A stretch of 64,000 bases of DNA from Cryptosporangium minutisporangium. Lineage in GTDB: Bacteria > Actinomycetota > Actinomycetes > Mycobacteriales > Cryptosporangiaceae. Where the stretch lies: assembly GCF_039536245.1 (NCBI RefSeq), contig NZ_BAAAYN010000023.1:130875-194874 (forward strand), given 5' to 3'. Positions 1 to 64,000 of the stretch are shown one piece after another. Position 1 is the first letter of the stretch; each line of letters opens with the position of its first letter. Both the position numbers and the translations under genes were made by a program. The notes beneath the pieces are model-generated. The model saw nothing but the letters and a program-made list of their open reading frames with translations. It did no database searches and was not told the DNA's origin.

Positions 1-996
1 CGGGTGCTGCCCGGCTCTCCGGACGACGCGCTGGAGCGGATCGCCGCGACGACGGTGGACCCGCTCCACCTGGACGCGCAGCGCCTCTCCGAACTGCTCT
101 TCGACGACCACCTGCCGGCGAACATGCTGCTGGTGGGCGCCGCCTACCAGCACGGGGTGATACCGATCCCGGCTGAGGCCATCGAAGCGGCGATCCGGCT
201 CAACGGGTCGGCGGTCGACAAGACTCTCGCCGCGTTCCGCTGGGGCCGCGCCGCGGTGCTCGACCGCGAGGCGGTGTTCGCCGCGGTGACCACGCCCGCG
301 CAGGCCGTGGTTGAGGTCGGCCCGCGCGACCGCGCGCTCGCCGGAGCGGGGGCCGATGCGCTGACTTCCGTGCTGGCCACCCGGGTCGCCGACCTCACCG
401 GCTTCCAGGACGAGGCCTACGCGGCCCGCTACGCCGAGGACGTCCGCCGGGTCACCACGCTGGCGACCGAGCGCGCCGGTGTCGACGCCGGGCACCGGAT
501 CGGCCTCGCCTACGCCCGGGGCCTGCACAAGCTCATGGCGTACAAGGACGAGTACGAGGTGGCCCGGCTCCACCTCGATCCGGTGGAGCGGGCTCGCCGG
601 GCCGAGCAGTTCGGCGCCGACGCCACTGTCTCCGTCCTGTTGCACCCGCCGGTGCTGCGGGCCCTCGGGATGAAGCGCAAGATCCGGCTGGGCGGCCGCA
701 GCGCCACCGCCGCCTTCACCACTCTGCGCGCCGCGCGGCGTCTGCGCGGCACCCGACTCGACGCGTTCGGCTACGCCGAGGTCCGCCGGGTCGAGCGGGC
801 ACTCATCGGCGAGTACCGAGCGCTCGTGCGCCGTGCGCTCCGCCATCTCGACGCGGGCACCGCGGACCGGGTCGAGGCGCTCGCCGGCCTTCCCGACGTC
901 GTCCGCGGATACGAGGACATCAAGCTCGCGAACGTCGAACGGTTCCGGACGCAGGCAGCAGCCCTGCTCACATCCCTCGGAGAGGAACAACGATGA
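1..996 (+). CDS. Indolepyruvate/2-oxoacid:ferredoxin oxidoreductase, C-terminal part (truncated by window edge)
   Basis: This open frame enters from the left edge in frame 1, so only the last 331 codons of a much larger protein are present. The family is the fused indolepyruvate:ferredoxin oxidoreductase, usually about 1100-1200 aa, which oxidatively decarboxylates aryl- or branched-chain 2-oxoacids to acyl-CoA and reduces ferredoxin. The visible part carries the stretch ANMLLVGAAYQHGVIPIP with a downstream NGSAVDKTLAAFRWGR, and the near-invariant KLMAYKDEYEVARL, all typical of the C-terminal gamma-type region of this family. The TPP and Fe-S domains lie outside the window. Its stop codon overlaps the start of the amino-acid dehydrogenase (ATGA), so the two are translationally coupled and probably form one degradation pathway. 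Confidence 0.9.
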   Translation, partial: RVLPGSPDDALERIAATTVDPLHLDAQRLSELLFDDHLPANMLLVGAAYQHGVIPIPAEAIEAAIRLNGSAVDKTLAAFRWGRAAVLDREAVFAAVTTPAQAVVEVGPRDRALAGAGADALTSVLATRVADLTGFQDEAYAARYAEDVRRVTTLATERAGVDAGHRIGLAYARGLHKLMAYKDEYEVARLHLDPVERARRAEQFGADATVSVLLHPPVLRALGMKRKIRLGGRSATAAFTTLRAARRLRGTRLDAFGYAEVRRVERALIGEYRALVRRALRHLDAGTADRVEALAGLPDVVRGYEDIKLANVERFRTQAAALLTSLGEEQR

Positions 997-2114
997 ACTC
1001 TTTTCAACCTCACACATCTCCGCAGGGTGAGCGCCGTCCGCAGGGGTCGGTCGAAAAGAATTCAATGACGTTGTCCCAGACGATGGCCGCCCGCGACTTC
1101 GAGCAGGTCGTGGTCTGCCGTGATCCGAACAGCGGCCTCGAGTCGGTGATCGCCGTGCACGACACCACCCTCGGCCCGTCGTTGGGTGGCATCCGCATGC
1201 GGGCCTACCCCAGCCAGGACGCCGCTCTGGCCGACGCGCTGGACCTCGCCGAGGCGATGACCTACAAGGCCGCCCTCGCCGGTCTGGAGCTCGGCGGCGG
1301 CAAGAGCGTCATCAACGCGGATCCGACGTCCCCCCACCGTCGAGAGTTGCTGGCCGCGCACGCGCGCTACATCGCCGGGTTGGGTGGCCGCTACATTCCC
1401 GCGGTCGACATGGGCACCAGCCCCGAAGACCTGGAGCTCGTCGGTCACTACGTGCCGACGGTCGCGAGCCAGCGTCGCGATCCGTCGTACTTCACCGCGC
1501 GCGGTGTGGTCGCGAGCATCCGCGCCGCGCTCGGGCTCACCAGCGCTACCGGCCTGCGGGACGCGCACGTGGCCGTGCAGGGTCTCGGTCACGTCGGCCG
1601 GCACGTCGTCGCGTTGCTCGCCGAGGAGGGCGCCCGGCTGACCGTCGGCGACATCGACGCGGCACGGGTCCGCGAGGTTCGCGATCGATTCGGGGCCACG
1701 GCCGTCCCGGCGGACGAGGTGCTGATCACCGACGCCGACGTCGTCTGCCCCTGCGCGGGCGGAGCAGCGATCACCGAGCCGGTACTCGACCGCCTCAAGG
1801 CGCGCTACGTCATCGGTGCCGCCAACAACGTGCTCGCCGACCAGAGCCTCGCCGGTGGACTCATGCAGCGCGGGATCGTCCACGTCCCGGACTTCGTCGC
1901 CAACGCCGGTGGCCTCATCGCCTGCGAGGCGGAGCTCCGCGGCGACGACTCCGGGGTGCTGGACCGGGTCGACGGCATCGGCGACACCGCGGTGGCGATC
2001 CTGAGCCGCGCTCAGGCCACGCACACCGACAGTGTGTCGGTCGCCCTCGAGTTGGCCCGCACCAGGCTCGCTTCCCGCCGTCCCGGACGCCCCTGGTTCC
2101 CGAGCGCTTCCTGA
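993..2114 (+). CDS. Leucine/phenylalanine/valine-type amino acid dehydrogenase
   Basis: This NAD-dependent oxidative deaminase of the Glu/Leu/Phe/Val dehydrogenase superfamily has 373 aa. It shows the catalytic pair of lysines in TYKAALAGLELGGGKSV (Lys92 and Lys104) and a Rossmann motif GLGHVG at 196-201 in the C-terminal nucleotide-binding domain. The start at 993 forms an ATGA overlap with the preceding gene and has a GAGAGGAA ribosome site 8 bases upstream. An internal ATG at 1065 would remove 24 residues that look non-conserved and cannot be excluded. It would deaminate a branched or aromatic amino acid to the 2-oxoacid consumed by the upstream ferredoxin oxidoreductase. The exact substrate cannot be read from the sequence; the size and motifs exclude glutamate dehydrogenase. 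Confidence 0.9.
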   Translation: MNSFQPHTSPQGERRPQGSVEKNSMTLSQTMAARDFEQVVVCRDPNSGLESVIAVHDTTLGPSLGGIRMRAYPSQDAALADALDLAEAMTYKAALAGLELGGGKSVINADPTSPHRRELLAAHARYIAGLGGRYIPAVDMGTSPEDLELVGHYVPTVASQRRDPSYFTARGVVASIRAALGLTSATGLRDAHVAVQGLGHVGRHVVALLAEEGARLTVGDIDAARVREVRDRFGATAVPADEVLITDADVVCPCAGGAAITEPVLDRLKARYVIGAANNVLADQSLAGGLMQRGIVHVPDFVANAGGLIACEAELRGDDSGVLDRVDGIGDTAVAILSRAQATHTDSVSVALELARTRLASRRPGRPWFPSAS

Positions 2115-2147
2115 GATCCGAGGCGGCGAAGAACTCGCCGGGTGTGG

Positions 2148-2576
2148 TCACCGCCCTCGGGCGTAGTGTCGGTGCAGCGTGGCCAGCTGGGCGAGCACCT
2201 CGCTGACCACCTGCCGTTGGTCGGCGGTGAGGCCGGTGGCGAGGTGGCTGATCTCCTCGGCCAACGGGCGCAGTTCGCGAACGATGTCGTCCTCCGCGCG
2301 CCGGGTCACGGTGACGATCCGGCGGCGGCGGTCGCGCGGATGAGGTCGGCGCTGCGCGTACCCGGCCGCTTCCAGCCTGTCGACCAGCCCCGTCGCGGCA
2401 CCTGACGTGATGCCGAGCCGGCGTCCGAGCTCTACCGAGCCGACAGGCTCGTCGGTGACCAACAGGTGTTTCAACGCGAGGAAGTCCCCGGCCGTCAGGC
2501 TCATCCGGTGGGCCATGGCGGCATCCAGCTCCGCTGCGGCCGCTGCGAAGTGGTGCACGGCCCAATCCAGCTCCAC
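2148..2576 (-). CDS. MarR family transcriptional regulator
   Basis: This 142-aa winged-helix protein is typical of MarR dimers in length. The recognition region ELGRRLGITSGAATGLVDRL, followed by a basic wing with PRDRRRRIVTVT, gives the classic MarR helix-turn-helix plus wing between residues 45 and 95; flanking helices form the dimer interface. The start is GTG at 2576, with no good ribosome site, so it may be leaderless. It is divergent from the TspO-like gene, and a 27-bp dyad (2584-2610) begins 7 bases in front of its start codon, placing the likely operator over both promoters. It therefore most probably represses itself and the neighbouring membrane-protein gene. The effector is unknown. 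Confidence 0.88.
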   Translation of the reverse strand: MELDWAVHHFAAAAAELDAAMAHRMSLTAGDFLALKHLLVTDEPVGSVELGRRLGITSGAATGLVDRLEAAGYAQRRPHPRDRRRRIVTVTRRAEDDIVRELRPLAEEISHLATGLTADQRQVVSEVLAQLATLHRHYARGR

Positions 2577-2583
2577 GCCGGCC

Positions 2584-2610
2584 AGGGTAGCTTAGTATCT
2601 GAGCTACCCT
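2584..2610. promoter_or_regulatory. Palindromic MarR operator candidate
   Basis: Two perfect 9-base arms (AGGGTAGCT and AGCTACCCT) flank a 9-base centre, with extra symmetrical positions inside the centre. It sits in the 51-bp gap between the divergent MarR gene and the TspO-like gene, just before both start codons. Position and symmetry fit an autoregulatory MarR operator; binding itself is inferred. Confidence 0.65.
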
Positions 2611-2627
2611 CGCTTGGGGAGGCCGCC

Positions 2628-3452
2628 ATGGACCCGGACACACAGGACCGCATCCGCTCCCTCGCGCTGGCCGGCGCGTGCACGGCCTTCATCGCGGTTC
2701 CCAACGTCGGTGCCCTGATCGGCGAGGGCGAGCAGACGGAGCGATACGACACCGTCCTCACCCCTCCGAACTACGCCTTCGTCGTCTGGGCGCCGATCTT
2801 CGCCGGCTGCGCACTCTCGACGGTCGGCCAATGCGCGCCCGACGGCCGTCGCCTGGCCTTGAGCCGCCGCACCGGCTGGCCACTCGTCGGCGCCTACGCC
2901 ACCAATGCCCTCTGGTCCCTGGCCGCCCAGAGCGACCGCTTCACACTGACGCCGCTCCTGTTGCCGACGGCGGCCGCCTTCGCCGCCGCTGCACACGTCC
3001 GCCTGCAAGATCTTCCGGCCGAAGCCGACCACGGATTCGCGCGGGTCACGCCGGTCAGCACCGGCCTGCTGCTGGGCTGGACGACGCTCGCCAGCGCGGT
3101 CAACATCGCCGCCGGCGCGAACCTCGCCGCGGCGCAGAAGACCTCGCCGAGCACCGTCAGAGCCTCGGTCGCCGGGCTGATCGGGGTCGGCGCCGCGGTA
3201 GCCGCCGGTGTAGCGGGAAGCCGACGCGGCGCTGCAGCACTTGCCGCGACCGCCGGGTGGGGCCTGCTGACCACGGCGCTCACGTCCAGCAGACCGCGCA
3301 GCGTTCGCTTCGCCGCCGCAGCCGGCGTCTCCGCGATCGCCGCAGGTCTCGTCACCGGAGTGATCAGTGAGCGACGAGCCGCGGTCAGGACGTGTGATGT
3401 ACCTCCTGGAGTGCGTAAACGGGCGTGGGGATGCCCTCCTGCCGGGCCTTGA
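2628..3452 (+). CDS. TspO/MBR-like integral membrane protein
   Basis: This 274-aa hydrophobic protein starts at ATG 2628, preceded by GGGGAGG at 2616-2622. The frame is open further upstream, but that part overlaps the divergent MarR gene. It contains YDTVLTPPNYAFVVWAPIF, which resembles the PP-Y-x-F-x-x-W-x-P-I/V signature of the first TspO loop, then several hydrophobic helices. At about 270 aa it is longer than classic TspO (about 160 aa) and matches the extended TspO-related actinobacterial proteins of unknown substrate. It is divergent from, and probably controlled by, the adjacent MarR regulator. Its last 68 bases overlap the 3' end of the convergent monooxygenase gene, so the annotated C-terminal tail after about residue 250 is probably not conserved. 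Confidence 0.7.
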   Translation: MDPDTQDRIRSLALAGACTAFIAVPNVGALIGEGEQTERYDTVLTPPNYAFVVWAPIFAGCALSTVGQCAPDGRRLALSRRTGWPLVGAYATNALWSLAAQSDRFTLTPLLLPTAAAFAAAAHVRLQDLPAEADHGFARVTPVSTGLLLGWTTLASAVNIAAGANLAAAQKTSPSTVRASVAGLIGVGAAVAAGVAGSRRGAAALAATAGWGLLTTALTSSRPRSVRFAAAAGVSAIAAGLVTGVISERRAAVRTCDVPPGVRKRAWGCPPAGP

Positions 3453-5196
3453 GCTGTAACGCGAGGTAGAGGGAGTAGTAGCGCGACTGGTGCAGGTTGC
3501 CCCCGTGGAACCACAGTCCTTCTTGCTGGGTGGGCTTCCACATGTTGCGCTCCTCGCCCTCCCAGGGGCCCGGGTCCTTGGCCGTGTCGGACCCGAGCCC
3601 CCACACCTTGCCGACCTTGTCGGCCATGGGCTGCCCCACGACGTCCGCGGCCAGGCCGTTCATCGAGTTGTAGCCGGTGGCGTAGACGACGACGTCGGCC
3701 GGCAGCTCTTGACCGGTGTCGAGCTGAACGGAGTTCTCCGTGAGAGCGACGACCTGGCCCTGCGCCAGCTTGACCTCGCCATCGGCCACGAGGTCCGCCG
3801 CACCGACGTCGATGTAGTAGCCCGATCCGCGACGCAGGTACTTCAGGAACAGCCCGGACCCGTCGTCGCCCCAGTCGTGGCGGAAGCCGGACTTCTCCAG
3901 GCGGGCGTAGAAGTCCTTGTCGTGTTCGGCGATCGCCGCGTAGACCGGGATCTGGACATCGGGCAGGAGCCGGTACGGCAGCGACGCGAAGATCGTGTCG
4001 GCCTTGTGCGTGGTGACGCCCGCGGCGAGGGCTCGCTCGGAGTAGAGGTCGCCGAGCGCGAACTCCATCAGCGAGTCGGACCGCACGATGTGGGTCGAGC
4101 TGCGCTGCACCATCGTGACGTCCGCCCCGGCCTCCCACAGCGCGCCGCAGATGTCGAACGCCGAGTTGTTCGACCCGATCACGACGACACGAGAGTCCCG
4201 GTAGGCGTCCGGGCCGGGATGGTGCGAGCTGTGGTGCTGCTCGCCGGCGAACACGTCCTGTCCCGGGATGACCGGAACGTTGGGCTTCCCGGAGACACCG
4301 AGGGCGAAGACGAGCTGCTGGGGACGGAGCACGACCTCCTCCCCCGCGCGGTCCACGGTGACCGTCCACTCTTTGCCGACGTCGTCCCAGACCGCGCTCT
4401 TCGCGGTGGTGGAACCCCAGTAGTTGACCTCCATGACGGCTGCGTACATCTCCAGCCAGTCGCCGATCTTGTCCTTCGGCGCGAACACCGGCCAGTTGGT
4501 GGGGAACGGGAGGTAGGGCAGGTGGTCGTACCAGACCGGGTCGTGCAGGCACAGCGACTTGTAGCGGCTACGCCACTGGTCACCGGGGCGCTCGTGCTTG
4601 TCGACCACGACATGGTCGACGCCGAGCTGGCGCAGCCGCGCGCCCAGCGCGATACCGCCCTGCCCGCCACCGACGACCACGACGTAGGGCTGACGGTCCT
4701 TGCCGAGGCCCTCGATCTCCGCGGTGCGCCGCTCCCGCCAGGTGACGCGGTCCCTCCGGGCGCCGTGCTCGACGCCCTTGGGGCGGCTCTCTTCATGGCC
4801 CTTCAGCTCGTCGAGGGTGGTGAGGAGGGTGAACGCGCCGTCGTCGAGGAGCCGTAACAGGCCGGAGCCTCGCCCGACCGCCGTCTCGAACGTGAAGTAC
4901 GCCGTGGTGACACCGTCGGCCTCGTCGGGTTCCTCACCCTCGGTGATGCGGAAGTTCGACGCGTCGGTGGCTTCCGCGGTCGCGGCCACCAGATCCCGCA
5001 CCCCGTCGGGGTTCTCGACAGTGGTGATGTTCCAGCTGAACGCGGTGAGGTCGCGCCAGAAGCTGCTCGGCGCGAACAGCTGGGCCACGCGCTCCGCGTC
5101 GCGAGCGGCGAGCGCTGCTTCGAAGTCGCCGAGCCAATTCGCTACCCGCCGCCGGGCGGGGGTGGACGTGGTGAGGTCGGACGCCGGTCGAGACAT
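3385..5196 (-). CDS. FAD-dependent monooxygenase (FMO/Baeyer-Villiger type) with N-terminal NTF2-like domain
   Basis: This 603-aa flavoprotein starts at ATG 5196, which has AAAGGAG four bases upstream; the longer frame to 5310 lacks such a site. Residues about 15-135 form a SnoaL/NTF2-like domain (FEAALAARDAERVAQLFA...). The rest is a two-dinucleotide-domain flavoprotein with FAD motif GGGQGG at about 176-181 and NADPH motif GSNNSA at about 341-346, separated by an FMO-like FAGEQHHSSHH segment. The combination suggests NADPH- and O2-dependent oxygenation of a small ketone, amine or thioether; the substrate is not predictable. The NTF2-like extension is present in a recognisable subfamily. A TTGGTT/AACCAA inverted repeat lies just upstream of the start. 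Confidence 0.88.
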   Translation of the reverse strand: MSRPASDLTTSTPARRRVANWLGDFEAALAARDAERVAQLFAPSSFWRDLTAFSWNITTVENPDGVRDLVAATAEATDASNFRITEGEEPDEADGVTTAYFTFETAVGRGSGLLRLLDDGAFTLLTTLDELKGHEESRPKGVEHGARRDRVTWRERRTAEIEGLGKDRQPYVVVVGGGQGGIALGARLRQLGVDHVVVDKHERPGDQWRSRYKSLCLHDPVWYDHLPYLPFPTNWPVFAPKDKIGDWLEMYAAVMEVNYWGSTTAKSAVWDDVGKEWTVTVDRAGEEVVLRPQQLVFALGVSGKPNVPVIPGQDVFAGEQHHSSHHPGPDAYRDSRVVVIGSNNSAFDICGALWEAGADVTMVQRSSTHIVRSDSLMEFALGDLYSERALAAGVTTHKADTIFASLPYRLLPDVQIPVYAAIAEHDKDFYARLEKSGFRHDWGDDGSGLFLKYLRRGSGYYIDVGAADLVADGEVKLAQGQVVALTENSVQLDTGQELPADVVVYATGYNSMNGLAADVVGQPMADKVGKVWGLGSDTAKDPGPWEGEERNMWKPTQQEGLWFHGGNLHQSRYYSLYLALQLKARQEGIPTPVYALQEVHHTS

Positions 5197-5205
5197 GAGA
5201 CTCCT

Positions 5206-5230
5206 TTGGTTCATGTGCTCTGTAAACCAA
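5206..5230. promoter_or_regulatory. Inverted repeat upstream of monooxygenase gene
   Basis: The arms TTGGTT (5206-5211) and AACCAA (5225-5230) are separated by 13 bases in the leader between the monooxygenase start and its presumed promoter. The dyad may be a repressor operator, but no adjacent regulator is an obvious partner, and 6-bp arms could be chance. Confidence 0.3.
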
Positions 5231-5300
5231 CGTTCGCCCTTGGCGGCGGATTGGTCAACGGACGGACCGGTGGACGACCGATGCGCGGTAGCGTCAATCG

Positions 5301-6008
5301 ATGCAGCCATCCGCCGCCGCTTCGCGGGCCCGGGCGCCGCGCGGTTTCGTTCCGCTCCGGATCTCCCCGTCCGGCTGGTGGGTGGAAGGGCTGTTGTTCG
5401 GCGGCTTCGTCGCGCTCACCGCCGCTCTCGTCTGGTGGCCGCCGCTGTTGGACCTCGACCGCGCCGTGCGGGACTGGTGCGACGCGCACCGGCCCTCCTG
5501 GGCGCACACGATCGCGGTGGGGGCCGACCGCCTCGGTCAGCGCGCACTCGTGTTGCCGGTCGCGCTGGTCGTCGCGGTGGTGCTGGCGGTGCGATGGCGC
5601 ACGGTTCGGCCCGTCCTGCTGGTCGTCGTGGCCGCAACCGTCAACAGCGTGGTCATCGAGGTACTGAAGCAGTGGACCTCACGGGGCGCGCCACACCACG
5701 GATCGATCCGCATGTTCAGCGGCGACCCGGCGGTGGAGTATCCGTCCGGGCACGTCAGCAACAGCCTCGTCTACTTCGCGGTGCTGGCTTTCCTCCTCGC
5801 GGGCTTCCTGCGTCCGGCCCTGCGCGAGGTGCTGCGCTGGGTCCCCAGCGTCCTCGTCTTCGTCGCCACCGTCTATCTGGCCTGGCATTGGCTGACCGAC
5901 AGCATCGGCGGCTACCTGCTCGGGCTGTTGCTGGTCCGCCTGCTGATCCGGGTGCCCTGGGGCACGATGCCGCTGAATCCGGCTCGTTTGCGCAAGAACG
6001 GACTCTAG
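5301..6008 (+). CDS. PAP2 family membrane phosphatase
   Basis: This 235-aa integral membrane phosphatase of the PAP2/phosphatidate phosphatase superfamily hydrolyses lipid or prenyl phosphates at the membrane face. The three active-site blocks are visible: KQWTSR (about residue 120), YPSGH with the catalytic His (about 150), and HWLTDSIGG with HxxxD (about 197). About six hydrophobic segments surround them. It starts at ATG 5301 in a divergent arrangement with the monooxygenase. Its stop codon overlaps the stop codon of the convergent LacI gene within a single CTAG (6005-6008). Candidate substrates are phosphatidic acid, undecaprenyl or other polyprenyl diphosphates; none can be selected from the sequence. 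Confidence 0.88.
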   Translation: MQPSAAASRARAPRGFVPLRISPSGWWVEGLLFGGFVALTAALVWWPPLLDLDRAVRDWCDAHRPSWAHTIAVGADRLGQRALVLPVALVVAVVLAVRWRTVRPVLLVVVAATVNSVVIEVLKQWTSRGAPHHGSIRMFSGDPAVEYPSGHVSNSLVYFAVLAFLLAGFLRPALREVLRWVPSVLVFVATVYLAWHWLTDSIGGYLLGLLLVRLLIRVPWGTMPLNPARLRKNGL

Positions 6009-7042
6009 GTCCGGCGCCCCGACGAACGGCGGCGCGCCTGGCGGGCGGTGCTCGACTCCCGCACGACCAACTCGGGCTCGAAGACCAGGTCACGGCGTTC
6101 CCGCGTCCGGTCGGCCATCTCGTCGAGGACGATCCGCACCGCGGCCCGGCCGATCTCGGTCGCCGGCTGGTGCACGCTGGTCAGCTCGACGGCGCTGGCC
6201 GCGCTGGCCAGATCCGTGTCGTCGAACCCCACCACGGCCAGGTCCTCCGGGATACGCAGGCCCGCGTGGGTGGCCGCGCGGACGAGACCCACCGCGATCA
6301 AGTCGTTGGCGCAGAACACCGCCGTCGGGCGCTCGGCCGCGTCGAGGGACACCAGGTGAGTACCGACGGCGATCCCGTCGGTGATCCGGTCGCTGGTGGT
6401 ATCCATCCAGGTCAGCGAGCCGCCCGCCGCACTGGCCGTTCGGATCGCACCGTCGTAGCGCTCGTCCCGCCGCCACCCCGCGAACGCCAGGCGCCGGTGG
6501 CCCATCTCCAGCAGATGCCGCGCCGCGAGGACGCCACCGAGGTCGTCGTCGCTGCGCACCGCGCTACGACGACGGCTGGGCACCTCCCGGGCGAGCACCA
6601 CGACGGGTGTGCCGCGCCGCTCGAGGTCCTCCAGCAGCGGATCCTCCACGTCCTGCGGCGTGATGATCAGGCCATCGAGCCGGCGCTCGCCGAGCCGGCG
6701 CAGCAGGCGTTCTTCGCGCTGCCGCTCACCGAGACCGGTCTCGAAGAGCGCGAGATCGGCCCCGGCGTCGGTGGCGGCCTGCTCGGCTCCGTTGGCGACA
6801 TCGGCGAAGAACGGGTTGCCGACGCTGAGCACCACCAGGCCGATCGATCGGCTCCGGCCGACGCGCAGGGCTCTGGCGGCGGCGTTCGGGATGTAGCCGA
6901 CCGTCTCGATCGCGCGCAGCACGCGTTCCCGCGTGGTCTCGTTGACCAGATGCGGTCGGTTCAACGTGTTGCTCACGGTGCCGTCCGACACCCCGGCCAC
7001 GCGCGCCACGTCGCGGATGGTCGCGCGCGCCACAGCTCTCAC
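6005..7042 (-). CDS. LacI family transcriptional regulator (downstream of rhamnosidase)
   Basis: This 345-aa LacI/GalR regulator has an N-terminal helix-turn-helix TIRDVARVAGVSDGTVSNTL, a hinge ending in AARALRVGRSRSIGLVV, and a periplasmic-binding-protein-like effector domain (NPFFADVANGAEQAA through FDDTDLASA and VHQPATEIG). The start is GTG 7042, with AGGA just upstream; an internal GTG at 7033 is an alternative. It follows the rhamnosidase in the same direction but is separated from it by a strong terminator hairpin (7079-7113), so it has its own promoter. It is related to the LacI gene at 13156 and probably shares control of the rhamnoside locus or regulates a related sugar elsewhere. 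Confidence 0.9.
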   Translation of the reverse strand: MRAVARATIRDVARVAGVSDGTVSNTLNRPHLVNETTRERVLRAIETVGYIPNAAARALRVGRSRSIGLVVLSVGNPFFADVANGAEQAATDAGADLALFETGLGERQREERLLRRLGERRLDGLIITPQDVEDPLLEDLERRGTPVVVLAREVPSRRRSAVRSDDDLGGVLAARHLLEMGHRRLAFAGWRRDERYDGAIRTASAAGGSLTWMDTTSDRITDGIAVGTHLVSLDAAERPTAVFCANDLIAVGLVRAATHAGLRIPEDLAVVGFDDTDLASAASAVELTSVHQPATEIGRAAVRIVLDEMADRTRERRDLVFEPELVVRESSTARQARRRSSGRRT

Positions 7043-7078
7043 CTGGTCCTATGCACCTCGCGTCGGACTGTCCGCCGA

Positions 7079-7113
7079 CGATGGCTCCCGTAGCCAGGGT
7101 ACGGGAGCCATCG
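7079..7113 (-). terminator. Terminator hairpin after rhamnosidase operon
   Basis: A perfect 14-bp stem (7079-7092 with 7100-7113) closes a 7-base loop, starting 5 bases after the GH78 stop codon. There is no long T-run, as is usual in high-GC actinobacteria. It separates the rhamnoside operon from the downstream LacI gene. Confidence 0.8.
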
Positions 7114-7118
7114 TGGCG

Positions 7119-9743
7119 TCAGAAGCGGTGAGGGGCGGGTAGCGGCTCGATCGGGTCGTCGTGCGCCGCTCGGTACGCCACCTCGAACATGTGGTGGCCC
7201 GCGTCGACCGGAACGGTCCCGGCGCCGGGCAGTGCGACCGTCGCGTCGCATCCCGGCGGGACACTGACCTCGACGCGCAGCGTGGTGCCCTCCCGGCGCC
7301 AGCTGACGGCGGCCAGCCCGTAGGGGGTTCGGTGCCGCGCGGCCGCCCAGGTCAGGCCCCCGCCGGGTTGGGGCCGGACCAGCATCGAGCGGTAGCCGGG
7401 CGCCGCCGGGGCGAGCCCCGCGACGACGCGGTGCATCCAGTCGGCCACCGCCCCGAGCGCGTAGTGGTTGAACGAGGTCATGTTGCCGGGGTTCACCGTG
7501 CCGTCCGGCAGGAGGCTGTCCCAGCGTTCCCAGATGGTGGTGGCGCCCATCGTGACCGGGTACAGCCAGGACGGGCAGCCCTTCTCCAGGAGTAGCCGGT
7601 AGGCCTCCTCCAGGTGCCCGGACTCGCTGAGCGCGTCGAGCACCAGCGGTGTCCCCGCGAACCCGGTCCCGATCCGGAACTCGGCGTCCCGCACCAGCCG
7701 AGCCAATCGGTCACCGGCGTGGCGTCGCTGCGCCGCGTCGTCGAGAAGGTCGAAGCAGAGCAGGAGCGCGTACGCGGTCTGGGTGTCCGAGACGCATCGA
7801 CCGGAGCCGGTCACGAACTCCCGGCGGAAGCCCGCAGCCACCCGGTCGGCGAGGTCGCGGTACTCCGCGGCGTCGTCGGTCTTGCCGATCAGGTCCGCCT
7901 GCCGGGCTAGCAGCCGGGCGGAGTGCACGAGGTAGGCGGTCGCGACCAGATAGGGATCGGTACGTGCTTCCTGAGGGCGGTCGGCCGGCGCGGCCGGGTC
8001 GAGCCAGTCCCCCAGCTGCAGCCCGGCGGAGATCACGTTCCGCTCGTCGAGCAGGCGCCTGCATCCCTCGACCCAGGCCCGCGCCGTCTCGTATCCGCTG
8101 GTCAGCGGCCCCAGGTCACCGGCGCGTTCGAGGAGCACCAGCGGAACCACCGTGGTGGCGTCGCCCCAGACCGCGCAGTGGAACTGCGGGAACGACGTCT
8201 CGATGTGCGGCACGTAGAGCGGTACGAGGCCGTCCGGGCCGGTCTCCGCGTCAACGTCGGCGAGCCAGTCGGCGATGCTGCCGGTCGAGTCGTACAGGTA
8301 GGCCGCCGTGGGAGCGAACACCTGGAGGTCACCGGTCCACCCGAGACGCTCGTCGCGCTGCGGGCAATCGGTCGGCACCGAGACGAAGTTCCCCCGCATG
8401 CTCCAGCGCACGTTCTCGTGCAGACGGCGCAGCAGCGGGTCCGAGCAGGTGAACTCACCTGCGGGCGCCATGTCGTCGTGGCACACCACCGCCACCACGT
8501 CACCGCGTTCGAGGTCACCCGGCCAGCCGCTGACCTCGGCGTACCGGAACCCGTGGTAGGTGAACCGCGGCTCCCACGTCTCGACTCCGACACCACTCAG
8601 CACGTACTCGTCATGAGCGGCGGCCGTGCGGATCGGACGGGTGCAGAGGCGCCCGTTCTCCAGTACCTCGGCGTGCCGCAGGCCGACGGTGGTGCCGGCC
8701 GGTCCACTGACCCGCAGCCGCAACCGTCCGGCGAGGTTCTGTCCGAAGTCGAGCAGGTAGGTGCCGTCGTCGAGGCGGGTCGCGGCGACCGGCAGGACCT
8801 CCTCGATGCGGCGCACCGGTGGCCCGATCGGCGCGACCAGCGCGCCGACGTTCGGAGTGAGTTCGTCGACGCTCGACCAGCCGGCCACGGAACCGGGCCG
8901 GGACCAGTCCGGGTCCGCGAGCCGGGCGTCGTAGCGCTCGCCGTCGTAGATGCTGGCGCGGGTGATCGGACTCGTGGTCCAGGTCCAGGTCCGATCGGTG
9001 ACGACGGTGTCGACCGACCCGTCGTCGTAGGTGAGTTCGAGCTGCACGGTCAGCCCGGTTCGTGCCCCGTAACGCTCACCGACGCGGTTCCAGCCGTAGC
9101 TTCCCCGCCACCAACCGTCGGCCAGCCACCCTCCCACCGCGTTGGCGCCGGGGCGGATCAGGTCGGTGACGTCGTAGGTCTGATAGCGCAGCCGGTGGGA
9201 GTAGCTCGTCCAGCCGGGGGCGAGCACCTCGTTCCCGACGCGCGCGCCGTTGATCTCCAGCTCGTAGACCCCGCACGCGGTGGCGTACGCGCGGGCACGC
9301 ACGAGCCCGTCCCGCACGGCGAACTCGCGGCGCAGCAGCACCGGCGGCCGGTCCCCGTCCGATTCCTCGGTCGAGCCGACGAACGTGGCGGTCCAGTCGT
9401 CCGGGTCGAGCAACCCGGCCTCGACCGTGGTCGGCTCGCTCCACGGCATGGGGTCGCTCTCGTCCAGACCCCACACCCGGACCCGGACGTCGACGCGCTC
9501 CCGGCTCTGCAGCGGCGGCCCTGGCCACGGCACCAGGACGCTGTCGGACGACTCCACTCGGCCGCTGCACCAGGACCGATCCGAGTCCGCTCCGATCGCT
9601 TCGATCTCGTACGCCCGCTGGCGCCAGCCCCGCGCACCGGTCTGCACCTGCCAGGACAGTCGAGGCGTCCGTTCGCCGATACCGAGTGGTTCCGTGTGCT
9701 GCTCGACGCGCGGTGCCGATACCAGGCTGTTGTGCGACGTCAC
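7119..9743 (-). CDS. Alpha-L-rhamnosidase, glycoside hydrolase family 78
   Basis: This 874-aa enzyme has the usual GH78 length. N-terminal beta domains include a lectin-like segment around TYDVTDLIRPGANAVGGWLA. The (alpha/alpha)6 barrel carries the conserved CPQRDERLGWTGDLQ, whose Glu is the predicted general acid, and GATTIWERWDSLLPDG, containing the second Glu. It ends with a C-terminal beta-sandwich. It inverts terminal alpha-L-rhamnose linkages of plant glycosides or rhamnose-containing polysaccharides. No signal peptide is visible, so hydrolysis probably happens in the cytoplasm after import by the ABC transporter encoded immediately upstream; the gap to the permease gene is 2 bases. It starts at GTG 9743. 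It is the last gene of the operon. Confidence 0.93.
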   Translation of the reverse strand: MTSHNSLVSAPRVEQHTEPLGIGERTPRLSWQVQTGARGWRQRAYEIEAIGADSDRSWCSGRVESSDSVLVPWPGPPLQSRERVDVRVRVWGLDESDPMPWSEPTTVEAGLLDPDDWTATFVGSTEESDGDRPPVLLRREFAVRDGLVRARAYATACGVYELEINGARVGNEVLAPGWTSYSHRLRYQTYDVTDLIRPGANAVGGWLADGWWRGSYGWNRVGERYGARTGLTVQLELTYDDGSVDTVVTDRTWTWTTSPITRASIYDGERYDARLADPDWSRPGSVAGWSSVDELTPNVGALVAPIGPPVRRIEEVLPVAATRLDDGTYLLDFGQNLAGRLRLRVSGPAGTTVGLRHAEVLENGRLCTRPIRTAAAHDEYVLSGVGVETWEPRFTYHGFRYAEVSGWPGDLERGDVVAVVCHDDMAPAGEFTCSDPLLRRLHENVRWSMRGNFVSVPTDCPQRDERLGWTGDLQVFAPTAAYLYDSTGSIADWLADVDAETGPDGLVPLYVPHIETSFPQFHCAVWGDATTVVPLVLLERAGDLGPLTSGYETARAWVEGCRRLLDERNVISAGLQLGDWLDPAAPADRPQEARTDPYLVATAYLVHSARLLARQADLIGKTDDAAEYRDLADRVAAGFRREFVTGSGRCVSDTQTAYALLLCFDLLDDAAQRRHAGDRLARLVRDAEFRIGTGFAGTPLVLDALSESGHLEEAYRLLLEKGCPSWLYPVTMGATTIWERWDSLLPDGTVNPGNMTSFNHYALGAVADWMHRVVAGLAPAAPGYRSMLVRPQPGGGLTWAAARHRTPYGLAAVSWRREGTTLRVEVSVPPGCDATVALPGAGTVPVDAGHHMFEVAYRAAHDDPIEPLPAPHRF

Positions 9744-9745
9744 GC

Positions 9746-10648
9746 CTAGCCCTTCACGGCGCCGGCGGCGAGCCCGCGCATCACTCGCTGGTTGAGGAAC
9801 AGGTAGATCGCCAGGATCAGCAGCACGTTGATGCAGATGGCCGCGAACGTCGGGCCGTACTCCACCGCGCCGAACTGGCCGGTGAAGTTGAGCAGCCCGA
9901 CCTGGACGGTCCGCAGCTCGTCCGAGGTCGTGAACGTCAGTGCGATCAGCAGGTCGTTCCAGAGGAAGAAGAACTGGACCAGCGCGATCGTCAGCACCGC
10001 GTTGCGCATCATCGGGAAGGCCACCGAGACGAACGATCGGATGATGCTCGCGCCGTCGAGGGTGGAGGCTTCGAAGACCTCACGCGGGATCGCGCGGAAG
10101 TACGTCGCCATCATGAACACGGTCAGCGGCAGACCGGTGGCCGTGTACGTGATGATCAGCGGCCACAGCGTTCCGGTGAGGTGGAGCTCGAAGTAGGCCG
10201 TGAACAGCGGCAGCAGGATCATCTGGCCGGGGATCATGATTCCGGCGAGGAACAGCAGCAGGGTGGTGCCCCGTCCGCGCCACACCATGACCTCGAGCGC
10301 GAAGCCGGCCGCCGTGCCGATCACCACGATGATCGCCAGCGCCGGCAGGACGGTGAGCAGGCTGTTCCGGAGATAGAGCGCGACCGACGACCACGCCTGC
10401 GAGTAGTTGTCGAAGTTCGTGAAGCTGTCCGGCAACGCCAGCGTCGAGTCGTTGAGGAACTCCGCTTGGGTCTTGAACGACCCGAGGAACAGCCAGACGA
10501 GCGGGTAGGCGACGAGAAGCAGCAGCACCGCGACGCAGAGGTAACCGGGGATACGACGTACGAAGCGCAGCACCCGGCGCGGCTTCCGCGGGCGCGGCCG
10601 AACCTGAGCGGCGGGCGAGCTGGGTGGCGAGTCGATGGTGAGAGCCAT
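9746..10648 (-). CDS. Carbohydrate ABC transporter permease, MalG type
   Basis: This 300-aa inner-membrane subunit of a CUT1 sugar importer starts at ATG 10648, only 2 bases after the upstream permease stop; the longer open frame to 10939 runs into that gene. A basic N-terminus precedes six predicted helices. The EAA-type cytoplasmic loop is EVFEASTLDGASIIRSFVSV (about residues 190-210). It pairs with the MalF-type subunit and the lipoprotein binding protein. No ATPase is encoded in the locus, so a shared MsiK-type ATPase elsewhere in the genome probably energises it, as is common in actinobacteria (inference). Confidence 0.9.
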   Translation of the reverse strand: MALTIDSPPSSPAAQVRPRPRKPRRVLRFVRRIPGYLCVAVLLLLVAYPLVWLFLGSFKTQAEFLNDSTLALPDSFTNFDNYSQAWSSVALYLRNSLLTVLPALAIIVVIGTAAGFALEVMVWRGRGTTLLLFLAGIMIPGQMILLPLFTAYFELHLTGTLWPLIITYTATGLPLTVFMMATYFRAIPREVFEASTLDGASIIRSFVSVAFPMMRNAVLTIALVQFFFLWNDLLIALTFTTSDELRTVQVGLLNFTGQFGAVEYGPTFAAICINVLLILAIYLFLNQRVMRGLAAGAVKG

Positions 10649-10650
10649 GT

Positions 10651-11535
10651 CTACCCCTGCTCCGGAGCGCGGCGGGTCGCGCGGAAGATGAACGCGGTGA
10701 CCAGCAGGCACAGCACGGTGAGCGTGAGTGCGATCGTCGCCCCGTAGCCGTAGTCGCCGTACGCGAACGACGTTTGGTACATGTAGAGCGTCAACGGAGT
10801 GGTGGCGTTGCCGGGCCCGCCTCCGGTGAGCGCGTAGATCGAGTCGAACGCTTTGAGCGTCCCGTTGATGCTGAAGACCAGCGACGACACCAGGACCGGC
10901 AGGGACAGCGGGACGATGATGCTCCGGATCAGCCGCCACGTCGAGGCGCCGTCGATCGCGGCGGCCTCCATCACGTCGTCGGGGATGTCGAGCAGGCCGG
11001 TGTACAGCAAGATCGCGTAGAAGCCCATCGACCGCCAGATGTCCATCACCGCGATGACGAAGAACGCCTTACCCGGCGTACCGAACCAGTCGACGGCTTC
11101 GAAGCCGAACGTCTCCAGCATCGAGTTGACCGGGCCGGTCTGCGGCGCGAACTCGAAGAACTTCTGGAAGAGCAGGCCGACGGCCACCGTGGGCAGCACG
11201 ACCGGGAAGAACACGAGCGTGCGAACGACAGAGCCCGCCTTGCGGAGGAAGAACACGTAGAGCAGCGCTAGCGCGTACCCGACGAAGACCTGGCCCAGGG
11301 TGATCGCGGCGGCGTACTTCACCGTGAACCAGAGCGAGCTGGGCAGCGCCGGATCGTTGAAGAGCTTCTCGAAGTTGGCTGTGCCGGCGTAGGAGAAGCC
11401 GGAGATGACGCTGCCGGTGAAGAAGGTGTAGCCGAGCGACCACAGCATGGGCAGCAGCATCACCAGGGAGTAGACCAGGAGTGCCGGTCCTAGAAGGATG
11501 GCGATCGATCGGCGATCGCCCAACACGCTGTGCAT
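10651..11535 (-). CDS. Sugar ABC transporter permease, MalF type
   Basis: This 294-aa CUT1 permease has six predicted transmembrane helices and the conserved EAA loop DDVMEAAAIDGASTWRLIRS. The start is ATG 11535. It lies 96 bases downstream of the solute-binding protein gene, across an intergenic stem-loop (11579-11625) that could adjust the amount of permease relative to binding protein. It forms the channel heterodimer with the MalG-type protein encoded next. Confidence 0.9.
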   Translation of the reverse strand: MHSVLGDRRSIAILLGPALLVYSLVMLLPMLWSLGYTFFTGSVISGFSYAGTANFEKLFNDPALPSSLWFTVKYAAAITLGQVFVGYALALLYVFFLRKAGSVVRTLVFFPVVLPTVAVGLLFQKFFEFAPQTGPVNSMLETFGFEAVDWFGTPGKAFFVIAVMDIWRSMGFYAILLYTGLLDIPDDVMEAAAIDGASTWRLIRSIIVPLSLPVLVSSLVFSINGTLKAFDSIYALTGGGPGNATTPLTLYMYQTSFAYGDYGYGATIALTLTVLCLLVTAFIFRATRRAPEQG

Positions 11536-11578
11536 CGACTGTCCTCTCAGCTCTGAGCGTCCTGCGAGTACTTCTCGA

Positions 11579-11625
11579 CCCGGCAGCGGCCCCTCGGTAC
11601 GTCGACGGAGGGAGCCACTGCCGGG
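11579..11625 (-). other. Intergenic stem-loop between binding protein and permease genes
   Basis: The arms CCCGGCAG (11579-11586) and CTGCCGGG (11618-11625) pair, continue past a c/a mismatch, and add a 3-bp GGC/GCC extension. It sits in the only sizeable gap of the operon. It may act as a partial terminator or as a 3'-end stabiliser that keeps binding-protein mRNA in excess; both roles are inference. Confidence 0.5.
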
Positions 11626-11631
11626 CGGTGG

Positions 11632-12954
11632 TCAGCTCAGGTTCGCGCTGACCGTCTGCATGAACTTCTCTCCGGAGAGCTGGCCGCTACCGAGCTGACC
11701 GCCGCTGTTCTGGCTGACCGTGGTGGCTTTGGCCGGGAAGTAGGCCTCGAACCACAGCACGCTGTCCTGGATGTTGCTGATCTCGTCCTGGATCTGCTTG
11801 GTCAGCGCAGGCACCTCGACGCTGCCGTCGGTCTTGAAGCCGGTGATCTGGCTGGAGTCGCGCAGCGCGACGTTGCCGTAGTTCTCGACGATGCACTCGA
11901 CCCAGGCCTGCGTGTTCTTGTCGCCGTCGTAGGCCTTCTTGGAGATCGCGATCGCCGTACCGACGTTGGCCGACACCTGGTCGGCCGTCCCGGTGCCCCC
12001 GGAGACGGTCGGGAACTTCAGGAAGCCGATGTTCTCGGCACCGATGGTGGTCTGCTTCGGGTCGTTGAAGGCCGACAGCGCCCAGGAGCCCATGTAGATG
12101 AACGCCGCCTTGCCGGTGGCGAACGTGTTGAGCGCCGTGGCGTAGTCGATCGACGTCGGCGACTTGCCGAAATAGCCCTTCTTGCCGAGATCCGAGATGG
12201 CCTGCGCGCCCTTGGCGTACGCCGCGTCGGTCAGCTTCGCGTCCCCGTCGGCGACCTTCTTCAGCGCGTCCGGACCCTGCTCGCGCACGATGTAGTTGCC
12301 GACCCACCGGGTGACGCCCCAGCCGTCGCCGCCCTTGCCGGCGTTCGAGATCGGCTGCACGCCCGCGGCCTGCAGCTTCGCGAACGCCGCGACGAGCTGC
12401 TCCCACGTCGTCGGCACTGCGATGCCGTTGTCCTGGAGCAGCTTCTTGTTGTACCAAATGCCTTCGATGTTCAGCTCCGACGGCAGCACGAGCTGCTTGC
12501 CGTCGTAGAGCGCCTCGATGGTCGAACCGGCGGCCGGCAGGATGTTCTCCTCCAGCCCGGCGGACTTGACCGCATTGCCCAGGTCGAGCACCGAGCCGTT
12601 GTCGAAGAGCTGCTGGGTCAGCGCCGGAGCGTTCGCGGCGATGAACGCCTGCGGCAGCGCGCCCTGACCGGCCAGCAGCTGCAACTGCTGGTCGAGGCTG
12701 CCCTGCGCCTGCTTCTTGATCACTAACGGCTGGGTCTTGTTCTCGTCCGCACACGCGGACTTGCTCAGCGTCGTCAGCGTCGTCGGGATCGTGGTGTTCT
12801 CGTTGATGGCCAGGAACGTGAAGTTCTTGGCCGACCCCCCGGAGTTCCCGCCACCGTCGCCGCCACAGGCCGCGACGGAGAGCACGAGAGCCGCGGCGCC
12901 AACCGCTGCCGTGTACGCGGGCCGATGTCCGGCCCACCGGAATGCACGTGCCAC
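11632..12954 (-). CDS. Extracellular sugar-binding lipoprotein of ABC transporter
   Basis: This 440-aa family 1 solute-binding protein starts at GTG 12954 behind AAGGAGG. It has a basic N-terminus, a hydrophobic core and lipobox VAAC with Cys30 as the lipid-anchored residue, followed by a Gly/Ser-rich linker. The mature part has the bilobal binding-protein pattern (LNIEGIWYNKKLLQDNGI, ATGKAAFIYMGSWALSAF). It captures an oligosaccharide, most likely a rhamnoside given the rhamnosidase in the same operon. It is the first gene of the operon and is divergent from a LacI regulator; two LacI-type operator candidates lie in the shared upstream region. Confidence 0.92.
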   Translation of the reverse strand: MARAFRWAGHRPAYTAAVGAAALVLSVAACGGDGGGNSGGSAKNFTFLAINENTTIPTTLTTLSKSACADENKTQPLVIKKQAQGSLDQQLQLLAGQGALPQAFIAANAPALTQQLFDNGSVLDLGNAVKSAGLEENILPAAGSTIEALYDGKQLVLPSELNIEGIWYNKKLLQDNGIAVPTTWEQLVAAFAKLQAAGVQPISNAGKGGDGWGVTRWVGNYIVREQGPDALKKVADGDAKLTDAAYAKGAQAISDLGKKGYFGKSPTSIDYATALNTFATGKAAFIYMGSWALSAFNDPKQTTIGAENIGFLKFPTVSGGTGTADQVSANVGTAIAISKKAYDGDKNTQAWVECIVENYGNVALRDSSQITGFKTDGSVEVPALTKQIQDEISNIQDSVLWFEAYFPAKATTVSQNSGGQLGSGQLSGEKFMQTVSANLS

Positions 12955-12978
12955 AGGTCCTCCTTGACTGGGGGTTAG

Positions 12979-12992
12979 TTGAAGCGTCTAAA
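12979..12992. promoter_or_regulatory. LacI-type operator candidate, proximal
   Basis: TTGAAGCGTCTAAA matches the general LacI/GalR dyad around a central CG and lies 25 bases upstream of the binding-protein start codon. It resembles the second site at 13083-13097 read on the opposite strand (TTGAACCGTTATAAA), apart from one inserted base and small changes, which supports recognition by the same protein. Confidence 0.5.
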
Positions 12993-13082
12993 TAGTGCGG
13001 GCGCTGCGCGTACGCGTCAAGAAGGTGAAGCTGATACCGCGCATTAACCTGCCGGATACGCACTCTCCCCTGCGGGAAGGCG

Positions 13083-13097
13083 TTTATAACGGTTCAA
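13083..13097. promoter_or_regulatory. LacI-type operator candidate, distal
   Basis: TTTATAACGGTTCAA, or TTGAACCGTTATAAA on the other strand, shares the TTGAA-x-CG-T half-site with the proximal site. It lies 59 bases upstream of the preferred LacI start. Two spaced sites would allow looping across the divergent promoters. Confidence 0.5.
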
Positions 13098-13155
13098 TCA
13101 AGGGTGGCGGCCGAGCGTGCGGCTCGCGACATCACTACTCACGTACGCTCAGCGC

Positions 13156-14202
13156 GTGGCGAGGATCGAGGACGTGGCTGCGCACGCCGGAGTCTCGGCC
13201 GGCACCGTGAGCAACGTGCTCAACCGGCCCGAAGCGGTCGCGCCGGCCACCCTGAAGCGCGTCCGCGCCGCGATCGCCGAGCTCGGTTTCGTTCCGCACG
13301 AGGCCGCCCGCGCGCTGAGCGCCGGTCGCAGCCGCACCGTCGGCTTGGTCGTGCCGGACGTGACCAACCCGTTCTTCGCCGACGTGGCTCGCGGCGCGGA
13401 GGCGGTGGCCGACCGGCACGACGTGGTCGTGATCCTCTACAACACCGGCGCCTCGCCCGAGCGCGAGCTGCGCTACTTCGGGCAGCTCGAGGAACGTCGG
13501 GTACAGGGCGTCCTCGTGACACCGGTCGACCAGCAGAGCAGGCACCTCGACGAGCTGCTGCGCCGGGGCACACCCGTGGTCCTCGTCGATCGGCACTCCG
13601 CTCGCCGCGACGTCTGCTCGGTCGCCGTCGACGACGTCTGGGGAGGTCGCCTCGCCGCCGAGCACCTCGTCGAGCAAGGACATCGACGGCTGGCCTTCGT
13701 CGGCGGCCCGCTGGTGGTGCCGCAGGTGACCGACCGCCTCGCGGGCGCCCGCGAGGTGGCGGACGAGACCGGGACCGCGGTGGAGGTGATCGAGACTCCC
13801 GGCCTGACCGTCGCCGCCGGTCGGGCCGCGGGGGCCGCGATCGCCCGGCGCGCGAGCCGTACCCGGCCCACCGCGGCGTTCTGCGCGAACGATCTGCTCG
13901 CCCTGGGATTGCTCCAAGCCGTGACGCGCGAAGGGCTGCGGGTGCCGCAGGACGTCGCGATCGTCGGGTACGACGACATCGACTACGCCGCGGGCGCCGC
14001 GGTTCCCCTCACGACCGTGCAGCAGCCCCGGGAAGAGCTCGGGCAGGTGGCCGCGGATCTGCTCTTCGACTCGATCGACTTCGCGGAGCGTCACCGCCAC
14101 CGACAGGTGGTGTTCCAGCCGGAGCTGGTGGTGCGGGAGTCCAGCACCCATGCCCGCCGCGGTTCGCGGACGGCCCGCCGGGCGGATCCGCCGACGACGT
14201 GA
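13156..14202 (+). CDS. LacI family regulator of the rhamnoside operon
   Basis: This 348-aa LacI/GalR protein has the helix-turn-helix RIEDVAAHAGVSAGTVSNVL, the hinge AARALSAGRSRTVGLVV and the sugar-binding core (NPFFADVARGAEAV, GYDDIDYAAGAAV, TTVQQPREELG). The preferred start is GTG 13156, where the usual V/M-ARIEDVA beginning occurs; an in-frame GTG at 13117 would add 13 residues. There is no clear ribosome site at 13156, so translation may be leaderless. It is divergent from the binding-protein gene with two operator-like sites between, so it is the probable local repressor, relieved by rhamnose or a rhamnoside. Confidence 0.88.
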   Translation: MARIEDVAAHAGVSAGTVSNVLNRPEAVAPATLKRVRAAIAELGFVPHEAARALSAGRSRTVGLVVPDVTNPFFADVARGAEAVADRHDVVVILYNTGASPERELRYFGQLEERRVQGVLVTPVDQQSRHLDELLRRGTPVVLVDRHSARRDVCSVAVDDVWGGRLAAEHLVEQGHRRLAFVGGPLVVPQVTDRLAGAREVADETGTAVEVIETPGLTVAAGRAAGAAIARRASRTRPTAAFCANDLLALGLLQAVTREGLRVPQDVAIVGYDDIDYAAGAAVPLTTVQQPREELGQVAADLLFDSIDFAERHRHRQVVFQPELVVRESSTHARRGSRTARRADPPTT

Positions 14203-14214
14203 TCCGCAGCCGGG

Positions 14215-15969
14215 TCACTGCGGCCCCGCGGCGCCCGAGCGCGGTACGGCGACGTCGAACAGGAGCCCGCTCACGCCCTCCCCGCATCCCGGGCGTTTAC
14301 GTCGGCCCACCCAGAGCCGGTGCCCGCCGTCCGTCCAGCGGGCGTACTGCCAGGCCCGCGTGACCTCGACGCCGCTCCGCGGAACCTCCTCTTCGGGCAC
14401 CGCGACGTCAGTGAGCTCGCTCAGCACCCGCCCCCAGGGCGGTGGTCCCGGACTGCCGTCCGCCCTCGGCACGGTCCCGAGCACCAGCTGCCTCGCTCCG
14501 GCCCCGGCCGGAGCGGCGAGCAAGGGGTACCAGTGGTCGGGAAGGTCGGTTCGGAGCCGGTAGCTCAAGTCGGGCACGGCACCGGTCGCCGGCTGCGGCG
14601 CCGTCTGCGTGGCGGCTTCCTCGCGGCGACGGCGTTCCTGATAGGCCTCGGCGCGGTCAGAGGGTGTCCCGGCGGGCCCGCCTGCGATCCGTTCGACGGC
14701 CCAAGCCAGGTTCGCGGCCTCGTCGCGGAACACCACGACGTGCTCCAGCGGCGACGACTCTGCGCTGGGTCCGAGCGCGGGCGGGACGAACAGCACGCTC
14801 TGCCGTGTCGACCCGGGCACGGTGAGTTCGAACAGCCGGAACCGGCCGTCCGCCTCGTCGCGCTCCGCGCTGGAGCGAACCAGCGTCTGCCGCCCGAAGC
14901 AGTCGGTCACGACGAGCCAGTTGATCCGGCAGAGCGAGCCGACATCGACCTCGACCGGAACGAGATAGAAGTCGTTGCCGTGCGTGATGGCGAACTCGAC
15001 GAGCATGAGCGTCGCCAGATCGTCGGTGGCCGCGGTGACTTCCCCGAAGTCCACTTCGGCGTCTTCGAACTCCCAGAAACGCGCCGACGGCATGCCGCGG
15101 TAGGAGAGCGGCACCGGCGGTCCGGCGTGGCTGAGGGTGGCGAGCTCGCCACCCGGGTCCAGGCTCGATGCCCCCAGCTCCGCGTCCGGATCCAGGTCGA
15201 ACGCGTACCAGTCCAGGTTCCCCTCGGCGTACTCGCCGGCGGTGAGAACCTTCTCGCGATCCGACAGGCGGGCGGAGACCGCGAACGAGTACTCCAGCCG
15301 CTCGGGACGCCACGCCGGCTCGCCCTCCGGCATCCGGCCGATCAGCACCTCGTACCAGGCCAGGAATCGCGCGGCCGCCGCGGTGACCGCCGGGACGTCC
15401 GGCCCGGCGATCGAGGGCTCGTTCGGCAGCCAGGCCGCTGCGCCTCCCACTGCGCCTCCGGCTGCGTCGAAGGCCTGCCGGAGCTCGTCGTGGAGCCTCA
15501 CGCCGTCGGGCGCCCGACGGCCGAGGACCGATCCGAACGGCGAGTCGGCGGAGTCGAGCGAGCGATAGCGCTCCCGATAGGCGTTCCGGTACGCGCTCTG
15601 CCCGGCGTCCGCGAGGAAGCGCAGGAACTGGAGACCGGCGAGCGGTGCGAGCCGGACCCGGCGGTGTTCGGCGTCGACCGGTAACCGCTCGGCCTCCACC
15701 AGCTCCTCCAGCGGCACGGTCGCGCTGTCGTAGAGCACGCCGGGGGATCCGTCCGGCCTCGACGGAAGGAACCGGGTCAGACGTCCGGCCTCGCCGCGTA
15801 CCTGCACCCAGACCGGTGTCGCCGCACCGGTCTCGCCGTGCAGCGCACCGATCGCGTACTGGCGGGCGACCAGCCAGAGCGGATCGGCGATGCGGGCCTG
15901 GAGCGCCCCGGTCAACTCGCGGTCGACCACGTGTGGCTCGAGTCGTGTCCAGCCGGTCACCGACGCCAT
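14215..15969 (-). CDS. Conserved hypothetical protein, last gene of the giant cluster (584 aa)
   Basis: I do not recognise a characterised function. The start is ATG 15969, 22 bases after the 1754-aa gene, with a GGAGGG ribosome site. The N-terminus contains LQARIADPLWLVARQYAIGA followed by HGE, a pattern I associate with a widespread uncharacterised family (DPLW-x-x-x-RQ). The middle has acidic, aromatic-rich stretches such as DWYAFDLDPDAELGA and FWEFEDAEVDFGEV, a VEVDVGSLCRINWLVV segment, and a charged helix AEAYQERRRREEAA near 440. No signal peptide, membrane helix or catalytic motif is visible. It converges on the LacI gene with a 12-base gap. It probably works together with the four genes upstream. 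Confidence 0.8.
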   Translation of the reverse strand: MASVTGWTRLEPHVVDRELTGALQARIADPLWLVARQYAIGALHGETGAATPVWVQVRGEAGRLTRFLPSRPDGSPGVLYDSATVPLEELVEAERLPVDAEHRRVRLAPLAGLQFLRFLADAGQSAYRNAYRERYRSLDSADSPFGSVLGRRAPDGVRLHDELRQAFDAAGGAVGGAAAWLPNEPSIAGPDVPAVTAAAARFLAWYEVLIGRMPEGEPAWRPERLEYSFAVSARLSDREKVLTAGEYAEGNLDWYAFDLDPDAELGASSLDPGGELATLSHAGPPVPLSYRGMPSARFWEFEDAEVDFGEVTAATDDLATLMLVEFAITHGNDFYLVPVEVDVGSLCRINWLVVTDCFGRQTLVRSSAERDEADGRFRLFELTVPGSTRQSVLFVPPALGPSAESSPLEHVVVFRDEAANLAWAVERIAGGPAGTPSDRAEAYQERRRREEAATQTAPQPATGAVPDLSYRLRTDLPDHWYPLLAAPAGAGARQLVLGTVPRADGSPGPPPWGRVLSELTDVAVPEEEVPRSGVEVTRAWQYARWTDGGHRLWVGRRKRPGCGEGVSGLLFDVAVPRSGAAGPQ

Positions 15970-15991
15970 CGTGGGTCCCTCCCCCGCCCGC

Positions 15992-18900
15992 TCACCCGAA
16001 CCGCTCCCGGAAATCGAGCTCGATGAACGTCCCGATCGGACCGCTGTCCAGCTCTCGACCGTCGGCGAGCGTCACGATCACTCCCAGCGGGACCTCCTCG
16101 CGCACGTCGATCCAGACGCCGGGAGGAAACGCCGGTGGCTGGTGACCGGCGAGCGGGAGGTTGACGACCAGCTCGGTGTCCGAACTCTGCACCGCGAACC
16201 GCTGCCCGCCGAAGCTGAACCTGACCGACTGTGCAGTGGCGAGACGCTGTCCGGTGATCGTGACCGACACCGTCTGGTCGGTTCGCGTGCGCCGGATCTG
16301 TGTCGGACGGACACCGGAGATCACGGGACGGTGCACCACGGTGAACAGCCCGGGCGTCTCGGTGGCACCGCCGATCGTCTCCACGCGAACCCCACGCGGC
16401 CCGGGGACCGCATCCGGCTCGACCGTGACCCGCAGCCGGACCCTGGTCGGCCCGGCGACGCCGAGGACCTCGGTGCGGACGCCGCCCCCGGTGACCGCCA
16501 GGCCGATCTCGGACAGGAAGCGCTCGCCGGTGACCACCACGTCGAACGGGCCTTCGCCCTGCTCGGCCTGGGCGCGATCCAGGGCGGTCACCCGCGGTAC
16601 CCCGGCCACCTGCGGGACGCCGAAGCCTTCCGGGAGGGAGCCCAGCGCGTCGGCGGGAACCGTGATCGTGTCGCCGTCGGCGTTGTTGGCCAGCCACACC
16701 GTGGGCAGGAACTGCTCGGCCGAGCCCACGGTGCCGGGCTCGACGAGGCGCAGCCGGACCAGGTCCACGGTCTCGTCGACGACCGCCTCCAGCGTGGCGA
16801 GGTCCCAGGTCTCGGCACGCGGGTCGGGTGGAACCGCGAGAAGGACGGACTGTGGCGGCTCGGAGGCGGGCGTGTCGAAGTGGAACGTGATCGCGGTCGT
16901 CTCCCGAGGGCTGGGCACCACCTCGACCCAGTCGTCGACGAGGAGGCCGCAGAGCGGGCCGGTCAGCGCGGGCAGGGCCTCCGCACAGTGGACCAGCGAG
17001 AGCCGCCCGCCCGGTGGCCGCAACGCTCCGTCGAGAGCACGACCCGCCCAACGGCCGCCCGGTACCGGCAACTGTCCGACTCGGAGCGCCAGCGGCGGAC
17101 GGGTCCCCAGGGCCTCGCCGTAGGCCGCGACCTCGTCGAAGACCGCGAGCGCCGGGCGGACCCGGCCCACCCGGGCGAACCAGGTGAGCGGATGGTCGGC
17201 CGGGTCCTCGCCGGTCGCATCGGTGGTGGCGAACGCCTCGGCGAGCCGATGGGGCTCGGCGAGGACGAAGCGGGGAAGGACGCGGAACTCGGCTCCGAGG
17301 AGCGCGTGCAACCGACCGAGGTGCGCGGCTGCCCGCTCGTCGGACGTGGGTGGTGCGGTGCGGCCGGGCGCGGTGAGGGCGTCGGCCAGTTCCGTCGCGA
17401 TGCGGGCCCGGCGCGACATCTCGGCGGCGACCAGGCCGGCCTGCCTGCCGAGGGCCGCCGCTGCCTGCGGGCCGCCCGGGCCGTCCGGGCCGTCCGGGCC
17501 ATCCGGGCCGTCCGGGCCGTCCGGGCCGTCCAGGCGCGGAACGGCGTCCGGGTCGTCGAACCCGGCGGCGTCCAGCAGCGTGGACCGGACGGCCTCGGCG
17601 TCGCTGACCGTTCCGTCGCCGTTCAGGTTCGCCGCCAGGACCGCGCGGATCTCGTCGAGGACGCCGACGACGAACTCGGCTCGATCGGCCAGGTCCTCCG
17701 GGTCCGTGCCGGACTCGACGCGTTCGCCAGACGGTGCGAGGTCCCGGTCGTCGAGCGCCCTGGCGGACGCGATCAGCACGCCGGCGGTACGAGCGACCTC
17801 CAGCGCCTCGGCGATGCTGAGCTCGTCCGCACCGGATCCCTCGGGGCCGACGATCAGCTCGACGACCGCGCCGGGTGGCGCGCCCCGCCCGACCAGCCAG
17901 CGCAACCGCTCCTCGAGCTCTGCCGGGCGCCCGGCGACGTGCACGAAGTCGAGCGGGGACAACTGCAGTTCGTCCAGGCCCACCCGGCGCTCGGTGGACT
18001 GCCCGTCGCTGCCGACTGTCCGGGCCCGGCAGGTGATCCGCGCCGGATCCCCGAGCAGCGCACCCGCCCAGGCGTTGAGCTGCGGCTCCGCGTGAGCACG
18101 AACCTGTCGGGCGCCGGTCGGCCAGTGCGGGAAGGTCGGGGGCGCGCCGCCGAACAGCAGGACGACGCGGTGGGTGATGCCGACGCCGGTGCGCGGTGTG
18201 CGGGAGAACTCGGGCTCCGGGGCCGCCTCGTCACCGGTTGCCGCCGCCTGCAGCGCGGCCGCGGACCTGGTGGGATTGCCCTGTACGGCCTGGTAGACGC
18301 TCTCCGCGACCAGGAGGTCGCTGGTCGCGTCCAGGACGTCGGCCAGCTCCGCGAGTACTGCGAGGATCTTCTCGGCATCCGGCCCGCCGGACGGCGGCAG
18401 GTCACCGGTACCGAACGGGATCCCGGCACCGGTGTGCAGCTCCACCAGCTTCAACCCGTCGACGACGATCCCGGCGGCGAGCGGCGGGTCGGCCGCGACG
18501 GTGACCGCCGTCGGGGCGAGCCGCCGGAACGGGTCGATCCAGCGGTCCAGCCGGGCGTCGTGCAGCGCCCGTTCGAAGCGGTAACCCAGCAACGTTCCCA
18601 GTGTCTGTCCCTGCCGCGAGCCCTCGAGCAAGCCGTGGGCGAGCCGTACCCGCGCCGACGAGAGATCGAAGGTGAACGCGTCACCGGGGTGGCTCAGGTG
18701 ACCGTTGCGGAGCACGGCGGCGGCAGCGGCCTGCGGGATCGACGGCGCGTGCACGTAGCCGTGGTTGTCGACCGCCTCGCTGACGTCGCCCTCCGCCACC
18801 TCCTGCGGCACCGTCACCGGGCGACGCGTGGGCGCCGGCGAAAGCCCGGTGAGCACTCCCCACCCGCCGACCAGCACACCGCGGGAGCGTTCGGGCGACG

Positions 18901-21256
18901 AAGCCCGCAGCGTGGCGAGCCGTTTGGTCGCGAACGACGTGATCCAGGCGTCTAGCCGGTGAGCGGAGAGATCGAGGGTCTCGCGCAGCAACCGGTCGAG
19001 GGTGGCCGGCGCGCACGACTCGAGGTGCACGAGGCCGTCGCGGACCTCGGCCAGTGCCTGCGACGGCGTGGCCGAGGGTCGCCGCGGCGCGTCCAGCGCC
19101 GCGAGTGAGCGCAGGTCGTCTGCCGGGGTGGCGACGTGCTGCTGCTGGAGCCAGGTGCCCAGCGGAGTCGCGCCGGTGACCGCGGGAACGGCGGTCGCGA
19201 GTCGCTCCCGCGGCAGCGGGCCCCCACCGGCCAGACCGACCAGCTCGGTCTCGTCGGTGGCGTCCGGCGCGAGCAGGCCGTGTTCGATCAGCAGCGCGTC
19301 ACCGGCCGCCAGGTACTGCCGGAGGAGCGCGTGCCGGAGCAACAGGAACAGCAGCGAGTTGGTGTCCGGATCGAGCGCGCGCGCAGCGAGCGCGATCGGG
19401 TCGGTGCCCCGCAATTCGGCGAACCAGACCGGGGCCGACCCGTTCCCCGGCTGCACCACGGGTGGTGCGAGCGCCCACGACCGGTCGGGTGGGAGGAAGA
19501 ACGCGCCGGCGATCCGTGGCTGCCAGTCGGGCTTGCCCACTCCGGCGAGCGCCTCGGTGATCAGTGCGCGCTGGCGCGCCAGCAGGTCGAGGATCTCGGC
19601 GCGGGGCATGCCCATGAACGACAGGGCGTTGCGGACCCACTCGGTACCGAAGACGGCCCGGCATGTGTAGTTCGCCGACACCGGCTCCTGCTGGAGCATG
19701 CGGAGGAACTCGTCGCTGCTCGTTCCCTCCGGGCGGACCCGTGGGGTGGTCGCCGCGGCCGCGCGCCACAGCTCGCGCACGCGTCGGAGGAAGCCGGTGA
19801 CGGCGGCGTCGATCGGGGCGCCGTCGTCCGGGACGAACCGGTCCAGGCTGGTCACCGGCAGCACGCCGTACGGCTGACGGCCGATCCGGACGGTCGGAAG
19901 CGGACCGCCGGCCCGCACCCAGTCCGTGAAGTGACGACGTCCGTGTGCGATCGCCGTATCGCTCAGCGTCGGTGCCATCAGCTGGCGGAGGTAGTATCCC
20001 CAAGTGGCCGGCCACAGTGCGGTGTTCATCGCGAGGGCGTCGGTTTCCTGCCGCCCGTCCGCACCGGCGACGTGGGCGAAGACGCCGCTGTCCAGCCCGA
20101 GTGCCACCGCGAGCCGATCACCGTCGGAGCCGTCGCCGCTCGCGCACAACGGTGCGCCGCGCTCGGCGGAGAACGTGCTCTCGGCCGACGGCTTCGCCGA
20201 CCATCCCGAACCGCCCTCGACCGTATTGTTCGTCGGGGTCCCGCGCGGAACCAACGCCAACCCGTCGGTGTAGTGGTGACCGTCGAGCACCTCCGCCAGC
20301 GCGGTGGCGCCGATGTCCGGCCCTTCCCCGGTGCGCACTCCGAGGACCAGCAGCCGATCGAGCCCGCCCGCCGCGTCCGGGTCGAGCGGTACGCGCACCG
20401 CCATACCCGCCGCGACCGCCTCGTCGATCTCGACCAGCCAGCGGATCCCCTCGTCGACGGCGGGACCACCCGGCTGGTCCGCGTTCGGCGACGGCCCGGT
20501 CTGCAGTGGAGTGCGGATCGGGGCGCCCGCGGCCACCAGCACCCGCTCGCCGCCCCGGTATCCGAACACGACCCAGCGGTCCGGCAACAGACGCGCCTCG
20601 TCAGCTCGGTTCCAGGTATGCGTGCGAGTTCCGGCGCCGCGCGCACCGGGGGCGGACTGCCGAGCGATCCAGGCCGCTCGCCGCGGTCCGTACCGCTCGG
20701 CGAGCTGACGCCAGGCAGCGCGGTCGGCGGGGGTTCCGCCCTCGGCTCCGCGCTGGGCCCAATAGTTGGCTCCCCACTCGGCTTCGTCGGACGTCAGCTC
20801 GGCTTCGAACGCGTACTGCTGAACCTCATCGGTGAAGACGCGCAGCACGAGCTCGCTACCGTCGGGACCGTCGCTGAGGCACACCTCGAGCCGCACCGGG
20901 AACAGCGCGACCGGCCAGCCCCCCGGGGCGTCCCCGCTGAGGAGCACCGCGATCGCCGCCCGGATCCGGTCGAGCTGGAGGCCCGTCCGCGGCTCCCACT
21001 CGACCCTGCCCTGACCGGCTTGGTCGGAGATGTCGGCCAGCGCGCGATCCCCGGCCCGGAGGACACCCGGATCGGCGGGAACGCGGCGCAGCGCCCCGGC
21101 GAGCGCGCCGAGATCCACGCGCCACTGCTCGGTGCGCACCGCCCACTCCAGGGCTCGCAACCGCGTCAGGTTGTCCGGGAACTGCCCGGCAGCCGCCGTC
21201 GCGGCGAGATCGGCCTGCACGCCCGCCCACGCGAGTAGTTCGTCGACCCCGATCAC
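15992..21256 (-). CDS. Giant protein of unknown function with Gly-Pro-Asp repeat and IPT/TIG-like C-terminus (1754 aa)
   Basis: The start is GTG 21256, whose GTGA overlaps the stop of the preceding gene; the frame is open upstream to 22900, but that part is antisense-frame shadow of the neighbour. No known enzyme motif was found. Blocks that look conserved include WGANYWAQRG near 180, RIGRQPYGVLPVTSLDRF near 440, and GFGVPQVAGVPRV near 1545. Residues 1243-1260 are six consecutive Asp-Gly-Pro units, a collagen-like hinge. The final roughly 200 residues resemble two IPT/TIG beta-sandwich repeats (VTGERFLSEIGLAVTGGG; VTITGQRLATAQSVRFSFGG). There is no signal peptide or transmembrane helix. Size, beta-rich tail and hinge suggest a structural or scaffold component of a large assembly (inference). 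Confidence 0.82.
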   Translation of the reverse strand: MIGVDELLAWAGVQADLAATAAAGQFPDNLTRLRALEWAVRTEQWRVDLGALAGALRRVPADPGVLRAGDRALADISDQAGQGRVEWEPRTGLQLDRIRAAIAVLLSGDAPGGWPVALFPVRLEVCLSDGPDGSELVLRVFTDEVQQYAFEAELTSDEAEWGANYWAQRGAEGGTPADRAAWRQLAERYGPRRAAWIARQSAPGARGAGTRTHTWNRADEARLLPDRWVVFGYRGGERVLVAAGAPIRTPLQTGPSPNADQPGGPAVDEGIRWLVEIDEAVAAGMAVRVPLDPDAAGGLDRLLVLGVRTGEGPDIGATALAEVLDGHHYTDGLALVPRGTPTNNTVEGGSGWSAKPSAESTFSAERGAPLCASGDGSDGDRLAVALGLDSGVFAHVAGADGRQETDALAMNTALWPATWGYYLRQLMAPTLSDTAIAHGRRHFTDWVRAGGPLPTVRIGRQPYGVLPVTSLDRFVPDDGAPIDAAVTGFLRRVRELWRAAAATTPRVRPEGTSSDEFLRMLQQEPVSANYTCRAVFGTEWVRNALSFMGMPRAEILDLLARQRALITEALAGVGKPDWQPRIAGAFFLPPDRSWALAPPVVQPGNGSAPVWFAELRGTDPIALAARALDPDTNSLLFLLLRHALLRQYLAAGDALLIEHGLLAPDATDETELVGLAGGGPLPRERLATAVPAVTGATPLGTWLQQQHVATPADDLRSLAALDAPRRPSATPSQALAEVRDGLVHLESCAPATLDRLLRETLDLSAHRLDAWITSFATKRLATLRASSPERSRGVLVGGWGVLTGLSPAPTRRPVTVPQEVAEGDVSEAVDNHGYVHAPSIPQAAAAAVLRNGHLSHPGDAFTFDLSSARVRLAHGLLEGSRQGQTLGTLLGYRFERALHDARLDRWIDPFRRLAPTAVTVAADPPLAAGIVVDGLKLVELHTGAGIPFGTGDLPPSGGPDAEKILAVLAELADVLDATSDLLVAESVYQAVQGNPTRSAAALQAAATGDEAAPEPEFSRTPRTGVGITHRVVLLFGGAPPTFPHWPTGARQVRAHAEPQLNAWAGALLGDPARITCRARTVGSDGQSTERRVGLDELQLSPLDFVHVAGRPAELEERLRWLVGRGAPPGAVVELIVGPEGSGADELSIAEALEVARTAGVLIASARALDDRDLAPSGERVESGTDPEDLADRAEFVVGVLDEIRAVLAANLNGDGTVSDAEAVRSTLLDAAGFDDPDAVPRLDGPDGPDGPDGPDGPDGPGGPQAAAALGRQAGLVAAEMSRRARIATELADALTAPGRTAPPTSDERAAAHLGRLHALLGAEFRVLPRFVLAEPHRLAEAFATTDATGEDPADHPLTWFARVGRVRPALAVFDEVAAYGEALGTRPPLALRVGQLPVPGGRWAGRALDGALRPPGGRLSLVHCAEALPALTGPLCGLLVDDWVEVVPSPRETTAITFHFDTPASEPPQSVLLAVPPDPRAETWDLATLEAVVDETVDLVRLRLVEPGTVGSAEQFLPTVWLANNADGDTITVPADALGSLPEGFGVPQVAGVPRVTALDRAQAEQGEGPFDVVVTGERFLSEIGLAVTGGGVRTEVLGVAGPTRVRLRVTVEPDAVPGPRGVRVETIGGATETPGLFTVVHRPVISGVRPTQIRRTRTDQTVSVTITGQRLATAQSVRFSFGGQRFAVQSSDTELVVNLPLAGHQPPAFPPGVWIDVREEVPLGVIVTLADGRELDSGPIGTFIELDFRERFG
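17477..17530 (-). repeat. Six 9-bp tandem repeats encoding Asp-Gly-Pro
   Basis: Six adjacent copies of the 9-bp unit CGGGCCGTC (plus strand; one copy has A for G) encode six Asp-Gly-Pro triplets, followed by a Gly-Gly-Pro variant. It lies in frame in the 1754-aa gene, at about residues 1243-1260. Copy number is likely to vary between strains through slippage. Confidence 0.9.
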
Positions 21257-23967
21257 TGCCGCGGCTCCTCGGCTCGGCGCGGCGGCAGCAGCAGGTCCGC
21301 GTGCAGGGCGATCCGCACGGGAAGCTGCCTGGTCAGAACCGCCAGATCCGCCGACCCCGCTCCCCACCGTGCTCCGGCGCGGTCCGGCATCGGCAGGTCC
21401 GCGAGGCGATCGACGACGGCGGGCGCGTAGGTCAACTGGTCGTACTCCGCGCGCGAGTCGGCGAGGTGGCCCCAGCTGAGGTCGGCCCCGCGTCCGGGCC
21501 GGCCGCCGACCCACTCCGCCTCGGGCAGCGTTTCGTCCGGCTGATCGAGACCGAAGCGGGACTCGGTCGGAGGCTGCTCGAGTACCACGAACCAGCCCTC
21601 GCCCGGGCCCCCGCCGCTTCGGGCCTCCTCTTCGTCCAGGTCGAAGCCGAAGAAGCTGAGGTCGGTACCGATGCTGCCGGCGAACACCGGCTCCTTCACG
21701 TTCGCGGCGATCGAGTCGTCGGCGAGCGTGCGTTGCGCGGCTCCGGCCTCGCGCGCGGCGAGGACGGCACGGACCATCGTCCGCGGATAGCGGCGAAGAA
21801 GATCGCTCCGGAGCACCATCACCAGCTGGTCGGCGGCGTGCTGCGCGGTCAGGTGGCTGCCGAGTGCGGAGCCTGCGGGCCAGTTCTCCTCGTCGATCGG
21901 CAGGATGTCCCCGTCGACCGCTGCCCGACCGGTACCGCGAACGTCCCAGAAGTGCCGGAAGTAGGTGGCGCGCAGGTCGGTCGGGTAGCCGCGCCAGCGA
22001 AGCTCGCGGGCGAACTCGTGGTTCAGACCCACCATGAACGCCTCGACGAAACGGGGGTTGGTCTCCAGGAGCAGGACGGTGTTCGAGGGAATCCGCTCGG
22101 CGCCGGGCAGCAGCAGGTCGTCGCTGATCCGCTTCAGCGCCTCGTATATCGCGTCGGTGAACGTGGGCGGCGCGAGTGCCGGCGCGAGGTCGTCGCCCGC
22201 CGGTTGATGTCCGGCGGGAAGCCGCACCCGCGCCCGCACCCGACGGCCGACCGTGTTCCGCGGGGCGAGGCCGAGGAGCAGTGCCGCCCGCAGCTGGGGC
22301 AGTGCGAGATCCGGAATCGTCGGGACGGGTACCGGCGCCAGTGCGGTCAGCGGGTCGAGCACCCGGGTCGTCGCTGTCCGGAAGGAGGCCGCGGCGGAGT
22401 CCGTGGCCGTCGACGTCAGATCGAGCATCGACGTGTCCAGCGTGTTCATCACCGGGGGCGCGTCCGACGGCGCGTCCGGCGCGCGGTTGATCCGCAGCAG
22501 GCGCTCGCCGTCGGGCGTCCCGGTGAGTCCAGCGCGCCGCAGCAGCGGTCCGCGCGGGCGCAGCAGCCGACGAGCGGGCACCGAGAGCAGCGCCAGCGGT
22601 AGTCCAGCGGTCCGTAGGTCTCCGGTGACCGTGGAGGATCCGAAGTCGACACCGGCCTGAACGGACGCCGTGATGCGGAGCAGCGCGTCGGCGGGGAGCG
22701 GTCCCAGATGTCGGGCGAGCAGCGACTCCGCGGCGCTGCGGGCGAGCTGCGCGCGAGCGTGCAGCCTGTTGACCGCGGGGAGGTCTCCGGCACGGGTCCA
22801 GGCCGCAGCCATCAACTCTTCCTGACGATCGGCCACCGCGCGGCTGCCGAGTCCGGCAGCCGCGCGGAACCGCGGGTCCAGGTTGAGCTCCGCCAACCAC
22901 CCGGGCGCGTCGGGATCGACCCCGGTCGCCGTCGTCTGGATGCCGCCGTACAACGGTGGGGTGAGCCGTGGGGTCCCGTCCGCGGCTCCGGCGTTGACCA
23001 GCTGCGCGAGACGCGCCCGCAGATCGACGGCGACGTCGGGATCCGCTTCCTCGGCGCGATCGGCTTCCGGGACCCGGAGCGCTCCTTCGAAGCCGAGCCG
23101 GCGTTCGTCCGGTCCCAGGTCGAGCCCGGCCAGTTCATGACCGAGGCCGCCGAGGTCGAGCACCCGCGTGCCGACGCCCGGTATCCCCCGCCGTCCGGTG
23201 AGCCGACTGACGAGCGACTCGAAGTCTTCCTGCTCACCGGTGGAGAACTGCCACGAGTAGTACACCGGGAGAGCGACCTCGGCATCGGTCGGCTCCCACG
23301 CGGGCAGCAGGGGTCCGCGGTTCTCCACGGGTTCGCCGAGACCGGCCAGACGCCCGGCCAGGAACGTGGGCACGACGCAGGCGAGGTACGCCGTGTACGG
23401 ACGGAGCCGCCGCGGGCAGATCAGGCGGGAGACCGTGCGCTCGGGCGCGTCGCTCAGGATGGTCGTCAACGCGTCCGGCATCGCCGGAACCCCGGTGACC
23501 TCGGTGTGCGCCCAGGCCCAGGCCTCGCGGGGGTTCGGCAGCTCGGCGCCGGGAACACGCAGGACCGGCGTGGGCTGCTGCGGATCCGCGGTCACCGTGG
23601 CACCCTGCTGCGGAACGACGACCAGACTGATCCACGGGCGCAGCCGACCGTTGTCGTCGGCGCTGGCCGGAGTGAACAGCCACGGCAACGCCGGCGGGTC
23701 GAACTCGATGCTCGGGAAGTTGTTCGGCTCGTAGTCGACGCCGAGGTGCGGCGGATCGGTCCGCACGACCAGCCGGGGATCGAGGCCGACGACGTCACCC
23801 GGGCCGAGGAGATGCGCCCGGACGTCCGGAGCCGGCACACCGTTCACCTCGGCGGTGAGGGTCAGCTCGACGCGGTTGGTCAGTCCGTCCTGCCCGTCGC
23901 GGGCCTCGATGCCCACGGCGGTTCCTTCGCGGACCCACGAGAGCAGCGTCGAACGTGCGGTGGTCAC
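21253..23967 (-). CDS. Conserved hypothetical protein of the giant cluster (904 aa)
   Basis: The start is GTG 23967, giving a GTGA overlap with the stop of the DUF6603-type gene; the longer frame to 24135 duplicates coding sequence of that gene. The protein begins with TTARSTLLSWVREGTAVGIEA. It contains highly patterned blocks that look conserved: EPNNFPSIEFDPPALPWLF near 80, VGLNHEFARELRWRGYPTD near 650, followed by TYFRHFWD, and LLRRYPRTMVRAVLA near 725. I associate the NHEFARE-L-RGYPTD-TYFRHFWD pattern with uncharacterised bacterial families only. There is no signal peptide, transmembrane helix or nucleotide-binding motif. It is co-translated with both neighbours and is presumably an obligate partner of the 1754-aa protein. 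Confidence 0.82.
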   Translation of the reverse strand: MTTARSTLLSWVREGTAVGIEARDGQDGLTNRVELTLTAEVNGVPAPDVRAHLLGPGDVVGLDPRLVVRTDPPHLGVDYEPNNFPSIEFDPPALPWLFTPASADDNGRLRPWISLVVVPQQGATVTADPQQPTPVLRVPGAELPNPREAWAWAHTEVTGVPAMPDALTTILSDAPERTVSRLICPRRLRPYTAYLACVVPTFLAGRLAGLGEPVENRGPLLPAWEPTDAEVALPVYYSWQFSTGEQEDFESLVSRLTGRRGIPGVGTRVLDLGGLGHELAGLDLGPDERRLGFEGALRVPEADRAEEADPDVAVDLRARLAQLVNAGAADGTPRLTPPLYGGIQTTATGVDPDAPGWLAELNLDPRFRAAAGLGSRAVADRQEELMAAAWTRAGDLPAVNRLHARAQLARSAAESLLARHLGPLPADALLRITASVQAGVDFGSSTVTGDLRTAGLPLALLSVPARRLLRPRGPLLRRAGLTGTPDGERLLRINRAPDAPSDAPPVMNTLDTSMLDLTSTATDSAAASFRTATTRVLDPLTALAPVPVPTIPDLALPQLRAALLLGLAPRNTVGRRVRARVRLPAGHQPAGDDLAPALAPPTFTDAIYEALKRISDDLLLPGAERIPSNTVLLLETNPRFVEAFMVGLNHEFARELRWRGYPTDLRATYFRHFWDVRGTGRAAVDGDILPIDEENWPAGSALGSHLTAQHAADQLVMVLRSDLLRRYPRTMVRAVLAAREAGAAQRTLADDSIAANVKEPVFAGSIGTDLSFFGFDLDEEEARSGGGPGEGWFVVLEQPPTESRFGLDQPDETLPEAEWVGGRPGRGADLSWGHLADSRAEYDQLTYAPAVVDRLADLPMPDRAGARWGAGSADLAVLTRQLPVRIALHADLLLPPRRAEEPRQ

Positions 23968-26900
23968 GGCGTCACCTCGTGCGCGGGTGTCAGGCGCAGC
24001 CCGCGAGCGAGGCCCGGCTGCTCGATCCGCAGCCGCCGCAGAAGCCCGGCCGCCTGGCCGTACCCGACGCCGGAGTCGAACTCCGCGGTGAACGGCGTGG
24101 CCGGGACACGCTCGCCGGTGACGGCGACGACCCACGCCGACTCCTGCAGGCTGACGTCCAGCGGTCTCCCACCGAGGCGGCGCAGCTCCGTGCGGCCCGC
24201 CGCCCCGCCGGCCGCGAGTCCGGTCGCGCGTTCGTCCGTGAGGTCGCGCGTGCTCCGGGAGGCCACGACGAGGTCGTCGCTGTCGGGCGAAGCACGGTCG
24301 TAGACGCGGTCCTCGTAGCCCAGGTCGATCGTGAGGGCCCCGGAACCGGTCGGCGGCAGGCCGTACCGGGCGGGCTCTACTCGTTTGCCCACCGGTAGCT
24401 GCTGGAACGACGGGGCGGTGAGCGGATCGGAGAGATCCTGGTACTGGCCGAGCGCGACCGGCTCGCGGACGGTCGCGAGCTTCGGACTCTCACTCCCGAC
24501 TCGGACAGCGCCGATCGCGAAGAACCGCTCCTCCCCCGCGAGCTGGGCGCTGCCGTAGCGGGTGATCTCCAGCTCCAGCGGTACGACGCGCTGCTGTACC
24601 GCGATCGTGCCCAACGGATGGAGCAGCAGCGGTTCGTCGGTGTCCGGGTCGTCGGTGTCCGGGTCGCCGGCGCGGAGACTCACCATCGTGGTGCCGTCCG
24701 GCGGGAGCTGGCCGCGCCAGTTCGTCCGGTCGCCGAGTGCCTTCCGCAGCCGATCCCCGACGTCCACGACCTCCGGCGGAACCGGCGGCTCGGGTAGGCC
24801 GAACGTGTGGTCGACCTGGATCGTGTGGGAGCCGAAGAAGTCGAACGTCGCTGCGCCGACGATCCGCGTCGGCGCCGGTCCGCTGAGCGTGCCCTCCAGC
24901 CGGATCGCGAACAGGGGCGAGCCGCCCCACTTCAACGCCACTCCGGCGTGCACGTCGACGAGGAACGCGAACGGCACGAACTGCAGCAGCGCGTCGAAGC
25001 CGAAGTTGGCCTCGATGCTGAACGGGCCGACGCCCACGAACAGATCCAGGCGGGCGCCCATCTGCGCAGTGTTCGGCGTGAGGGCCAGGTAGGTCTCCAG
25101 CCGGAGCCGGGGATTGTCACCGCTGGCCAGGGCGATCGTCATCCGCCGCAGGCGTGGGAAGCCGGCGGGCGGGGCGAAGCGGGGGTTGAAGCCGCCCACG
25201 GCGATGATCAACTCGGGCCGGGCACCGAAGTTGACCCGGATCGCCATCTCGCCGGCGACGGTGAACGCCGCGATCCGGGAGTCGCGGAGCACGGCGTCGA
25301 TGGCCAGCTCCCGAGCGGCGAAATCGAGCGTCCCGAGCACGTCGATCTTGAGGTCGACGACCGGCGACTCCGGTTTCGGCAGAGCCATCGTCAACCTGCC
25401 CAGCAGGACGACGCGTACCGGGTTCGGCAGCTCCACCATCACGCCGAGCACGGCCGTGATCAGCGGTGGCGAGCCCCAGTTCAGCTTCACCATCGGACCC
25501 AGCAGGAACTGGCCCGGTGCGATCGGGAAGAATCGCCCGAGATCGCTGACCACGCGGCGGGCGTTCGCGGCGAGATTCTGGGGGAACAACACCGAGTCGA
25601 GTCCACCGGTGCGCAGCCCGTCGCGGATCGCGTCGATGGCGATGCGGCGGTTCACGCCGAGGAACCCGCCCACGCCGCTCAGCGTGAAGCCGAAGCCGAG
25701 CTGGATCGGCGTGAACTCCGCCGAGATCAACACGAACAGCGAGAACCCGTCGGAACCGTCGGGCATCCGGGTGGCGAGCAGCCCGACGGCCTTCAGCGCG
25801 ATGCCGGCGAACTGCAGTTCCAGGGCTCCGGCGTACTGCCGGTTGACCCGGTCGATGAACAGGTAGCCGCCCCCGGTGACGACGCTGCTGTCGATCGCCA
25901 GTCCGACGCCGATCGGCGGCTGGAACTCGACGGCGAGATCGACCGGCCCGAGGTTGCCGCCGTCCTCCGGGAACGTGAGCACGAGGCGCAGCCCGAGCCG
26001 CTCAGCCGACGCGGAGAACGGTCCCAGCTTGGCCTCGACGTTCAGCGCGACGGTCGCGGCGACCTCCCCGTCGGTCGGCTCGACCGCCAGGTAGACCGAG
26101 GGGATCTTGAGGAACCCCAGGTCGAGCGGGACGTCGATCGTCGTCGACAGGCCCGGCGCGCCGCCGCCACCGCTCGGCGTTCCCGCGCGGAAGTGCAGAC
26201 CGCGGGTGTTGGACCAGCCGAGGGCCAGATCGAACGGAGCGCGGATCCCCTCGGCGGGGAGAATCTTTTGCAGGAAGCCGTCTCCGTCCCCCGCCGCGAT
26301 CACCATCGCGGCGGTCCCGATCTCGAGCGCGAGCCCGTACTCCTGGTGCTCGCTGGTCAGCCCCACGTCGGCACGCAGGCCGATGCGGCCGAGCTCGAGC
26401 CGGGTGCCTTCCGCGCCGCCGATCCGCAGTGCCGGTGCGTTCGGGTCGACACCGACGCGCTCCGCGGTGACCGTAGCCCGGACGTCGGCGTCCTCGACGC
26501 CGTCCGGCAGCGTCACCCCGTTCGGGCCGACGCCGAAGCCCGTCACGGTGCCGGTCACCGAAATCCCGACTCGCCAGGCGCCGCCCTCCCAGGTGAATGC
26601 GACCGTACCGGCCAGCGCGGCGGTGACCGCGGGTCCACCGTCCGACGCCGGGACGAGCGCCAGGGTCAGCTCGAGCGCCGACGCGTCTGCCGGAGCGTCG
26701 GCCGGGAACCGCAGGATGAGGGAGCGGGCGACCAGGCTCGCCGCGGCGGGTGTGGCGCCGTCGCCGGGGTCCAGCGGCGCGCCCACGGTGACGTCGACGC
26801 CGAGCCCGGCCAGCAGCGGTCCGAGCCGTCCGAACAGGTGGGCGGCCAGTTCCCGCGCTGCCGCGTCGTCGGCCATGTCGTGCAGCGGGTACTCGGCCTT

Positions 26901-27488
26901 CAGCAGCCCGGCCGGATCGCGCACCAGGTCGGGGAGCCGGTCCAATCGCAGCCTCGGCCGCGCGACCGGATAGCGCCGGACGAGCCCGGAGGCGTCGTCG
27001 ACGAGGACTTCGGTGCGCTCGTCGAGTGGCACGTCATCCGGCGTCACGGCCAGGGTGAGCAGCCGCGCCACCTGCAAGGCGGTCGGCCGGTACCGGGCGA
27101 GGTAGACGAAGACGACGAGTTCGCCGAGCTCGGCGCCGAGGTGCCCGAGCGCGGCGGCGACCTCGCCGGCCCCGAGGGCACTCACCTGGTCGGCGAGCTC
27201 GGCGAGGCGCTGGAGCCCGGATGCCGCCTCACCCAGGTCGCCGAGCGTAGCCACGACGTCGGACAGGCCGGTCGGTTCGCCGCGCGTGGTCAGCGCCCGG
27301 AGCGCCCCGCCGATCTGCCCGAGTCCGGTGAGCAGCTCCGGGATCGGGTAACCGTCGACCGCATCGAGATCCCAGCCGAGGCTGATCAGCAGCAGCCGTC
27401 GTGCCTCCTCGCTCTCCACCGCGTCGTCGAGCGGTTGAACGAGACGCTCGAGTTCGCGCAGCAGCGCCCCGAGTGCATCGGCGGTCAC
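23964..27488 (-). CDS. DUF6603-type giant beta-rich protein (1174 aa)
   Basis: The start is GTG 27488 (a GTGA overlap with the stop of the metallophosphatase gene). The first roughly 230 residues are helical and Leu/Asp/Glu-rich (LGALLRELERLVQPLDDAV). From about 250 onwards the protein is a long run of alternating hydrophobic beta-strand segments, such as LGFGFTLSGVGGFLGVNRR, FLLGPMVKLNWGSPPLITAV and FVGVGPFSIEANFGFD, the pattern I recall for DUF6603 proteins. No signal peptide precedes it and no catalytic motif is evident. The amphipathic repeat character would fit an elongated beta-rich rod, groove or shell protein; this is inference. The DUF assignment rests on memory of motifs, not a search. 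Confidence 0.78.
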   Translation of the reverse strand: MTADALGALLRELERLVQPLDDAVESEEARRLLLISLGWDLDAVDGYPIPELLTGLGQIGGALRALTTRGEPTGLSDVVATLGDLGEAASGLQRLAELADQVSALGAGEVAAALGHLGAELGELVVFVYLARYRPTALQVARLLTLAVTPDDVPLDERTEVLVDDASGLVRRYPVARPRLRLDRLPDLVRDPAGLLKAEYPLHDMADDAAARELAAHLFGRLGPLLAGLGVDVTVGAPLDPGDGATPAAASLVARSLILRFPADAPADASALELTLALVPASDGGPAVTAALAGTVAFTWEGGAWRVGISVTGTVTGFGVGPNGVTLPDGVEDADVRATVTAERVGVDPNAPALRIGGAEGTRLELGRIGLRADVGLTSEHQEYGLALEIGTAAMVIAAGDGDGFLQKILPAEGIRAPFDLALGWSNTRGLHFRAGTPSGGGGAPGLSTTIDVPLDLGFLKIPSVYLAVEPTDGEVAATVALNVEAKLGPFSASAERLGLRLVLTFPEDGGNLGPVDLAVEFQPPIGVGLAIDSSVVTGGGYLFIDRVNRQYAGALELQFAGIALKAVGLLATRMPDGSDGFSLFVLISAEFTPIQLGFGFTLSGVGGFLGVNRRIAIDAIRDGLRTGGLDSVLFPQNLAANARRVVSDLGRFFPIAPGQFLLGPMVKLNWGSPPLITAVLGVMVELPNPVRVVLLGRLTMALPKPESPVVDLKIDVLGTLDFAARELAIDAVLRDSRIAAFTVAGEMAIRVNFGARPELIIAVGGFNPRFAPPAGFPRLRRMTIALASGDNPRLRLETYLALTPNTAQMGARLDLFVGVGPFSIEANFGFDALLQFVPFAFLVDVHAGVALKWGGSPLFAIRLEGTLSGPAPTRIVGAATFDFFGSHTIQVDHTFGLPEPPVPPEVVDVGDRLRKALGDRTNWRGQLPPDGTTMVSLRAGDPDTDDPDTDEPLLLHPLGTIAVQQRVVPLELEITRYGSAQLAGEERFFAIGAVRVGSESPKLATVREPVALGQYQDLSDPLTAPSFQQLPVGKRVEPARYGLPPTGSGALTIDLGYEDRVYDRASPDSDDLVVASRSTRDLTDERATGLAAGGAAGRTELRRLGGRPLDVSLQESAWVVAVTGERVPATPFTAEFDSGVGYGQAAGLLRRLRIEQPGLARGLRLTPAHEVTP

Positions 27489-29851
27489 GGTGCACCCGCC
27501 GCCGTCGGCCGGGGATAGTTCGCATCGCTGAACGACAGCGAGACCGTGAAGACGCGAAGAGGTTCGATCGGTACCGTGGATTCGCCCTTCCTGCGCCACC
27601 AGAGTGTGTGGACGACTGCCTTGTCCTCGCCGGACCCCCAGGTCAGGCGGACCTCTCCGAAGTTGTTGACGCCGACGGCGCGTCGGCCGAGGAACTTCCC
27701 GATGGCCCGACGGAACTGTTCCGGGTCGGGGTTCCCGGGAACTCCCACGGGAAGAATGGCGGCCCAGTCCAGCGCGGTCGGCAGGTCTCCCGCCGCGACG
27801 AGGTAGTCACGACGGTGGGCCCAGTCGGGCGGCGGGGTGACGTCGATCAGCGGTGGCGTCGTCTCGAGCTCCAGCACCGGCGGCTCGCCCGCGAGTAGCC
27901 ACGGCTGCCAGCGAGTCTTCACCCAGGCGGCGGGGAGAACGCTCGGCAGTCCTGTCCGGACCTGCGGTCGCGCGCGCCAGCCGAGCGTCCGCTTGCTCCC
28001 GGACTCGGGCAGGCCCCCGTACCCGGCTGCGTGGACGACGTACGTCTTGATCTCTTGGTTCTTGCACGCGCTCGCGGTGAGCTGGGCCGCGACGAGATCG
28101 CTCCCGGCCGGGGCCAGTTCGCGGAACGGTCGGTCGCCCCAGTACTGCAGGCGGGTGGTGAACCCGTAGTGCACGTCGCCGCTGAGGAGGACGACGCGCG
28201 CTTTGCGACGCCCGTCGGCACCGGGCCTGCCGCGGGCCGCGAGCCGGGTGATCAGAGCCTCGAACGTGCCCCGGTGCAGCTCCCACGTCTCCCGGTCGCC
28301 GATGAACGCTCCGTAGGGTCCGGTGCCGACCTTCTCCTGGATCAGCTCCGGAAGCGGGTTCCCGACCACCGGCGCCGGAGCGACGACGAACGAGACCTCG
28401 ACCGTCTGCTCCCGCGGTGGGAACTGCAGCGCCATCCGTCCGTCCTCGATCAACGCGGGTGGGTCGGACATGCCTCCCGGGAAGGACCGCCAGGTCCGTG
28501 CGTCGAGCACGATGAGCTCGTAACGCGGCCCGGTGACCCCGCCCGCCTCGACGTCCGGCCCGGTGACGCGGAAGTTCCAGGTCGGCCAGTCGCTCGGGTG
28601 CCGTAACCGGTTGTTCTCGAGGGTCGACTCGAGGATCGGCGTACTGCCGGCCCAGTTGGGGGCGACGGCAAGCAGCCCGGCGCCCCAGCCGCTCTCGAAT
28701 GCTTCCGGGGTGTTGCCCCAGGCCTGGAACAGCGCGAAAGCCAGGAGCCCGTTCTGCACCACCTGCCTGCCCGCCGGTTTGGTCAGCACTCGCCGGGACC
28801 ACGCCTGGTTGAGGAACCAGTCGTCGCTGACGTCGTGATCGTCGAAGATCATGTACGTCGGGACGTTGGCGAGCCCGTGCCGCACGTCGGCCAGCGCCGC
28901 GCGGAAGCGCGTGACAGCAGCTAGTTCCTCCGCGTAGTACTTGCGTGGATCCTTGCCGTCGACGGTCGTCCCGGGCGGGTGCACGCGGTCGACGGCGGGC
29001 AGATCGCCGGCGGCCGGCCACAGGACGGGCGACCACGCGAAAAGGTACATCAGGGCGTACTCGGCGAACGTCAGCAGATGGCTCTTCGCGACCTTGAAAT
29101 CCGACGAGCTCCCGATACCGACGACCGCCGTCATGCCGGCTTGATCGGTGGCGTAGAGGCCGCGATGCCCCGGCTCCAGTTCCGGCGAGTCGGGTGCGAT
29201 ATCGGGTAGCGCCTCGCCCGGCAGCCCCAGCGCCGTTCGCGCGTCGCGAATCAGGTGGAGCAGCACGTCGGGCACGTCGTCGGCGTAGATCTGGTCGCCG
29301 GTGAGGAGCAGGTGGTGGGGGCGTGCGAACGGATCGGTGACGCTGTCGAGCAGCATGGTGTGCAGGGCGGTGAGCGCATCCGCCCCGCCGCCGTGCGACT
29401 TCCGGCAGGACCCGTGCACGATGCGCAGCTGTCCGAGCGAGGACGGCGGGAGCGCGAAACTCGGCAGGGTCTTCGAGAAGCCCGCGTACGCGACCGCGGC
29501 CATCGCGGTGACTCCACCGGTGGAGGACAGGACGTTCGGCGAGGCCAGCCGCTGGTTGTTCCCGAAGTCCAGGTCGTAGAGGTAGATCTTCCCCGGCTCG
29601 AGCACGGCCTGGCTCGACCGGGCGGTGACCGCGACGACGTGCAAGCGTTCGCCCAGCCGCACCGTGGCTCGCTCGCCCCGGAGAAGTGGTACGGCTCCGG
29701 CTCCGTCGGCGAACACTTCCACCGCGACCGAGCGGGCCTCCCGAAGGGCGACCCACACGGTGACGGTCCGCGCGTCGGTGCGGCGCAGGATCGGGCCGGC
29801 CAGGACCAGCGGGAGCTGACCGAGGCGGCTCTGCAGCGACGTGAACGCCAT
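27485..29851 (-). CDS. PhoD-like metallophosphatase, first gene of the giant cluster (788 aa)
   Basis: This is an alkaline-phosphatase-D-like calcineurin-fold metallohydrolase. Metal-ligand motifs are clear: GDQIYADD (about residue 195), IFDDHDVSDDW (about 330) and LSGDVHYGF (about 570). The start is ATG 29851 behind AGGGG; the frame runs 9 codons further without support. At 788 aa it is longer than secreted PhoD (about 520-580 aa) and has an extra C-terminal roughly 120 residues ending in a beta-rich tail (VGVNNFGEVRLTWGSG). Unlike typical PhoD it has no twin-arginine or Sec signal, so it is predicted to be cytoplasmic. Its stop is overlapped by the start of the DUF6603-type gene. It opens the operon, after a 153-bp gap from the citrate synthase gene. 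Confidence 0.85.
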   Translation of the reverse strand: MAFTSLQSRLGQLPLVLAGPILRRTDARTVTVWVALREARSVAVEVFADGAGAVPLLRGERATVRLGERLHVVAVTARSSQAVLEPGKIYLYDLDFGNNQRLASPNVLSSTGGVTAMAAVAYAGFSKTLPSFALPPSSLGQLRIVHGSCRKSHGGGADALTALHTMLLDSVTDPFARPHHLLLTGDQIYADDVPDVLLHLIRDARTALGLPGEALPDIAPDSPELEPGHRGLYATDQAGMTAVVGIGSSSDFKVAKSHLLTFAEYALMYLFAWSPVLWPAAGDLPAVDRVHPPGTTVDGKDPRKYYAEELAAVTRFRAALADVRHGLANVPTYMIFDDHDVSDDWFLNQAWSRRVLTKPAGRQVVQNGLLAFALFQAWGNTPEAFESGWGAGLLAVAPNWAGSTPILESTLENNRLRHPSDWPTWNFRVTGPDVEAGGVTGPRYELIVLDARTWRSFPGGMSDPPALIEDGRMALQFPPREQTVEVSFVVAPAPVVGNPLPELIQEKVGTGPYGAFIGDRETWELHRGTFEALITRLAARGRPGADGRRKARVVLLSGDVHYGFTTRLQYWGDRPFRELAPAGSDLVAAQLTASACKNQEIKTYVVHAAGYGGLPESGSKRTLGWRARPQVRTGLPSVLPAAWVKTRWQPWLLAGEPPVLELETTPPLIDVTPPPDWAHRRDYLVAAGDLPTALDWAAILPVGVPGNPDPEQFRRAIGKFLGRRAVGVNNFGEVRLTWGSGEDKAVVHTLWWRRKGESTVPIEPLRVFTVSLSFSDANYPRPTAAGAP

Positions 29852-29941
29852 GGCACCCCTGCCTGGGCGACGCGTCACCCGCGGGGAACACGCCCGATCG
29901 AGGGTCGAGTGGAGGCCGGCATTACTGGCTGTGCGGCTGTG

Positions 29942-29961
29942 CCCGGACGAATTCTTCCGGG
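29942..29961. promoter_or_regulatory. 20-bp dyad upstream of the giant cluster
   Basis: The arms CCCGGA and TCCGGG flank an 8-base centre that itself contains GAATTC, so 18 of 20 positions are symmetrical. It lies 91 bases upstream of the metallophosphatase start and 44 bases past the citrate synthase stop. The continuous symmetry favours a protein-binding operator for the five-gene cluster; a citrate synthase terminator is the alternative. Confidence 0.4.
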
Positions 29962-30004
29962 GTTCAGCGGCAGCTGTCCAGGCCCCGACCCGCGATTGGC
30001 ACGG

Positions 30005-31327
<1,323 letters not shown>

Positions 31328-31574
31328 CGGGTCGCTCTCCGGATCGATCGCTCCCGCGGGGTCACCGCGGCGATGGTCCTCTGGCTCGTTCGACGGTGCG
31401 GCCGGAGCCAGCTTTGGACTGCAGCTTGGCACCTCGCCCCGGAACGGACCACCGCGGGGCCGTGTTTGTGATTCTGGCCGCCGTCTCTGGACACACGCCG
31501 GAAACCCTGCGCACGCCGCGCGGCCTTCCTGTCCGTGTTGTCGCCGAGGCCGCGCCGCTGCCGTGAACGGCTCC

Positions 31575-31610
31575 TCGGCGGACCGCACCGGCTGCGGCGC
31601 GGTCCGCCGA
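31575..31610 (-). terminator. Terminator hairpin after the sulfonate operon
   Basis: A perfect 12-bp stem (31575-31586 with 31599-31610) closes a 12-base loop, 10 bases beyond the stop codon of the binding-protein gene. It would end the five-gene operon before the citrate synthase promoter region (31328-31574), in which no gene is seen. Confidence 0.75.
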
Positions 31611-31619
31611 TCACCGTCG

Positions 31620-32597
31620 TCAGGCGGAGTCTTTGACCCGCCATGCGTCGAGGTCGAAGTCCTTGCGGATGAACTTGTTCTCGGCGAGGAACTGCTTGGT
31701 GCCGGTGAGCAGGGCCAGGCCCTCCTCGGAGAAGGGTTCCTCCACCCACTGCTCGGGCTTCAGCGACTCCTCGAGGATCTTCTTCGGGAAGCCCTGGATG
31801 CTCACCGAGTAGTCGACGAAACCGGCCCAGTCCGCCTTGGCTGCCTTGACCGCCTCGCGGTGGGCGCTCTGCCACGCGTCGACGATGCCCGGCTTGGCCT
31901 CGAGGAAGTTCTCGGTGACGACAGCCGAGCTGGTGCCCAGGTACTTCGGGTGGGTCTGCGACGCGAGGTCGATCGACGGGTAGCCCTTCGCCTTGAGCGC
32001 GACGTAGTTCGCGATCGGCACCGCGGCCGCGTCCACGTCACCGCGCTCCAGCGCCGCCTCCACGTCGGTGCTGTAGATGTGCACGACCTCGGCCGGCTTC
32101 ACGTTCGCGTCGGCGAGCGCACCCAGCAGGTACCGGTGGATGTAGGAGCCGGTCTGCACGGCCACCTTCTTACCGGCCAGGTCGGCGACGGAGGCCGGGC
32201 CGCCGGACTTCTTGGCGAGGATGCCCGCGTCCAGCTTGATCTGGGACTGTGCGATCAGCCGGGTCGGCTGCCCCGCCCCCTTCGCGACCAGCGCCGGGGT
32301 GTCGCCGTAGAGGGCGAGGTCCAGTTCGTCGGCGGCGAGGGCCTGGTTCAGGTCCGGGCCGTTCTGGAACGTGACGACCTTGATGTCGGTGACCCCGAGC
32401 GACTCCAGGGCGGGAACGAGCTTGCCCTGCTCGTGCCAGTACCCGATCGGGCCGCTGATCGCGTTGGAGTTGCCGATCGAGCCCACGCGCAGCACGAACT
32501 TGTCGCCGGGCGCTGCGGCCTGGGACGCTCCGCCGCACGCACCGGTGGCCAGCAGCGCGGCGGCGGCCACAGCGGCGGCGAGTAACTTTCGGAACAT
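31620..32597 (-). CDS. Sulfonate/nitrate-type ABC transporter substrate-binding lipoprotein
   Basis: This 325-aa SsuA/TauA-like binding protein starts at ATG 32597, after AGGAGAG; an ATG at 32612 overlapping the ferredoxin stop (ATGA) is the alternative. The N-terminus MFRKLLAAAVAAAALLATGA is a signal sequence ending at Cys21, so it is probably lipid-anchored despite a weak lipobox. The mature part has LRVGSIGNSNAISGPIGYWH and LYGDTPALVAKGAG, then AVQTGSYIHRYLLGAL, all typical of sulfonate binders. It is the last gene of an operon with permease, ATPase, flavoprotein and ferredoxin, so it supplies the import substrate. Exact ligand (aliphatic or aryl sulfonate) is not readable. Confidence 0.88.
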   Translation of the reverse strand: MFRKLLAAAVAAAALLATGACGGASQAAAPGDKFVLRVGSIGNSNAISGPIGYWHEQGKLVPALESLGVTDIKVVTFQNGPDLNQALAADELDLALYGDTPALVAKGAGQPTRLIAQSQIKLDAGILAKKSGGPASVADLAGKKVAVQTGSYIHRYLLGALADANVKPAEVVHIYSTDVEAALERGDVDAAAVPIANYVALKAKGYPSIDLASQTHPKYLGTSSAVVTENFLEAKPGIVDAWQSAHREAVKAAKADWAGFVDYSVSIQGFPKKILEESLKPEQWVEEPFSEEGLALLTGTKQFLAENKFIRKDFDLDAWRVKDSA

Positions 32598-32608
32598 CGT
32601 CTCTCTCC

Positions 32609-32968
32609 TCATGACAACGCTGCGGGGGTGATCCGGGCTCGACCCAGTTCGGGGCCGACGGCCAGGCGGGCGCCGGGCTTGCGCCCGCGCCCCCAGCCGA
32701 TCTCCCGGCGGTAGCTGCCGAGCAGCCCCGCCTCGGCCAGATGCGCCTCGTCGCGCAGTGGGGAGTCCTCGGGCACCGGATGGGTCAGCGGCGCGACGAA
32801 CAGCGCATCGGCCGGGCAGTGCGCTTCGCACATGAAGCAGGTCTGGCAGTCGCCCTGCCTGGCGATCACCGGGATCCCGTCGGGCCCGCGGTCGAAGACG
32901 TTGGTGGGGCAGACGGCGACGCAGACGTCGCAGGTCACGCAGCGGCTCTCGGAGACCAGTTCGATCAT
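32609..32968 (-). CDS. Two-cluster 4Fe-4S ferredoxin, electron partner of the flavoprotein
   Basis: This 119-aa protein carries two complete 4Fe-4S motifs: Cys10/13/16/20 followed by Pro, and Cys41/44/47/51 followed by Pro. The C-terminal half is a basic extension (REIGWGRGRKPGARLAVG). The start ATG 32968 overlaps the flavoprotein stop by one base (TGATG), so the two are coupled. The pairing with a fumarate-reductase-like flavoprotein resembles the AprB/AprA and AsfB/AsfA arrangements. It probably hands electrons to or from the flavoprotein during sulfonate metabolism. Confidence 0.88.
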   Translation of the reverse strand: MIELVSESRCVTCDVCVAVCPTNVFDRGPDGIPVIARQGDCQTCFMCEAHCPADALFVAPLTHPVPEDSPLRDEAHLAEAGLLGSYRREIGWGRGRKPGARLAVGPELGRARITPAALS

Positions 32969-34557
32969 CAGGCGATCGCCAACTCGCGCCCGGTGACCGG
33001 CTCGGCTCGGGTCCACAGTGAGTCCAGCCCGCCGACCGCGAGCCGGTGGTACTGGTTCGGGTCCAATTCCGGGAACTCCTCCCGCCGGGCCATGCCACGG
33101 CTCTCGGTACGGGCCAGCGCGCTCGTGTACATCCACCGCGCGTGCGCCACCATCGCGGCCGCCTGCCGCAGTCCGGCCAGGTTCCCGCCGTCGGCGACGG
33201 CTCCGCCGCGCAGGCTCTCCCAGATCGCGTCCAGTTCGGCCAGCGCCGGCCGTAGCCGGGAGCCGTTGCGCAGGTAGTTCTTGTCGTACGGGTGCACCTC
33301 GCGGCGGATCACGTCGATCGCCTCGGCGCGGCCCACGCCCGTCGCCGAGGACGCCGGTCGAATGCCGGTCGCGCCGACGCCGGTGAGCTTGCGCCTGGTG
33401 GCGGCCGCGCCCAGTCCGGCGGCGAACGCCGCGGCACCCCGGCCGGCGAACGTGCCGGACGACATCGCCCACGCCGAGTTGTGGCTCCCTCCCCCGGTGA
33501 AGCCACCGCACACGAGTTCGCGGGTGGCGGCGTCACCGGCCGCGTACAAGCCGGGGACCGTGGTGGCGCAATCGTCGGCGACGATCCGGATGCCGCCGGT
33601 GCCGCGGACCGTGCCCTCGAGCAGCAGCGTGATCGGGAACTTCTCGGCGAACGGATCGATGCCCAGCCGGTCGAACGGAAGGAAGAAGTTCGGCTGGCCC
33701 AGCCGCATTTGCTGCTGCTGTGCCGCGGTGGCCTGATCGATCTGGCAGAGGACGGTTCCGGCGCGCAGCAGTTCCTTGGCGATCACGGACCGGCCACCCT
33801 GGCTGCCCGCACCCTCGAGCGGGGTGCCGTCGCCTCGGAAGAACGTCGCGAACCCGTAGTAGGCGGTCTTGGTCACCGACGTGAAAGCGGGCGCGATCGC
33901 GTACGCGGTGGAGAACTCCATTCCGGACATCTCCGCGCCCGCCTCGGCCGCGAACAGCGCCCCGTCCCCGGTGGCCACGTCACAGCCCAGCGCCTTGCTG
34001 AGGAACGCGCACCCGCCGGTGGCGAGCACCACCGCACCCGCACGCACCCGGTAGTCGCTGTTGTGCTGACGCCGGTGCCCGCGCACCCCGGCGACCGTGC
34101 CGGTGCCGTCGACCAGCAACTCGTTGACCGGGCTGTGATCGAGGACCGTCACCCCGGCACGCTTGATCCAGGAGCGCATCCGGCGCATGTACTCGGGGCC
34201 CTGAACGCCCCGCTTGTGCGGCACGCCGTCGATCACCGGGAACGGGTAGCGGGCCTCGGCTTCGAGGCGGTTCATGTTCTCGTACGTCTGGTCCAGCACC
34301 CGGCTCATCCAGCGCCGGTCCTGCAGGAACCCGCCCAGCGCCTCGCGGCTGGCCATCGCCTTCTCGCGCTGGGCCGGGTCGGGCTGCACGTACCAGACGC
34401 CGGTGCCGCCGGAGGCCGTCGGACCGCTGGTGCCGCAGTAACCCTTGTCCAGCAGGATCACGTCGGCGCCGGCTTCGGCGGCGGTCAGCGCGGCCCAGGT
34501 GCCGGCCGGTCCGCCGCCGACCACGACCACGTCGGCGGTGAGGTCAAGAGTGATCAT
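32968..34557 (-). CDS. FAD-dependent oxidoreductase, fumarate reductase/AprA-AsfA-like
   Basis: This 529-aa flavoprotein of the succinate dehydrogenase/fumarate reductase flavoprotein superfamily starts at ATG 34557. The N-terminal FAD fold is VVVGGGPAGTWAALTAAEAG (about 10-30), followed by GTSGPTASGGTG. ATGGCAFLSKALG lies in the middle and the second FAD contact LYAAGDAATRELVCGG comes near 345. It overlaps the ATPase gene by 14 bases and the ferredoxin gene by 1 base. Membership in an operon with a sulfonate-type importer and ferredoxin resembles the asfA-asfB-asfC cluster for arylsulfonate desulfonation known from pseudomonads; an AprA-like role is the alternative. Functional assignment is inference. 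Confidence 0.85.
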   Translation of the reverse strand: MITLDLTADVVVVGGGPAGTWAALTAAEAGADVILLDKGYCGTSGPTASGGTGVWYVQPDPAQREKAMASREALGGFLQDRRWMSRVLDQTYENMNRLEAEARYPFPVIDGVPHKRGVQGPEYMRRMRSWIKRAGVTVLDHSPVNELLVDGTGTVAGVRGHRRQHNSDYRVRAGAVVLATGGCAFLSKALGCDVATGDGALFAAEAGAEMSGMEFSTAYAIAPAFTSVTKTAYYGFATFFRGDGTPLEGAGSQGGRSVIAKELLRAGTVLCQIDQATAAQQQQMRLGQPNFFLPFDRLGIDPFAEKFPITLLLEGTVRGTGGIRIVADDCATTVPGLYAAGDAATRELVCGGFTGGGSHNSAWAMSSGTFAGRGAAAFAAGLGAAATRRKLTGVGATGIRPASSATGVGRAEAIDVIRREVHPYDKNYLRNGSRLRPALAELDAIWESLRGGAVADGGNLAGLRQAAAMVAHARWMYTSALARTESRGMARREEFPELDPNQYHRLAVGGLDSLWTRAEPVTGRELAIA

Positions 34558-35263
34558 CGGAATCCTCCGATTCGGTGTTCACGCCCAGCCCGCTGAGCAG
34601 CGCGCGGCGCAGTGCGAGTAGTCGGGGGTTGTCGATGACGCGGGGCCGTGGCACGTCGACCACGAACTCCTCGGCGATTCGGCCGTCCCGCAGGAGCAGC
34701 GCGCGGTCGGCGAGCAGCAGTGCCTCCTCCACGTCGTGGGTCACCAGCAGCACCGCGGGCCGGTGCTCGGCCCAGAGCCGTGCCACCAAGCCCTGCGCCT
34801 TGAGCCGGGTGAGCGCGTCGAGTGCGCCGAACGGCTCGTCGAGGAGCAGCAGCTCAGGGGTGCGGACGAGCGCGCGGGCCAGCGCGACCCGCTGCGATTC
34901 ACCGCCGGAGAGCGTCCGCGGCCACGCGTCGGCGCGGGCCGCCAGCCCCACCTCGGTCAGCGCGGCGAGCGCCCGGTTCCGCAGGTCGGGGCCGTCCAGG
35001 CCGAGCGTGACGTTGCGCCACACCCGGCTCCACGGCATGAGCCGGTGTTCCTGGAACACGACCGCCCGCCGCTGGGGCACGTCGAAGCTGCCGGTAGCGC
35101 CCCGATCCAGTCCGGCGAGTGCGCGCAGCAGCGTGCTCTTGCCGGAGCCGCTCGCTCCGAGCAGCGCGACGAACTCGCCGGGCGCGATCGTCAGGTCGAC
35201 CCCTTCGAGCACGAGGCGCCCGTCGAACTCGCGCCGCGCGTCCTCCACTACGACCGCGGTCAT
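34544..35263 (-). CDS. Sulfonate/nitrate-type ABC transporter ATP-binding protein
   Basis: This 239-aa ABC ATPase has Walker A GASGSGKST (36-44), signature LSGGE (118-122) and Walker B LLLLDEP (138-144), with a conserved H-loop in LLVTHDVEEALLLADRALLL. This places it in the SsuB/TauB/NrtD group. It starts at ATG 35263, one base after the permease stop, and overlaps the following flavoprotein by 14 bases, so it is tightly co-expressed with both. It energises import of the organosulfur substrate at the cytoplasmic face. Confidence 0.92.
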   Translation of the reverse strand: MTAVVVEDARREFDGRLVLEGVDLTIAPGEFVALLGASGSGKSTLLRALAGLDRGATGSFDVPQRRAVVFQEHRLMPWSRVWRNVTLGLDGPDLRNRALAALTEVGLAARADAWPRTLSGGESQRVALARALVRTPELLLLDEPFGALDALTRLKAQGLVARLWAEHRPAVLLVTHDVEEALLLADRALLLRDGRIAEEFVVDVPRPRVIDNPRLLALRRALLSGLGVNTESEDSDDHS

Positions 35264-35264
35264 C

Positions 35265-36125
35265 TCACTCCCCCGCGAATCCGCGACGCCACGCCAGCGC
35301 GCGCCGCTCGATCAACCGGACGAACAGGTCGGTGCCGAGGCCGAGCAGGGCGTAGAGCACGAGGACCACGAAGATGACGTCGGTCCGGAGGAACTCGCGC
35401 GCATCGTTCATGAGGAATCCGACCCCGCTCGTGGTGGCGGTTTGCTCGGCGACGACCAGGCTCAGCCACCCGATGCCGAGGGCTTGCCGCAGTCCGATCA
35501 GGATCTGGGGCAGTGCACCGGGCAGGATGACCCGGCGGATCAGCCCGAACCGGCCCACCCCGCAGGAGCGTGCGGACTCGACGAGCCGCTCGTCGACGCC
35601 TCGGATGCCGTGCAGCACGTTGAGGTAGAGCGGGAAGATCGGCCCGATCGCGATCAGAGCGATCTTCGAGGTTTCGCCGATGCCGAACCAGATGATGAAG
35701 ATCGGTACGAGAGCCAGGTGCGGCAGCATCCGGAGCGCCTGGATCGGGGCGTCGACCAGGTCCTCGGCGAGCCGGAGCAGGCCGGCGGCGAGGCCGAGCA
35801 GCAGCCCGGCGGTGAGCCCGATGGCGAGGCCCTTGGCTACCCGGGTCAGCGAGACGCCGAGGTGGTGTGCCAGTTCGCCCGAGCTGATCAGCTCATCGGC
35901 GGCGCGGAACACGTCGGCCGGGGACGGTGTCGTGCTGCCGAGCCATCCGGAGCCGGCACCGACGTGCCACAGGATCAGGACGGACAGCAGGCCGACGAGC
36001 CGGCGTGCAGGGGTGAGGGCGGTGGCTAAGCGGCGCCAGGGTGGCGGCGCCGCGGGGCTGGTACCGCGGGACGCGGAGGCCGGGACGGCCGGCGGGGTGC
36101 GCCGGTCGAGCACGGATGAAGACAT
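35265..36125 (-). CDS. Sulfonate/nitrate-type ABC transporter permease
   Basis: This 286-aa SsuC/TauC-like permease has a roughly 35-residue Pro/Ala-rich cytoplasmic N-terminus, then six predicted helices and the conserved loop DERLVESARSCGVGRFGLIR with downstream RRVILPGALPQILIGLR. It is the first gene of the operon. Its start ATG 36125 lies 54 bases from an AATCCTA/TAGGATT dyad that brackets a TTGACA, a plausible control region responsive to sulfur supply. Confidence 0.9.
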   Translation of the reverse strand: MSSSVLDRRTPPAVPASASRGTSPAAPPPWRRLATALTPARRLVGLLSVLILWHVGAGSGWLGSTTPSPADVFRAADELISSGELAHHLGVSLTRVAKGLAIGLTAGLLLGLAAGLLRLAEDLVDAPIQALRMLPHLALVPIFIIWFGIGETSKIALIAIGPIFPLYLNVLHGIRGVDERLVESARSCGVGRFGLIRRVILPGALPQILIGLRQALGIGWLSLVVAEQTATTSGVGFLMNDAREFLRTDVIFVVLVLYALLGLGTDLFVRLIERRALAWRRGFAGE

Positions 36126-36179
36126 GAAGGCTCCTTCGCGTTTCCACGGGAGTCGGAGTGCCTAGAGCCTTAGCCCTGT

Positions 36180-36202
36180 AATCCTATCTGTCAACTAGGA
36201 TT
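36180..36202. promoter_or_regulatory. Operator/promoter of the sulfonate operon
   Basis: A perfect 7-bp inverted repeat (AATCCTA 36180-36186, TAGGATT 36196-36202) with a 9-base spacer contains TTGACA on the minus strand (36194-36189), a consensus -35 for the leftward operon. No good -10 matches at 16-17 bp were found. A repressor bound here would block the promoter; a sulfur-responsive regulator is the inference. Confidence 0.5.
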
Positions 36203-36501
36203 CCGGAGATTGGGACGACCGGGGCGCGGGCAGGCGGCGCTTTCCGTCGTCCGGGGCGCCCGGGCCGCGATCCGCGCAGGCACCGAACTGGAGGCGCTCG
36301 CCGCACACACCGAATCCCCCGCGCGTTCCGCGCCAACGCCCTCGAGGAGCGGGCGTTGCGATCGCGGGAAGGCCGGACGGCATCGCGGACGTCCTCGTTC
36401 CACGATGCGGGCGCTTTCTCACTACTCGAGACAGCTAGTCCGATCCCGCTACTCCTGTGCGCGTTGTCCGCCTTCATGGGGGTTCTACGATGGAATCGAG
36501 T
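36203..36501. other. Intergenic region without recognisable gene
   Basis: The 485-bp gap between the sulfonate operon and the first DUF4360 gene (36126-36610) holds the dyad at 36180-36202 and a long hairpin at 36502-36553. The stretch between them has short reading frames on both strands, but none shows a ribosome site, protein-like composition or homology that I recognise. Confidence 0.5.
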
Positions 36502-36553
36502 CGAACGATGTGGCGCCAGGCTCGTTATCACGAGCTCGGCGCCACATCGTTCG
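36502..36553. terminator. Long near-perfect hairpin downstream of DUF4360 gene
   Basis: Perfect 16-bp outer arms (36502-36517 and 36538-36553), a 3x3 internal loop and an inner CTCGT/ACGAG stem with a 4-base TATC loop make a 52-base hairpin. It lies 57 bases past the stop codon of the first DUF4360 gene and is read out of it, so a terminator is the simplest reading. The length is unusual, and a mobile-element remnant or structured RNA remains possible. Confidence 0.6.
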
Positions 36554-36610
36554 GAGGCAGGTGTTGGCGCTGGGCGAATCCGGGCCGGTTAGGCCGGACG
36601 CGTCGACCGG

Positions 36611-37285
36611 CTAGCAGCGCTTCCACGCGAAGCGATAGGACGCCGACGGCTCATTGGTGCCGTCGCCGATCGTCATCGACGCAGGGGCGCCCGCACGTGC
36701 CCCACCCCGGACGGCCACGGCGATGTTGAGATTGATCGGGTAGTTCGCCCGGCACGGCATCCACGCGATCGACGCGGGACGAACCACCCGGCGCAGGTCC
36801 CAGGTCGCGATGTACGGGCCAGGGACCGTGCGGTCAGTGGTTGCCGTGTCGGTCCGGCCGACGAACCAGAAGCTCGCACTCGCCGTACCGACCGCGTCCG
36901 CGGGGAGCGACGCACGTCCCCGCACCAGAATGTTGTCGACGCCGAAGGTGTACCCACGCGGGGCACTGGCCCGGACCGACACGACGCAGTTCGCGCGCGC
37001 AGCGGTGGCGGGTGCACCACCGCCGGTCCGCGCCTGCAGTGCGCCGAAGTTCACGTTGAGCCTGCCCAGGCCGCGCGTCGTGACCTGCGTATCGGCGGCA
37101 CGGCACCCGGTGCCGTTGATCGACTGGACGACGAACCGCCCGGCCGGTGGATCAACGGTCGACGGGACCGCAGCCGCCGCGTGGGGCGTCGTGAGCCCGC
37201 CGGCCAGCAGCGGAGCGGTCAGCGCAACCGCCAGCACACCGAGCGAGGTCTTGTTGCGGAGAGCCTTGTCTGACTGATCGAGCAT
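36611..37285 (-). CDS. Secreted DUF4360 protein, paralogue 1
   Basis: This 224-aa exported protein has a signal peptide (RNKTSLGVLAVALTAPLLAG followed by an AHAAAA-type cleavage region, residues about 10-40). The mature part has the DUF4360 pattern: DPPAGRFVVQSINGTGC, then an ANCVVSVRASAPRGYTFGVD block, ASFWFVGR and WMPCRANYPINLNIAV. Four Cys residues in these blocks suggest two disulfides. It is a tandem paralogue of the next gene upstream, with a 96-base gap. DUF4360 proteins are small secreted proteins of bacteria and fungi without known activity. Its ATG at 37285 has GGAG upstream at somewhat long spacing. Confidence 0.85.
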   Translation of the reverse strand: MLDQSDKALRNKTSLGVLAVALTAPLLAGGLTTPHAAAAVPSTVDPPAGRFVVQSINGTGCRAADTQVTTRGLGRLNVNFGALQARTGGGAPATAARANCVVSVRASAPRGYTFGVDNILVRGRASLPADAVGTASASFWFVGRTDTATTDRTVPGPYIATWDLRRVVRPASIAWMPCRANYPINLNIAVAVRGGARAGAPASMTIGDGTNEPSASYRFAWKRC

Positions 37286-37381
37286 GTCGATTCGCTCCGT
37301 TCGTTTCTGACCTGCCGAGCCGGTCGCCCGGGACGCGCAGCACGCCCCCCGGACGACCAGCAGGATGAGCGACCGCGCTCG

Positions 37382-38047
37382 CTAGCAAGCACGCCAGGTG
37401 ACGCCGTAGAGCGTGGTGATCTGGCTGTCGGTGGCGTCCATCGTCATGAGGCTGGTGGTGTTCGGATTGACACTGCCGGCCCGGACGATCAATTGAGAAT
37501 TGATGTTCAACGGATAGTTGGCTCGGCACGGCATCCACTGCACAGCGGAGATCGGGACCTCGTCGGTGGCCTGCCAGTTGTCCTGGAACGGGCCTCGGTA
37601 CTCCCGCTGGATGCGACCGGTCATCGGCTGTCCGACGAACCAGTACTGCGTGTCCAGCGTTCCGGTGGCCCCGGCGGCGAGGTCGGCGTAGCCACGGAAG
37701 GTGGTGCTTTTGATTCCGAACGTGAAGCCCTGCGGAACGCTGACGCTGACGCCGATGACGCACTGCGCACGCGCCTGGAAGAGGGCAACCCCGCCCCCGT
37801 TCTGCGCGGTGTAGTTGCTGTAGGTCACCGTGAACGCGGTTTTGTCGCTGTTGGCGATCACGCTGGTCGTGCCGACCGGGCACCCGGTGCCCCGCACCGA
37901 CACGGCGCTCATTCCGAAGTGCCCGTCGGGCGGATCGACCGTGCGGACTTGCGCGGTGACCGGCTCGACGGAGGTCAGCATCACCCCCAGCACGCTGAGC
38001 ACCGCGATCCCGAGCCGTCCGAGCATCGTCATTCTGCGACCAGCCAT
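37382..38047 (-). CDS. Secreted DUF4360 protein, paralogue 2
   Basis: This 221-aa DUF4360 protein starts at ATG 38047 behind GGGGGAG; 13 upstream codons lack support. The signal peptide is RRMTMLGRLGIAVLSVLGVM, followed by TSVEPVTAQ. Core blocks DPPDGHFGMSAVSVRGTGCP, AQCVIGVSVSVPQGFTFGI, TQYWFVGQ and WMPCRANYPLNIN align block by block with paralogue 1, and Cys positions match. The two genes probably arose by local duplication. The role outside the cell is unknown; they may be a matched pair of surface or matrix proteins. Confidence 0.87.
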   Translation of the reverse strand: MAGRRMTMLGRLGIAVLSVLGVMLTSVEPVTAQVRTVDPPDGHFGMSAVSVRGTGCPVGTTSVIANSDKTAFTVTYSNYTAQNGGGVALFQARAQCVIGVSVSVPQGFTFGIKSTTFRGYADLAAGATGTLDTQYWFVGQPMTGRIQREYRGPFQDNWQATDEVPISAVQWMPCRANYPLNINSQLIVRAGSVNPNTTSLMTMDATDSQITTLYGVTWRAC

Positions 38048-38269
38048 GGTTCTCCCCCGTGGGCCTGGATGACCCTGTGATGCCACCCAAATGGGCAGGC
38101 GGCCGTAGATTACTCAGAATCTAGGGTTAAACATGGACTAGACGTGCGCTTTAGTGCAAACCGGATCAAATGTTGTGTCTATCCGCGACAACGGCGGGAG
38201 CCCTGACCGGCGATACTGGCCGGAACGCGTCCCAGCACATCCCGGCACCGCTCTCTCCGGAGGAACCTC

Positions 38270-38542
38270 ATGACCGAAGCACACGTCAGCCTCGACGCCG
38301 CGTCGCTGAGTCCGGCGGTGGAGAGGCTGCGCGGTCCGCTGGAGGAGCAGCTGACGTCCGCGCTCCAGAACGCGATCGAGACCGTCGGCGCGGCCTACGC
38401 CGGGCAGGACGTCGAGCAGGTGGTGGCGGAGCTGGTGACGCAGACCAAGATGGGCCTGCACCCCGATATCGCGGCCGGTTTCGCGCCCGACCACGACGAA
38501 CTGCGGTCCGTTGCCCTCGCGATCGTCCGCGAGCGCGGCTGA
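38270..38542 (+). CDS. Small hypothetical protein (90 aa)
   Basis: This small acidic, largely helical protein starts at ATG 38270 behind GGAGGAA. The first two thirds are an amphipathic helix rich in Leu, Glu and Gln (AVERLRGPLEEQLTSALQNA). I recognise no family. It stands alone between the divergent DUF4360 gene and the convergent dipeptidase gene. The good ribosome site and codon usage support a real gene. Confidence 0.6.
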   Translation: MTEAHVSLDAASLSPAVERLRGPLEEQLTSALQNAIETVGAAYAGQDVEQVVAELVTQTKMGLHPDIAAGFAPDHDELRSVALAIVRERG

Positions 38543-38567
38543 CCGCGCCCGACACACCATCCCTCCG

Positions 38568-40223
38568 TCAGGACGGTGGCGCCTTTCGTCCGCGGGCGCG
38601 GCTCCAGGTGTTCAGGTAGGACTGTGCACCAGCCAGCAACTCGTGGAGAACGTCGTCGCCGCCCAGGCGGTGGACGTCCTCGATCCAGTCGGGCACGAGA
38701 CCGTAGTGGGCACCACCGTCGGTGTTGACGTCCCAGGTGCGCTGACCAGTTACCTGACGGTCGACCAGCGGTCCGCCGGAGAACGTCCGGAACGGGTAGG
38801 TGACCTTGTCGGGCGCGTCGGCTCCCCGAGGCGTCGGGTGACTGCCGAGACCGTTGAAGTCGGACCCGAAGCCCAGCCCGACGCCGTACTGCCGCCGGAG
38901 TGCGGCGGTGGCGCCGGCGTCCCTGACGAAGCTCTCGCTGTCCATACCGTAGGAGCCGATGAACCCGCCCAGCGCGTAGAGCCGCTGGATCCAGGCCTGA
39001 TCCATCCAGCTGTGGCTCGAGATCACCCCGCCGTAGCGCCGGGCCTCCAGCAGGTCGAGTGCGCTCCCGGCGGCCTTGACGCTCATGTGGTCCAGCTCGA
39101 CCATCATGCCGCGCTTCATCATTCCGCGGAGCGCGTACTCCCCCAGCTCCGTCAGCCCGCGGACGTTGCACTGCGCGCCGCTCGGGTACTTCGGAACGGT
39201 CGTCCCCGGCGGCAACCAGTTCTCGATCGCCGGGACCGGGACGCTGCCGATCGGGTTGTCCTTCTGCGGTCCCTTGCAGGCCTCCGTCTGCCACCACGTT
39301 CCGGTGGAGACGAACTGGCCGACGTTGAGGATCGTGCCGGTCGCACCCTGATCGAACCGGACGCCGCAGAGCGCGTTGTCGAACTTGTGGCAGAGGAACA
39401 TGCTCTGCACTCCGAGCGCCTTGAACTCGTCGAGGCCCCGGTCGATGTCGGCGGTTGTGCACCGGGCGAAGTCGAAGGTCTGCTTGCAGCCGAACGGCTC
39501 GGACGTCTCGACACCGAGAACCACCGCGAGCTTGCCCGCCTTGATCACTCTGCGGGCGTCGGCCGGCGACGAGACGATCCGGAACCAGCCCTTGCCGGGC
39601 CCGCCGTACATCGTGTCGATGTAGGTCTGCAGCTCACGGGTATTCCGCGCCTGCAGGCGGATCGATTCCATCTCGTCGCAGCCGCGGTCGCGCACGTGGA
39701 TCGTGCAGAGCACCGCGTTGGACGTGAGATTGGTGACCATGACGCGCTGGCCCGCTCGCCAGGCGCGCTCGATCCACGCGTAGTAGTTCTGCTGGTGCGT
39801 CAGCGTGGTGTGCGATGGCCAGTCGCGGAACGTCGGCCATCCGACCGGGTCGTGGCGCCCGTCGGAGTCCACTGTGAGGTTCTCCAGGAGAGCGCCACCA
39901 CCGTCGGGATAGTGCTCCGGGCAGTCCTTGAGCGCGTCGGCGATGCCGCTCGCGGAGAACGGCCGACCACAGATGACCTTCCCGCCGAACGCTTCGTTCG
40001 TCATGACGTGGTTGTGGGTGTCCACGAACCCGCGCACCCGTCCCCGCGCGTCCGTGCCTTTGAAGGGCGCACCCGTGACGCCGATCTCGGCGTCGGGGCT
40101 GGGCCTGCTCACCGGCTCGTACCACGGGCGTTCGGTCGCGGTCGCGCCACCGCCTCCGGCGAGGAGCGCGCAGATCACCGCCGCCACCGTCGCGATCATC
40201 GAGGCGCGTCGTCGTGAGCGCAT
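38568..40223 (-). CDS. Secreted dipeptidase-like metallohydrolase (M19/amidohydrolase fold)
   Basis: This 551-aa exported protein has a positive N-terminus MRSRRRASMIATVAAVICAL as signal peptide, then a TIM-barrel metallohydrolase. Candidate metal ligands are DTHNHVM (about 67-73), Glu in LGVETSEPFGC, His in VELDHMSVKAAG, His in ISSHSWMDQ, and Asp in GFGSDFNGLG, the order and spacing of renal-dipeptidase (peptidase M19)-like enzymes. Eight Cys fit an extracellular, disulfide-stabilised protein. Substrates could be D/L-dipeptides or other amide compounds. No operon partner is visible; the start is ATG 40223, with GAGG in a short leader. Confidence 0.82.
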   Translation of the reverse strand: MRSRRRASMIATVAAVICALLAGGGGATATERPWYEPVSRPSPDAEIGVTGAPFKGTDARGRVRGFVDTHNHVMTNEAFGGKVICGRPFSASGIADALKDCPEHYPDGGGALLENLTVDSDGRHDPVGWPTFRDWPSHTTLTHQQNYYAWIERAWRAGQRVMVTNLTSNAVLCTIHVRDRGCDEMESIRLQARNTRELQTYIDTMYGGPGKGWFRIVSSPADARRVIKAGKLAVVLGVETSEPFGCKQTFDFARCTTADIDRGLDEFKALGVQSMFLCHKFDNALCGVRFDQGATGTILNVGQFVSTGTWWQTEACKGPQKDNPIGSVPVPAIENWLPPGTTVPKYPSGAQCNVRGLTELGEYALRGMMKRGMMVELDHMSVKAAGSALDLLEARRYGGVISSHSWMDQAWIQRLYALGGFIGSYGMDSESFVRDAGATAALRRQYGVGLGFGSDFNGLGSHPTPRGADAPDKVTYPFRTFSGGPLVDRQVTGQRTWDVNTDGGAHYGLVPDWIEDVHRLGGDDVLHELLAGAQSYLNTWSRARGRKAPPS

Positions 40224-40340
40224 ACGGGCTCCTCACCAAGACCTCTTCGGTGGCGGGCTGTCCGGATCCGACGGCGCGGAGTGTGGCGTGCGTCACAAAC
40301 TAAGACTTACTGCGCGACCTGGTCAAGCGTCCGAACCGGA

Positions 40341-40934
40341 CTAGCACCACCAGCCACGGTTGCGCGTCGCGGCGGTCTTGACGCAGGCGCGACAGAGGTC
40401 CGGCTCGTCCCAGTCGGCGAGCAGGTCGACGTCCTCCACGTCGTCGAACTGGCGGATCTCGTCCTCGGAGAGCCCGAGGACGACGTCGGGCCGGTGGTAC
40501 GGCAGGACCGGGACGTCGGTCACGTCGGCACCGCACACCGTCCGTCCGGAGCGGACCCGGAGCCGGACCGGGAGATCCTCGGGTATCAGGTGGCGGCGGC
40601 CGTCGTCGCCACGGACCAGGTCCTGCTGGTCTTGGAGGTACCCGTACCAGGTGCCCGAGACCGGTCCGAGGAACTCGCACCGCTCGGGATCGTAGAGGCC
40701 GTACCACTCGTAGTCGCCGTAGGCATAGCCGACGACCACCCGGATCAGCCGGTCGAGCGGGGCCGGTGGAACGTCGGGCCGCTCGGGCACCGGCTCGCCG
40801 CACGGGCGGTCGCGGTAGCCGTCCTCGGCATGATCACGGTAGAGCGGGCCGCCGGTGGCGTTGGTCGTCGTGTGGTGCGTCCCGTACAGCGTGGTGCCGT
40901 CCGGGAAACGGAACGTCGCCAGTCGGGTGCCCAT
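40341..40934 (-). CDS. Hypothetical protein with C-terminal CxxC (197 aa)
   Basis: I do not recognise the family. The 197-aa protein begins at ATG 40934 (MGTRLATFRFPDGTTLYG); a GTG at 40952 would extend it by 6 residues. It is rich in Asp, Tyr and Trp, with GYAYGDYEWYGLYDPERCEF at its centre, and ends in LADWDEPDLCRACVKTAATR plus a terminal NRGWWC, giving a CxxC and a final Cys that may bind zinc. It is divergent from the 158-aa gene, with two identical operator-type dyads between them, so both are probably controlled by one TetR-type repressor encoded elsewhere. Confidence 0.6.
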   Translation of the reverse strand: MGTRLATFRFPDGTTLYGTHHTTTNATGGPLYRDHAEDGYRDRPCGEPVPERPDVPPAPLDRLIRVVVGYAYGDYEWYGLYDPERCEFLGPVSGTWYGYLQDQQDLVRGDDGRRHLIPEDLPVRLRVRSGRTVCGADVTDVPVLPYHRPDVVLGLSEDEIRQFDDVEDVDLLADWDEPDLCRACVKTAATRNRGWWC

Positions 40935-40961
40935 GGCTCGAGCATCGGGCACTCCTTCTAT

Positions 40962-40975
40962 ATACGCCTCCGTAT
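40962..40975. promoter_or_regulatory. TetR-type operator, copy 1
   Basis: The arms ATACG (40962-40966) and CGTAT (40971-40975) enclose CCTC. The identical arms and spacing recur at 40997-41010, 35 bases away centre to centre, within the divergent promoter region. Confidence 0.55.
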
Positions 40976-40996
40976 TAAGCCGCTATGCTGCTCGTT

Positions 40997-41010
40997 ATAC
41001 GGCACCGTAT
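40997..41010. promoter_or_regulatory. TetR-type operator, copy 2
   Basis: The arms ATACG (40997-41001) and CGTAT (41006-41010) enclose GCAC; the extended dyad TATACGGCACCGTATA is a perfect 16-bp palindrome. It abuts the AGGAGG ribosome site (41013-41018) of the rightward gene, so bound repressor would block it directly. Confidence 0.62.
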
Positions 41011-41026
41011 AGAGGAGGACGCCGCG

Positions 41027-41503
41027 ATGACCACTCGTACAGTGACCAGGCTGAACGTCACCGAGTCCGTTCGTGCGCTCAGTTCACTGGCCGACGCCCA
41101 CTACGCCGACCACTTTGCCCTCGTCACCGATTCGGCGGCCGACGCAACCCCGGAGCAGTGGGCACGGGCGATGTTCGGCGACGTGCCCAATCCCGGCGAG
41201 CGGTTCATCTGGCGCGGCCTGCTCGGCCTTCGCCTCAGCCCCGGGCGATCGCCCGACACCGTCGCCGGTTGGCGCATCGGCGAACGCGGGAACGGCTGGA
41301 TCCGCCTGGAGACCGCGTCCTGGTTCCTGTCCGCGAACCTCGTCGTGCAAGCCGCCGACGGGCAGGTCTCGCTGGGAACCTTCATCCGCTACGACCGACG
41401 ACTGGGTGGATGGATCTGGCGTCCGCTGTCCCGCGTGCACCGGCGACTGACGCCGGGTGTCCTCCGCGACGCTGCGACGAAGGTTCGAGCGACCGCCCCC
41501 TGA
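41027..41503 (+). CDS. Hypothetical protein, possibly DUF2867-like (158 aa)
   Basis: This 158-aa soluble protein starts at ATG 41027, with AGGAGG 8 bases upstream; 14 further codons are open. Residues ADHFALVTDSAADATPEQWA, RFIWRGLLGLRLSPG and GWIRLETASWFLSANLVV recall small actinobacterial proteins related to DUF2867; the assignment is tentative. It is probably expressed only on derepression, because two ATACG-N4-CGTAT dyads overlap its promoter region. It converges on the acetyltransferase gene. Confidence 0.6.
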   Translation: MTTRTVTRLNVTESVRALSSLADAHYADHFALVTDSAADATPEQWARAMFGDVPNPGERFIWRGLLGLRLSPGRSPDTVAGWRIGERGNGWIRLETASWFLSANLVVQAADGQVSLGTFIRYDRRLGGWIWRPLSRVHRRLTPGVLRDAATKVRATAP

Positions 41504-41539
41504 CACCGGGCCGTTCGATCGCTTGCTGACCGCCGCGCA

Positions 41540-42055
41540 TCAGAGGCTGCGGACGAAGCAGACCCGATCGAGGCCGGGTCCGTCGTAGTCGGGATGCACA
41601 GGCCGGCCGTCGAACGCCACCGGACCTGGCTCCACGTCGAAACCCATCCGCCGATGGAAGGTGTAGGAGCCTGCATTTCCGGGAGAAGTGATCGCCCGCA
41701 CGACCGTGCGGCCATGAGCTCGGCTGTAATCGAAGAACAGTTGATAGAGGTACCCGCCGAGACCGCCTCCTTGCCATTCCGGCGCTACCCCGACGAAATG
41801 AATGTAACTCTCGCCCCGTCGGCTTTCCGAGAGGAACCCGATCAAGAAGCCGACCAACTCGCCGTTCCGTTCCGCGAGGAAGCTCCCCGAGGTGAAGTGC
41901 TGAAAATACAAGCGCGGTAGGAGCATTGCGCGCTGCAGGCTTCCCGCACTTCCCTCGAACTCGCCCCACCAATGATCCAGCACGCGGAGAATACGCGGAT
42001 GATCGTCGGCGAGCGGGTTCCGAATTACTGCGTCACGAAACCTCGATTCGACCAT
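41540..42055 (-). CDS. GNAT family N-acetyltransferase
   Basis: This 171-aa acetyltransferase has an N-terminal strand-helix (VIRNPLADDHPRILRVLDHW), the central strand FLAERNGELVGFLIGFLS, and the acetyl-CoA site VGVAPEWQGGGLGGYLYQLF, matching the V-x-P-x-x-Q/R-x-x-G-x-G/A loop. It ends with SYTFHRRMGFDVEPG. Substrate is not predictable; a small-molecule amine or protein N-terminus is possible. The start ATG 42055 lies about 200 bases from the divergent sigma factor gene. Confidence 0.85.
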   Translation of the reverse strand: MVESRFRDAVIRNPLADDHPRILRVLDHWWGEFEGSAGSLQRAMLLPRLYFQHFTSGSFLAERNGELVGFLIGFLSESRRGESYIHFVGVAPEWQGGGLGGYLYQLFFDYSRAHGRTVVRAITSPGNAGSYTFHRRMGFDVEPGPVAFDGRPVHPDYDGPGLDRVCFVRSL

Positions 42056-42193
42056 GTGCGGAAATTAGCACGGACCATTGTGGCCAGAACCGGCGCCTGC
42101 TGACCTCCGGCGTCGCGCTTATTCGTCAATGCCGACCGGCTCGGTGGTCGGCGAGGCTCCCTGGTGAGATGCCCGTCACAACACGGCGCGGAG

Positions 42194-42219
42194 TGTCACA
42201 TCCGCGCCCCGGGATCGCT
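42194..42219 (+). promoter_or_regulatory. ECF41-type promoter candidate of the sigma factor gene
   Basis: TGTCACA (42194-42200) is followed after 15 bases by CGCT (42216-42219), close to the ECF41 consensus TGTCACA-N15-17-CGTC. It lies 36 bases before the sigma gene start, consistent with autoregulation; the -10 differs from consensus. Confidence 0.5.
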
Positions 42220-42254
42220 CTCAGGATGCAATCGCCCAACCGGGAGGTCACACG

Positions 42255-43184
42255 ATGCCCGACACTTCGCCTGGCTCAGCTCCGGCGACGCACCCGACAC
42301 AGGTCTTCGACGACCACCGCGAGCTGCTGTTCTCCGTGGTCTACAACATGCTCGGCAGCGTCGCCGACGCCGAGGACGTGGTGCAGGAGACCTGGCTGGC
42401 GTGGATGAGCAGGAACGCAGTACCGAGCACCGGCCGGATCGAGAACGCTCGCGCCTACCTGGTGCGGATCGCGGTGAACCGGGCTCTCGCCCAGCAGGCC
42501 GCCGTGCGCCGCCGCCGGGAGACCTACGTCGGACCGTGGTTGCCCGAGCCGCTGGTGACACCCCTGTCCAGCGCTTCCGACGCCGACGACGCCGCTGACG
42601 CGGTCGTCCGTGCCGAGTCGGTGTCGATGGCGCTGCTCGTGGTGCTGGAGACGCTCACTCCGATGGAGCGGGCGGTGTTCGTCCTGCACGAGGTGTTCGG
42701 CTACGCGCACGCCGAGATCGCCGGCATCCTCAACCGGACTGACTCGTCGGTACGCCAGCTCGCCCATCGAGCCCGGGAACACGTCCATGCCCGACGGCCC
42801 CGGTACGAGCCGGACCCGGGCGTCCGGCGGCAGGTGACCGAACGGTTCCTGGCCGCCGCGCTCGGTGGCGACCTGGACGCTCTCCTGGAGGTCCTGGCGC
42901 CGGACGTGACCCTGTGGAGCGACGGGGGCGGTAAGGCCACGGCGGGCCAGTTGCGGCCGGTCCGGGGCAGGAGCCGGGTTGCCCACCTACTCGCCCTCGT
43001 CGGCGGCCGGTTCGACAAGCGTCTCGACATCGCGTACCGCAGCGTCAACGGCGATCCCTCGGCGGTGCTCTACGCCGGCGACACCGTCCACGCCGTCCTC
43101 GTGCTCGACCTGACACCCGACGGCGACCAGGTGTGCGGGATCTACACGGTCTCCAACCCCGACAAGCTCGCCCACCTCGACTGA
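42255..43184 (+). CDS. sigJ: ECF41-group RNA polymerase sigma factor with C-terminal SnoaL-like domain
   Basis: This 309-aa protein has sigma-2 (FDDHRELLFSVVYNMLGSVA, DAEDVVQETWLAW) and sigma-4 (YAHAEIAGILNRTDSSVRQL) domains, followed by an NTF2/SnoaL-like domain. All three hallmark motifs of the ECF41 group are present: WLPEP at 95-99 between the sigma domains, DGGGK at 223-227, and NPDKL at 301-305. In this group the fused C-terminal domain modulates sigma activity in place of a separate anti-sigma factor. An MMPL exporter gene starts 19 bases downstream and is probably its operon partner; the usual carboxymuconolactone decarboxylase or oxidoreductase neighbour is absent. Confidence 0.93.
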   Translation: MPDTSPGSAPATHPTQVFDDHRELLFSVVYNMLGSVADAEDVVQETWLAWMSRNAVPSTGRIENARAYLVRIAVNRALAQQAAVRRRRETYVGPWLPEPLVTPLSSASDADDAADAVVRAESVSMALLVVLETLTPMERAVFVLHEVFGYAHAEIAGILNRTDSSVRQLAHRAREHVHARRPRYEPDPGVRRQVTERFLAAALGGDLDALLEVLAPDVTLWSDGGGKATAGQLRPVRGRSRVAHLLALVGGRFDKRLDIAYRSVNGDPSAVLYAGDTVHAVLVLDLTPDGDQVCGIYTVSNPDKLAHLD

Positions 43185-43203
43185 CGACGAAGGACTACTC
43201 ACC

Positions 43204-45312
43204 ATGCGAAAACTGGCGTCGCTGCCGAGCGGGCGGGTGGCGAAGTGGGTCATCGTCGCGCTGTGGATCGCCTTGTTGATCCCGGCCTTCCTGCTGGCGG
43301 GAAAGCTCGGTGACGTCGAGCAGAACGACAACGCCGCCTGGCTACCCGGCAACGCGGAGTCGACCGCCGTCATCGACCGCGCCGCGAAGTTCCGGCCCAC
43401 CGACACCGTGCCCGCGATCGTGATCTACGACCGACCCGCCGGTGTCACCCCTGCTGACCTGGCCAAGGCGCGAGCCGACGCGGAAGCGTTCACCGGCATT
43501 CCGGACGTCGCGGGGCTGCCCCAGGGCCCTCTGCCCTCCCGGGACGGTAAGGCCATCCAAACGGTGGTGGAGGTGCGGACGGACAAGGAGGGTTGGGAAG
43601 GGATCGGGAAGGTCGTCGACGCGATGACCGAAGTGGGCGAAGCCAACGCCAACGGTCTCGGTTTCCACGTCACCGGGCCGGCCGGGTACGCGTCCGACTC
43701 GATCAAGGCCTTCAGCAGCGGCGGTGGCCTGACCACGATCACCGCGATCGTGGTGGTCCTCATCCTGCTGCTCACCTACCGCAGCCCGTTGCTGCCACTG
43801 TTGCCGCTGCTGACCGCGGGCGGGGCACTGCTGATGTCCGAGGCCGTCATCTATCTGCTGGCGAAACACGCCGGGCTCGTCGTCAACAAACAGACCAGTT
43901 TCATCCTGACCGTGCTGGTGTTCGGGGCCGCCACCGACTACGCATTGCTGCTCATCGCCCGGTACCGAGAGGAACTGCGGCGGCAGGAAGACCGGCACGA
44001 GGCGATGGCGGAGGCGCTGCGCCGGTCCGGTCCCGCGATCATCGCGAGTGCGGCGACCGTCGCGGTCAGCCTGACGCTGCTGATGCTCGCCACCCTCAAC
44101 TCCACCCAGGGGCTGGGACCCGCCTGCGCCGTCGGCATCCTCGTCGGACTGCTCGCGATGGTGACGCTCATGCCTGCCCTTCTCGTCATCTGCGGCCGGT
44201 GGATCTTCTGGCCGGTCAAGCCGACGTACGGAGCGGTCGAGGAGAGCAAGGCGGGCATCTGGACGCGGCTCGGGACGGCGGTGTCGGGCCGCCCGCGGCT
44301 CGTGTGGGTCGGCACCGCACTCGCGCTCGGCGTCATGGCGATCGGGGTGATCGGGCTCAAGGCTGACGGGCTCGCCAACTCCGACCAGTTCACCAACGAA
44401 CCGCAGATGGCCGTCGGTGAGCAGATTCAGTCCAGGCACTTCCCGGCTGGGTCGGGTGACCCGCTCTACGTCGTCGCCGAGGCCACCACCGCGGAGCAGG
44501 TCCGAACCGTTCTGTCCGAGGTACCCGGAGTCGTGGCGGTCTCTCCGCCGCTGATCGAAGACGGCGACGCGCTCCTCGTCGGTGAGCTCGCCGGTCCCGC
44601 CGGTAGCGAGGCCGCGATCCGCGCGGTCGAACAGGCCAGATCTGCCGTCCACCGGATCGACGGTGCGGACGCCCAGGTCGGAGGCAGTACGGCGATCAGC
44701 CTGGACACGCAGGACGCAGCGGCCCGCGACTCCGAAGTGATCATCCCCGCCGTCCTGGTCACCGTCTTCCTGATCCTCGTGCTGCTGCTGCGTGCGATCG
44801 TCGCACCCCTGCTGCTCATCGCGACGGTGGTCCTGTCGTTCGCAGCCGCCCTCGGCGTCAGCAGCCTGGTGTTCAACCACCTCTTCGGCTTCGCCGGGGC
44901 GGAGGCCTCGTTCCCTCTCCTGACGTTCGTGTTCCTGGTCGCCCTCGGCATCGACTACAACATCTTCCTCGTCACCCGCGTGCGTGAAGAGGCCCTTCGG
45001 CACGGCACCCGACGCGGCGCTCTCCAGGGCTTGTCCGCCACCGGCGGCGTCATCACCTCAGCGGGACTGGTGCTGGCCGGAACCTTCGCGGCGATGGCGT
45101 CGCTGCCGCTCGTGTTCGCGGCCGAACTCGGATTTGCGGTCGCCTTCGGCGTCCTGCTGGACACCTTGATCGTCCGTTCGATCCTGGTCACCGCCCTGAC
45201 CCTCGATGTGGGCTGGTGGATGTGGTGGCCCAGCCAGCTCTCTCGGCGTCCCGATGATCCGCCGCCCCCGACGGACGAGCTCGACCGTGCACCGGCTCTC
45301 GCCGGTCAGTGA
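43204..45312 (+). CDS. MMPL/RND family membrane transporter 1
   Basis: This 702-aa MMPL transporter has two repeats, each with a large extracytoplasmic domain and six helices. The RND Asp-Tyr signature occurs twice (FGAATDYALLLIARYREELR at about 235 and ALGIDYNIFLVTRVREEALR at about 580). The N-terminus MRKLASLPSGRVAKWVIVAL is the first helix. It exports lipids, drugs or small molecules using the proton gradient. The start ATG 43204 follows GAAGGA and sits 19 bases behind the ECF41 sigma gene, implying co-transcription. It ends close to a convergent TetR gene. Confidence 0.9.
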   Translation: MRKLASLPSGRVAKWVIVALWIALLIPAFLLAGKLGDVEQNDNAAWLPGNAESTAVIDRAAKFRPTDTVPAIVIYDRPAGVTPADLAKARADAEAFTGIPDVAGLPQGPLPSRDGKAIQTVVEVRTDKEGWEGIGKVVDAMTEVGEANANGLGFHVTGPAGYASDSIKAFSSGGGLTTITAIVVVLILLLTYRSPLLPLLPLLTAGGALLMSEAVIYLLAKHAGLVVNKQTSFILTVLVFGAATDYALLLIARYREELRRQEDRHEAMAEALRRSGPAIIASAATVAVSLTLLMLATLNSTQGLGPACAVGILVGLLAMVTLMPALLVICGRWIFWPVKPTYGAVEESKAGIWTRLGTAVSGRPRLVWVGTALALGVMAIGVIGLKADGLANSDQFTNEPQMAVGEQIQSRHFPAGSGDPLYVVAEATTAEQVRTVLSEVPGVVAVSPPLIEDGDALLVGELAGPAGSEAAIRAVEQARSAVHRIDGADAQVGGSTAISLDTQDAAARDSEVIIPAVLVTVFLILVLLLRAIVAPLLLIATVVLSFAAALGVSSLVFNHLFGFAGAEASFPLLTFVFLVALGIDYNIFLVTRVREEALRHGTRRGALQGLSATGGVITSAGLVLAGTFAAMASLPLVFAAELGFAVAFGVLLDTLIVRSILVTALTLDVGWWMWWPSQLSRRPDDPPPPTDELDRAPALAGQ

Positions 45313-45360
45313 TCAGCGTCCGGACCGGGTCGGTGGAGGCGAACGGGCTGCGGACGGTGG

Positions 45361-45984
45361 TCAGCTCGGAGGCGCGGCGGTACGCCGACGGCGGGGAGGC
45401 TTGACCGGCGTCAGACCGTGCAGGATCTGGGCGACCGCCGCGCCGGCAACGGCGTCGGCGGTCGCCCCGTCGTGCTGGACGCGGCGGGCTGCGGCGTCCA
45501 CCACCGCTTGGACGAGTTCGGCTCGCAGCTCCGGGTCGGGTACGCCCGCTCTGGTGAGGACGTCGGCGAGCGGTGTGATCACGGCGCCGTGTCCGTCGAG
45601 GATGCGCTGGACGTCGGTGGCGGGTAGCGACTGAACCGCGAGCGTGCTTACGGTGGCGTGGCGGGGATCGCGCATCATCTCGATCTGGACGTGCACATAG
45701 GCGCGGATCTGGGCAGCGAGGTCGGGGCCGGCCTCGTCCAGGGCCTGCCGGACGGTCTCCGCGGCGCGGGGCAGTTCGTCCTCGACGATCGCCGCCACCA
45801 GGCTCTCGCGGGAGCGGAAGTACTCGTACAGGCCCGGCCGGGACAGACCGGCTCGGCGGGCCAACGCGGCCAGGGTGAGGGCCGCGGGCCCCTCCTCGAC
45901 GACGAGATCACGTGCCGCGTCGAGCAGCACCGCGAGCTGCCGAGAGCGGTGCTCCGCAACGGTCGGCGCGGTGATCCGAGGCAC
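45361..45984 (-). CDS. TetR family transcriptional regulator
   Basis: This 207-aa TetR regulator has helix-turn-helix LTLAALARRAGLSRPGLYEY between residues 35 and 60 and a helical ligand-binding domain. It is divergent from the second MMPL gene, and the intervening region contains three TTACCGAC-type half-sites (46021-46067), so it probably represses itself and the MMPL/membrane protein/aminotransferase operon. The ligand is likely a substrate of the pump. It is also convergent with the first MMPL gene, though that gene has its own sigma-linked control. Confidence 0.9.
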   Translation of the reverse strand: MPRITAPTVAEHRSRQLAVLLDAARDLVVEEGPAALTLAALARRAGLSRPGLYEYFRSRESLVAAIVEDELPRAAETVRQALDEAGPDLAAQIRAYVHVQIEMMRDPRHATVSTLAVQSLPATDVQRILDGHGAVITPLADVLTRAGVPDPELRAELVQAVVDAAARRVQHDGATADAVAGAAVAQILHGLTPVKPPRRRRTAAPPS

Positions 45985-46020
45985 ATCGGCAGTCTAGTCA
46001 TGCCACTAGCTCATACCTTG

Positions 46021-46067
46021 TTTTACCGACACCTCGTTGGTAACTTGTCGACGCTGCGTCGGTAAAA
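46021..46067. promoter_or_regulatory. TetR operator cluster of three half-sites
   Basis: TTTTACCGAC (46021-46030) and GTCGGTAAAA (46058-46067) are a perfect 10-bp inverted pair. Between them GTTGGTAA (46036-46043) forms a tighter dyad with TTACCGAC across 5 bases, with one mismatch. The cluster ends 9 bases before the GGAGG ribosome site of the MMPL gene. Confidence 0.68.
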
Positions 46068-46084
46068 CTCTGCCTGGAGGTGTC

Positions 46085-48319
46085 GTGACCGGTCCTTCCG
46101 TCCGCATCAAGCGCCTAGCCCTCGGCCTCGTGACCGGGTGGCTGGTGCTGGCGGCGATCGCACCGATGCTGGCCCCCACGACGGACGAGGTGACCGACAA
46201 CGAGGGTCCCGGCGCCGCGCCCGCGACGGCCGAGTCGGTACGGGCCACGCAGCTGCTGGCCGAAGCGTTTCCGGACGGCGCCGGCACTCCGGCGATCGTG
46301 GTGCTGCGCAATCCCACCGGCCTGACCGACCGCGACCTGGCCGAGGTCCGGCGGATCACCGAGCGGTTGACCGGTGACGGCCGACCGGCCGGCGTGCGGG
46401 GTGTGGTGTCGGTCGCGACCAGCTCCGAGGCGGCCGGCCTGCGGTCCGCGGACGGCACCACGACGATGATCGTCACCGGGATCGAGCTCGACCCGGCCGA
46501 CCCGGCCTTCGGCGACACCGTCGAGGCGATCAGGACCATCGCCGGCGACGGCACCGGAGACCTGGAAATTCTGGTCACCGGGCCGGCGGGCGTCATCCGC
46601 GACAGCGTGACCGTGTTCCGCCAAGCGGACACCACCCTGCTGACGGTCACCGTCGGACTCGTCCTGATGCTCCTGCTGGTGATCTACCGGTCACCCGTGC
46701 TGGCTGCGGTGCCGTTGCTGGCGGTCGGCGTGGCGATGGCGGTCACCAGCGCGATCGGCGCGGTGCTCGCCCGCGCCGGGGTGGTCAGCGTCAGCGAGAT
46801 GACCGCCTCGATCGGAACCGTCCTGCTCTTCGGCGTGGGCACCGACTACTGCCTGTTCCTGATCATGAGGTACCGCGAGGAGCTCGCCGGCGCCCCGGAC
46901 CGTTACGCCGCGATGGCCGTCGCACTTCGCCGGGTCGGTCCGGCGATCGTGTTCAGCGCCGCCACCGTGATCGTCGGCCTGCTCACCCTGCTCGCCGCCG
47001 ACCTTCCCGCCTACCGGTCGCTCGGCCCCTACCTGGCCGTCTCCGTCGCGGTGATGCTCGTCGTCGCGGTGACCTTCGTCCCCGCGCTGGTACTGCTGCT
47101 GGGCCGGTACGCGTTCTGGCCGCTCAAGACACACACCCGGACGGTGGCGACGTCTTCTCCGTGGGGCCGGGTCGCCACTGTGGTCATCCGACGCCCGGCA
47201 CTCACCGCCGCCGCCTGCCTCGCTGTGCTGGCCGCGCTCTCCGCCGGTCTGGTCGGCTACCGGGAAAGCTACGACGCGATCGCCGGCTTCCGGGCCCAGA
47301 CGGACTCCGCCAGGGGCCAACAGGTGCTCAGCGACGCGTTCCCGGCCGGCCGACTCGCACCCACCCACGTCGTCCTGGACGCGCGCACCGCTCTCCACCC
47401 CCATCTCGACGCGGTCGAGCAGCTCAGCGCACGGATCGCGGCCATCCCCGGCGTCCGGCAGGTCACCGGCCCCACCCGACCCGGCGGCACCGCGCCGGAC
47501 GGGCCGGCCAGCCTCACCGCCCTGGCCGACGGCGCCGGACGGTCCTACCTGTCCCCGGACGGACGCACCGCCCGGTTGGACGTCGTCTACGCCGACGACC
47601 CGTACCACCCGGCAGCACTGGACCGGACCGGGCAGCTACGCAACATCGTGCACACCGCCACCGCCGCCACCCTGCCCTCCGTCGAGGTCCTGGTCGGCGG
47701 GGAGAGCGCCGCCGCGCTGGACCGCCGCACCGCCGCCACCCGGGACGCCACGATCATCGCGATCCTCCTGCTCGGGCTGATCACGATCCTCATCGCGGCG
47801 TTGCTGCGCTCCGTGCTGGCACCCCTGTACCTGGTCGCCACGATGGTGGCTTCGTTCCTCGCCGCTCTGGGAGCCACCGTGCTCACCGCCGTCGTTCTCG
47901 GCGGTCGAGCCGGCATCGCCGAGGGCGCTGCCCTGTACATCTTCGTGTTCCTGGTCGCGCTCGGCGTCGACTACAACATCCTGCTCGCCACCCGGATCCG
48001 CGAGGAGACCGCCGCACACGGCACCACCGAGGGACTGCGCCTCGCCCTGACCCGGACCGGAGGCGTCATCACCTCGGCCGGACTCATCCTCGCCGGCACC
48101 TTCGCGGTACTCATGACCCAACCGTTGGACACCCTGTTCCAGTTCGGCTTCGCGCTCGCGTTCGGCATCCTGCTGGACACCTTCCTCGTCCGAGGGCTAC
48201 TCGTGCCCGCGATCGTCCGCCTGACCGGCCGGTCCAGTTGGTGGCCCGGCCGACCGGCACCCGACCGATCGGTGGCCCACCTCGTCCGCACCACCACGAC
48301 CACCACAGCCAACAAATGA
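46085..48319 (+). CDS. MMPL/RND family membrane transporter 2
   Basis: This 744-aa MMPL transporter has the twin RND signatures FGVGTDYCLFLIMRYREELA (about 255) and ALGVDYNILLATRIREETAA (about 635), with a signal-anchor N-terminus. It starts at GTG 46085 behind GGAGG; earlier in-frame starts lie within the operator and are not supported. It is related to MMPL 1 but clearly diverged. It is the first gene of an operon with a small membrane protein and a class V aminotransferase, under the divergent TetR regulator. It is probably an efflux system for a toxic or self-made compound. Confidence 0.9.
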   Translation: MTGPSVRIKRLALGLVTGWLVLAAIAPMLAPTTDEVTDNEGPGAAPATAESVRATQLLAEAFPDGAGTPAIVVLRNPTGLTDRDLAEVRRITERLTGDGRPAGVRGVVSVATSSEAAGLRSADGTTTMIVTGIELDPADPAFGDTVEAIRTIAGDGTGDLEILVTGPAGVIRDSVTVFRQADTTLLTVTVGLVLMLLLVIYRSPVLAAVPLLAVGVAMAVTSAIGAVLARAGVVSVSEMTASIGTVLLFGVGTDYCLFLIMRYREELAGAPDRYAAMAVALRRVGPAIVFSAATVIVGLLTLLAADLPAYRSLGPYLAVSVAVMLVVAVTFVPALVLLLGRYAFWPLKTHTRTVATSSPWGRVATVVIRRPALTAAACLAVLAALSAGLVGYRESYDAIAGFRAQTDSARGQQVLSDAFPAGRLAPTHVVLDARTALHPHLDAVEQLSARIAAIPGVRQVTGPTRPGGTAPDGPASLTALADGAGRSYLSPDGRTARLDVVYADDPYHPAALDRTGQLRNIVHTATAATLPSVEVLVGGESAAALDRRTAATRDATIIAILLLGLITILIAALLRSVLAPLYLVATMVASFLAALGATVLTAVVLGGRAGIAEGAALYIFVFLVALGVDYNILLATRIREETAAHGTTEGLRLALTRTGGVITSAGLILAGTFAVLMTQPLDTLFQFGFALAFGILLDTFLVRGLLVPAIVRLTGRSSWWPGRPAPDRSVAHLVRTTTTTTANK

Positions 48320-48364
48320 GGGATCGAAAGGCCTGCGCGTGCGTGAACACGTCCGGAGTCGGAC

Positions 48365-48847
48365 ATGACAGTCAGCGACCCCCTCGTGGCATTGACCTGT
48401 CTTGCGGTCCTCGGCCATGCGCACTGGTTCTTCGGCAACCTGTACGAGGCGATCGTGCTCGCGCCAGGCTGGCGATCGATGGCCGACGAACCGCTCAGTG
48501 TGGGGGGTGGTGTACTCGCGCCTGGAAGCCCGGTCCGCTACTACGTCCCGATCACCCCGCTCACCGTCCTGGTGACCGTCTCCGCCGGGATAGCCGGCTG
48601 GCGCACCCCGGACGGACCCCATCCCGCGCTCGGGCTGGGGGTCGCATTGTCCTTGATCAGCGCCGCTGTCACCGGCTACATCGTGGCTCGGGTCAACCTT
48701 CCGCTGTTCTTCGTCGCCGACACACCAGCGGAGCAGAAAGTCATGCTGGCGCGGCGCTGGGCCAGGCTGAACTACATCCGCCTGACGACGCTCGGCGCCA
48801 CCGGCACCCTCTTGGTCTGGGCGCTCACGCAGGCGTCGACGCGATGA
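48365..48847 (+). CDS. Small membrane protein, DUF1772-like
   Basis: This 160-aa protein has four predicted helices. Conserved-looking features are GHAHWFFGNLYEAIVLAPGW at the start and NLPLFF followed by WARLNYIR near the end, a layout like DUF1772 membrane proteins. It starts at ATG 48365, 45 bases after the MMPL gene, and its stop overlaps the following aminotransferase start (ATGA). DUF1772-type proteins are annotated in some lineages as anthrone-oxygenase-like; a role here in modification or transport of the pump substrate is only inference. Confidence 0.72.
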   Translation: MTVSDPLVALTCLAVLGHAHWFFGNLYEAIVLAPGWRSMADEPLSVGGGVLAPGSPVRYYVPITPLTVLVTVSAGIAGWRTPDGPHPALGLGVALSLISAAVTGYIVARVNLPLFFVADTPAEQKVMLARRWARLNYIRLTTLGATGTLLVWALTQASTR

Positions 48848-49968
48848 TCCCTTCCACCGGGACTCAAGCGGCCGCCACCGGACACGGGGACTTCCGCGCC
48901 GCCTTCCCCGCGCTGCGGCGGATCATCTGGCTGGACACTCCGGCCGCGCCACCCGCGGCCGCGCCGGTCGCGGCGGCGCTGCAGAAGGCCGTCGCGGACT
49001 GGTCGTCGGGTGAGTTCGATTGGCCGGCGTGGGACAACGCCATCGACGACGCACGCCAGCGCTTCGCATGCCTACTGAGCGTCCAACCCGAAACCGTGGC
49101 CGGAGTGGGATCGCTCGCGGAGGCGGCCTCCGCCGTAGCGAACTCGCTGCCGCCGGGGCGGGTCGTGCTCGGGGAGAACGAATTCCGCAGCAACTTGCTG
49201 CCCTGGCAGGACCGGCACGAGGTGGTGCCGGTGCCCTCGCGCGACGGCGTTACCCGCACCGAAGATTTGATCGCGGCGCTGGACGAGCGCTGCGACCTGC
49301 TCGTGGTTAGCGAGGTGACCACCTGGGCGGGAGAACGGCTCGACCTGCCCGCGTTGCGCGCGGCGACAGATGCCGTCGGAGCCCGGCTGTTCGTCAACCT
49401 CACCCAGTCCTGCGGGGTGTTGCCGCACGATCCGGCCGTTGTCCGTGCGGACTACCTGGCCGTACACGGCTACAAGTGGATGCTCTGCCCACGCGGGGCG
49501 GCCTGGCTGGTCGCCCGCCCCGACCGGGTGGAACAACTGCGGCCGCTGAGCCCCAACTGGCACTCCACCGGTGTCCCCCGAGGCTACTTCGGTGCCGCCG
49601 CACTGGCCCCCGACGCGTCCCGCTGCGACTCGTCACCGGCCTGGTTCTCGTGGGTCGGGGCGGTCGCGGCCCTCGAACTTCTCACGACCCTCGACCCGAG
49701 GGCCGTTGAGCAACACTGCCTGCACCTCGCGCAGCTGCTCGTCGAGGGCGCCGCGGACCTCGGCCTGACGCCGTGCGGCAGCGGGTCCCAGATCGTCGCT
49801 GTCCGCGTCGACGATCCCGCGAGGGTCGCACACACGTTGGCGCGGCGAGGGATCCGCGCGAGCACGCACGGCGACCGGGTCCGGTTCGGCGTCCACTACT
49901 TCACCAACGACGACGACATCCACGCCGTGCTCAACGCGCTCCGCGCGGCCGCCGTCGGGCCACCTTGA
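48844..49968 (+). CDS. Class V aminotransferase/cysteine desulfurase-like PLP enzyme
   Basis: This 374-aa PLP enzyme of fold type I starts at ATG 48844, overlapping the previous stop (ATGA). The PLP-Schiff-base Lys is K211 in VHGYKWMLCPRG, preceded by the NLTQSCGVLPHD region that provides cofactor contacts. Substrate may be an amino acid or amino sugar; catalytic Cys of classic desulfurases is not evident, so isopenicillin-epimerase-like or kynureninase-like members of the class are alternatives. As the last gene of the MMPL 2 operon it may make or detoxify the exported compound. A hairpin (49972-50010) follows. Confidence 0.85.
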   Translation: MIPSTGTQAAATGHGDFRAAFPALRRIIWLDTPAAPPAAAPVAAALQKAVADWSSGEFDWPAWDNAIDDARQRFACLLSVQPETVAGVGSLAEAASAVANSLPPGRVVLGENEFRSNLLPWQDRHEVVPVPSRDGVTRTEDLIAALDERCDLLVVSEVTTWAGERLDLPALRAATDAVGARLFVNLTQSCGVLPHDPAVVRADYLAVHGYKWMLCPRGAAWLVARPDRVEQLRPLSPNWHSTGVPRGYFGAAALAPDASRCDSSPAWFSWVGAVAALELLTTLDPRAVEQHCLHLAQLLVEGAADLGLTPCGSGSQIVAVRVDDPARVAHTLARRGIRASTHGDRVRFGVHYFTNDDDIHAVLNALRAAAVGPP

Positions 49969-49971
49969 GAT

Positions 49972-50010
49972 CGCTGTGCCCTCCCGGCGCAACACCGCGA
50001 AGGCACAGCG
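49972..50010 (+). terminator. Terminator hairpin after the MMPL 2 operon
   Basis: Perfect 9-bp arms CGCTGTGCC (49972-49980) and GGCACAGCG (50002-50010) enclose a 21-base loop, starting 4 bases after the aminotransferase stop. The loop holds a small secondary stem. Confidence 0.55.
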
Positions 50011-50116
50011 GCCGATCACCTCAGCAGCCCCTCCCGTACCGTCAGCGGTACCGCCGCGACGCCGGCGGAGGACTGCTGGTCGGTGTTTCACCATTACGCG
50101 CAAAATGAGAACCGCT

Positions 50117-50132
50117 GTTCACTAGAGTGAAC
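50117..50132. promoter_or_regulatory. Palindromic operator upstream of SDR gene
   Basis: GTTCACT and AGTGAAC are 7-bp arms around AG, 80 bases upstream of the dehydrogenase start. The size fits a TetR- or FadR-type repressor; no such regulator is adjacent. Confidence 0.5.
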
Positions 50133-50211
50133 GCCTGATTGCCCGCGACAGCACTGCTGAGTCGTCGTGCGGCATCCAACTGTTCCGCAATAGATTGGTG
50201 GACGCCCGAGC

Positions 50212-50988
50212 ATGGAGATCCACGGCGCAAGCGCCATCGTCACCGGTGGCGCGTCAGGCATCGGTGCCGCCGCCGCCCGCCAGCTGGCCGCGAAGGGGGC
50301 GACCGTCGTGGTCGCCGACCTGCAGGCCGACAAGGGCGAGGCACTCGCGAAGGACATCGGCGGCGTCTTCGTCCGGGTCGACGTCACCGACACCGACCAG
50401 ATCAAGGCGGCCGTGAACGCCGCGACCGAGCTCGCCCCGCTGCGCGCGGTCGTCAACTCCGCGGGCATCGGCTGGGCGCAGCGCACCGTCGGGCGCGACG
50501 GCGCGTTCGACTCCGCCCACGACCTCGAAGCCTTCCGCAAGGTGATCGCGATCAACCTGATCGGCACCTTCGACGTCGTGCGGCTGGCCGCGACCGCGAT
50601 GAGCCGCAACGAGCCCGACGCCGACGGCTCCCGGGGCTCCATCGTCAACCTCGCGTCGGTAGCCGCGTTCGACGGGCAGATCGGCCAGGCGTCGTACTCC
50701 GCCTCGAAGGGTGGCGTCGTCGGGATGACGCTTCCGGTTGCCCGCGACCTGTCCGCTGTCGGCGTGCGCCTCAACACCGTCGCACCCGGGCTGATCGACA
50801 CCCCGATCTACGGCGAAGGCGAAGGCGCCGAGGCGTTCAAGGCCAAGCTCGGGCAGAGCGTGCTCTTCCCCAAACGGCTCGGTACCGCTGACGAGCTCGC
50901 CCGCATGGTCGTCGAGGTGCTCACCAACAGCTACATGAACGCCGAGGTCATCCGCGTCGACGGCGGCATCAGGATGCCCCCCAAGTAG
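50212..50988 (+). CDS. SDR family dehydrogenase, 3-hydroxyacyl-CoA dehydrogenase-like
   Basis: This 258-aa short-chain dehydrogenase has the cofactor motif TGGASGIG (about 11-18), DVTD for adenine contact, NSAG at about 83-86, and the catalytic Tyr162-x-x-x-Lys166 in SYSASKGG. The pattern APGLIDTPIYGEG and C-terminal VIRVDGGIRMPPK match type II 3-hydroxyacyl-CoA dehydrogenases of fatty acid or branched-chain acyl degradation. It is transcribed alone, between a palindromic operator and a hairpin terminator. It may handle acyl-CoAs made in amino-acid or fatty-acid breakdown. Confidence 0.88.
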   Translation: MEIHGASAIVTGGASGIGAAAARQLAAKGATVVVADLQADKGEALAKDIGGVFVRVDVTDTDQIKAAVNAATELAPLRAVVNSAGIGWAQRTVGRDGAFDSAHDLEAFRKVIAINLIGTFDVVRLAATAMSRNEPDADGSRGSIVNLASVAAFDGQIGQASYSASKGGVVGMTLPVARDLSAVGVRLNTVAPGLIDTPIYGEGEGAEAFKAKLGQSVLFPKRLGTADELARMVVEVLTNSYMNAEVIRVDGGIRMPPK

Positions 50989-51010
50989 ACCCGGCGCATC
51001 TAGCGGTCCT

Positions 51011-51043
51011 GACGTCGGTCGGAGGCCCCCTCGGACCGACGTC
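51011..51043 (+). terminator. Terminator hairpin after SDR gene
   Basis: A 15-bp stem with one mismatch (51011-51025 with 51029-51043) closes a CCC loop, 22 bases past the SDR stop. Confidence 0.75.
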
Positions 51044-51112
51044 GGGACTGCGATGATTTCGGAGCCCCGGCGGAGTCGAACCCGGTGACAGCCCCAACCA
51101 CCGGAGGACTCC

Positions 51113-51763
51113 GTGAGCACGAAGACCGACACCCGCGCCGCGCTGTGGGCGGCCACGCACGCCGAGCGTGCCGCGCTGGCCGAGGACCTCGCCGACCTCG
51201 CCGACGCCCAGTGGGCCCGGCAGACGCTCTGCGGACGCTGGACCGTCGAAGAGGTCGTCGCGCACCTCACGGCCGCGGCCAGCATCGGCACGGCGCGATG
51301 GCTGGTCAGCATCGTGGGCGCTCGGTTCGACGCCGACCGGCACAACGACCGGCGCCTCGCCGAGCACCGCGGCGCCACCCACGCGGAGACCCTCGAGCGC
51401 TTCCGGGCCGTGGTCACCAGCACCACCGCCGCGACCGGGGACACCGCCGCCTGGCTCGGCGAAGTCGTCGTCCACGCCCAGGACATCCGCCGCCCGCTCG
51501 GGCTCCCCCGCACCCCGCCGGTCGAGTCCGTCACCCCGGTCGCGCGCTTCTTCACGGCCCGGAACTTCACCGTCGCCAGCCGCACCGCAGCGGCCGGCCT
51601 CCGCCTGGAGGCGACAGACGGCCCGTTCGCCGCCGGCACCGGCCCCCTGGTCAGCGGCACCACACTCGCGCTGACGATGGCCCTGGCCGGCCGCGCCGCG
51701 TACTGCGACGACCTCACCGGTCCGGGCGTCGCCACTCTCCGGGGCCGCTGCGGGCCGCAATGA
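51113..51763 (+). CDS. Maleylpyruvate isomerase/DinB-like (TIGR03083) family protein
   Basis: This 216-aa protein starts at GTG 51113 behind GGAGG. Its N-terminal four-helix DinB/MDMPI-type fold contains a likely metal triad: His in VEEVVAHLTAAAS, then further His at VVVHAQDIRRPLG. Actinobacterial members of this group include mycothiol-dependent maleylpyruvate isomerase and many transferases of unknown substrate. No aromatic-degradation genes adjoin, so the family name should not be taken as its function. It stands alone between the SDR gene and the convergent LysR gene. Confidence 0.75.
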   Translation: MSTKTDTRAALWAATHAERAALAEDLADLADAQWARQTLCGRWTVEEVVAHLTAAASIGTARWLVSIVGARFDADRHNDRRLAEHRGATHAETLERFRAVVTSTTAATGDTAAWLGEVVVHAQDIRRPLGLPRTPPVESVTPVARFFTARNFTVASRTAAAGLRLEATDGPFAAGTGPLVSGTTLALTMALAGRAAYCDDLTGPGVATLRGRCGPQ

Positions 51764-51817
51764 CGGTCGCGGCCTACGTCTAGCGCGCCGTCGGCGGCCG
51801 AGCGGACGCCTCGACCC

Positions 51818-52747
51818 TCAGCGGAGGACCGCCGCGTGCCGGTGCGCCTGCTCCGTGACGACGGTCAGGAACGCCGTGAGCGCGGGGGCCGACGGGCCCT
51901 CCCGGACGATGACCACCAGCCGGCGCCTCAGCCTGACCTCCGCGATGTCGTGGATGACCACGGCGGGATCACCCACGGTGGGCAGCGTCAGCGCCGGAAG
52001 CAGCGCTACCGCTCCGGTCGTGCGTACGAGTTCGAGCTGGACGTCCGCGTCGTTGGAGCGATGGCGCACGTCCGGCTCGTAACCGCCGATGGATCGACAA
52101 CTCCCGACCACCATCTCGTGGTGGCCGGTGCCTCGGCCGGAGGCCACCCAGACGTCGTCCCGGAGCTCGGACAACGCGACCGGACCGTCGCGCCCGGCCA
52201 GCCGATGACCCGCCGAGAGGACCAGCTTCAAGGGCTCTTCGAGGAGCAGCGTGAACCGCAGCCCCGCCGGGCGAGGGCGCGGGTGACCGTCGTACTCGTC
52301 GCTGATCACGAGATCGATCGACCCGAGCCGCAGCCCCGGCAACGCCTGCTCGAGTTCGAGCTCGCTGATCTCGGTGCGTACCCGGGGATGCCGGCTCCTC
52401 ATGTCCGCGACCGCGGGAATCAGCAGCCGGCGCGTCGCGGACTGCAGGCCACTGGCGCGCACGGTGCCTCGCACCTCAGCGCCGAGCGCGGCCAGGTCGG
52501 TCACCGCGGCCTCGGCCGCCGCCAGGAGGACACCGGCGTGCTGCGCGAGCAGACGTCCCGCCTCGGTGAGCCGCACGCCCCGCCCGGCCTTCTCCAGCAG
52601 GCGCGCGCCGACCTCCTTCTCCAACACGCTGAGCTGCTGGGACACCGACGACGGGCTGTAGCCCAACGCCGACGCGACCGCGCCCAGCGTGCCCCTCTCC
52701 TGTAGTTCGCGGAGCAACCGGAGCCTCCGCAGATCCAGGTCCATCAT
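51818..52747 (-). CDS. LysR family transcriptional regulator
   Basis: This 309-aa LysR regulator has an N-terminal helix-turn-helix (LGAVASALGYSPSSVSQQLS at 21-40) and an effector domain with SDEYDGHPRPRPAGL and later DAVAL-type core strands. It starts at ATG 52747 (52744 is possible). It is divergent from an EamA transporter gene, and an ATTCG-N10-CGAAT dyad covers its start codon, so it probably controls the exporter and itself. The effector is unknown. Confidence 0.9.
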   Translation of the reverse strand: MMDLDLRRLRLLRELQERGTLGAVASALGYSPSSVSQQLSVLEKEVGARLLEKAGRGVRLTEAGRLLAQHAGVLLAAAEAAVTDLAALGAEVRGTVRASGLQSATRRLLIPAVADMRSRHPRVRTEISELELEQALPGLRLGSIDLVISDEYDGHPRPRPAGLRFTLLLEEPLKLVLSAGHRLAGRDGPVALSELRDDVWVASGRGTGHHEMVVGSCRSIGGYEPDVRHRSNDADVQLELVRTTGAVALLPALTLPTVGDPAVVIHDIAEVRLRRRLVVIVREGPSAPALTAFLTVVTEQAHRHAAVLR

Positions 52748-52766
52748 TCGGAAAACCTATCGAATG
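52745..52766. promoter_or_regulatory. LysR box between regulator and EamA gene
   Basis: CATTCG (52745-52750) and CGAATG (52761-52766) form a 6-bp dyad with a 10-base spacer and include the T-N11-A core of LysR sites. It overlaps the LysR start codon. Confidence 0.55.
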
Positions 52767-52808
52767 AACCCCGGAAATCATCGCTGGACCCGAAGTATCC
52801 GGGCGACG

Positions 52809-53774
52809 ATGCTCGACGGCATGGGTATTGCTCTCTGCCTGCTGTCCGCCGCGTGCTTCGGCGCCATGGCGATCTTCGGGAAGCTCGCCTACGCCGCAGA
52901 CGTCTCGCCCGCCGCACTGCTCCTGGTGCGCTTCGGTCTCGCCGCCGCGCTGCTCTGGGCGCTGCTGCTACTGCGGCCCGGACTGCGCCGGAGCCCGGGG
53001 AGCCCCGAGCGGACGACTGACTCGGTCCTGAGCACCCCCACGCTGCTGGCAACGTGCCTCGGTCTGGGTGCCGTCGGGTACGCCGCCCAGGCGAGCCTGT
53101 ACTTCGCGGCCCTGGAGCTCATGGACGCCTCGGTGCTGTCGTTGATCTTCTACACATACCCACTGCTGGTCACTCTCGTGGCGGTGCTGCTCGGCCGGGA
53201 CCGCCTGACGCCTGGCCGGTGCGCCGCGCTGGTCGCCGCCTCTTGCGGGACGCTGCTGGTCCTGATCGGAGCCGGAAGCGTCGACCTCCACCCACTCGGC
53301 GCGGCCCTGGCGTTCGGTACGGCGGCCACCTACACCGTCTACATCCTCGTCGCGGACACCGTCGTGGGGCGAGTGCCTGCGGTGGTACTGGCGGCGCTGG
53401 TGATGACCGGCGCCACCGTGACGATGACCGCTCGCACTCTGGTGACGGGCGGGGTGGACCTCGGCTTCGGAGTGCAGGGCTGGTTCTGGCTCGCGTGCAT
53501 CGCGGTCGTCTCCACCGTCGTGGCGATGCTGACGTTCTTCGCCGGCCTGCGGCGGACGGGTCCCTCGACCGCGGCGATCCTGTCGACGTTCGAACCGGTC
53601 GTCACCACGACGCTGGCGGCGCTCACGCTCGGCGAGCTCCTGACACCGTTGCAGCTGACGGGCGGACTGCTCGTGCTGTCCTCCGTCGCCGTGCTGCAAC
53701 TGCGCGGAAAGCGTCCCGACCGGCCCAGCGACGTCCCTGTCCCGGCGTCAAAGCAGCCGGTGGGCGTGGGCTGA
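52809..53774 (+). CDS. EamA/DMT family transporter 1
   Basis: This 321-aa ten-helix drug/metabolite transporter starts at ATG 52809 (in-frame starts at 52764 and 52821 are possible). The first EamA repeat is MGIALCLLSAACFGAMAIFG to LILIGAGS-type helices; the second contains AALAFGTAATYTVYILVADT and SIVSTVVAML-like segments, with ILSTFEPVVTTTLAALTLGE, a typical DMT signature near the end. It exports an amino acid or metabolite and is probably induced through the divergent LysR protein. Confidence 0.88.
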   Translation: MLDGMGIALCLLSAACFGAMAIFGKLAYAADVSPAALLLVRFGLAAALLWALLLLRPGLRRSPGSPERTTDSVLSTPTLLATCLGLGAVGYAAQASLYFAALELMDASVLSLIFYTYPLLVTLVAVLLGRDRLTPGRCAALVAASCGTLLVLIGAGSVDLHPLGAALAFGTAATYTVYILVADTVVGRVPAVVLAALVMTGATVTMTARTLVTGGVDLGFGVQGWFWLACIAVVSTVVAMLTFFAGLRRTGPSTAAILSTFEPVVTTTLAALTLGELLTPLQLTGGLLVLSSVAVLQLRGKRPDRPSDVPVPASKQPVGVG

Positions 53775-53849
53775 TCGGGCCTCCGCGGCCGTTGTGCCGT
53801 AACACGAGTAACCTCCGTTTCTCAGCCACCGACCGAACGGGGTTCGCGC

Positions 53850-54803
53850 GTGATCCGCTGGGGTGTTGCAGGTCCGGGTGCTATCGCTGCCGGGTTCGCC
53901 GAAGCCATGACGATGGTCGACGACGGGCGGATCGTCGCCGTCGCGTCCCGTTCGGCGGAGCGAGCCAACGCATTCGGCGACCGCTTCGATGTCCCCACCC
54001 GGTACGACGACTACGCAGCGCTCGCCGCCGACCCCAACGTCGACGTCGTCTACATCGCGACGCCGCAGTCGCGCCACGAGGCCGACACCCTGACCTACCT
54101 CGACGCCGGGAAGCACGTCCTCTGCGAGAAGCCGTTCGCGCTCAACGCGGAGCAGGCCCGACGCATGGCGGCGGCCGCGCGCGAGCGCGGACTGTTCCTG
54201 ATGGAGGCGATCTGGAGCCGCTTCCTCCCGGCCTATCGGACCCTCGCCGAGATTCTGGCCGAGGGTCGGATCGGAGAACCGCTCCTGGTGGAGGCCGACT
54301 TCGGCTTCCGCATGCCGGTCGACGCCACCCACCGTCTGTTCGACCCGGCTCTCGACGGCGGCGCCCTCCTGGATCTCGGCATCTATCCGGTGCAGCTCAG
54401 CTCGCTGGTGCTCGGCCCGGTCGAGAAGGTGGTGGCGGACGGCGTTCTCGGCGAAACCGGCGTCGACGAGCAGGTCGCCGCGATCCTGCACCATGCCGGC
54501 GGCAAGCTCGGCGTCGTCAAGGCCGCGATCCGCGTCGGCATGGCCTGCACGGCCCGTATCACCGGCACCGACGGGTGGATCGCGCTGCCCGCGTTCATGC
54601 ACTGCCCCGACTCGCTCACTGTTCAGACGCTCGCCGGCCTCGAGCAGAACGACGCGTCCTACCTGGGCAACGGATTGCGGTTCGAGATCGCCGAGGTGCA
54701 CCGCTGCCTCGCCGCAGGCCTCAGCGAGAGCCCGACGATGCCGCTCGACGACACGATCGGCCTCGCCACGACGCTCGACGCCATCCGCGGCCACCTCACC
54801 TGA
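53850..54803 (+). CDS. Gfo/Idh/MocA family NAD(P)-dependent oxidoreductase
   Basis: This 317-aa oxidoreductase has N-terminal Rossmann fold WGVAGPGAIAAGFAEAM, the strand end DVVYIATPQSRHEADTL, and the conserved catalytic-domain entry GKHVLCEKPFALN, with Lys of EKP as the usual catalytic residue. The C-terminal alpha/beta domain includes DGGALLDLGIYPVQL. It oxidises or reduces a sugar, inositol or trans-dihydrodiol-like compound. It starts at GTG 53850 and appears monocistronic. Confidence 0.9.
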   Translation: MIRWGVAGPGAIAAGFAEAMTMVDDGRIVAVASRSAERANAFGDRFDVPTRYDDYAALAADPNVDVVYIATPQSRHEADTLTYLDAGKHVLCEKPFALNAEQARRMAAAARERGLFLMEAIWSRFLPAYRTLAEILAEGRIGEPLLVEADFGFRMPVDATHRLFDPALDGGALLDLGIYPVQLSSLVLGPVEKVVADGVLGETGVDEQVAAILHHAGGKLGVVKAAIRVGMACTARITGTDGWIALPAFMHCPDSLTVQTLAGLEQNDASYLGNGLRFEIAEVHRCLAAGLSESPTMPLDDTIGLATTLDAIRGHLT

Positions 54804-54940
54804 GACGGCCGTCGGCAACCCGTGCTCGGCGCTCGAGAGTGTTACGAGCCGTACGTTCGTGATGTCGGTGATGTAACCAACCGTTCCTCTTCCGCCTCCG
54901 ACCCTGTGGACGTCGATACGTCACTCTCACGGGGGTCCAT

Positions 54941-55357
54941 GTGAACGCCGCTCCGCTCTCCACCGCGCCCACACGCCCGATGCGTCCGCCGACACCGGCG
55001 CTGATCGCGATCGTGTTGCTCACGCTCGCTTCGGTCTATCTCGCCTTCTGGCTTCTGCTGCGCGGCGACCTGATCGGGCTCTTTCCGCTCGCCTTCGGCG
55101 TCCTGTGGGTCCTGGTACTCAAGGGACTCTGGCAGGGCGGACACGGCGCGTTCACGATCGCGCTCGTCCTCGCCGCGCTGAATATCTTGTCGGCGTTGAT
55201 CGACGGAGCGTCCGCCGTCGTTCCCGGTGGCGATTCCTCGGGCAGCGGGGTGTGGCCGGGAAACGGCGCGATCTCGCTCATCCAGCTCGCGCTCGGCGTC
55301 GCCGTGGTGTTGTTGCTTCTGGCCCGGAGCAGCCGGGCGTTCTACGCGCGCCGATGA
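54941..55357 (+). CDS. Small integral membrane protein (138 aa)
   Basis: I recognise no family. The 138-aa protein starts at GTG 54941, after a GGGGG ribosome-site-like stretch. It has four hydrophobic helices (IAIVLLTLASVYLAFWLLL, LIGLFPLAFGVLWVLVLKGL, FTIALVLAALNILSALI, LIQLALGVAVVLLLLA) and a Gly/Ser loop before the last. It converges on the GTPase islet, with a 28-base bidirectional terminator in the gap. The 137 bases before it hold no other gene. Confidence 0.65.
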   Translation: MNAAPLSTAPTRPMRPPTPALIAIVLLTLASVYLAFWLLLRGDLIGLFPLAFGVLWVLVLKGLWQGGHGAFTIALVLAALNILSALIDGASAVVPGGDSSGSGVWPGNGAISLIQLALGVAVVLLLLARSSRAFYARR

Positions 55358-55366
55358 CCGACGCCC

Positions 55367-55394
55367 GGGCAGGCGATAGCTGCGGCGCCTGCCC
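55367..55394. terminator. Bidirectional terminator between convergent genes
   Basis: Perfect 9-bp arms GGGCAGGCG (55367-55375) and CGCCTGCCC (55386-55394) enclose a 10-base loop, exactly filling the gap between the membrane protein gene and the 70-aa gene of the GTPase islet. Confidence 0.75.
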
Positions 55395-55607
55395 TCACCA
55401 TGGCTTCGGGATGAACCAGCCGACGATCACGCTGAGCACCGCCTTGCCAACCTCTCGGACGAAGCCGAGCGCCCGGCGGATCAGCGTGTTCATCCAGCTA
55501 TGGTTCTTAGTGTCGATCGCATTTACGAGATCATCACGGTACTGCCGATTCGTACGCATATTGTAAGCGACGGCGTCGAGGATGTCGTCGTCGGAAAGGC
55601 TTCCCAT
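55395..55607 (-). CDS. Small amphipathic protein with hydrophobic C-terminus (70 aa), GTPase operon
   Basis: This 70-aa protein starts at ATG 55607, 5 bases after the GTPase stop, behind AGAAG. A polar N-terminal half (SLSDDDILDAVAYNMRTNRQ) is followed by an amphipathic and hydrophobic C-terminal segment LGFVREVGKAVLSVIVGWFI that could attach to a membrane. I recognise no family. Tight coupling to the GTPase suggests a dedicated partner or membrane tether. Confidence 0.65.
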   Translation of the reverse strand: MGSLSDDDILDAVAYNMRTNRQYRDDLVNAIDTKNHSWMNTLIRRALGFVREVGKAVLSVIVGWFIPKPW

Positions 55608-55612
55608 CGCTT

Positions 55613-56626
55613 CTACCGCCCCAACCCGATCGTATCGAGATCGAATTCCACTCCGCCCTTTGTCTTGTCGAAGACCACGATGTTGCCGTACTTGGTTGCG
55701 ACATCCACTGGGACGGAAGTCAGCACCTCGGTATTTCCGAGAATTCGCTGGAAACGACCGATTGCATCCTCTCCGAGCCGATTCACCGTAGAAATCAGAA
55801 GCGGTAGCAGGTTATATCTGAACAGCGCGGAGCAAGGGATCACCCGCTGGTTGTCGCGCAACCGCTCAAAAACATCTGCCCAGCGTGGGTGCTTCCCGCT
55901 GAACTCCGCGCACAGTTCGTCGGTCATGAGGCCGGAATACCGCACGTGGAACTGATCGTGCTCGAATCCCGGCGCAACCAAGCAGAATCCCTCGGGAACG
56001 AATGTCTCGGTCAAACCAAGAATTCCGAAGGGCCGAACCAGCATCTCCTGGTAAAACTCGGCCTTCTCCTGCATCCTCGCCCGGATTCTCGAGCTCGGCC
56101 CGAATGTGCCACTCTTCCCCTCGCGGAAGTAGATCCACGGTGGTGGCGTGAGCAAGTCGACCTTAGTGAGAACGAACGAGATCTTTGCGATCAGGAGCTG
56201 CTTCTCTTCAGGATCCGAAGCCGTGGAGACCAGTTCCCGCAAGGCGATGGAGTCGAAGGCCGTCGAGCGTGTATCTGCATGTATTGCCCACAGCACGATG
56301 TCCGCTTCGACCAACTTTTCGCGATACAGATCCAGGTAACCAGCATCGGCAGAATCGGACTCACCGATCCCTGGCATGTCCCAGAAAGTCATGGGGTGCC
56401 CAGTGGCACCGCGCACGCTGACGGGCTCGGGAAGCTTGGTGGTCGGCCGCACGTCGCCAACGTTCAAACTAGTACCGAATAACGCGTTGAGTAGCGACGA
56501 CTTGCCGACGCCAGTCTGCCCCATTATGGCGACAGTCAGCGGTCTGCTCGACGCTTGTTCGACCATGCCGGCCAATCGCTGGCGTTCCTCGGCACCCAGT
56601 TGACTAGCATCGGAAAGTTGAGACAC
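55613..56626 (-). CDS. Era/HSR1-like P-loop GTPase (337 aa)
   Basis: This is a TRAFAC-class GTPase with all G motifs: G1 GQTGVGKSS (36-44), G2 Thr in RPTTK (about 62), G3 DMPGIG (83-88) and G4 TKVD (154-157). The start is GTG 56626 behind GGGGGGA. The C-terminal roughly 140 residues have no recognised domain and hold an aromatic, acidic stretch (EHDQFHVRYSGLMTDELCAE). Its third-position GC is visibly lower than neighbours, a sign of horizontal transfer. It sits between a 50-aa membrane peptide and a 70-aa amphipathic protein, in one leftward operon. Members of this broad family act in ribosome assembly, membrane remodelling or immunity; which applies is unknown. Confidence 0.87.
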   Translation of the reverse strand: MSQLSDASQLGAEERQRLAGMVEQASSRPLTVAIMGQTGVGKSSLLNALFGTSLNVGDVRPTTKLPEPVSVRGATGHPMTFWDMPGIGESDSADAGYLDLYREKLVEADIVLWAIHADTRSTAFDSIALRELVSTASDPEEKQLLIAKISFVLTKVDLLTPPPWIYFREGKSGTFGPSSRIRARMQEKAEFYQEMLVRPFGILGLTETFVPEGFCLVAPGFEHDQFHVRYSGLMTDELCAEFSGKHPRWADVFERLRDNQRVIPCSALFRYNLLPLLISTVNRLGEDAIGRFQRILGNTEVLTSVPVDVATKYGNIVVFDKTKGGVEFDLDTIGLGR

Positions 56627-56699
56627 ACAGATCCCCCCAATAAATGGCAGCTAGAATCGCGCAGCACCTCGGCGGTCCACCTATCCCCCGGCAGCCGCC

Positions 56700-56852
56700 C
56701 TATCGCGCGAAAATCGTGAAGTTGGCAACGACCATCGCAATGAACATAAGGAAGCCAGCTATCGCGAGAACCCCGAGACAGCCTATGCAGCCTTCCAGTC
56801 CACCCTCCGAAGGGGTGGACGGCTGAAGTCCATGGTCCTCCCAATACCCCAT
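56700..56852 (-). CDS. Small membrane peptide (50 aa) heading the GTPase operon
   Basis: A short frame of 51 codons starts at ATG 56852 with a strong GGGAGGG ribosome site (56858-56864) and ends at 56700, 73 bases before the GTPase start. The translation begins MGYWEDHGLQPSTPSEGGLE, has two Cys in GCIGCLG, and ends with the hydrophobic helix VLAIAGFLMFIAMVVANFTI. The soluble-to-membrane layout suggests a single-pass membrane peptide. It matches no family I know. It is the likely first gene of the operon. Confidence 0.6.
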   Translation of the reverse strand: MGYWEDHGLQPSTPSEGGLEGCIGCLGVLAIAGFLMFIAMVVANFTIFAR

Positions 56853-57073
56853 CACGTCCCTCCCAATTGGAGGTTAGACTCAAGCGGACGAGCGCGCTGC
56901 AGTCCGCTTGGTGGTCAAACCCGTGAGGAACCCGGAAACGACAGTGATCCGGCTTTCCGCTCTGCCATGGCCTACTGAGAGACCCCGAATGGGGGCCAAC
57001 TCGTGCGCACGCCTTGGTATCGGCCGCCTGAGATTCTAGGGTTCAGCCTTACGGGGTGATTCGAGGGGGGAAA

Positions 57074-57421
57074 ATGTCTGAATCAGGGTACGACGTATCC
57101 GGACTTCGACACGGCGGCGGCTGGCGGCACGGTCGACCGGAAGGGCTCGGCCAAATCGATCTCGGTGGCGCCAAGACAACGTCCGACTACCAGATCCCAA
57201 TGGATACCCGGCCGCGCAACGGGCTGGCGACGGCGTCACTGATCGTTGCAATCTTCCTTTGGCCGCTCGGTCTCATCCTAGCCGTCCTTGCCTTGCGCCA
57301 GATCAAAGAACGAGGCGAGCGCGGCACCGGGATGGCGGTCATGGCGCTGATTCTCAGCCTGCTCTCGATAACCCTCCTTGTGACCATGGTTGTTGGTTAC
57401 GTCCATGTCGCAGGGAAGTGA
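57074..57421 (+). CDS. DUF4190 membrane protein (115 aa)
   Basis: This 115-aa protein starts at ATG 57074 behind GAGGGGGG; 6 upstream codons are open. A polar Gly-rich N-terminus of about 50 residues precedes the DUF4190 signature NGLATASLIVAIFLWPLGLI, then LALRQIKERGERGTGMAVMA and a second helix. This two-helix domain is common in actinobacterial membrane proteins of unknown role. It is divergent from the GTPase islet, with 221 bases between in which no other gene is seen. Confidence 0.8.
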   Translation: MSESGYDVSGLRHGGGWRHGRPEGLGQIDLGGAKTTSDYQIPMDTRPRNGLATASLIVAIFLWPLGLILAVLALRQIKERGERGTGMAVMALILSLLSITLLVTMVVGYVHVAGK

Positions 57422-57518
57422 CCGGCCGATTCTGCCCTGGCTAGTACCGCTCCGCGTGGCGGCTGAAGCCACGTTTCCAGCGGCCGCGAGCGACGTCGGC
57501 GGCGGCTGCGCTCAGCAC

Positions 57519-58025
57519 TCACCAGGGCCAGTCGAGCTCCAGCTCGCGGGTGACCTCGCCAGGCCACACGACGAAGACCGGGTCGCCCGAGTGATCGAAG
57601 AGCAGCTGAGGACCGGCACTCGACGCCAACGCGCACGCCGCACGCATCACCGCGGCAGCGCTCGGCTTCCGGAACGTCACTGTCTCAACCGGCACATCGG
57701 CCGGTATCGGCGGCAGGCTACTGGTCTGTCCGGTGGCGTAGAGGCTGACCTCTCCCAGGTCCAGTCCTCCGACGCTCGCGCAGGTGGTCGGCTCCGGACA
57801 CTCCGGTAAGCGTGTGCCCGCGTCTTCATCGATGACTTCGAACCAGTTGGTCCCGTGGCAGCCCGCCAACCGGAAGGCGTCCAAAACCTCGGCGACGGTC
57901 GGGAGGGGTCGCGGCAGGGGGATCTCGTCAGGCAGTCCTCGCGTAGACGTCGCGGACGCGAGCCATTCCGCGAGGCCGTCCCGGGCGAGGCTGTGGAGAG
58001 GAACCATGAAGAGCGACCAACTCAC
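57519..58025 (-). CDS. Hypothetical protein (168 aa)
   Basis: I do not recognise the family. The 168-aa soluble protein starts at GTG 58025 (ATG 58007 is possible) without a strong ribosome site. It is Pro-rich at 35-45 (PDEIPLPRPLPTVAEVLDAF), has a central acidic patch with two Cys (ECPEPTTCASVGGLDLGEV), and ends in a Trp-containing acidic tail PVFVVWPGEVTRELELDW. It is in line with the membrane-protein gene upstream, 24 bases away, so the two may be co-transcribed. Confidence 0.55.
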   Translation of the reverse strand: MSWSLFMVPLHSLARDGLAEWLASATSTRGLPDEIPLPRPLPTVAEVLDAFRLAGCHGTNWFEVIDEDAGTRLPECPEPTTCASVGGLDLGEVSLYATGQTSSLPPIPADVPVETVTFRKPSAAAVMRAACALASSAGPQLLFDHSGDPVFVVWPGEVTRELELDWPW

Positions 58026-58049
58026 CGCCGGAGTGTCCCATCAGCCTTT

Positions 58050-58394
58050 TCAGAAGCAGAACTCGCCGACCCAGAAACTCGGGCGGAGGCCGGCGACGAC
58101 CGCTACCAGAAGCGGGCTCACTGCGATCACCCCGGCCAGAAGCGTGCGTCCGGGCAGCTTGGAGCGGACGGCGCCGAATATCCACGGCACCAGGCCCGCT
58201 GCGGCCGCGACCAGGAGCGTCACCTCTCCGGCGATTATCTGCGTTCGGTAGGCGGGTTCCGAACACGTCGAGCTCACCACGAACGTCACCATCACCATCG
58301 CCACCCAGGCCGCCCATATCTCTACGAGCACCAGCAGTGTCACGACCAGCCAGACACCCGGCGACCACGCTCGGGAATGGTCAGTGCCGCTCAT
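58050..58394 (-). CDS. Small membrane protein (114 aa)
   Basis: This 114-aa protein starts at ATG 58394, with no clear ribosome site; the frame is open further upstream in the shadow of the SnoaL-like gene. It has three hydrophobic helices: WLVVTLLVLVEIWAAWVAMV, AGEVTLLVAAAAGLVPWIFG and LLAGVIAVSPLLVAVVAGLR. Two Cys occur near the ends of the first loop and the C-terminus. I recognise no family. Confidence 0.55.
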   Translation of the reverse strand: MSGTDHSRAWSPGVWLVVTLLVLVEIWAAWVAMVMVTFVVSSTCSEPAYRTQIIAGEVTLLVAAAAGLVPWIFGAVRSKLPGRTLLAGVIAVSPLLVAVVAGLRPSFWVGEFCF

Positions 58395-58435
58395 GACAGA
58401 GGAGGATGCCGTGGATCGCGCGGCGCCGTCGAGGT

Positions 58436-58834
58436 TCAGCTGACGTGCTGCTGAGCCGAGTTCCACCACACCAGATTGGCGGCCGCCTGGGCCACCGGCT
58501 CGATGATCTCCCACCCCTCGGCGATCAGGCCGTCCTCGACCCGCCAGATGTCGACGACGGTGATCTCCGGTCCAGGGCCGGGAAGCCAGCGCCGCGAGTG
58601 GACGACCACGTGATCTCCGTCGGCCAGTAGTTGGAGGACCTCGACCTGCATGTCGGCGAGCGGCACGAGGGCGGCACGGACCGCGGCGAGCCATTCGGTC
58701 TTGGTCGAGGTAGTCGAGTCCGGCCGGTGATGGACGAAGCCGTCGCTGAGGAAGGGGGCGAGCGCATCGGCGTCGTGGGTCTCGATCAGTCCCGCCAGCG
58801 CCTGTTGGACGAGGATCTTGTTCTCGGTAGTCAC
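58436..58834 (-). CDS. SnoaL-like (NTF2-fold) polyketide cyclase/ester cyclase family protein
   Basis: This 132-aa protein starts at GTG 58834 (MTTENKILVQQALAGLIETH), the usual length and opening of SnoaL-like proteins; an upstream start at 58885 adds 17 unconserved residues. The pattern FLSDGFVHHRPDS, VRAALVPLADMQVEVLQLLA, DHVVVHSRRWLPG and IWRVEDGLIAEGWEIIEP is typical of the fold. The family includes polyketide cyclases, but most members have unknown small-molecule roles. It is divergent from an XRE regulator. Confidence 0.8.
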   Translation of the reverse strand: MTTENKILVQQALAGLIETHDADALAPFLSDGFVHHRPDSTTSTKTEWLAAVRAALVPLADMQVEVLQLLADGDHVVVHSRRWLPGPGPEITVVDIWRVEDGLIAEGWEIIEPVAQAAANLVWWNSAQQHVS

Positions 58835-58920
58835 CAGCGCAGTGTTTCGACGGTCGCTCCGAATGTCGATGAAATGGCAGTTCATGGCGCTGAGCTCGGC
58901 CCTGAGTACGCTTCCGGAGC

Positions 58921-59766
58921 GTGCACACGGTAGGTGAACTCTTGCGGCAGTGGCGGCAGCACCGCGGGCTCAGTCAGCTGGACCTCGCGATCGCTGCGGA
59001 TGTCTCGGCTCGTCACGTCAGCCTGGTCGAGACGGGCAAGTCCCGGCCGAGCGCCGACATGGTCGTCCGGCTCGCGGATCAGCTCCACGTACCGCTGCGC
59101 GACCGCAACCGGCTATTGCTCGCGGCCGGCTTCGCGCCCCGGTACACCGAGCGTCCGCTCGACGACGTCGCGTTGTCGGCGGCCAGCGACGCCATTCGCC
59201 GGGTGCTGCGCGCACACGAGCCCTATCCCGCGCTGGTCTTCGACCGCGGGTGGAACATCGTGATGACCAATCGTGCCGTCGCGCCGTTTCTGGCGCAGGT
59301 GGCTCCCGACCTGTTACGGCCACCGGTCAATCTCGTACGGCTGGGACTGGACCCGCGCGGATTCGCGTCGATGGTCGTGAACTTGGCCGACGTGCGAGCG
59401 GCGTTCCGCACCCGGATCTCGCGCCAACTCGCCGCCGCTCCCGACCCCGCCCTCACCGCTCTCTACGAGGAACTGCTGGCGCCCGAACTCGGGGAGACGC
59501 CGAGCCAACAGGCTGAATTCGACGCGGTGATTCCGATGATTATTCGCATCGGCGGCCGGGAGCTGCGATTGTTCTCGACCATCACCACGTTCGGCACGCC
59601 GACGGACATCACGCTGGACGAGATAGCGATCGAGTCCTACTACCCGGCGGACGACGAATGCGCCGCCTACTTCGCCGAGTTCGGAACCGCCGAACTATTC
59701 TCTGGCGACGGCATGGGCATGCTGGGTCGCCCGCTCGAACGGCGCGAGAGCCACGCTCCCAGCTAA
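58921..59766 (+). CDS. XRE family regulator with MmyB-like ligand-binding domain
   Basis: This 281-aa regulator has helix-turn-helix QHRGLSQLDLAIAADVSARH followed by VSLVETGKSRPS (residues about 12-45). A C-terminal MmyB-like PAS-type domain starts near EPYPALVFDRGWNIVMTNRA, with further blocks DITLDEIAIESYYPADDECA. MmyB-like proteins bind fatty acids or similar ligands and regulate antibiotic or redox genes. It starts at GTG 58921 and is divergent from the SnoaL-like gene, its probable target. Confidence 0.9.
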   Translation: MHTVGELLRQWRQHRGLSQLDLAIAADVSARHVSLVETGKSRPSADMVVRLADQLHVPLRDRNRLLLAAGFAPRYTERPLDDVALSAASDAIRRVLRAHEPYPALVFDRGWNIVMTNRAVAPFLAQVAPDLLRPPVNLVRLGLDPRGFASMVVNLADVRAAFRTRISRQLAAAPDPALTALYEELLAPELGETPSQQAEFDAVIPMIIRIGGRELRLFSTITTFGTPTDITLDEIAIESYYPADDECAAYFAEFGTAELFSGDGMGMLGRPLERRESHAPS

Positions 59767-59912
59767 CCGGTCGCGGTGACCGCCGCATCCGCTGTGCAGA
59801 GATGTTGCGCGTCCCGCGTACCCTTCCGATCGCACTATTCGGCCGATGTGCGGATCTTTCCGTCGTCGGCAGGTCGTCGTACGGACGGGGTGACGTGGCG
59901 GAGCGGAAGTCA

Positions 59913-61844
59913 ATGACCGGAGACCCTTCACTGAGGAGCGTCCCGAAAGGCCGTGCGGTCGCCGCCGCCCTCAGCGTCCTGGTGGCCGGCGTCCTGACGG
60001 CCTGCAGCGGCGACAGCGGTCCCGAACCCACCGTCGACGCCTTCCTCAAGGGCTGGCGACAGACCCAGCTCGACAAGGTCAGCTTCGTGGACCCGGCAGG
60101 CAAGTCCATCCCGGCGGGCGACGTCGAGGAGCAGCTGGGGAAGTTCGCCGGAGATCTTCCCGGAACGCCCACGAAGGTCGAGCGCGCAGGTGACGCGGTG
60201 GTGAAAGGCGATACCGCGGTCAGCGCGGTAAAAGTCACCTGGACCCTGCCGGGCCGCGTGACCTGGTCGTACGACACGTCGGTGCGGCTGCAGAAGCGCG
60301 ATGACGACTGGGACGTCGTCGTGGAGCCCGCTCTCGTCCACAAGGACATGAAGCCCGGAGAGACCCTGGGGCTCCGTCGGCAGGAAGCTCCCCGCAGCAG
60401 CATTCTCGACGGAGCCGGAAACCCGATCGTTCGCCCCCGCCCGGTCGTCACCGTCCTGCTCGATCCCGCGAGGGTCACCGACGCCGCAGCGGCCGCCAAG
60501 CAGCTCACCGCCGCGTTCTCGAAGATCGACACCGAGGTCGACCTGTCGGATCTCCCCGCGCGGCTGGCTGAGACCAAGCCGGGGAACACGGTCGACGTCG
60601 TCGTCCTCCGCCAGGAGGCGTACGACAAGATCGCGTCGCAGATCACCGCGGTCGCCGGCACCAGCGTCGTGAAGTCCATGCGTGCTCTTGCGCCGACCCG
60701 CCAGTTCGCCCGAGCGTTGCTCGGGTCGGTCTCGGACGCCACCAAAGACGACCTGACCAAAAAGCCCGGTCTCTACGCCGTCGGTGACCAGGTCGGGCAC
60801 GGCGGCCTACAGGCAGCGTTCGACGAGCGGCTCCGTGGCACCCCCGGACTGACGGTCGTGGTGCGTCGCGCGGCCGCTGGTGCGGACGCCCCGGCGACCG
60901 AACTGTTCACCACCGAACCGAAGCCCGGCCAGCCGATCCGCACCACCCTTGACCAGCGCGTTCAGACTGCCGCGGACGCGGCGCTGGAGGAAATCTCCCA
61001 ACCGAGCGCTCTGGTCGCGGTGCGAATCAGCGACGGCTCGGTGATCGCGGCCGCCAACGGGCCCGATGGCGGGTCGTTCAACGCCGCGTTCGAGGCCGAG
61101 GTTCCGCCGGGTTCGACGTTCAAGATGGTGTCCGCGCTCGGTCTGCTCGAGCAGGGCGCGGTCAAGGCCGACGAAACCGTGCCCTGCCCCAAGCGCCTCG
61201 CCGCGGGTGGCCGCGAGTTCAAGAACTTCGACGATTTCGAGCTGGGCAACGTGCCGTTCCGGACCGACTTCGCCGAGTCGTGCAACACGGCCTTCGTCGC
61301 ACTGGCACCCCGGCTCGGGCCCGATGGGCTGGCCGACGCAGGCCGGATGCTCGGCTTGGAAGCGGACTACAAGCTCGGTCTGCCCGCCTTCTCCGGCAAG
61401 ACTTCTACCGGCGGCGACGCGGCGGAACGTGCAGCCGCGGCGTTCGGCCAGGGCACGACCGTGGTGAGCCCGCTGTCGATGGCCTCGGCGACCGCCGCGG
61501 TGGCGTCCGGCCGTTGGACGCAGCCGATCCTCGTGACGGAACCGGCGTCGTCGCCGACCGCGGCCAGCGGGCCCCCGTTGAAGCCTGCGGCGCTGCAGCC
61601 CCTGCGCGCGATGATGCGGCAGGTCGTCACCGACGGCACGGCGACCTCCTTGAGCGACGTGCCCGGCGGCCCGGTGTTCGGGAAAACCGGCACCGCGGAG
61701 TTCGACAACAACCCGGAGCATGCGCACGCGTGGTGGATCGGCTGGCAGGGCGACGTCGCGTTCGCGGTGTTCGTCGAGAACGGCGGTCACAGCACCTCGG
61801 TGTCGGTGCCCGTGGCCGAGAAGTTCCTTCGAGGGCTGCGGTAG
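59913..61844 (+). CDS. Class B penicillin-binding lipoprotein with MecA-type N-terminal domain
   Basis: This 643-aa PBP starts at ATG 59913 (GGAAG upstream). A lipobox LTAC places the lipid-anchored Cys at 31. An NTF2-like MecA_N domain follows (about 36-140), then a PBP dimerisation domain and the transpeptidase domain with all three active-site motifs: Ser401-Thr-Phe-Lys404 in PPGSTFKMV, Ser456-Cys-Asn458 and Lys591-Thr-Gly593. It cross-links peptidoglycan outside the membrane. MecA-like N-terminal domains are associated with low beta-lactam affinity in some firmicute enzymes, so a contribution to beta-lactam tolerance is possible but unproven. Confidence 0.92.
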   Translation: MTGDPSLRSVPKGRAVAAALSVLVAGVLTACSGDSGPEPTVDAFLKGWRQTQLDKVSFVDPAGKSIPAGDVEEQLGKFAGDLPGTPTKVERAGDAVVKGDTAVSAVKVTWTLPGRVTWSYDTSVRLQKRDDDWDVVVEPALVHKDMKPGETLGLRRQEAPRSSILDGAGNPIVRPRPVVTVLLDPARVTDAAAAAKQLTAAFSKIDTEVDLSDLPARLAETKPGNTVDVVVLRQEAYDKIASQITAVAGTSVVKSMRALAPTRQFARALLGSVSDATKDDLTKKPGLYAVGDQVGHGGLQAAFDERLRGTPGLTVVVRRAAAGADAPATELFTTEPKPGQPIRTTLDQRVQTAADAALEEISQPSALVAVRISDGSVIAAANGPDGGSFNAAFEAEVPPGSTFKMVSALGLLEQGAVKADETVPCPKRLAAGGREFKNFDDFELGNVPFRTDFAESCNTAFVALAPRLGPDGLADAGRMLGLEADYKLGLPAFSGKTSTGGDAAERAAAAFGQGTTVVSPLSMASATAAVASGRWTQPILVTEPASSPTAASGPPLKPAALQPLRAMMRQVVTDGTATSLSDVPGGPVFGKTGTAEFDNNPEHAHAWWIGWQGDVAFAVFVENGGHSTSVSVPVAEKFLRGLR

Positions 61845-61848
61845 CGGG

Positions 61849-62760
61849 TCAGCGCGCGGCCGAGACGTCGCGGGATCCTGGCGGCTCGGCCGGCTCCGAT
61901 GGCCGTTCCTGGTGCAAGGCGACGCCTGCGACTACCAGCCCCACACCGATGATCTCCGTGGGACTGGGGATCTGGGTGAGCACGAGGACGCCGATGACGG
62001 TGGCCGTAGCCGGTAACAGCGACACCATCAGGGCGTAGGTGGCGCGGGGCAGGCGGGCCATCGCGAGTTGGTCGCTGACGTACGGGATGACCGACGAGCA
62101 GATCCCCACACCCGTGGCGGCGGCCAAAGCGATCGGGTCGGCGAAGGCGGACGCTGCCTGCCCGATGCCGATGGGCAGGGCGATGACCGCGGCGATCAGC
62201 ATCGACAGCGCGAGACCGTCGATCCCGGCGACGTGGCGGCTCCGCGCGACGCGGTGCCCGAGCACGATGTAGAGGGCGAACAGCACGGCGTTGCCGACGG
62301 CGAAGGCGATGCCGAGTGGTTCGGCGATCAGCTGGACGTCGGTGAGCAGGTACACCCCGCCCACCGCGGCGATCAGCGCGACGATGTTGCGGCGGGTCCG
62401 GGCGGCGAACGCGGCGAGCACGATGACCGGCAGGAACTCGATCGCGGCGACGCTACCCAGCGGGAGCCGGTCGATGGCCAAGTAGAACACGCTGTTCATC
62501 ACCGCGAGCACGGCCGCCCAGCCGGTGAGCAGCCATCTGGTGGGGCGGTCGAGCCACTGCCACAGCCGCCACGGCCGCCGCCACACCGCGAACACCACCG
62601 CGGCGGCCGCGATCCGCAGCCACGCGACCCCGAGCACGTCGATGCGGGCGAACAGCAGCACCGCCAGCGCCGGGCCGAGGTAGTGGAACACCGCGCTGAC
62701 CACGAAGTACGCGTGTGGCGGAATCCGCTGCACGATCGGCGCCCTAGCGGTCTCTGCCAT
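61849..62760 (-). CDS. EamA/RhtA-like exporter 2
   Basis: This 303-aa ten-helix transporter starts at ATG 62760; the longer frame overlaps the AsnC gene. It has two EamA repeats (AYFVVSAVFHYLGPALAVLL to LLTDVQLI; LGIAFAVGNAVLFALYIVLG to SSVIPYVSDQLAMARLPRAT), the latter matching RhtA-like threonine/homoserine exporters. It is divergent from an AsnC/Lrp regulator, the classic regulator-exporter pairing for amino acids, so its substrate is probably an amino acid. Confidence 0.88.
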   Translation of the reverse strand: MAETARAPIVQRIPPHAYFVVSAVFHYLGPALAVLLFARIDVLGVAWLRIAAAAVVFAVWRRPWRLWQWLDRPTRWLLTGWAAVLAVMNSVFYLAIDRLPLGSVAAIEFLPVIVLAAFAARTRRNIVALIAAVGGVYLLTDVQLIAEPLGIAFAVGNAVLFALYIVLGHRVARSRHVAGIDGLALSMLIAAVIALPIGIGQAASAFADPIALAAATGVGICSSVIPYVSDQLAMARLPRATYALMVSLLPATATVIGVLVLTQIPSPTEIIGVGLVVAGVALHQERPSEPAEPPGSRDVSAAR

Positions 62761-62824
62761 GCCTCTATTCTCGAAAGGAAAATGCGATAAGGCCATGCAC
62801 GAACGGAAGCGCGGGAGTCCTGAT

Positions 62825-63316
62825 ATGCCGCCTCGGGAAAGCAAAGGCGCGAATGGCCTTCCTGCAGGAAAGTCGCTGCTGGACGAGGTCAACGTACGGC
62901 TGCTCGACGCGCTCGCCGCTGATCCGCGCGCGACCGCCGCCGAGCTGGCACGCCGCGTGGGCATGTCCGCGCCCGCCGTGCGGGAACGGCTCGCACGGCT
63001 CGAGGAGGCCGGCGTCATCCGCGGCTACCGCCTCGACGTCGACCCCGCCGCGCTCGGCCTACCCGTCGCCGCCTGGGTGCGGATCCGGCCCGGCCCCGGT
63101 CAGTTGCCCAGGATCGCCGAACTCGCCAACCGCACTCCGCAGGTCAGCGAGTGTCATCGCATCTCCGGCGAGGACTGCTTCCTGCTGAAGGTGCACGTGC
63201 CCACCATCGAAGACCTCGAAGGCGTCCTCGACCAGTTCCTACTCCACGGCCAAACCCACAGCTCGTTCGTGGTCGCCACGCCGGTGCCACCCCGCACGCC
63301 CAGAGCAGGTCGATAG
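62825..63316 (+). CDS. Lrp/AsnC family transcriptional regulator
   Basis: This 163-aa regulator starts at ATG 62825 behind GGGAG; ATGs at 62759 and 62795 are alternatives, and the first would overlap the divergent exporter start. The HTH is ATAAELARRVGMSAPAVRER, followed by LARLEEAGVIRGYRLDVDP, then the RAM ligand-binding domain VAAWVRIRPGPGQLPRIAEL to HVPTIEDLEGVLDQF. It probably senses the amino acid exported by the divergent EamA protein and activates that gene. Confidence 0.9.
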   Translation: MPPRESKGANGLPAGKSLLDEVNVRLLDALAADPRATAAELARRVGMSAPAVRERLARLEEAGVIRGYRLDVDPAALGLPVAAWVRIRPGPGQLPRIAELANRTPQVSECHRISGEDCFLLKVHVPTIEDLEGVLDQFLLHGQTHSSFVVATPVPPRTPRAGR

Positions 63317-63347
63317 CCTTGCCGCTCGCCGCGACAGCGCATCGCTT

Positions 63348-63866
63348 CTACAGGAGTCCGGCTAGTTTGTAGAGCGCCAGCGAGCCGGCGACGGCGACGT
63401 TGAGGCTGTGACCGGTCCCGATCATCGGGATCTCGACGGCGAGATCGAGAAGGTCGAGCGCGTCGGGCGGAATGCCGGTCGATTCGTGACCCAGCACGAT
63501 GACGGTCCGCCGCCGGGCAGCCGGCAGATCGGCGAGGCGGACCGCCTCGTCTGCCAGTTCCACCCCGACGATGTGTGAACCGGCAGCGCGTTCCGTGGTC
63601 AGCCAGTCGGTCGGGTTGCCGATCCGGTGGACACATCCGGGTCGGCGCAGAGTGTTGCCGCGGGCGAGGGCCTCGTCCACCCAGCGGAACGGTGGAACCG
63701 CCAGGCACGCCCCGACCGCGTCGCAGGTGCGCAGCAGCGTGCCCAGGTTCGCCCCGTGCATCGGCCACAGCGGAGCGGCCAGCAGGTGTCCCCAACATTG
63801 GTGCGCGCGTTCACGTCGGGTCCGGCGCAGTTCCTTCCGGGGCTTGACCCGGATCGCCGGGCTCAT
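63348..63866 (-). CDS. TrmH/SpoU family RNA methyltransferase
   Basis: This 172-aa SPOUT-class enzyme starts at ATG 63866 (a TTG at 63890 is possible). The knot-forming motifs are NLGTLLRTCDAVGACLAV (motif 1), VLGHESTGIPPDALDLLDLA (motif 2) and IPMIGTGHSLNVAVAGSLAL (motif 3), which together bind S-adenosylmethionine and methylate ribose 2'-OH. The protein has no N-terminal substrate-binding domain, like small tRNA-type members. The target RNA is not readable. Confidence 0.88.
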   Translation of the reverse strand: MSPAIRVKPRKELRRTRRERAHQCWGHLLAAPLWPMHGANLGTLLRTCDAVGACLAVPPFRWVDEALARGNTLRRPGCVHRIGNPTDWLTTERAAGSHIVGVELADEAVRLADLPAARRRTVIVLGHESTGIPPDALDLLDLAVEIPMIGTGHSLNVAVAGSLALYKLAGLL

Positions 63867-63946
63867 CGCAGAGAGGCGGATCCGCCCCAAATCTCTGTTG
63901 CCACAGTCAGGGTGCTTCTCGGCGCACCCGAGCCATCGACGACGAC

Positions 63947-64000
63947 ATGACCGTACTGGACGATACCCGCACCGGCCGCCGTGAACATCCGGCCATGCCG
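63947..64000 (+). CDS. Possible start of a gene running off the right edge
   Basis: An ATG at 63947 opens a frame of 18 codons to the window end (MTVLDDTRTGRREHPAMP). There is no clear ribosome site, so this is only a candidate; the true start or strand of the neighbouring gene may differ. Confidence 0.25.
   Translation, partial: MTVLDDTRTGRREHPAMP

What the first reader, a model, noticed from the sequence alone, without database searches (positions are those of the whole stretch)
14215..29851. Five-gene, 15.6-kb cluster of giant proteins of unknown function led by a PhoD-like metallophosphatase
Five leftward genes encode proteins of 788, 1174, 904, 1754 and 584 aa with no gap above 22 bases. 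One has a recognised enzyme fold (metallophosphatase) and one a DUF6603-like pattern; the other three are unrecognised but have strongly patterned blocks (NHEFARE...RGYPTD, RIGRQPYGVLPVTSLDRF, DPLW...RQ). Together about 5.2 thousand residues are invested in one transcription unit, which implies a complex with a defined role. Working hypothesis: a cytoplasmic assembly made of scaffold and beta-rod proteins with a phosphatase activity. Alternatives are a storage or shell particle, or a toxin-type complex.
Basis: partly seen in the sequence, partly recalled or inferred. Interest (0 to 1): 0.85.

Follow-up and report, generated by a model that had tools for sequence, protein, structure and literature searches.

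The report
Four-gene core with swappable enzyme
Five neighbouring genes that look like a local oddity are one example of an undescribed gene system, found in many bacteria and in salt-loving archaea, in which four large proteins of unknown function travel together behind one exchangeable enzyme.

Summary
In detail: five leftward genes (788, 1174, 904, 1754, 584 aa; overlaps of 4, 4 and 4 bases, then a 22-base gap) lie at 14215-29851. They are one example of a conserved system. A scan of one genome each of 84,980 species found 205 stretches related to gene 4. In the best 80 loci (12 phyla) genes 2-5 were found wherever the contig left room, in one order (62 of 62). Four haloarchaeal plasmids carry the same core. 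Gene 2 is a DUF6603 protein; genes 3-5 have no Pfam family above cut-off; models of genes 3 and 5 had no significant PDB match. The first gene is not fixed: mostly a PhoD-like metallophosphatase (41 of 80), otherwise an M64 peptidase, phospholipase D, subtilase, trypsin-like, oxidase-like or beta-lactamase-fold protein; 26 are unresolved. The window's genome holds a second copy led by an M64 peptidase. Core proteins almost never show a signal peptide, yet some relatives carry inserted adhesive-type domains. Best reading: a self-assembling carrier (genes 2-5) for one exchangeable enzyme, perhaps acting on cell envelopes. Assembly, location and target are inferred. I found no paper on DUF6603 in the library searched.

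The parts
27485..29851 (-). Gene A (788 aa), occupant of the exchangeable enzyme position: PhoD-like metallophosphatase with DUF7800-like N-terminal region
   Evidence: Pfam PF09423 27.8 bits (cut-off 27), PF25077 20.5 bits, below cut-off; G185-D191 (GDQIYAD), D337-D338-H339 and G558, D559, H561 invariant in the 26 aligned members, window included; weak profile match to PDB 2yeq, alkaline phosphatase D, E = 0.008
29279..29299 (-). GDQIYAD metal-site motif of gene A (residues 185-191)
   Evidence: invariant in the 26 aligned members; GDQIYA present in 32 of 32 full-length slot PhoD proteins of the 80 loci
23964..27488 (-). Gene B (1174 aa), core: helix-patterned N-terminal region (about residues 1-230) and DUF6603 region
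   Evidence: PF20248 E = 1.3e-131; hydrophobic-moment z 4.1 at 100 degrees for residues 1-230, 4.9 at 170 degrees for residues 455-994
24507..26126 (-). DUF6603 region of gene B (residues 455-994)
21253..23967 (-). Gene C (904 aa), core; full-length relatives 546-1784 aa by my gene bounds (the shortest is a split gene), some with FG-GAP or Laminin-G domains
   Evidence: no Pfam family above cut-off; lengths; model pLDDT 86.2, pTM 0.78; no Foldseek PDB match with E <= 0.001
21976..22023 (-). NHEFARELRWRGYPTD motif of gene C
   Evidence: N649, E651, E655, W658, P662 invariant in 40 aligned members
15992..21256 (-). Gene D (1754 aa), core
   Evidence: no Pfam family; no PDB sequence relative by profile; related stretches in genome contigs: 205
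19835..19888 (-). RIGRQPYGVLPVTSLDRF motif of gene D, one of the two patterns of the genome scan
   Evidence: G459, P462, Y463, G464, L466 invariant in 36 aligned members; pattern
17462..17566 (-). GPD-type collagen-like repeat in gene D (about residues 1231-1265)
   Evidence: sequence; the weak PHROGs hits fall on it
16337..16600 (-). Repeat-like domain in gene D (residues 1553-1640), similar to the choice-of-anchor Z repeat, below cut-off
   Evidence: NF058597 25.7 bits, cut-off 30
14215..15969 (-). Gene E (584 aa), core
   Evidence: no Pfam family; model pLDDT 79.9, pTM 0.77; no Foldseek PDB match with E <= 0.001; relatives in 75 of 75 loci with room
15859..15885 (-). DPLWLVARQ motif of gene E
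   Evidence: D29, R36, Q37 invariant in 51 aligned members; P30 and W32 nearly so

Best explanation
Genes B-E encode a self-contained multi-protein particle or complex that carries one exchangeable enzyme, encoded by the gene in front of B. In the window this is a PhoD-like metallophosphatase. Shown here: the B-C-D-E core has fixed order and membership across bacterial phyla and in haloarchaea; the position before B holds unrelated enzyme folds; A and B often overlap by 4 bases; core proteins almost never show a signal peptide; some C and E relatives carry inserted adhesive-type domains. Inferred: that the five proteins bind each other; that the core is a carrier, with the amphipathic DUF6603 protein B as a rod or groove, its N-terminal region as a possible enzyme dock, and C, D and E as frame and target-recognition parts; that it works outside the cell or on another cell; and that the payloads attack cell-envelope polymers (PhoD of B. 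subtilis is an endolytic teichoicase, passage read in PMC7086022; phospholipases and proteases would fit). Release would need lysis or an unknown exit route.
For: Core: 205 related stretches; in the 80 loci kept C 66 of 66, B 61 of 61, E 75 of 75 where there is room, order kept 62 of 62, 12 phyla. Plasmids as a second collection: C in 13 of 72,556 records, and all 13 also hold B and E; profiles find B, C, D and E in order in all 8 of these plasmid loci that I fetched, 4 of them haloarchaeal; Salinigranum marinum also has a PhoD-like gene in front. Genome test: among 12 DUF6603-positive Actinomycetota genomes (window genome included) C was found in 10 and E in 8; among 14 negative ones, chosen near the window's genome, 0 and 0. 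Position before B in the 80 loci: PhoD 34 plus 7 by abutting contig coordinates, M64 5, PLD 4, subtilase, trypsin-like, galactose/glyoxal-oxidase-like and beta-lactamase-fold 1 each, 26 unresolved. The window genome's second copy is M64-led. At least 7 switches between PhoD and other on the E tree. HExxH in 5 of 7 M64, HxKxxxxD in 4 of 4 PLD. Four-base A/B overlap in 22 of 34. The subtilase and trypsin-like occupants share a C-terminal stretch of about 97 aa, blastp E about 1e-7, with one significant place in each genome: a dock candidate. Signal-peptide-like starts: B 0/56, C 1/64, D 1/71, E 0/71, against 75/450 neighbour genes. FG-GAP, LamG, PA14, Kelch, TIG in some C or E relatives. Correlated family distances r 0.79-0.90.
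Against: No physical interaction, localisation or activity is shown. Over seven enzyme types the tree count (13 changes) is hardly below shuffled labels (mean 14.6, 30 of 500 at or below), so enzyme type follows the core only loosely; that fits swapping but also a loose association. 26 of 80 loci have no identified enzyme: 17 hold no B for lack of upstream sequence, but 9 hold B and show an unknown or cut-off gene (e.g. L053, L078). The A family scored 7 of 32 signal-like under my heuristic; I attribute this to its conserved hydrophobic LPLVLAGP strand but did not prove it. Low cysteine (median 0.17-0.32% against 0.75-0.78% in neighbour genes) does not separate inside from outside, because neighbours with and without signal-like starts were alike. 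Shared ancestry of linked genes inflates distance correlations. No shared dock was found between the PhoD, M64 and PLD classes. The B N-terminal test (12 of 1000 shuffles) is not corrected for relatedness. 2 of 7 M64 occupants, both Verrucomicrobium, lack the HExxH pattern. Inserted domains were looked for in part of the relatives and found in a minority. No recurrent release or immunity-like neighbour was seen: no outside gene family recurs in more than 5 loci, but that call saw 448 downstream and only 65 upstream genes.
Confidence: 0.5

Rival explanations
1. An intracellular enzyme-hosting scaffold or compartment: B-E form a cytosolic shell or rod that concentrates or restrains one hydrolase, comparable in logic to encapsulins or microcompartments but unrelated.
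For: Signal-peptide-like starts nearly absent in B-E; no gene family recurs in more than 5 loci nearby, downstream above all; low cysteine is neutral.
Against: PA14, F5/8C-like, FG-GAP, LamG, Kelch and TIG domains in some relatives, a PG_binding match in the PhoD occupant L145 and in the L084 fragment and the payload list (PhoD, M64, subtilase, phospholipase, oxidase) are typical of proteins that meet extracellular substrates (recalled knowledge of these families).
Confidence: 0.25
2. A toxin complex in the manner of Tc toxins: core proteins bind a target cell and the exchangeable enzyme is the toxic part.
For: Core plus variable enzyme; recognition-type domains in some relatives; signal peptides nearly absent.
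Against: No Pfam, NCBIfam or PDB sequence relative of Tc or Rhs-type proteins for B-E; enzyme sits in a separate gene in front, not at a C-terminus; no recurrent neighbour that could be an immunity gene (mainly downstream genes).
Confidence: 0.12
3. Cell-surface or envelope-anchored enzyme assembly used for nutrient (phosphate, peptide, lipid) acquisition on the producer's own surface.
For: PhoD is the commonest occupant (41 of 80); PG_binding match in the PhoD occupant L145; lamin-tail domain in haloarchaeal E and a 'BGTF surface domain' label on D as written in the plasmid annotation.
Against: Signal peptides nearly absent in B-E; Pfam found no domain at all in the Salinigranum D; a phosphate-only role cannot explain protease-, phospholipase- and oxidase-led copies.
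Confidence: 0.1
4. A decayed or domesticated phage tail-like or contractile particle.
For: Large proteins in a fixed order; weak PHROGs tail hits for D.
Against: The PHROGs hits cover only the collagen-like GPD repeat of D, residues about 1231-1269; a D scan of viral contigs gave no relative; no Foldseek match of C to viral models with E <= 0.001; the one phage-collection record is an UNVERIFIED faecal scaffold whose fetched part has 76% GC.
Confidence: 0.03

Closest known systems
DUF6603 (Pfam PF20248)
   Same: Gene B is a member (E = 1.3e-131).
   Different: Pfam calls it a family of unknown function; I know of no description of the four-gene core or of the exchangeable enzyme, and 0 papers in the library hold the name or accession.
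PhoD-like phosphatases/phosphodiesterases (PF09423; PDB 2yeq)
   Same: Gene A keeps the metal-site motifs and matches the family just above its cut-off.
   Different: 788 aa, no signal-like start in the window protein by my heuristic; own subfamily: its profile scores 7.5e-227 at gene A and 1.2e-18 at the next place in the genome.
Extracellular contractile injection systems (eCIS)
   Same: Works-like resemblance only: multi-gene unit in bacteria and archaea with variable payloads (PMC8213781, passages read); lack of Sec signals in eCIS is recalled.
   Different: None of the eCIS core domains named there was found in the five window proteins.
Tc toxin complexes
   Same: Works-like resemblance (recalled): several giant proteins plus an exchangeable toxic enzyme.
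   Different: No sequence relation found; enzyme is a separate leading gene.
Encapsulins and bacterial microcompartments
   Same: Works-like resemblance (recalled): protein assembly hosting an exchangeable cargo enzyme.
   Different: No Pfam match to a shell family in the window proteins, in 40 C members or 28 D members.

Membership tests
DUF6603 (PF20248) | Match to the family profile above its cut-off | tested here: met
   440.1 bits, cut-off 27
PhoD-like phosphatase (PF09423) | Profile match above cut-off | tested here: met
   27.8 bits, cut-off 27: barely met
PhoD-like phosphatase (PF09423) | Metal-binding GD, DDH and GDVH-type motifs (motif roles recalled) | tested here: met
   invariant in the 26 aligned members; in 32 full-length slot PhoD proteins GDQIYA 32, DDH plus E, D or C 32, SGDVH-type 27, GSCR 25
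PhoD-like phosphatase (PF09423) | Phosphomonoesterase or phosphodiesterase activity | not testable with these tools
   no assay
Extracellular contractile injection system | Sheath, tube, spike, baseplate and ATPase core domains in the operon (domain list from PMC8213781, passage read) | tested here: not met
   Pfam scan of the five window proteins found none of them
Tc toxin complex | Sequence relation to TcA, TcB or TcC/Rhs proteins | tested here: not met
   no such Pfam, NCBIfam or PDB sequence match for the window proteins or family profiles; distant fold relation not excluded
Phage tail or capsid proteins | Sequence or fold relation to viral structural proteins | tested here: inconclusive
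   PHROGs hits of D only on a low-complexity repeat, one weak hit of A to a family of unknown function, D scan of viral contigs 0 relatives, Foldseek of C against BFVD 0 with E <= 0.001; B, D and E were not searched there
Encapsulin or microcompartment shell | HK97-type or BMC shell fold | tested here: inconclusive
   no Foldseek PDB match with E <= 0.001 for C and E; B and D were not modelled

The most novel reading that the evidence does not exclude
A previously undescribed class of enzyme-carrier particle shared by bacteria and haloarchaea: a fixed four-protein assembly, at least partly of new folds, that takes up whichever hydrolase stands in front of it, recognises a target by inserted binding domains, and delivers the enzyme outside the cell without any known secretion machine.
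Probability: 0.3. Interest if true: 0.95.

Novelty: categorically new. Interest (0 to 1): 0.82.

Why it matters
If right, some two hundred or more sampled genomes carry an unnamed molecular machine with a standard chassis and an exchangeable catalytic module, shared by two domains of life and sometimes carried on plasmids. It would give function to a Pfam DUF, may add protein folds that are not in the PDB, and opens a testable question: how proteins without signal peptides, some carrying adhesive-type domains, are assembled, exported or released, and what they attack. A chassis that accepts unrelated enzymes would also be useful for displaying or carrying enzymes.

Tried and rejected
Phage origin: held unlikely; the phage-collection hit is an UNVERIFIED 40-kb scaffold, and the part fetched has 76% GC and carries the end of B and C-E.

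Rhs/Tc, eCIS: no core domain found. Sequence searches of the PDB with family profiles gave only a weak PhoD relative for A and chance-level or coiled-coil matches for the others. Weak hits of single sequences or models (a GST to E at 0.001; nanobodies and Ig-like domains to C) were not reproduced by profiles or stayed low (C best Z 6.5 over 88 residues; E best Z 3.8 over 69) and were set aside. That no listed family matched C or E does not exclude a known fold.

PG_binding as a separate enzyme class: withdrawn. The full-length example L145 is a PhoD protein with a PG_binding match behind it; the L084, L080 and L087 fragments match its C-terminal half, and these three and four more loci (L083, L092, L112, L115) have a PhoD protein at coordinates abutting the locus. 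Among these, PG_binding itself was seen only in L145 and L084; other matches lie in L103 and L027 (both below cut-off) and in L032. Two further genomes (L075, L114) have a PhoD protein that does not abut the locus and were not counted; 7 of the 16 genomes had none at E <= 1e-20.

Shared dock in PhoD, M64 and PLD payloads: not found. A D tree did not finish; E was used instead. On it the seven-state count is hardly below shuffled labels; only PhoD against other is clearly clustered (7 against 13.5). Flanking genes: none in more than 5 loci, upstream hardly covered. The ricin/reprolysin gene of L110 was not counted because it is not adjacent to B. Variant clusters with a C-like protein rest on weak profile scores (L133, L134: hhalign E about 0.002, probability 14-16%) and one hmmsearch hit (L135: 3e-12). 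Literature: searches returned 0 papers; two searches listed two off-topic papers and one on polymorphic toxins (listings seen only).
Full report
WHAT IS THERE. Five minus-strand genes fill 14215-29851. A (27485-29851, 788 aa), B (23964-27488, 1174 aa), C (21253-23967, 904 aa) and D (15992-21256, 1754 aa): A/B, B/C and C/D overlap by 4 bases; E (14215-15969, 584 aa) follows D after 22 bases. Pfam sees DUF6603 in B (E = 1.3e-131), a borderline PhoD in A (27.8 bits, cut-off 27) and no family above cut-off in C, D or E. NCBIfam gives one sub-threshold repeat in D. PHROGs gives weak hits, mostly to tail proteins, that cover the GPD repeat of D, and a weak hit of A to a family of unknown function.

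IT IS A CONSERVED SYSTEM. A genome scan with a D alignment (two short peptide patterns, so a lower bound) found 205 related stretches in one genome each of 84,980 species; the best 80 were kept as loci. Profiles of A-E were run on all frames of those 80 loci. Where the contig leaves room, C is present in 66 of 66, B in 61 of 61 and E in 75 of 75; all four stand in the order B-C-D-E on one strand in 62 of 62 loci that hold all four. The loci come from 12 phyla: Actinomycetota 41, Pseudomonadota 14, Acidobacteriota 7, Bacteroidota 5, Verrucomicrobiota 4, Myxococcota 2, Chloroflexota 2, and one each of Cyanobacteriota, Bacillota, Planctomycetota, Goldiibacteriota and Nitrospirota. The 80 were the best-scoring ones for D, so the sample is not random.

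INDEPENDENT CHECKS OF CO-OCCURRENCE. In 72,556 plasmid records E matched 14, B 15 and C 13. All 13 C-bearing plasmids also hold B and E. The remaining E record (Streptomyces anthocyanicus) has no B or C match, with IS5 transposases in the same stretch, and the remaining B hits (two Embleya) are weak. I fetched 8 of the 13 loci; profiles find B, C, D and E in order in all 8, with C and D split over two or three genes in Rhizobium and Halobellus. Four of the 8 are haloarchaeal; in Salinigranum marinum a PhoD-like gene stands in front. In 396 Actinomycetota genomes DUF6603 occurs in 12, the window's included. Of these 12, C is found in 10 (one weakly) and E in 8; of 14 DUF6603-negative genomes, chosen from those near the window's genome, in 0 and 0. 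The two DUF6603 genomes without C carry other large genes behind it.

THE FIRST GENE IS EXCHANGEABLE. The PhoD-like A family precedes B in 34 of 80 loci. Seven more loci have it at coordinates that abut the fetched stretch, in open frames of 860-1634 aa (adjacency inferred from contig coordinates). Other occupants, by Pfam: Peptidase_M64 in L043, L049, L107 and L111, plus L044 by similarity; PLD in L047, L093, L118 and L119; subtilase in L076; trypsin-like in L100 (all its matches lie just under their cut-offs); galactose/glyoxal-oxidase-like in L085; beta-lactamase-fold in L090. 26 of 80 are unresolved: 17 hold no B for lack of upstream sequence, 9 hold B with an unknown or cut-off gene before it. 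The window's own genome has a second complete copy about 94 kb further along the same contig, led by an M64 peptidase, and another Actinomycetota genome (L137) is also M64-led. Catalytic motifs are mostly there: HExxH in 5 of 7 M64, HxKxxxxD in 4 of 4 PLD, GTSMA in the subtilase, GDSG in the trypsin-like protein; all 32 full-length PhoD proteins of the 80 loci keep GDQIYA and DDH, 27 the SGDVH-type motif. On an E tree with 60 labelled tips the occupant changes at least 13 times over seven types, close to shuffled labels (mean 14.6; 30 of 500 at or below). PhoD against other changes at least 7 times, fewer than in shuffles (mean 13.5, minimum 9). So PhoD has some phylogenetic memory, but replacement is repeated.

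A POSSIBLE DOCK. The subtilase of L076 (Planctomycetota) and the trypsin-like protein of L100 (Chloroflexota) have unrelated catalytic folds but share a C-terminal stretch of about 97 aa (29% identity, blastp E about 1e-7 in a small set, hhalign probability 91). In the genome of each the stretch has one significant place, the slot enzyme itself. I read this as a candidate docking domain; two examples are few. No such shared part was found between the PhoD, M64 and PLD classes. The N-terminal region of B diverges slightly more between loci with different enzyme types than its DUF6603 part predicts (residual difference 0.018, 12 of 1000 shuffles; not corrected for relatedness).

THE CORE PROTEINS. 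C was modelled at mean pLDDT 86.2 and E at 79.9. Foldseek found no PDB match with E <= 0.001 for either, nor any for C among viral models. The structural second look gave best Z 6.5 over 88 residues (C) and 3.8 over 69 residues (E), levels that common Ig-like arrangements reach. B and D were not modelled. B shows an amphipathic helix signal in residues 1-230 (z 4.1) and an amphipathic strand signal in the DUF6603 region (z 4.9). Of 40 C members scanned, 3 matched FG-GAP families and 1 Laminin_G_3; weaker FG-GAP matches appear in further long C proteins. Of six long E proteins scanned, one has PA14 with an F5/8C-like match, one Kelch repeats and two TIG; a haloarchaeal E has a lamin-tail domain. 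Of 28 D members scanned, one matched DUF3892 and one, weakly, FG-GAP.

WHERE IT ACTS. A simple signal-peptide heuristic fires in 0 of 56 B, 1 of 64 C, 1 of 71 D and 0 of 71 E, against 75 of 450 neighbour genes. It fires in 7 of 32 A, not in the window's A, and I think because of a hydrophobic strand near the start. B-E are poor in cysteine (median 0.17-0.32% against 0.75-0.78% in neighbours), but neighbours with and without signal-like starts do not differ, so this does not tell inside from outside. No other gene family recurs next to the cluster in more than 5 loci; the call saw 448 downstream and 65 upstream genes. As far as seen, the system brings no recognisable secretion or release gene.

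MECHANISM. The pattern is a fixed chassis and a replaceable catalytic part. My best reading is a multi-protein carrier built from B-E that takes up the enzyme made just before it. That the enzyme works outside the producer is suggested by the adhesive-type inserts and by the payload list, since these enzyme families mostly act outside cells (recalled knowledge). PhoD of Bacillus subtilis is an endolytic teichoicase (two passages of PMC7086022), so an envelope target is plausible. Assembly, export and target are inferred, not shown; overall confidence is about one half. Rivals are an intracellular enzyme scaffold, a toxin complex in the manner of Tc, and a surface-bound nutrient-scavenging assembly.

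COMPARISON WITH WHAT IS KNOWN. B belongs to DUF6603, and A to the PhoD family by profile (barely) and motifs. The cluster is not an eCIS: none of the core domains listed in PMC8213781 (passages read) is in the five window proteins. No relation to Tc proteins, phage tails or shells was detected in the searches named. No paper in the library holds DUF6603 or PF20248, and combined-term searches found nothing on such a cluster. Most papers of subscription journals are outside that library and the bioRxiv collection is not held.

Noticed in passing
outside the window: G000 contig C23, about 254791-268494 (L025-L026): Second complete copy of the core in the same genome, led by an M64 peptidase-like protein, divergent from the window copy.
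   Followed up: yes
L133 (G095), L134 (G123), L135 (G386): DUF6603 genes without a standard core, near other large proteins with a C-like block; G095 has a gene with a weak metallo-beta-lactamase match in front. Possibly a second type of the system.
   Followed up: partly
L029 13818-15278 (-) and L146 561-1742 (-): An unnamed Actinomycetota genome and Streptomyces sp. NBC_01724 have a Tle1-like or DUF2235 gene (the same family as far as I recall) and a WD40 gene near the core, without a recognised leading enzyme.
   Followed up: no
MT835531.1 (L142): Phage-collection record marked UNVERIFIED, from faecal samples; the fetched part has 76% GC and carries the end of B and C-E, so it is probably a bacterial fragment.
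   Followed up: partly
window 16528-16610 (-) and 61438-61534 (+): ARAGORN calls a tRNA-Ala inside gene D and a tRNA-Asp inside another open frame; probably false positives.
   Followed up: no
L149 and record NZ_CP134947.1 (Halobellus plasmid): The plasmid has two places each for B and C, suggesting two copies of the system; in the copy fetched, C is split over two genes and D over three.
   Followed up: partly
L141 (Rhizobium lusitanum plasmid): Core with C and D each split over two genes, followed at some distance by a CVNH-domain gene and two GH25 lysozyme genes.
   Followed up: no
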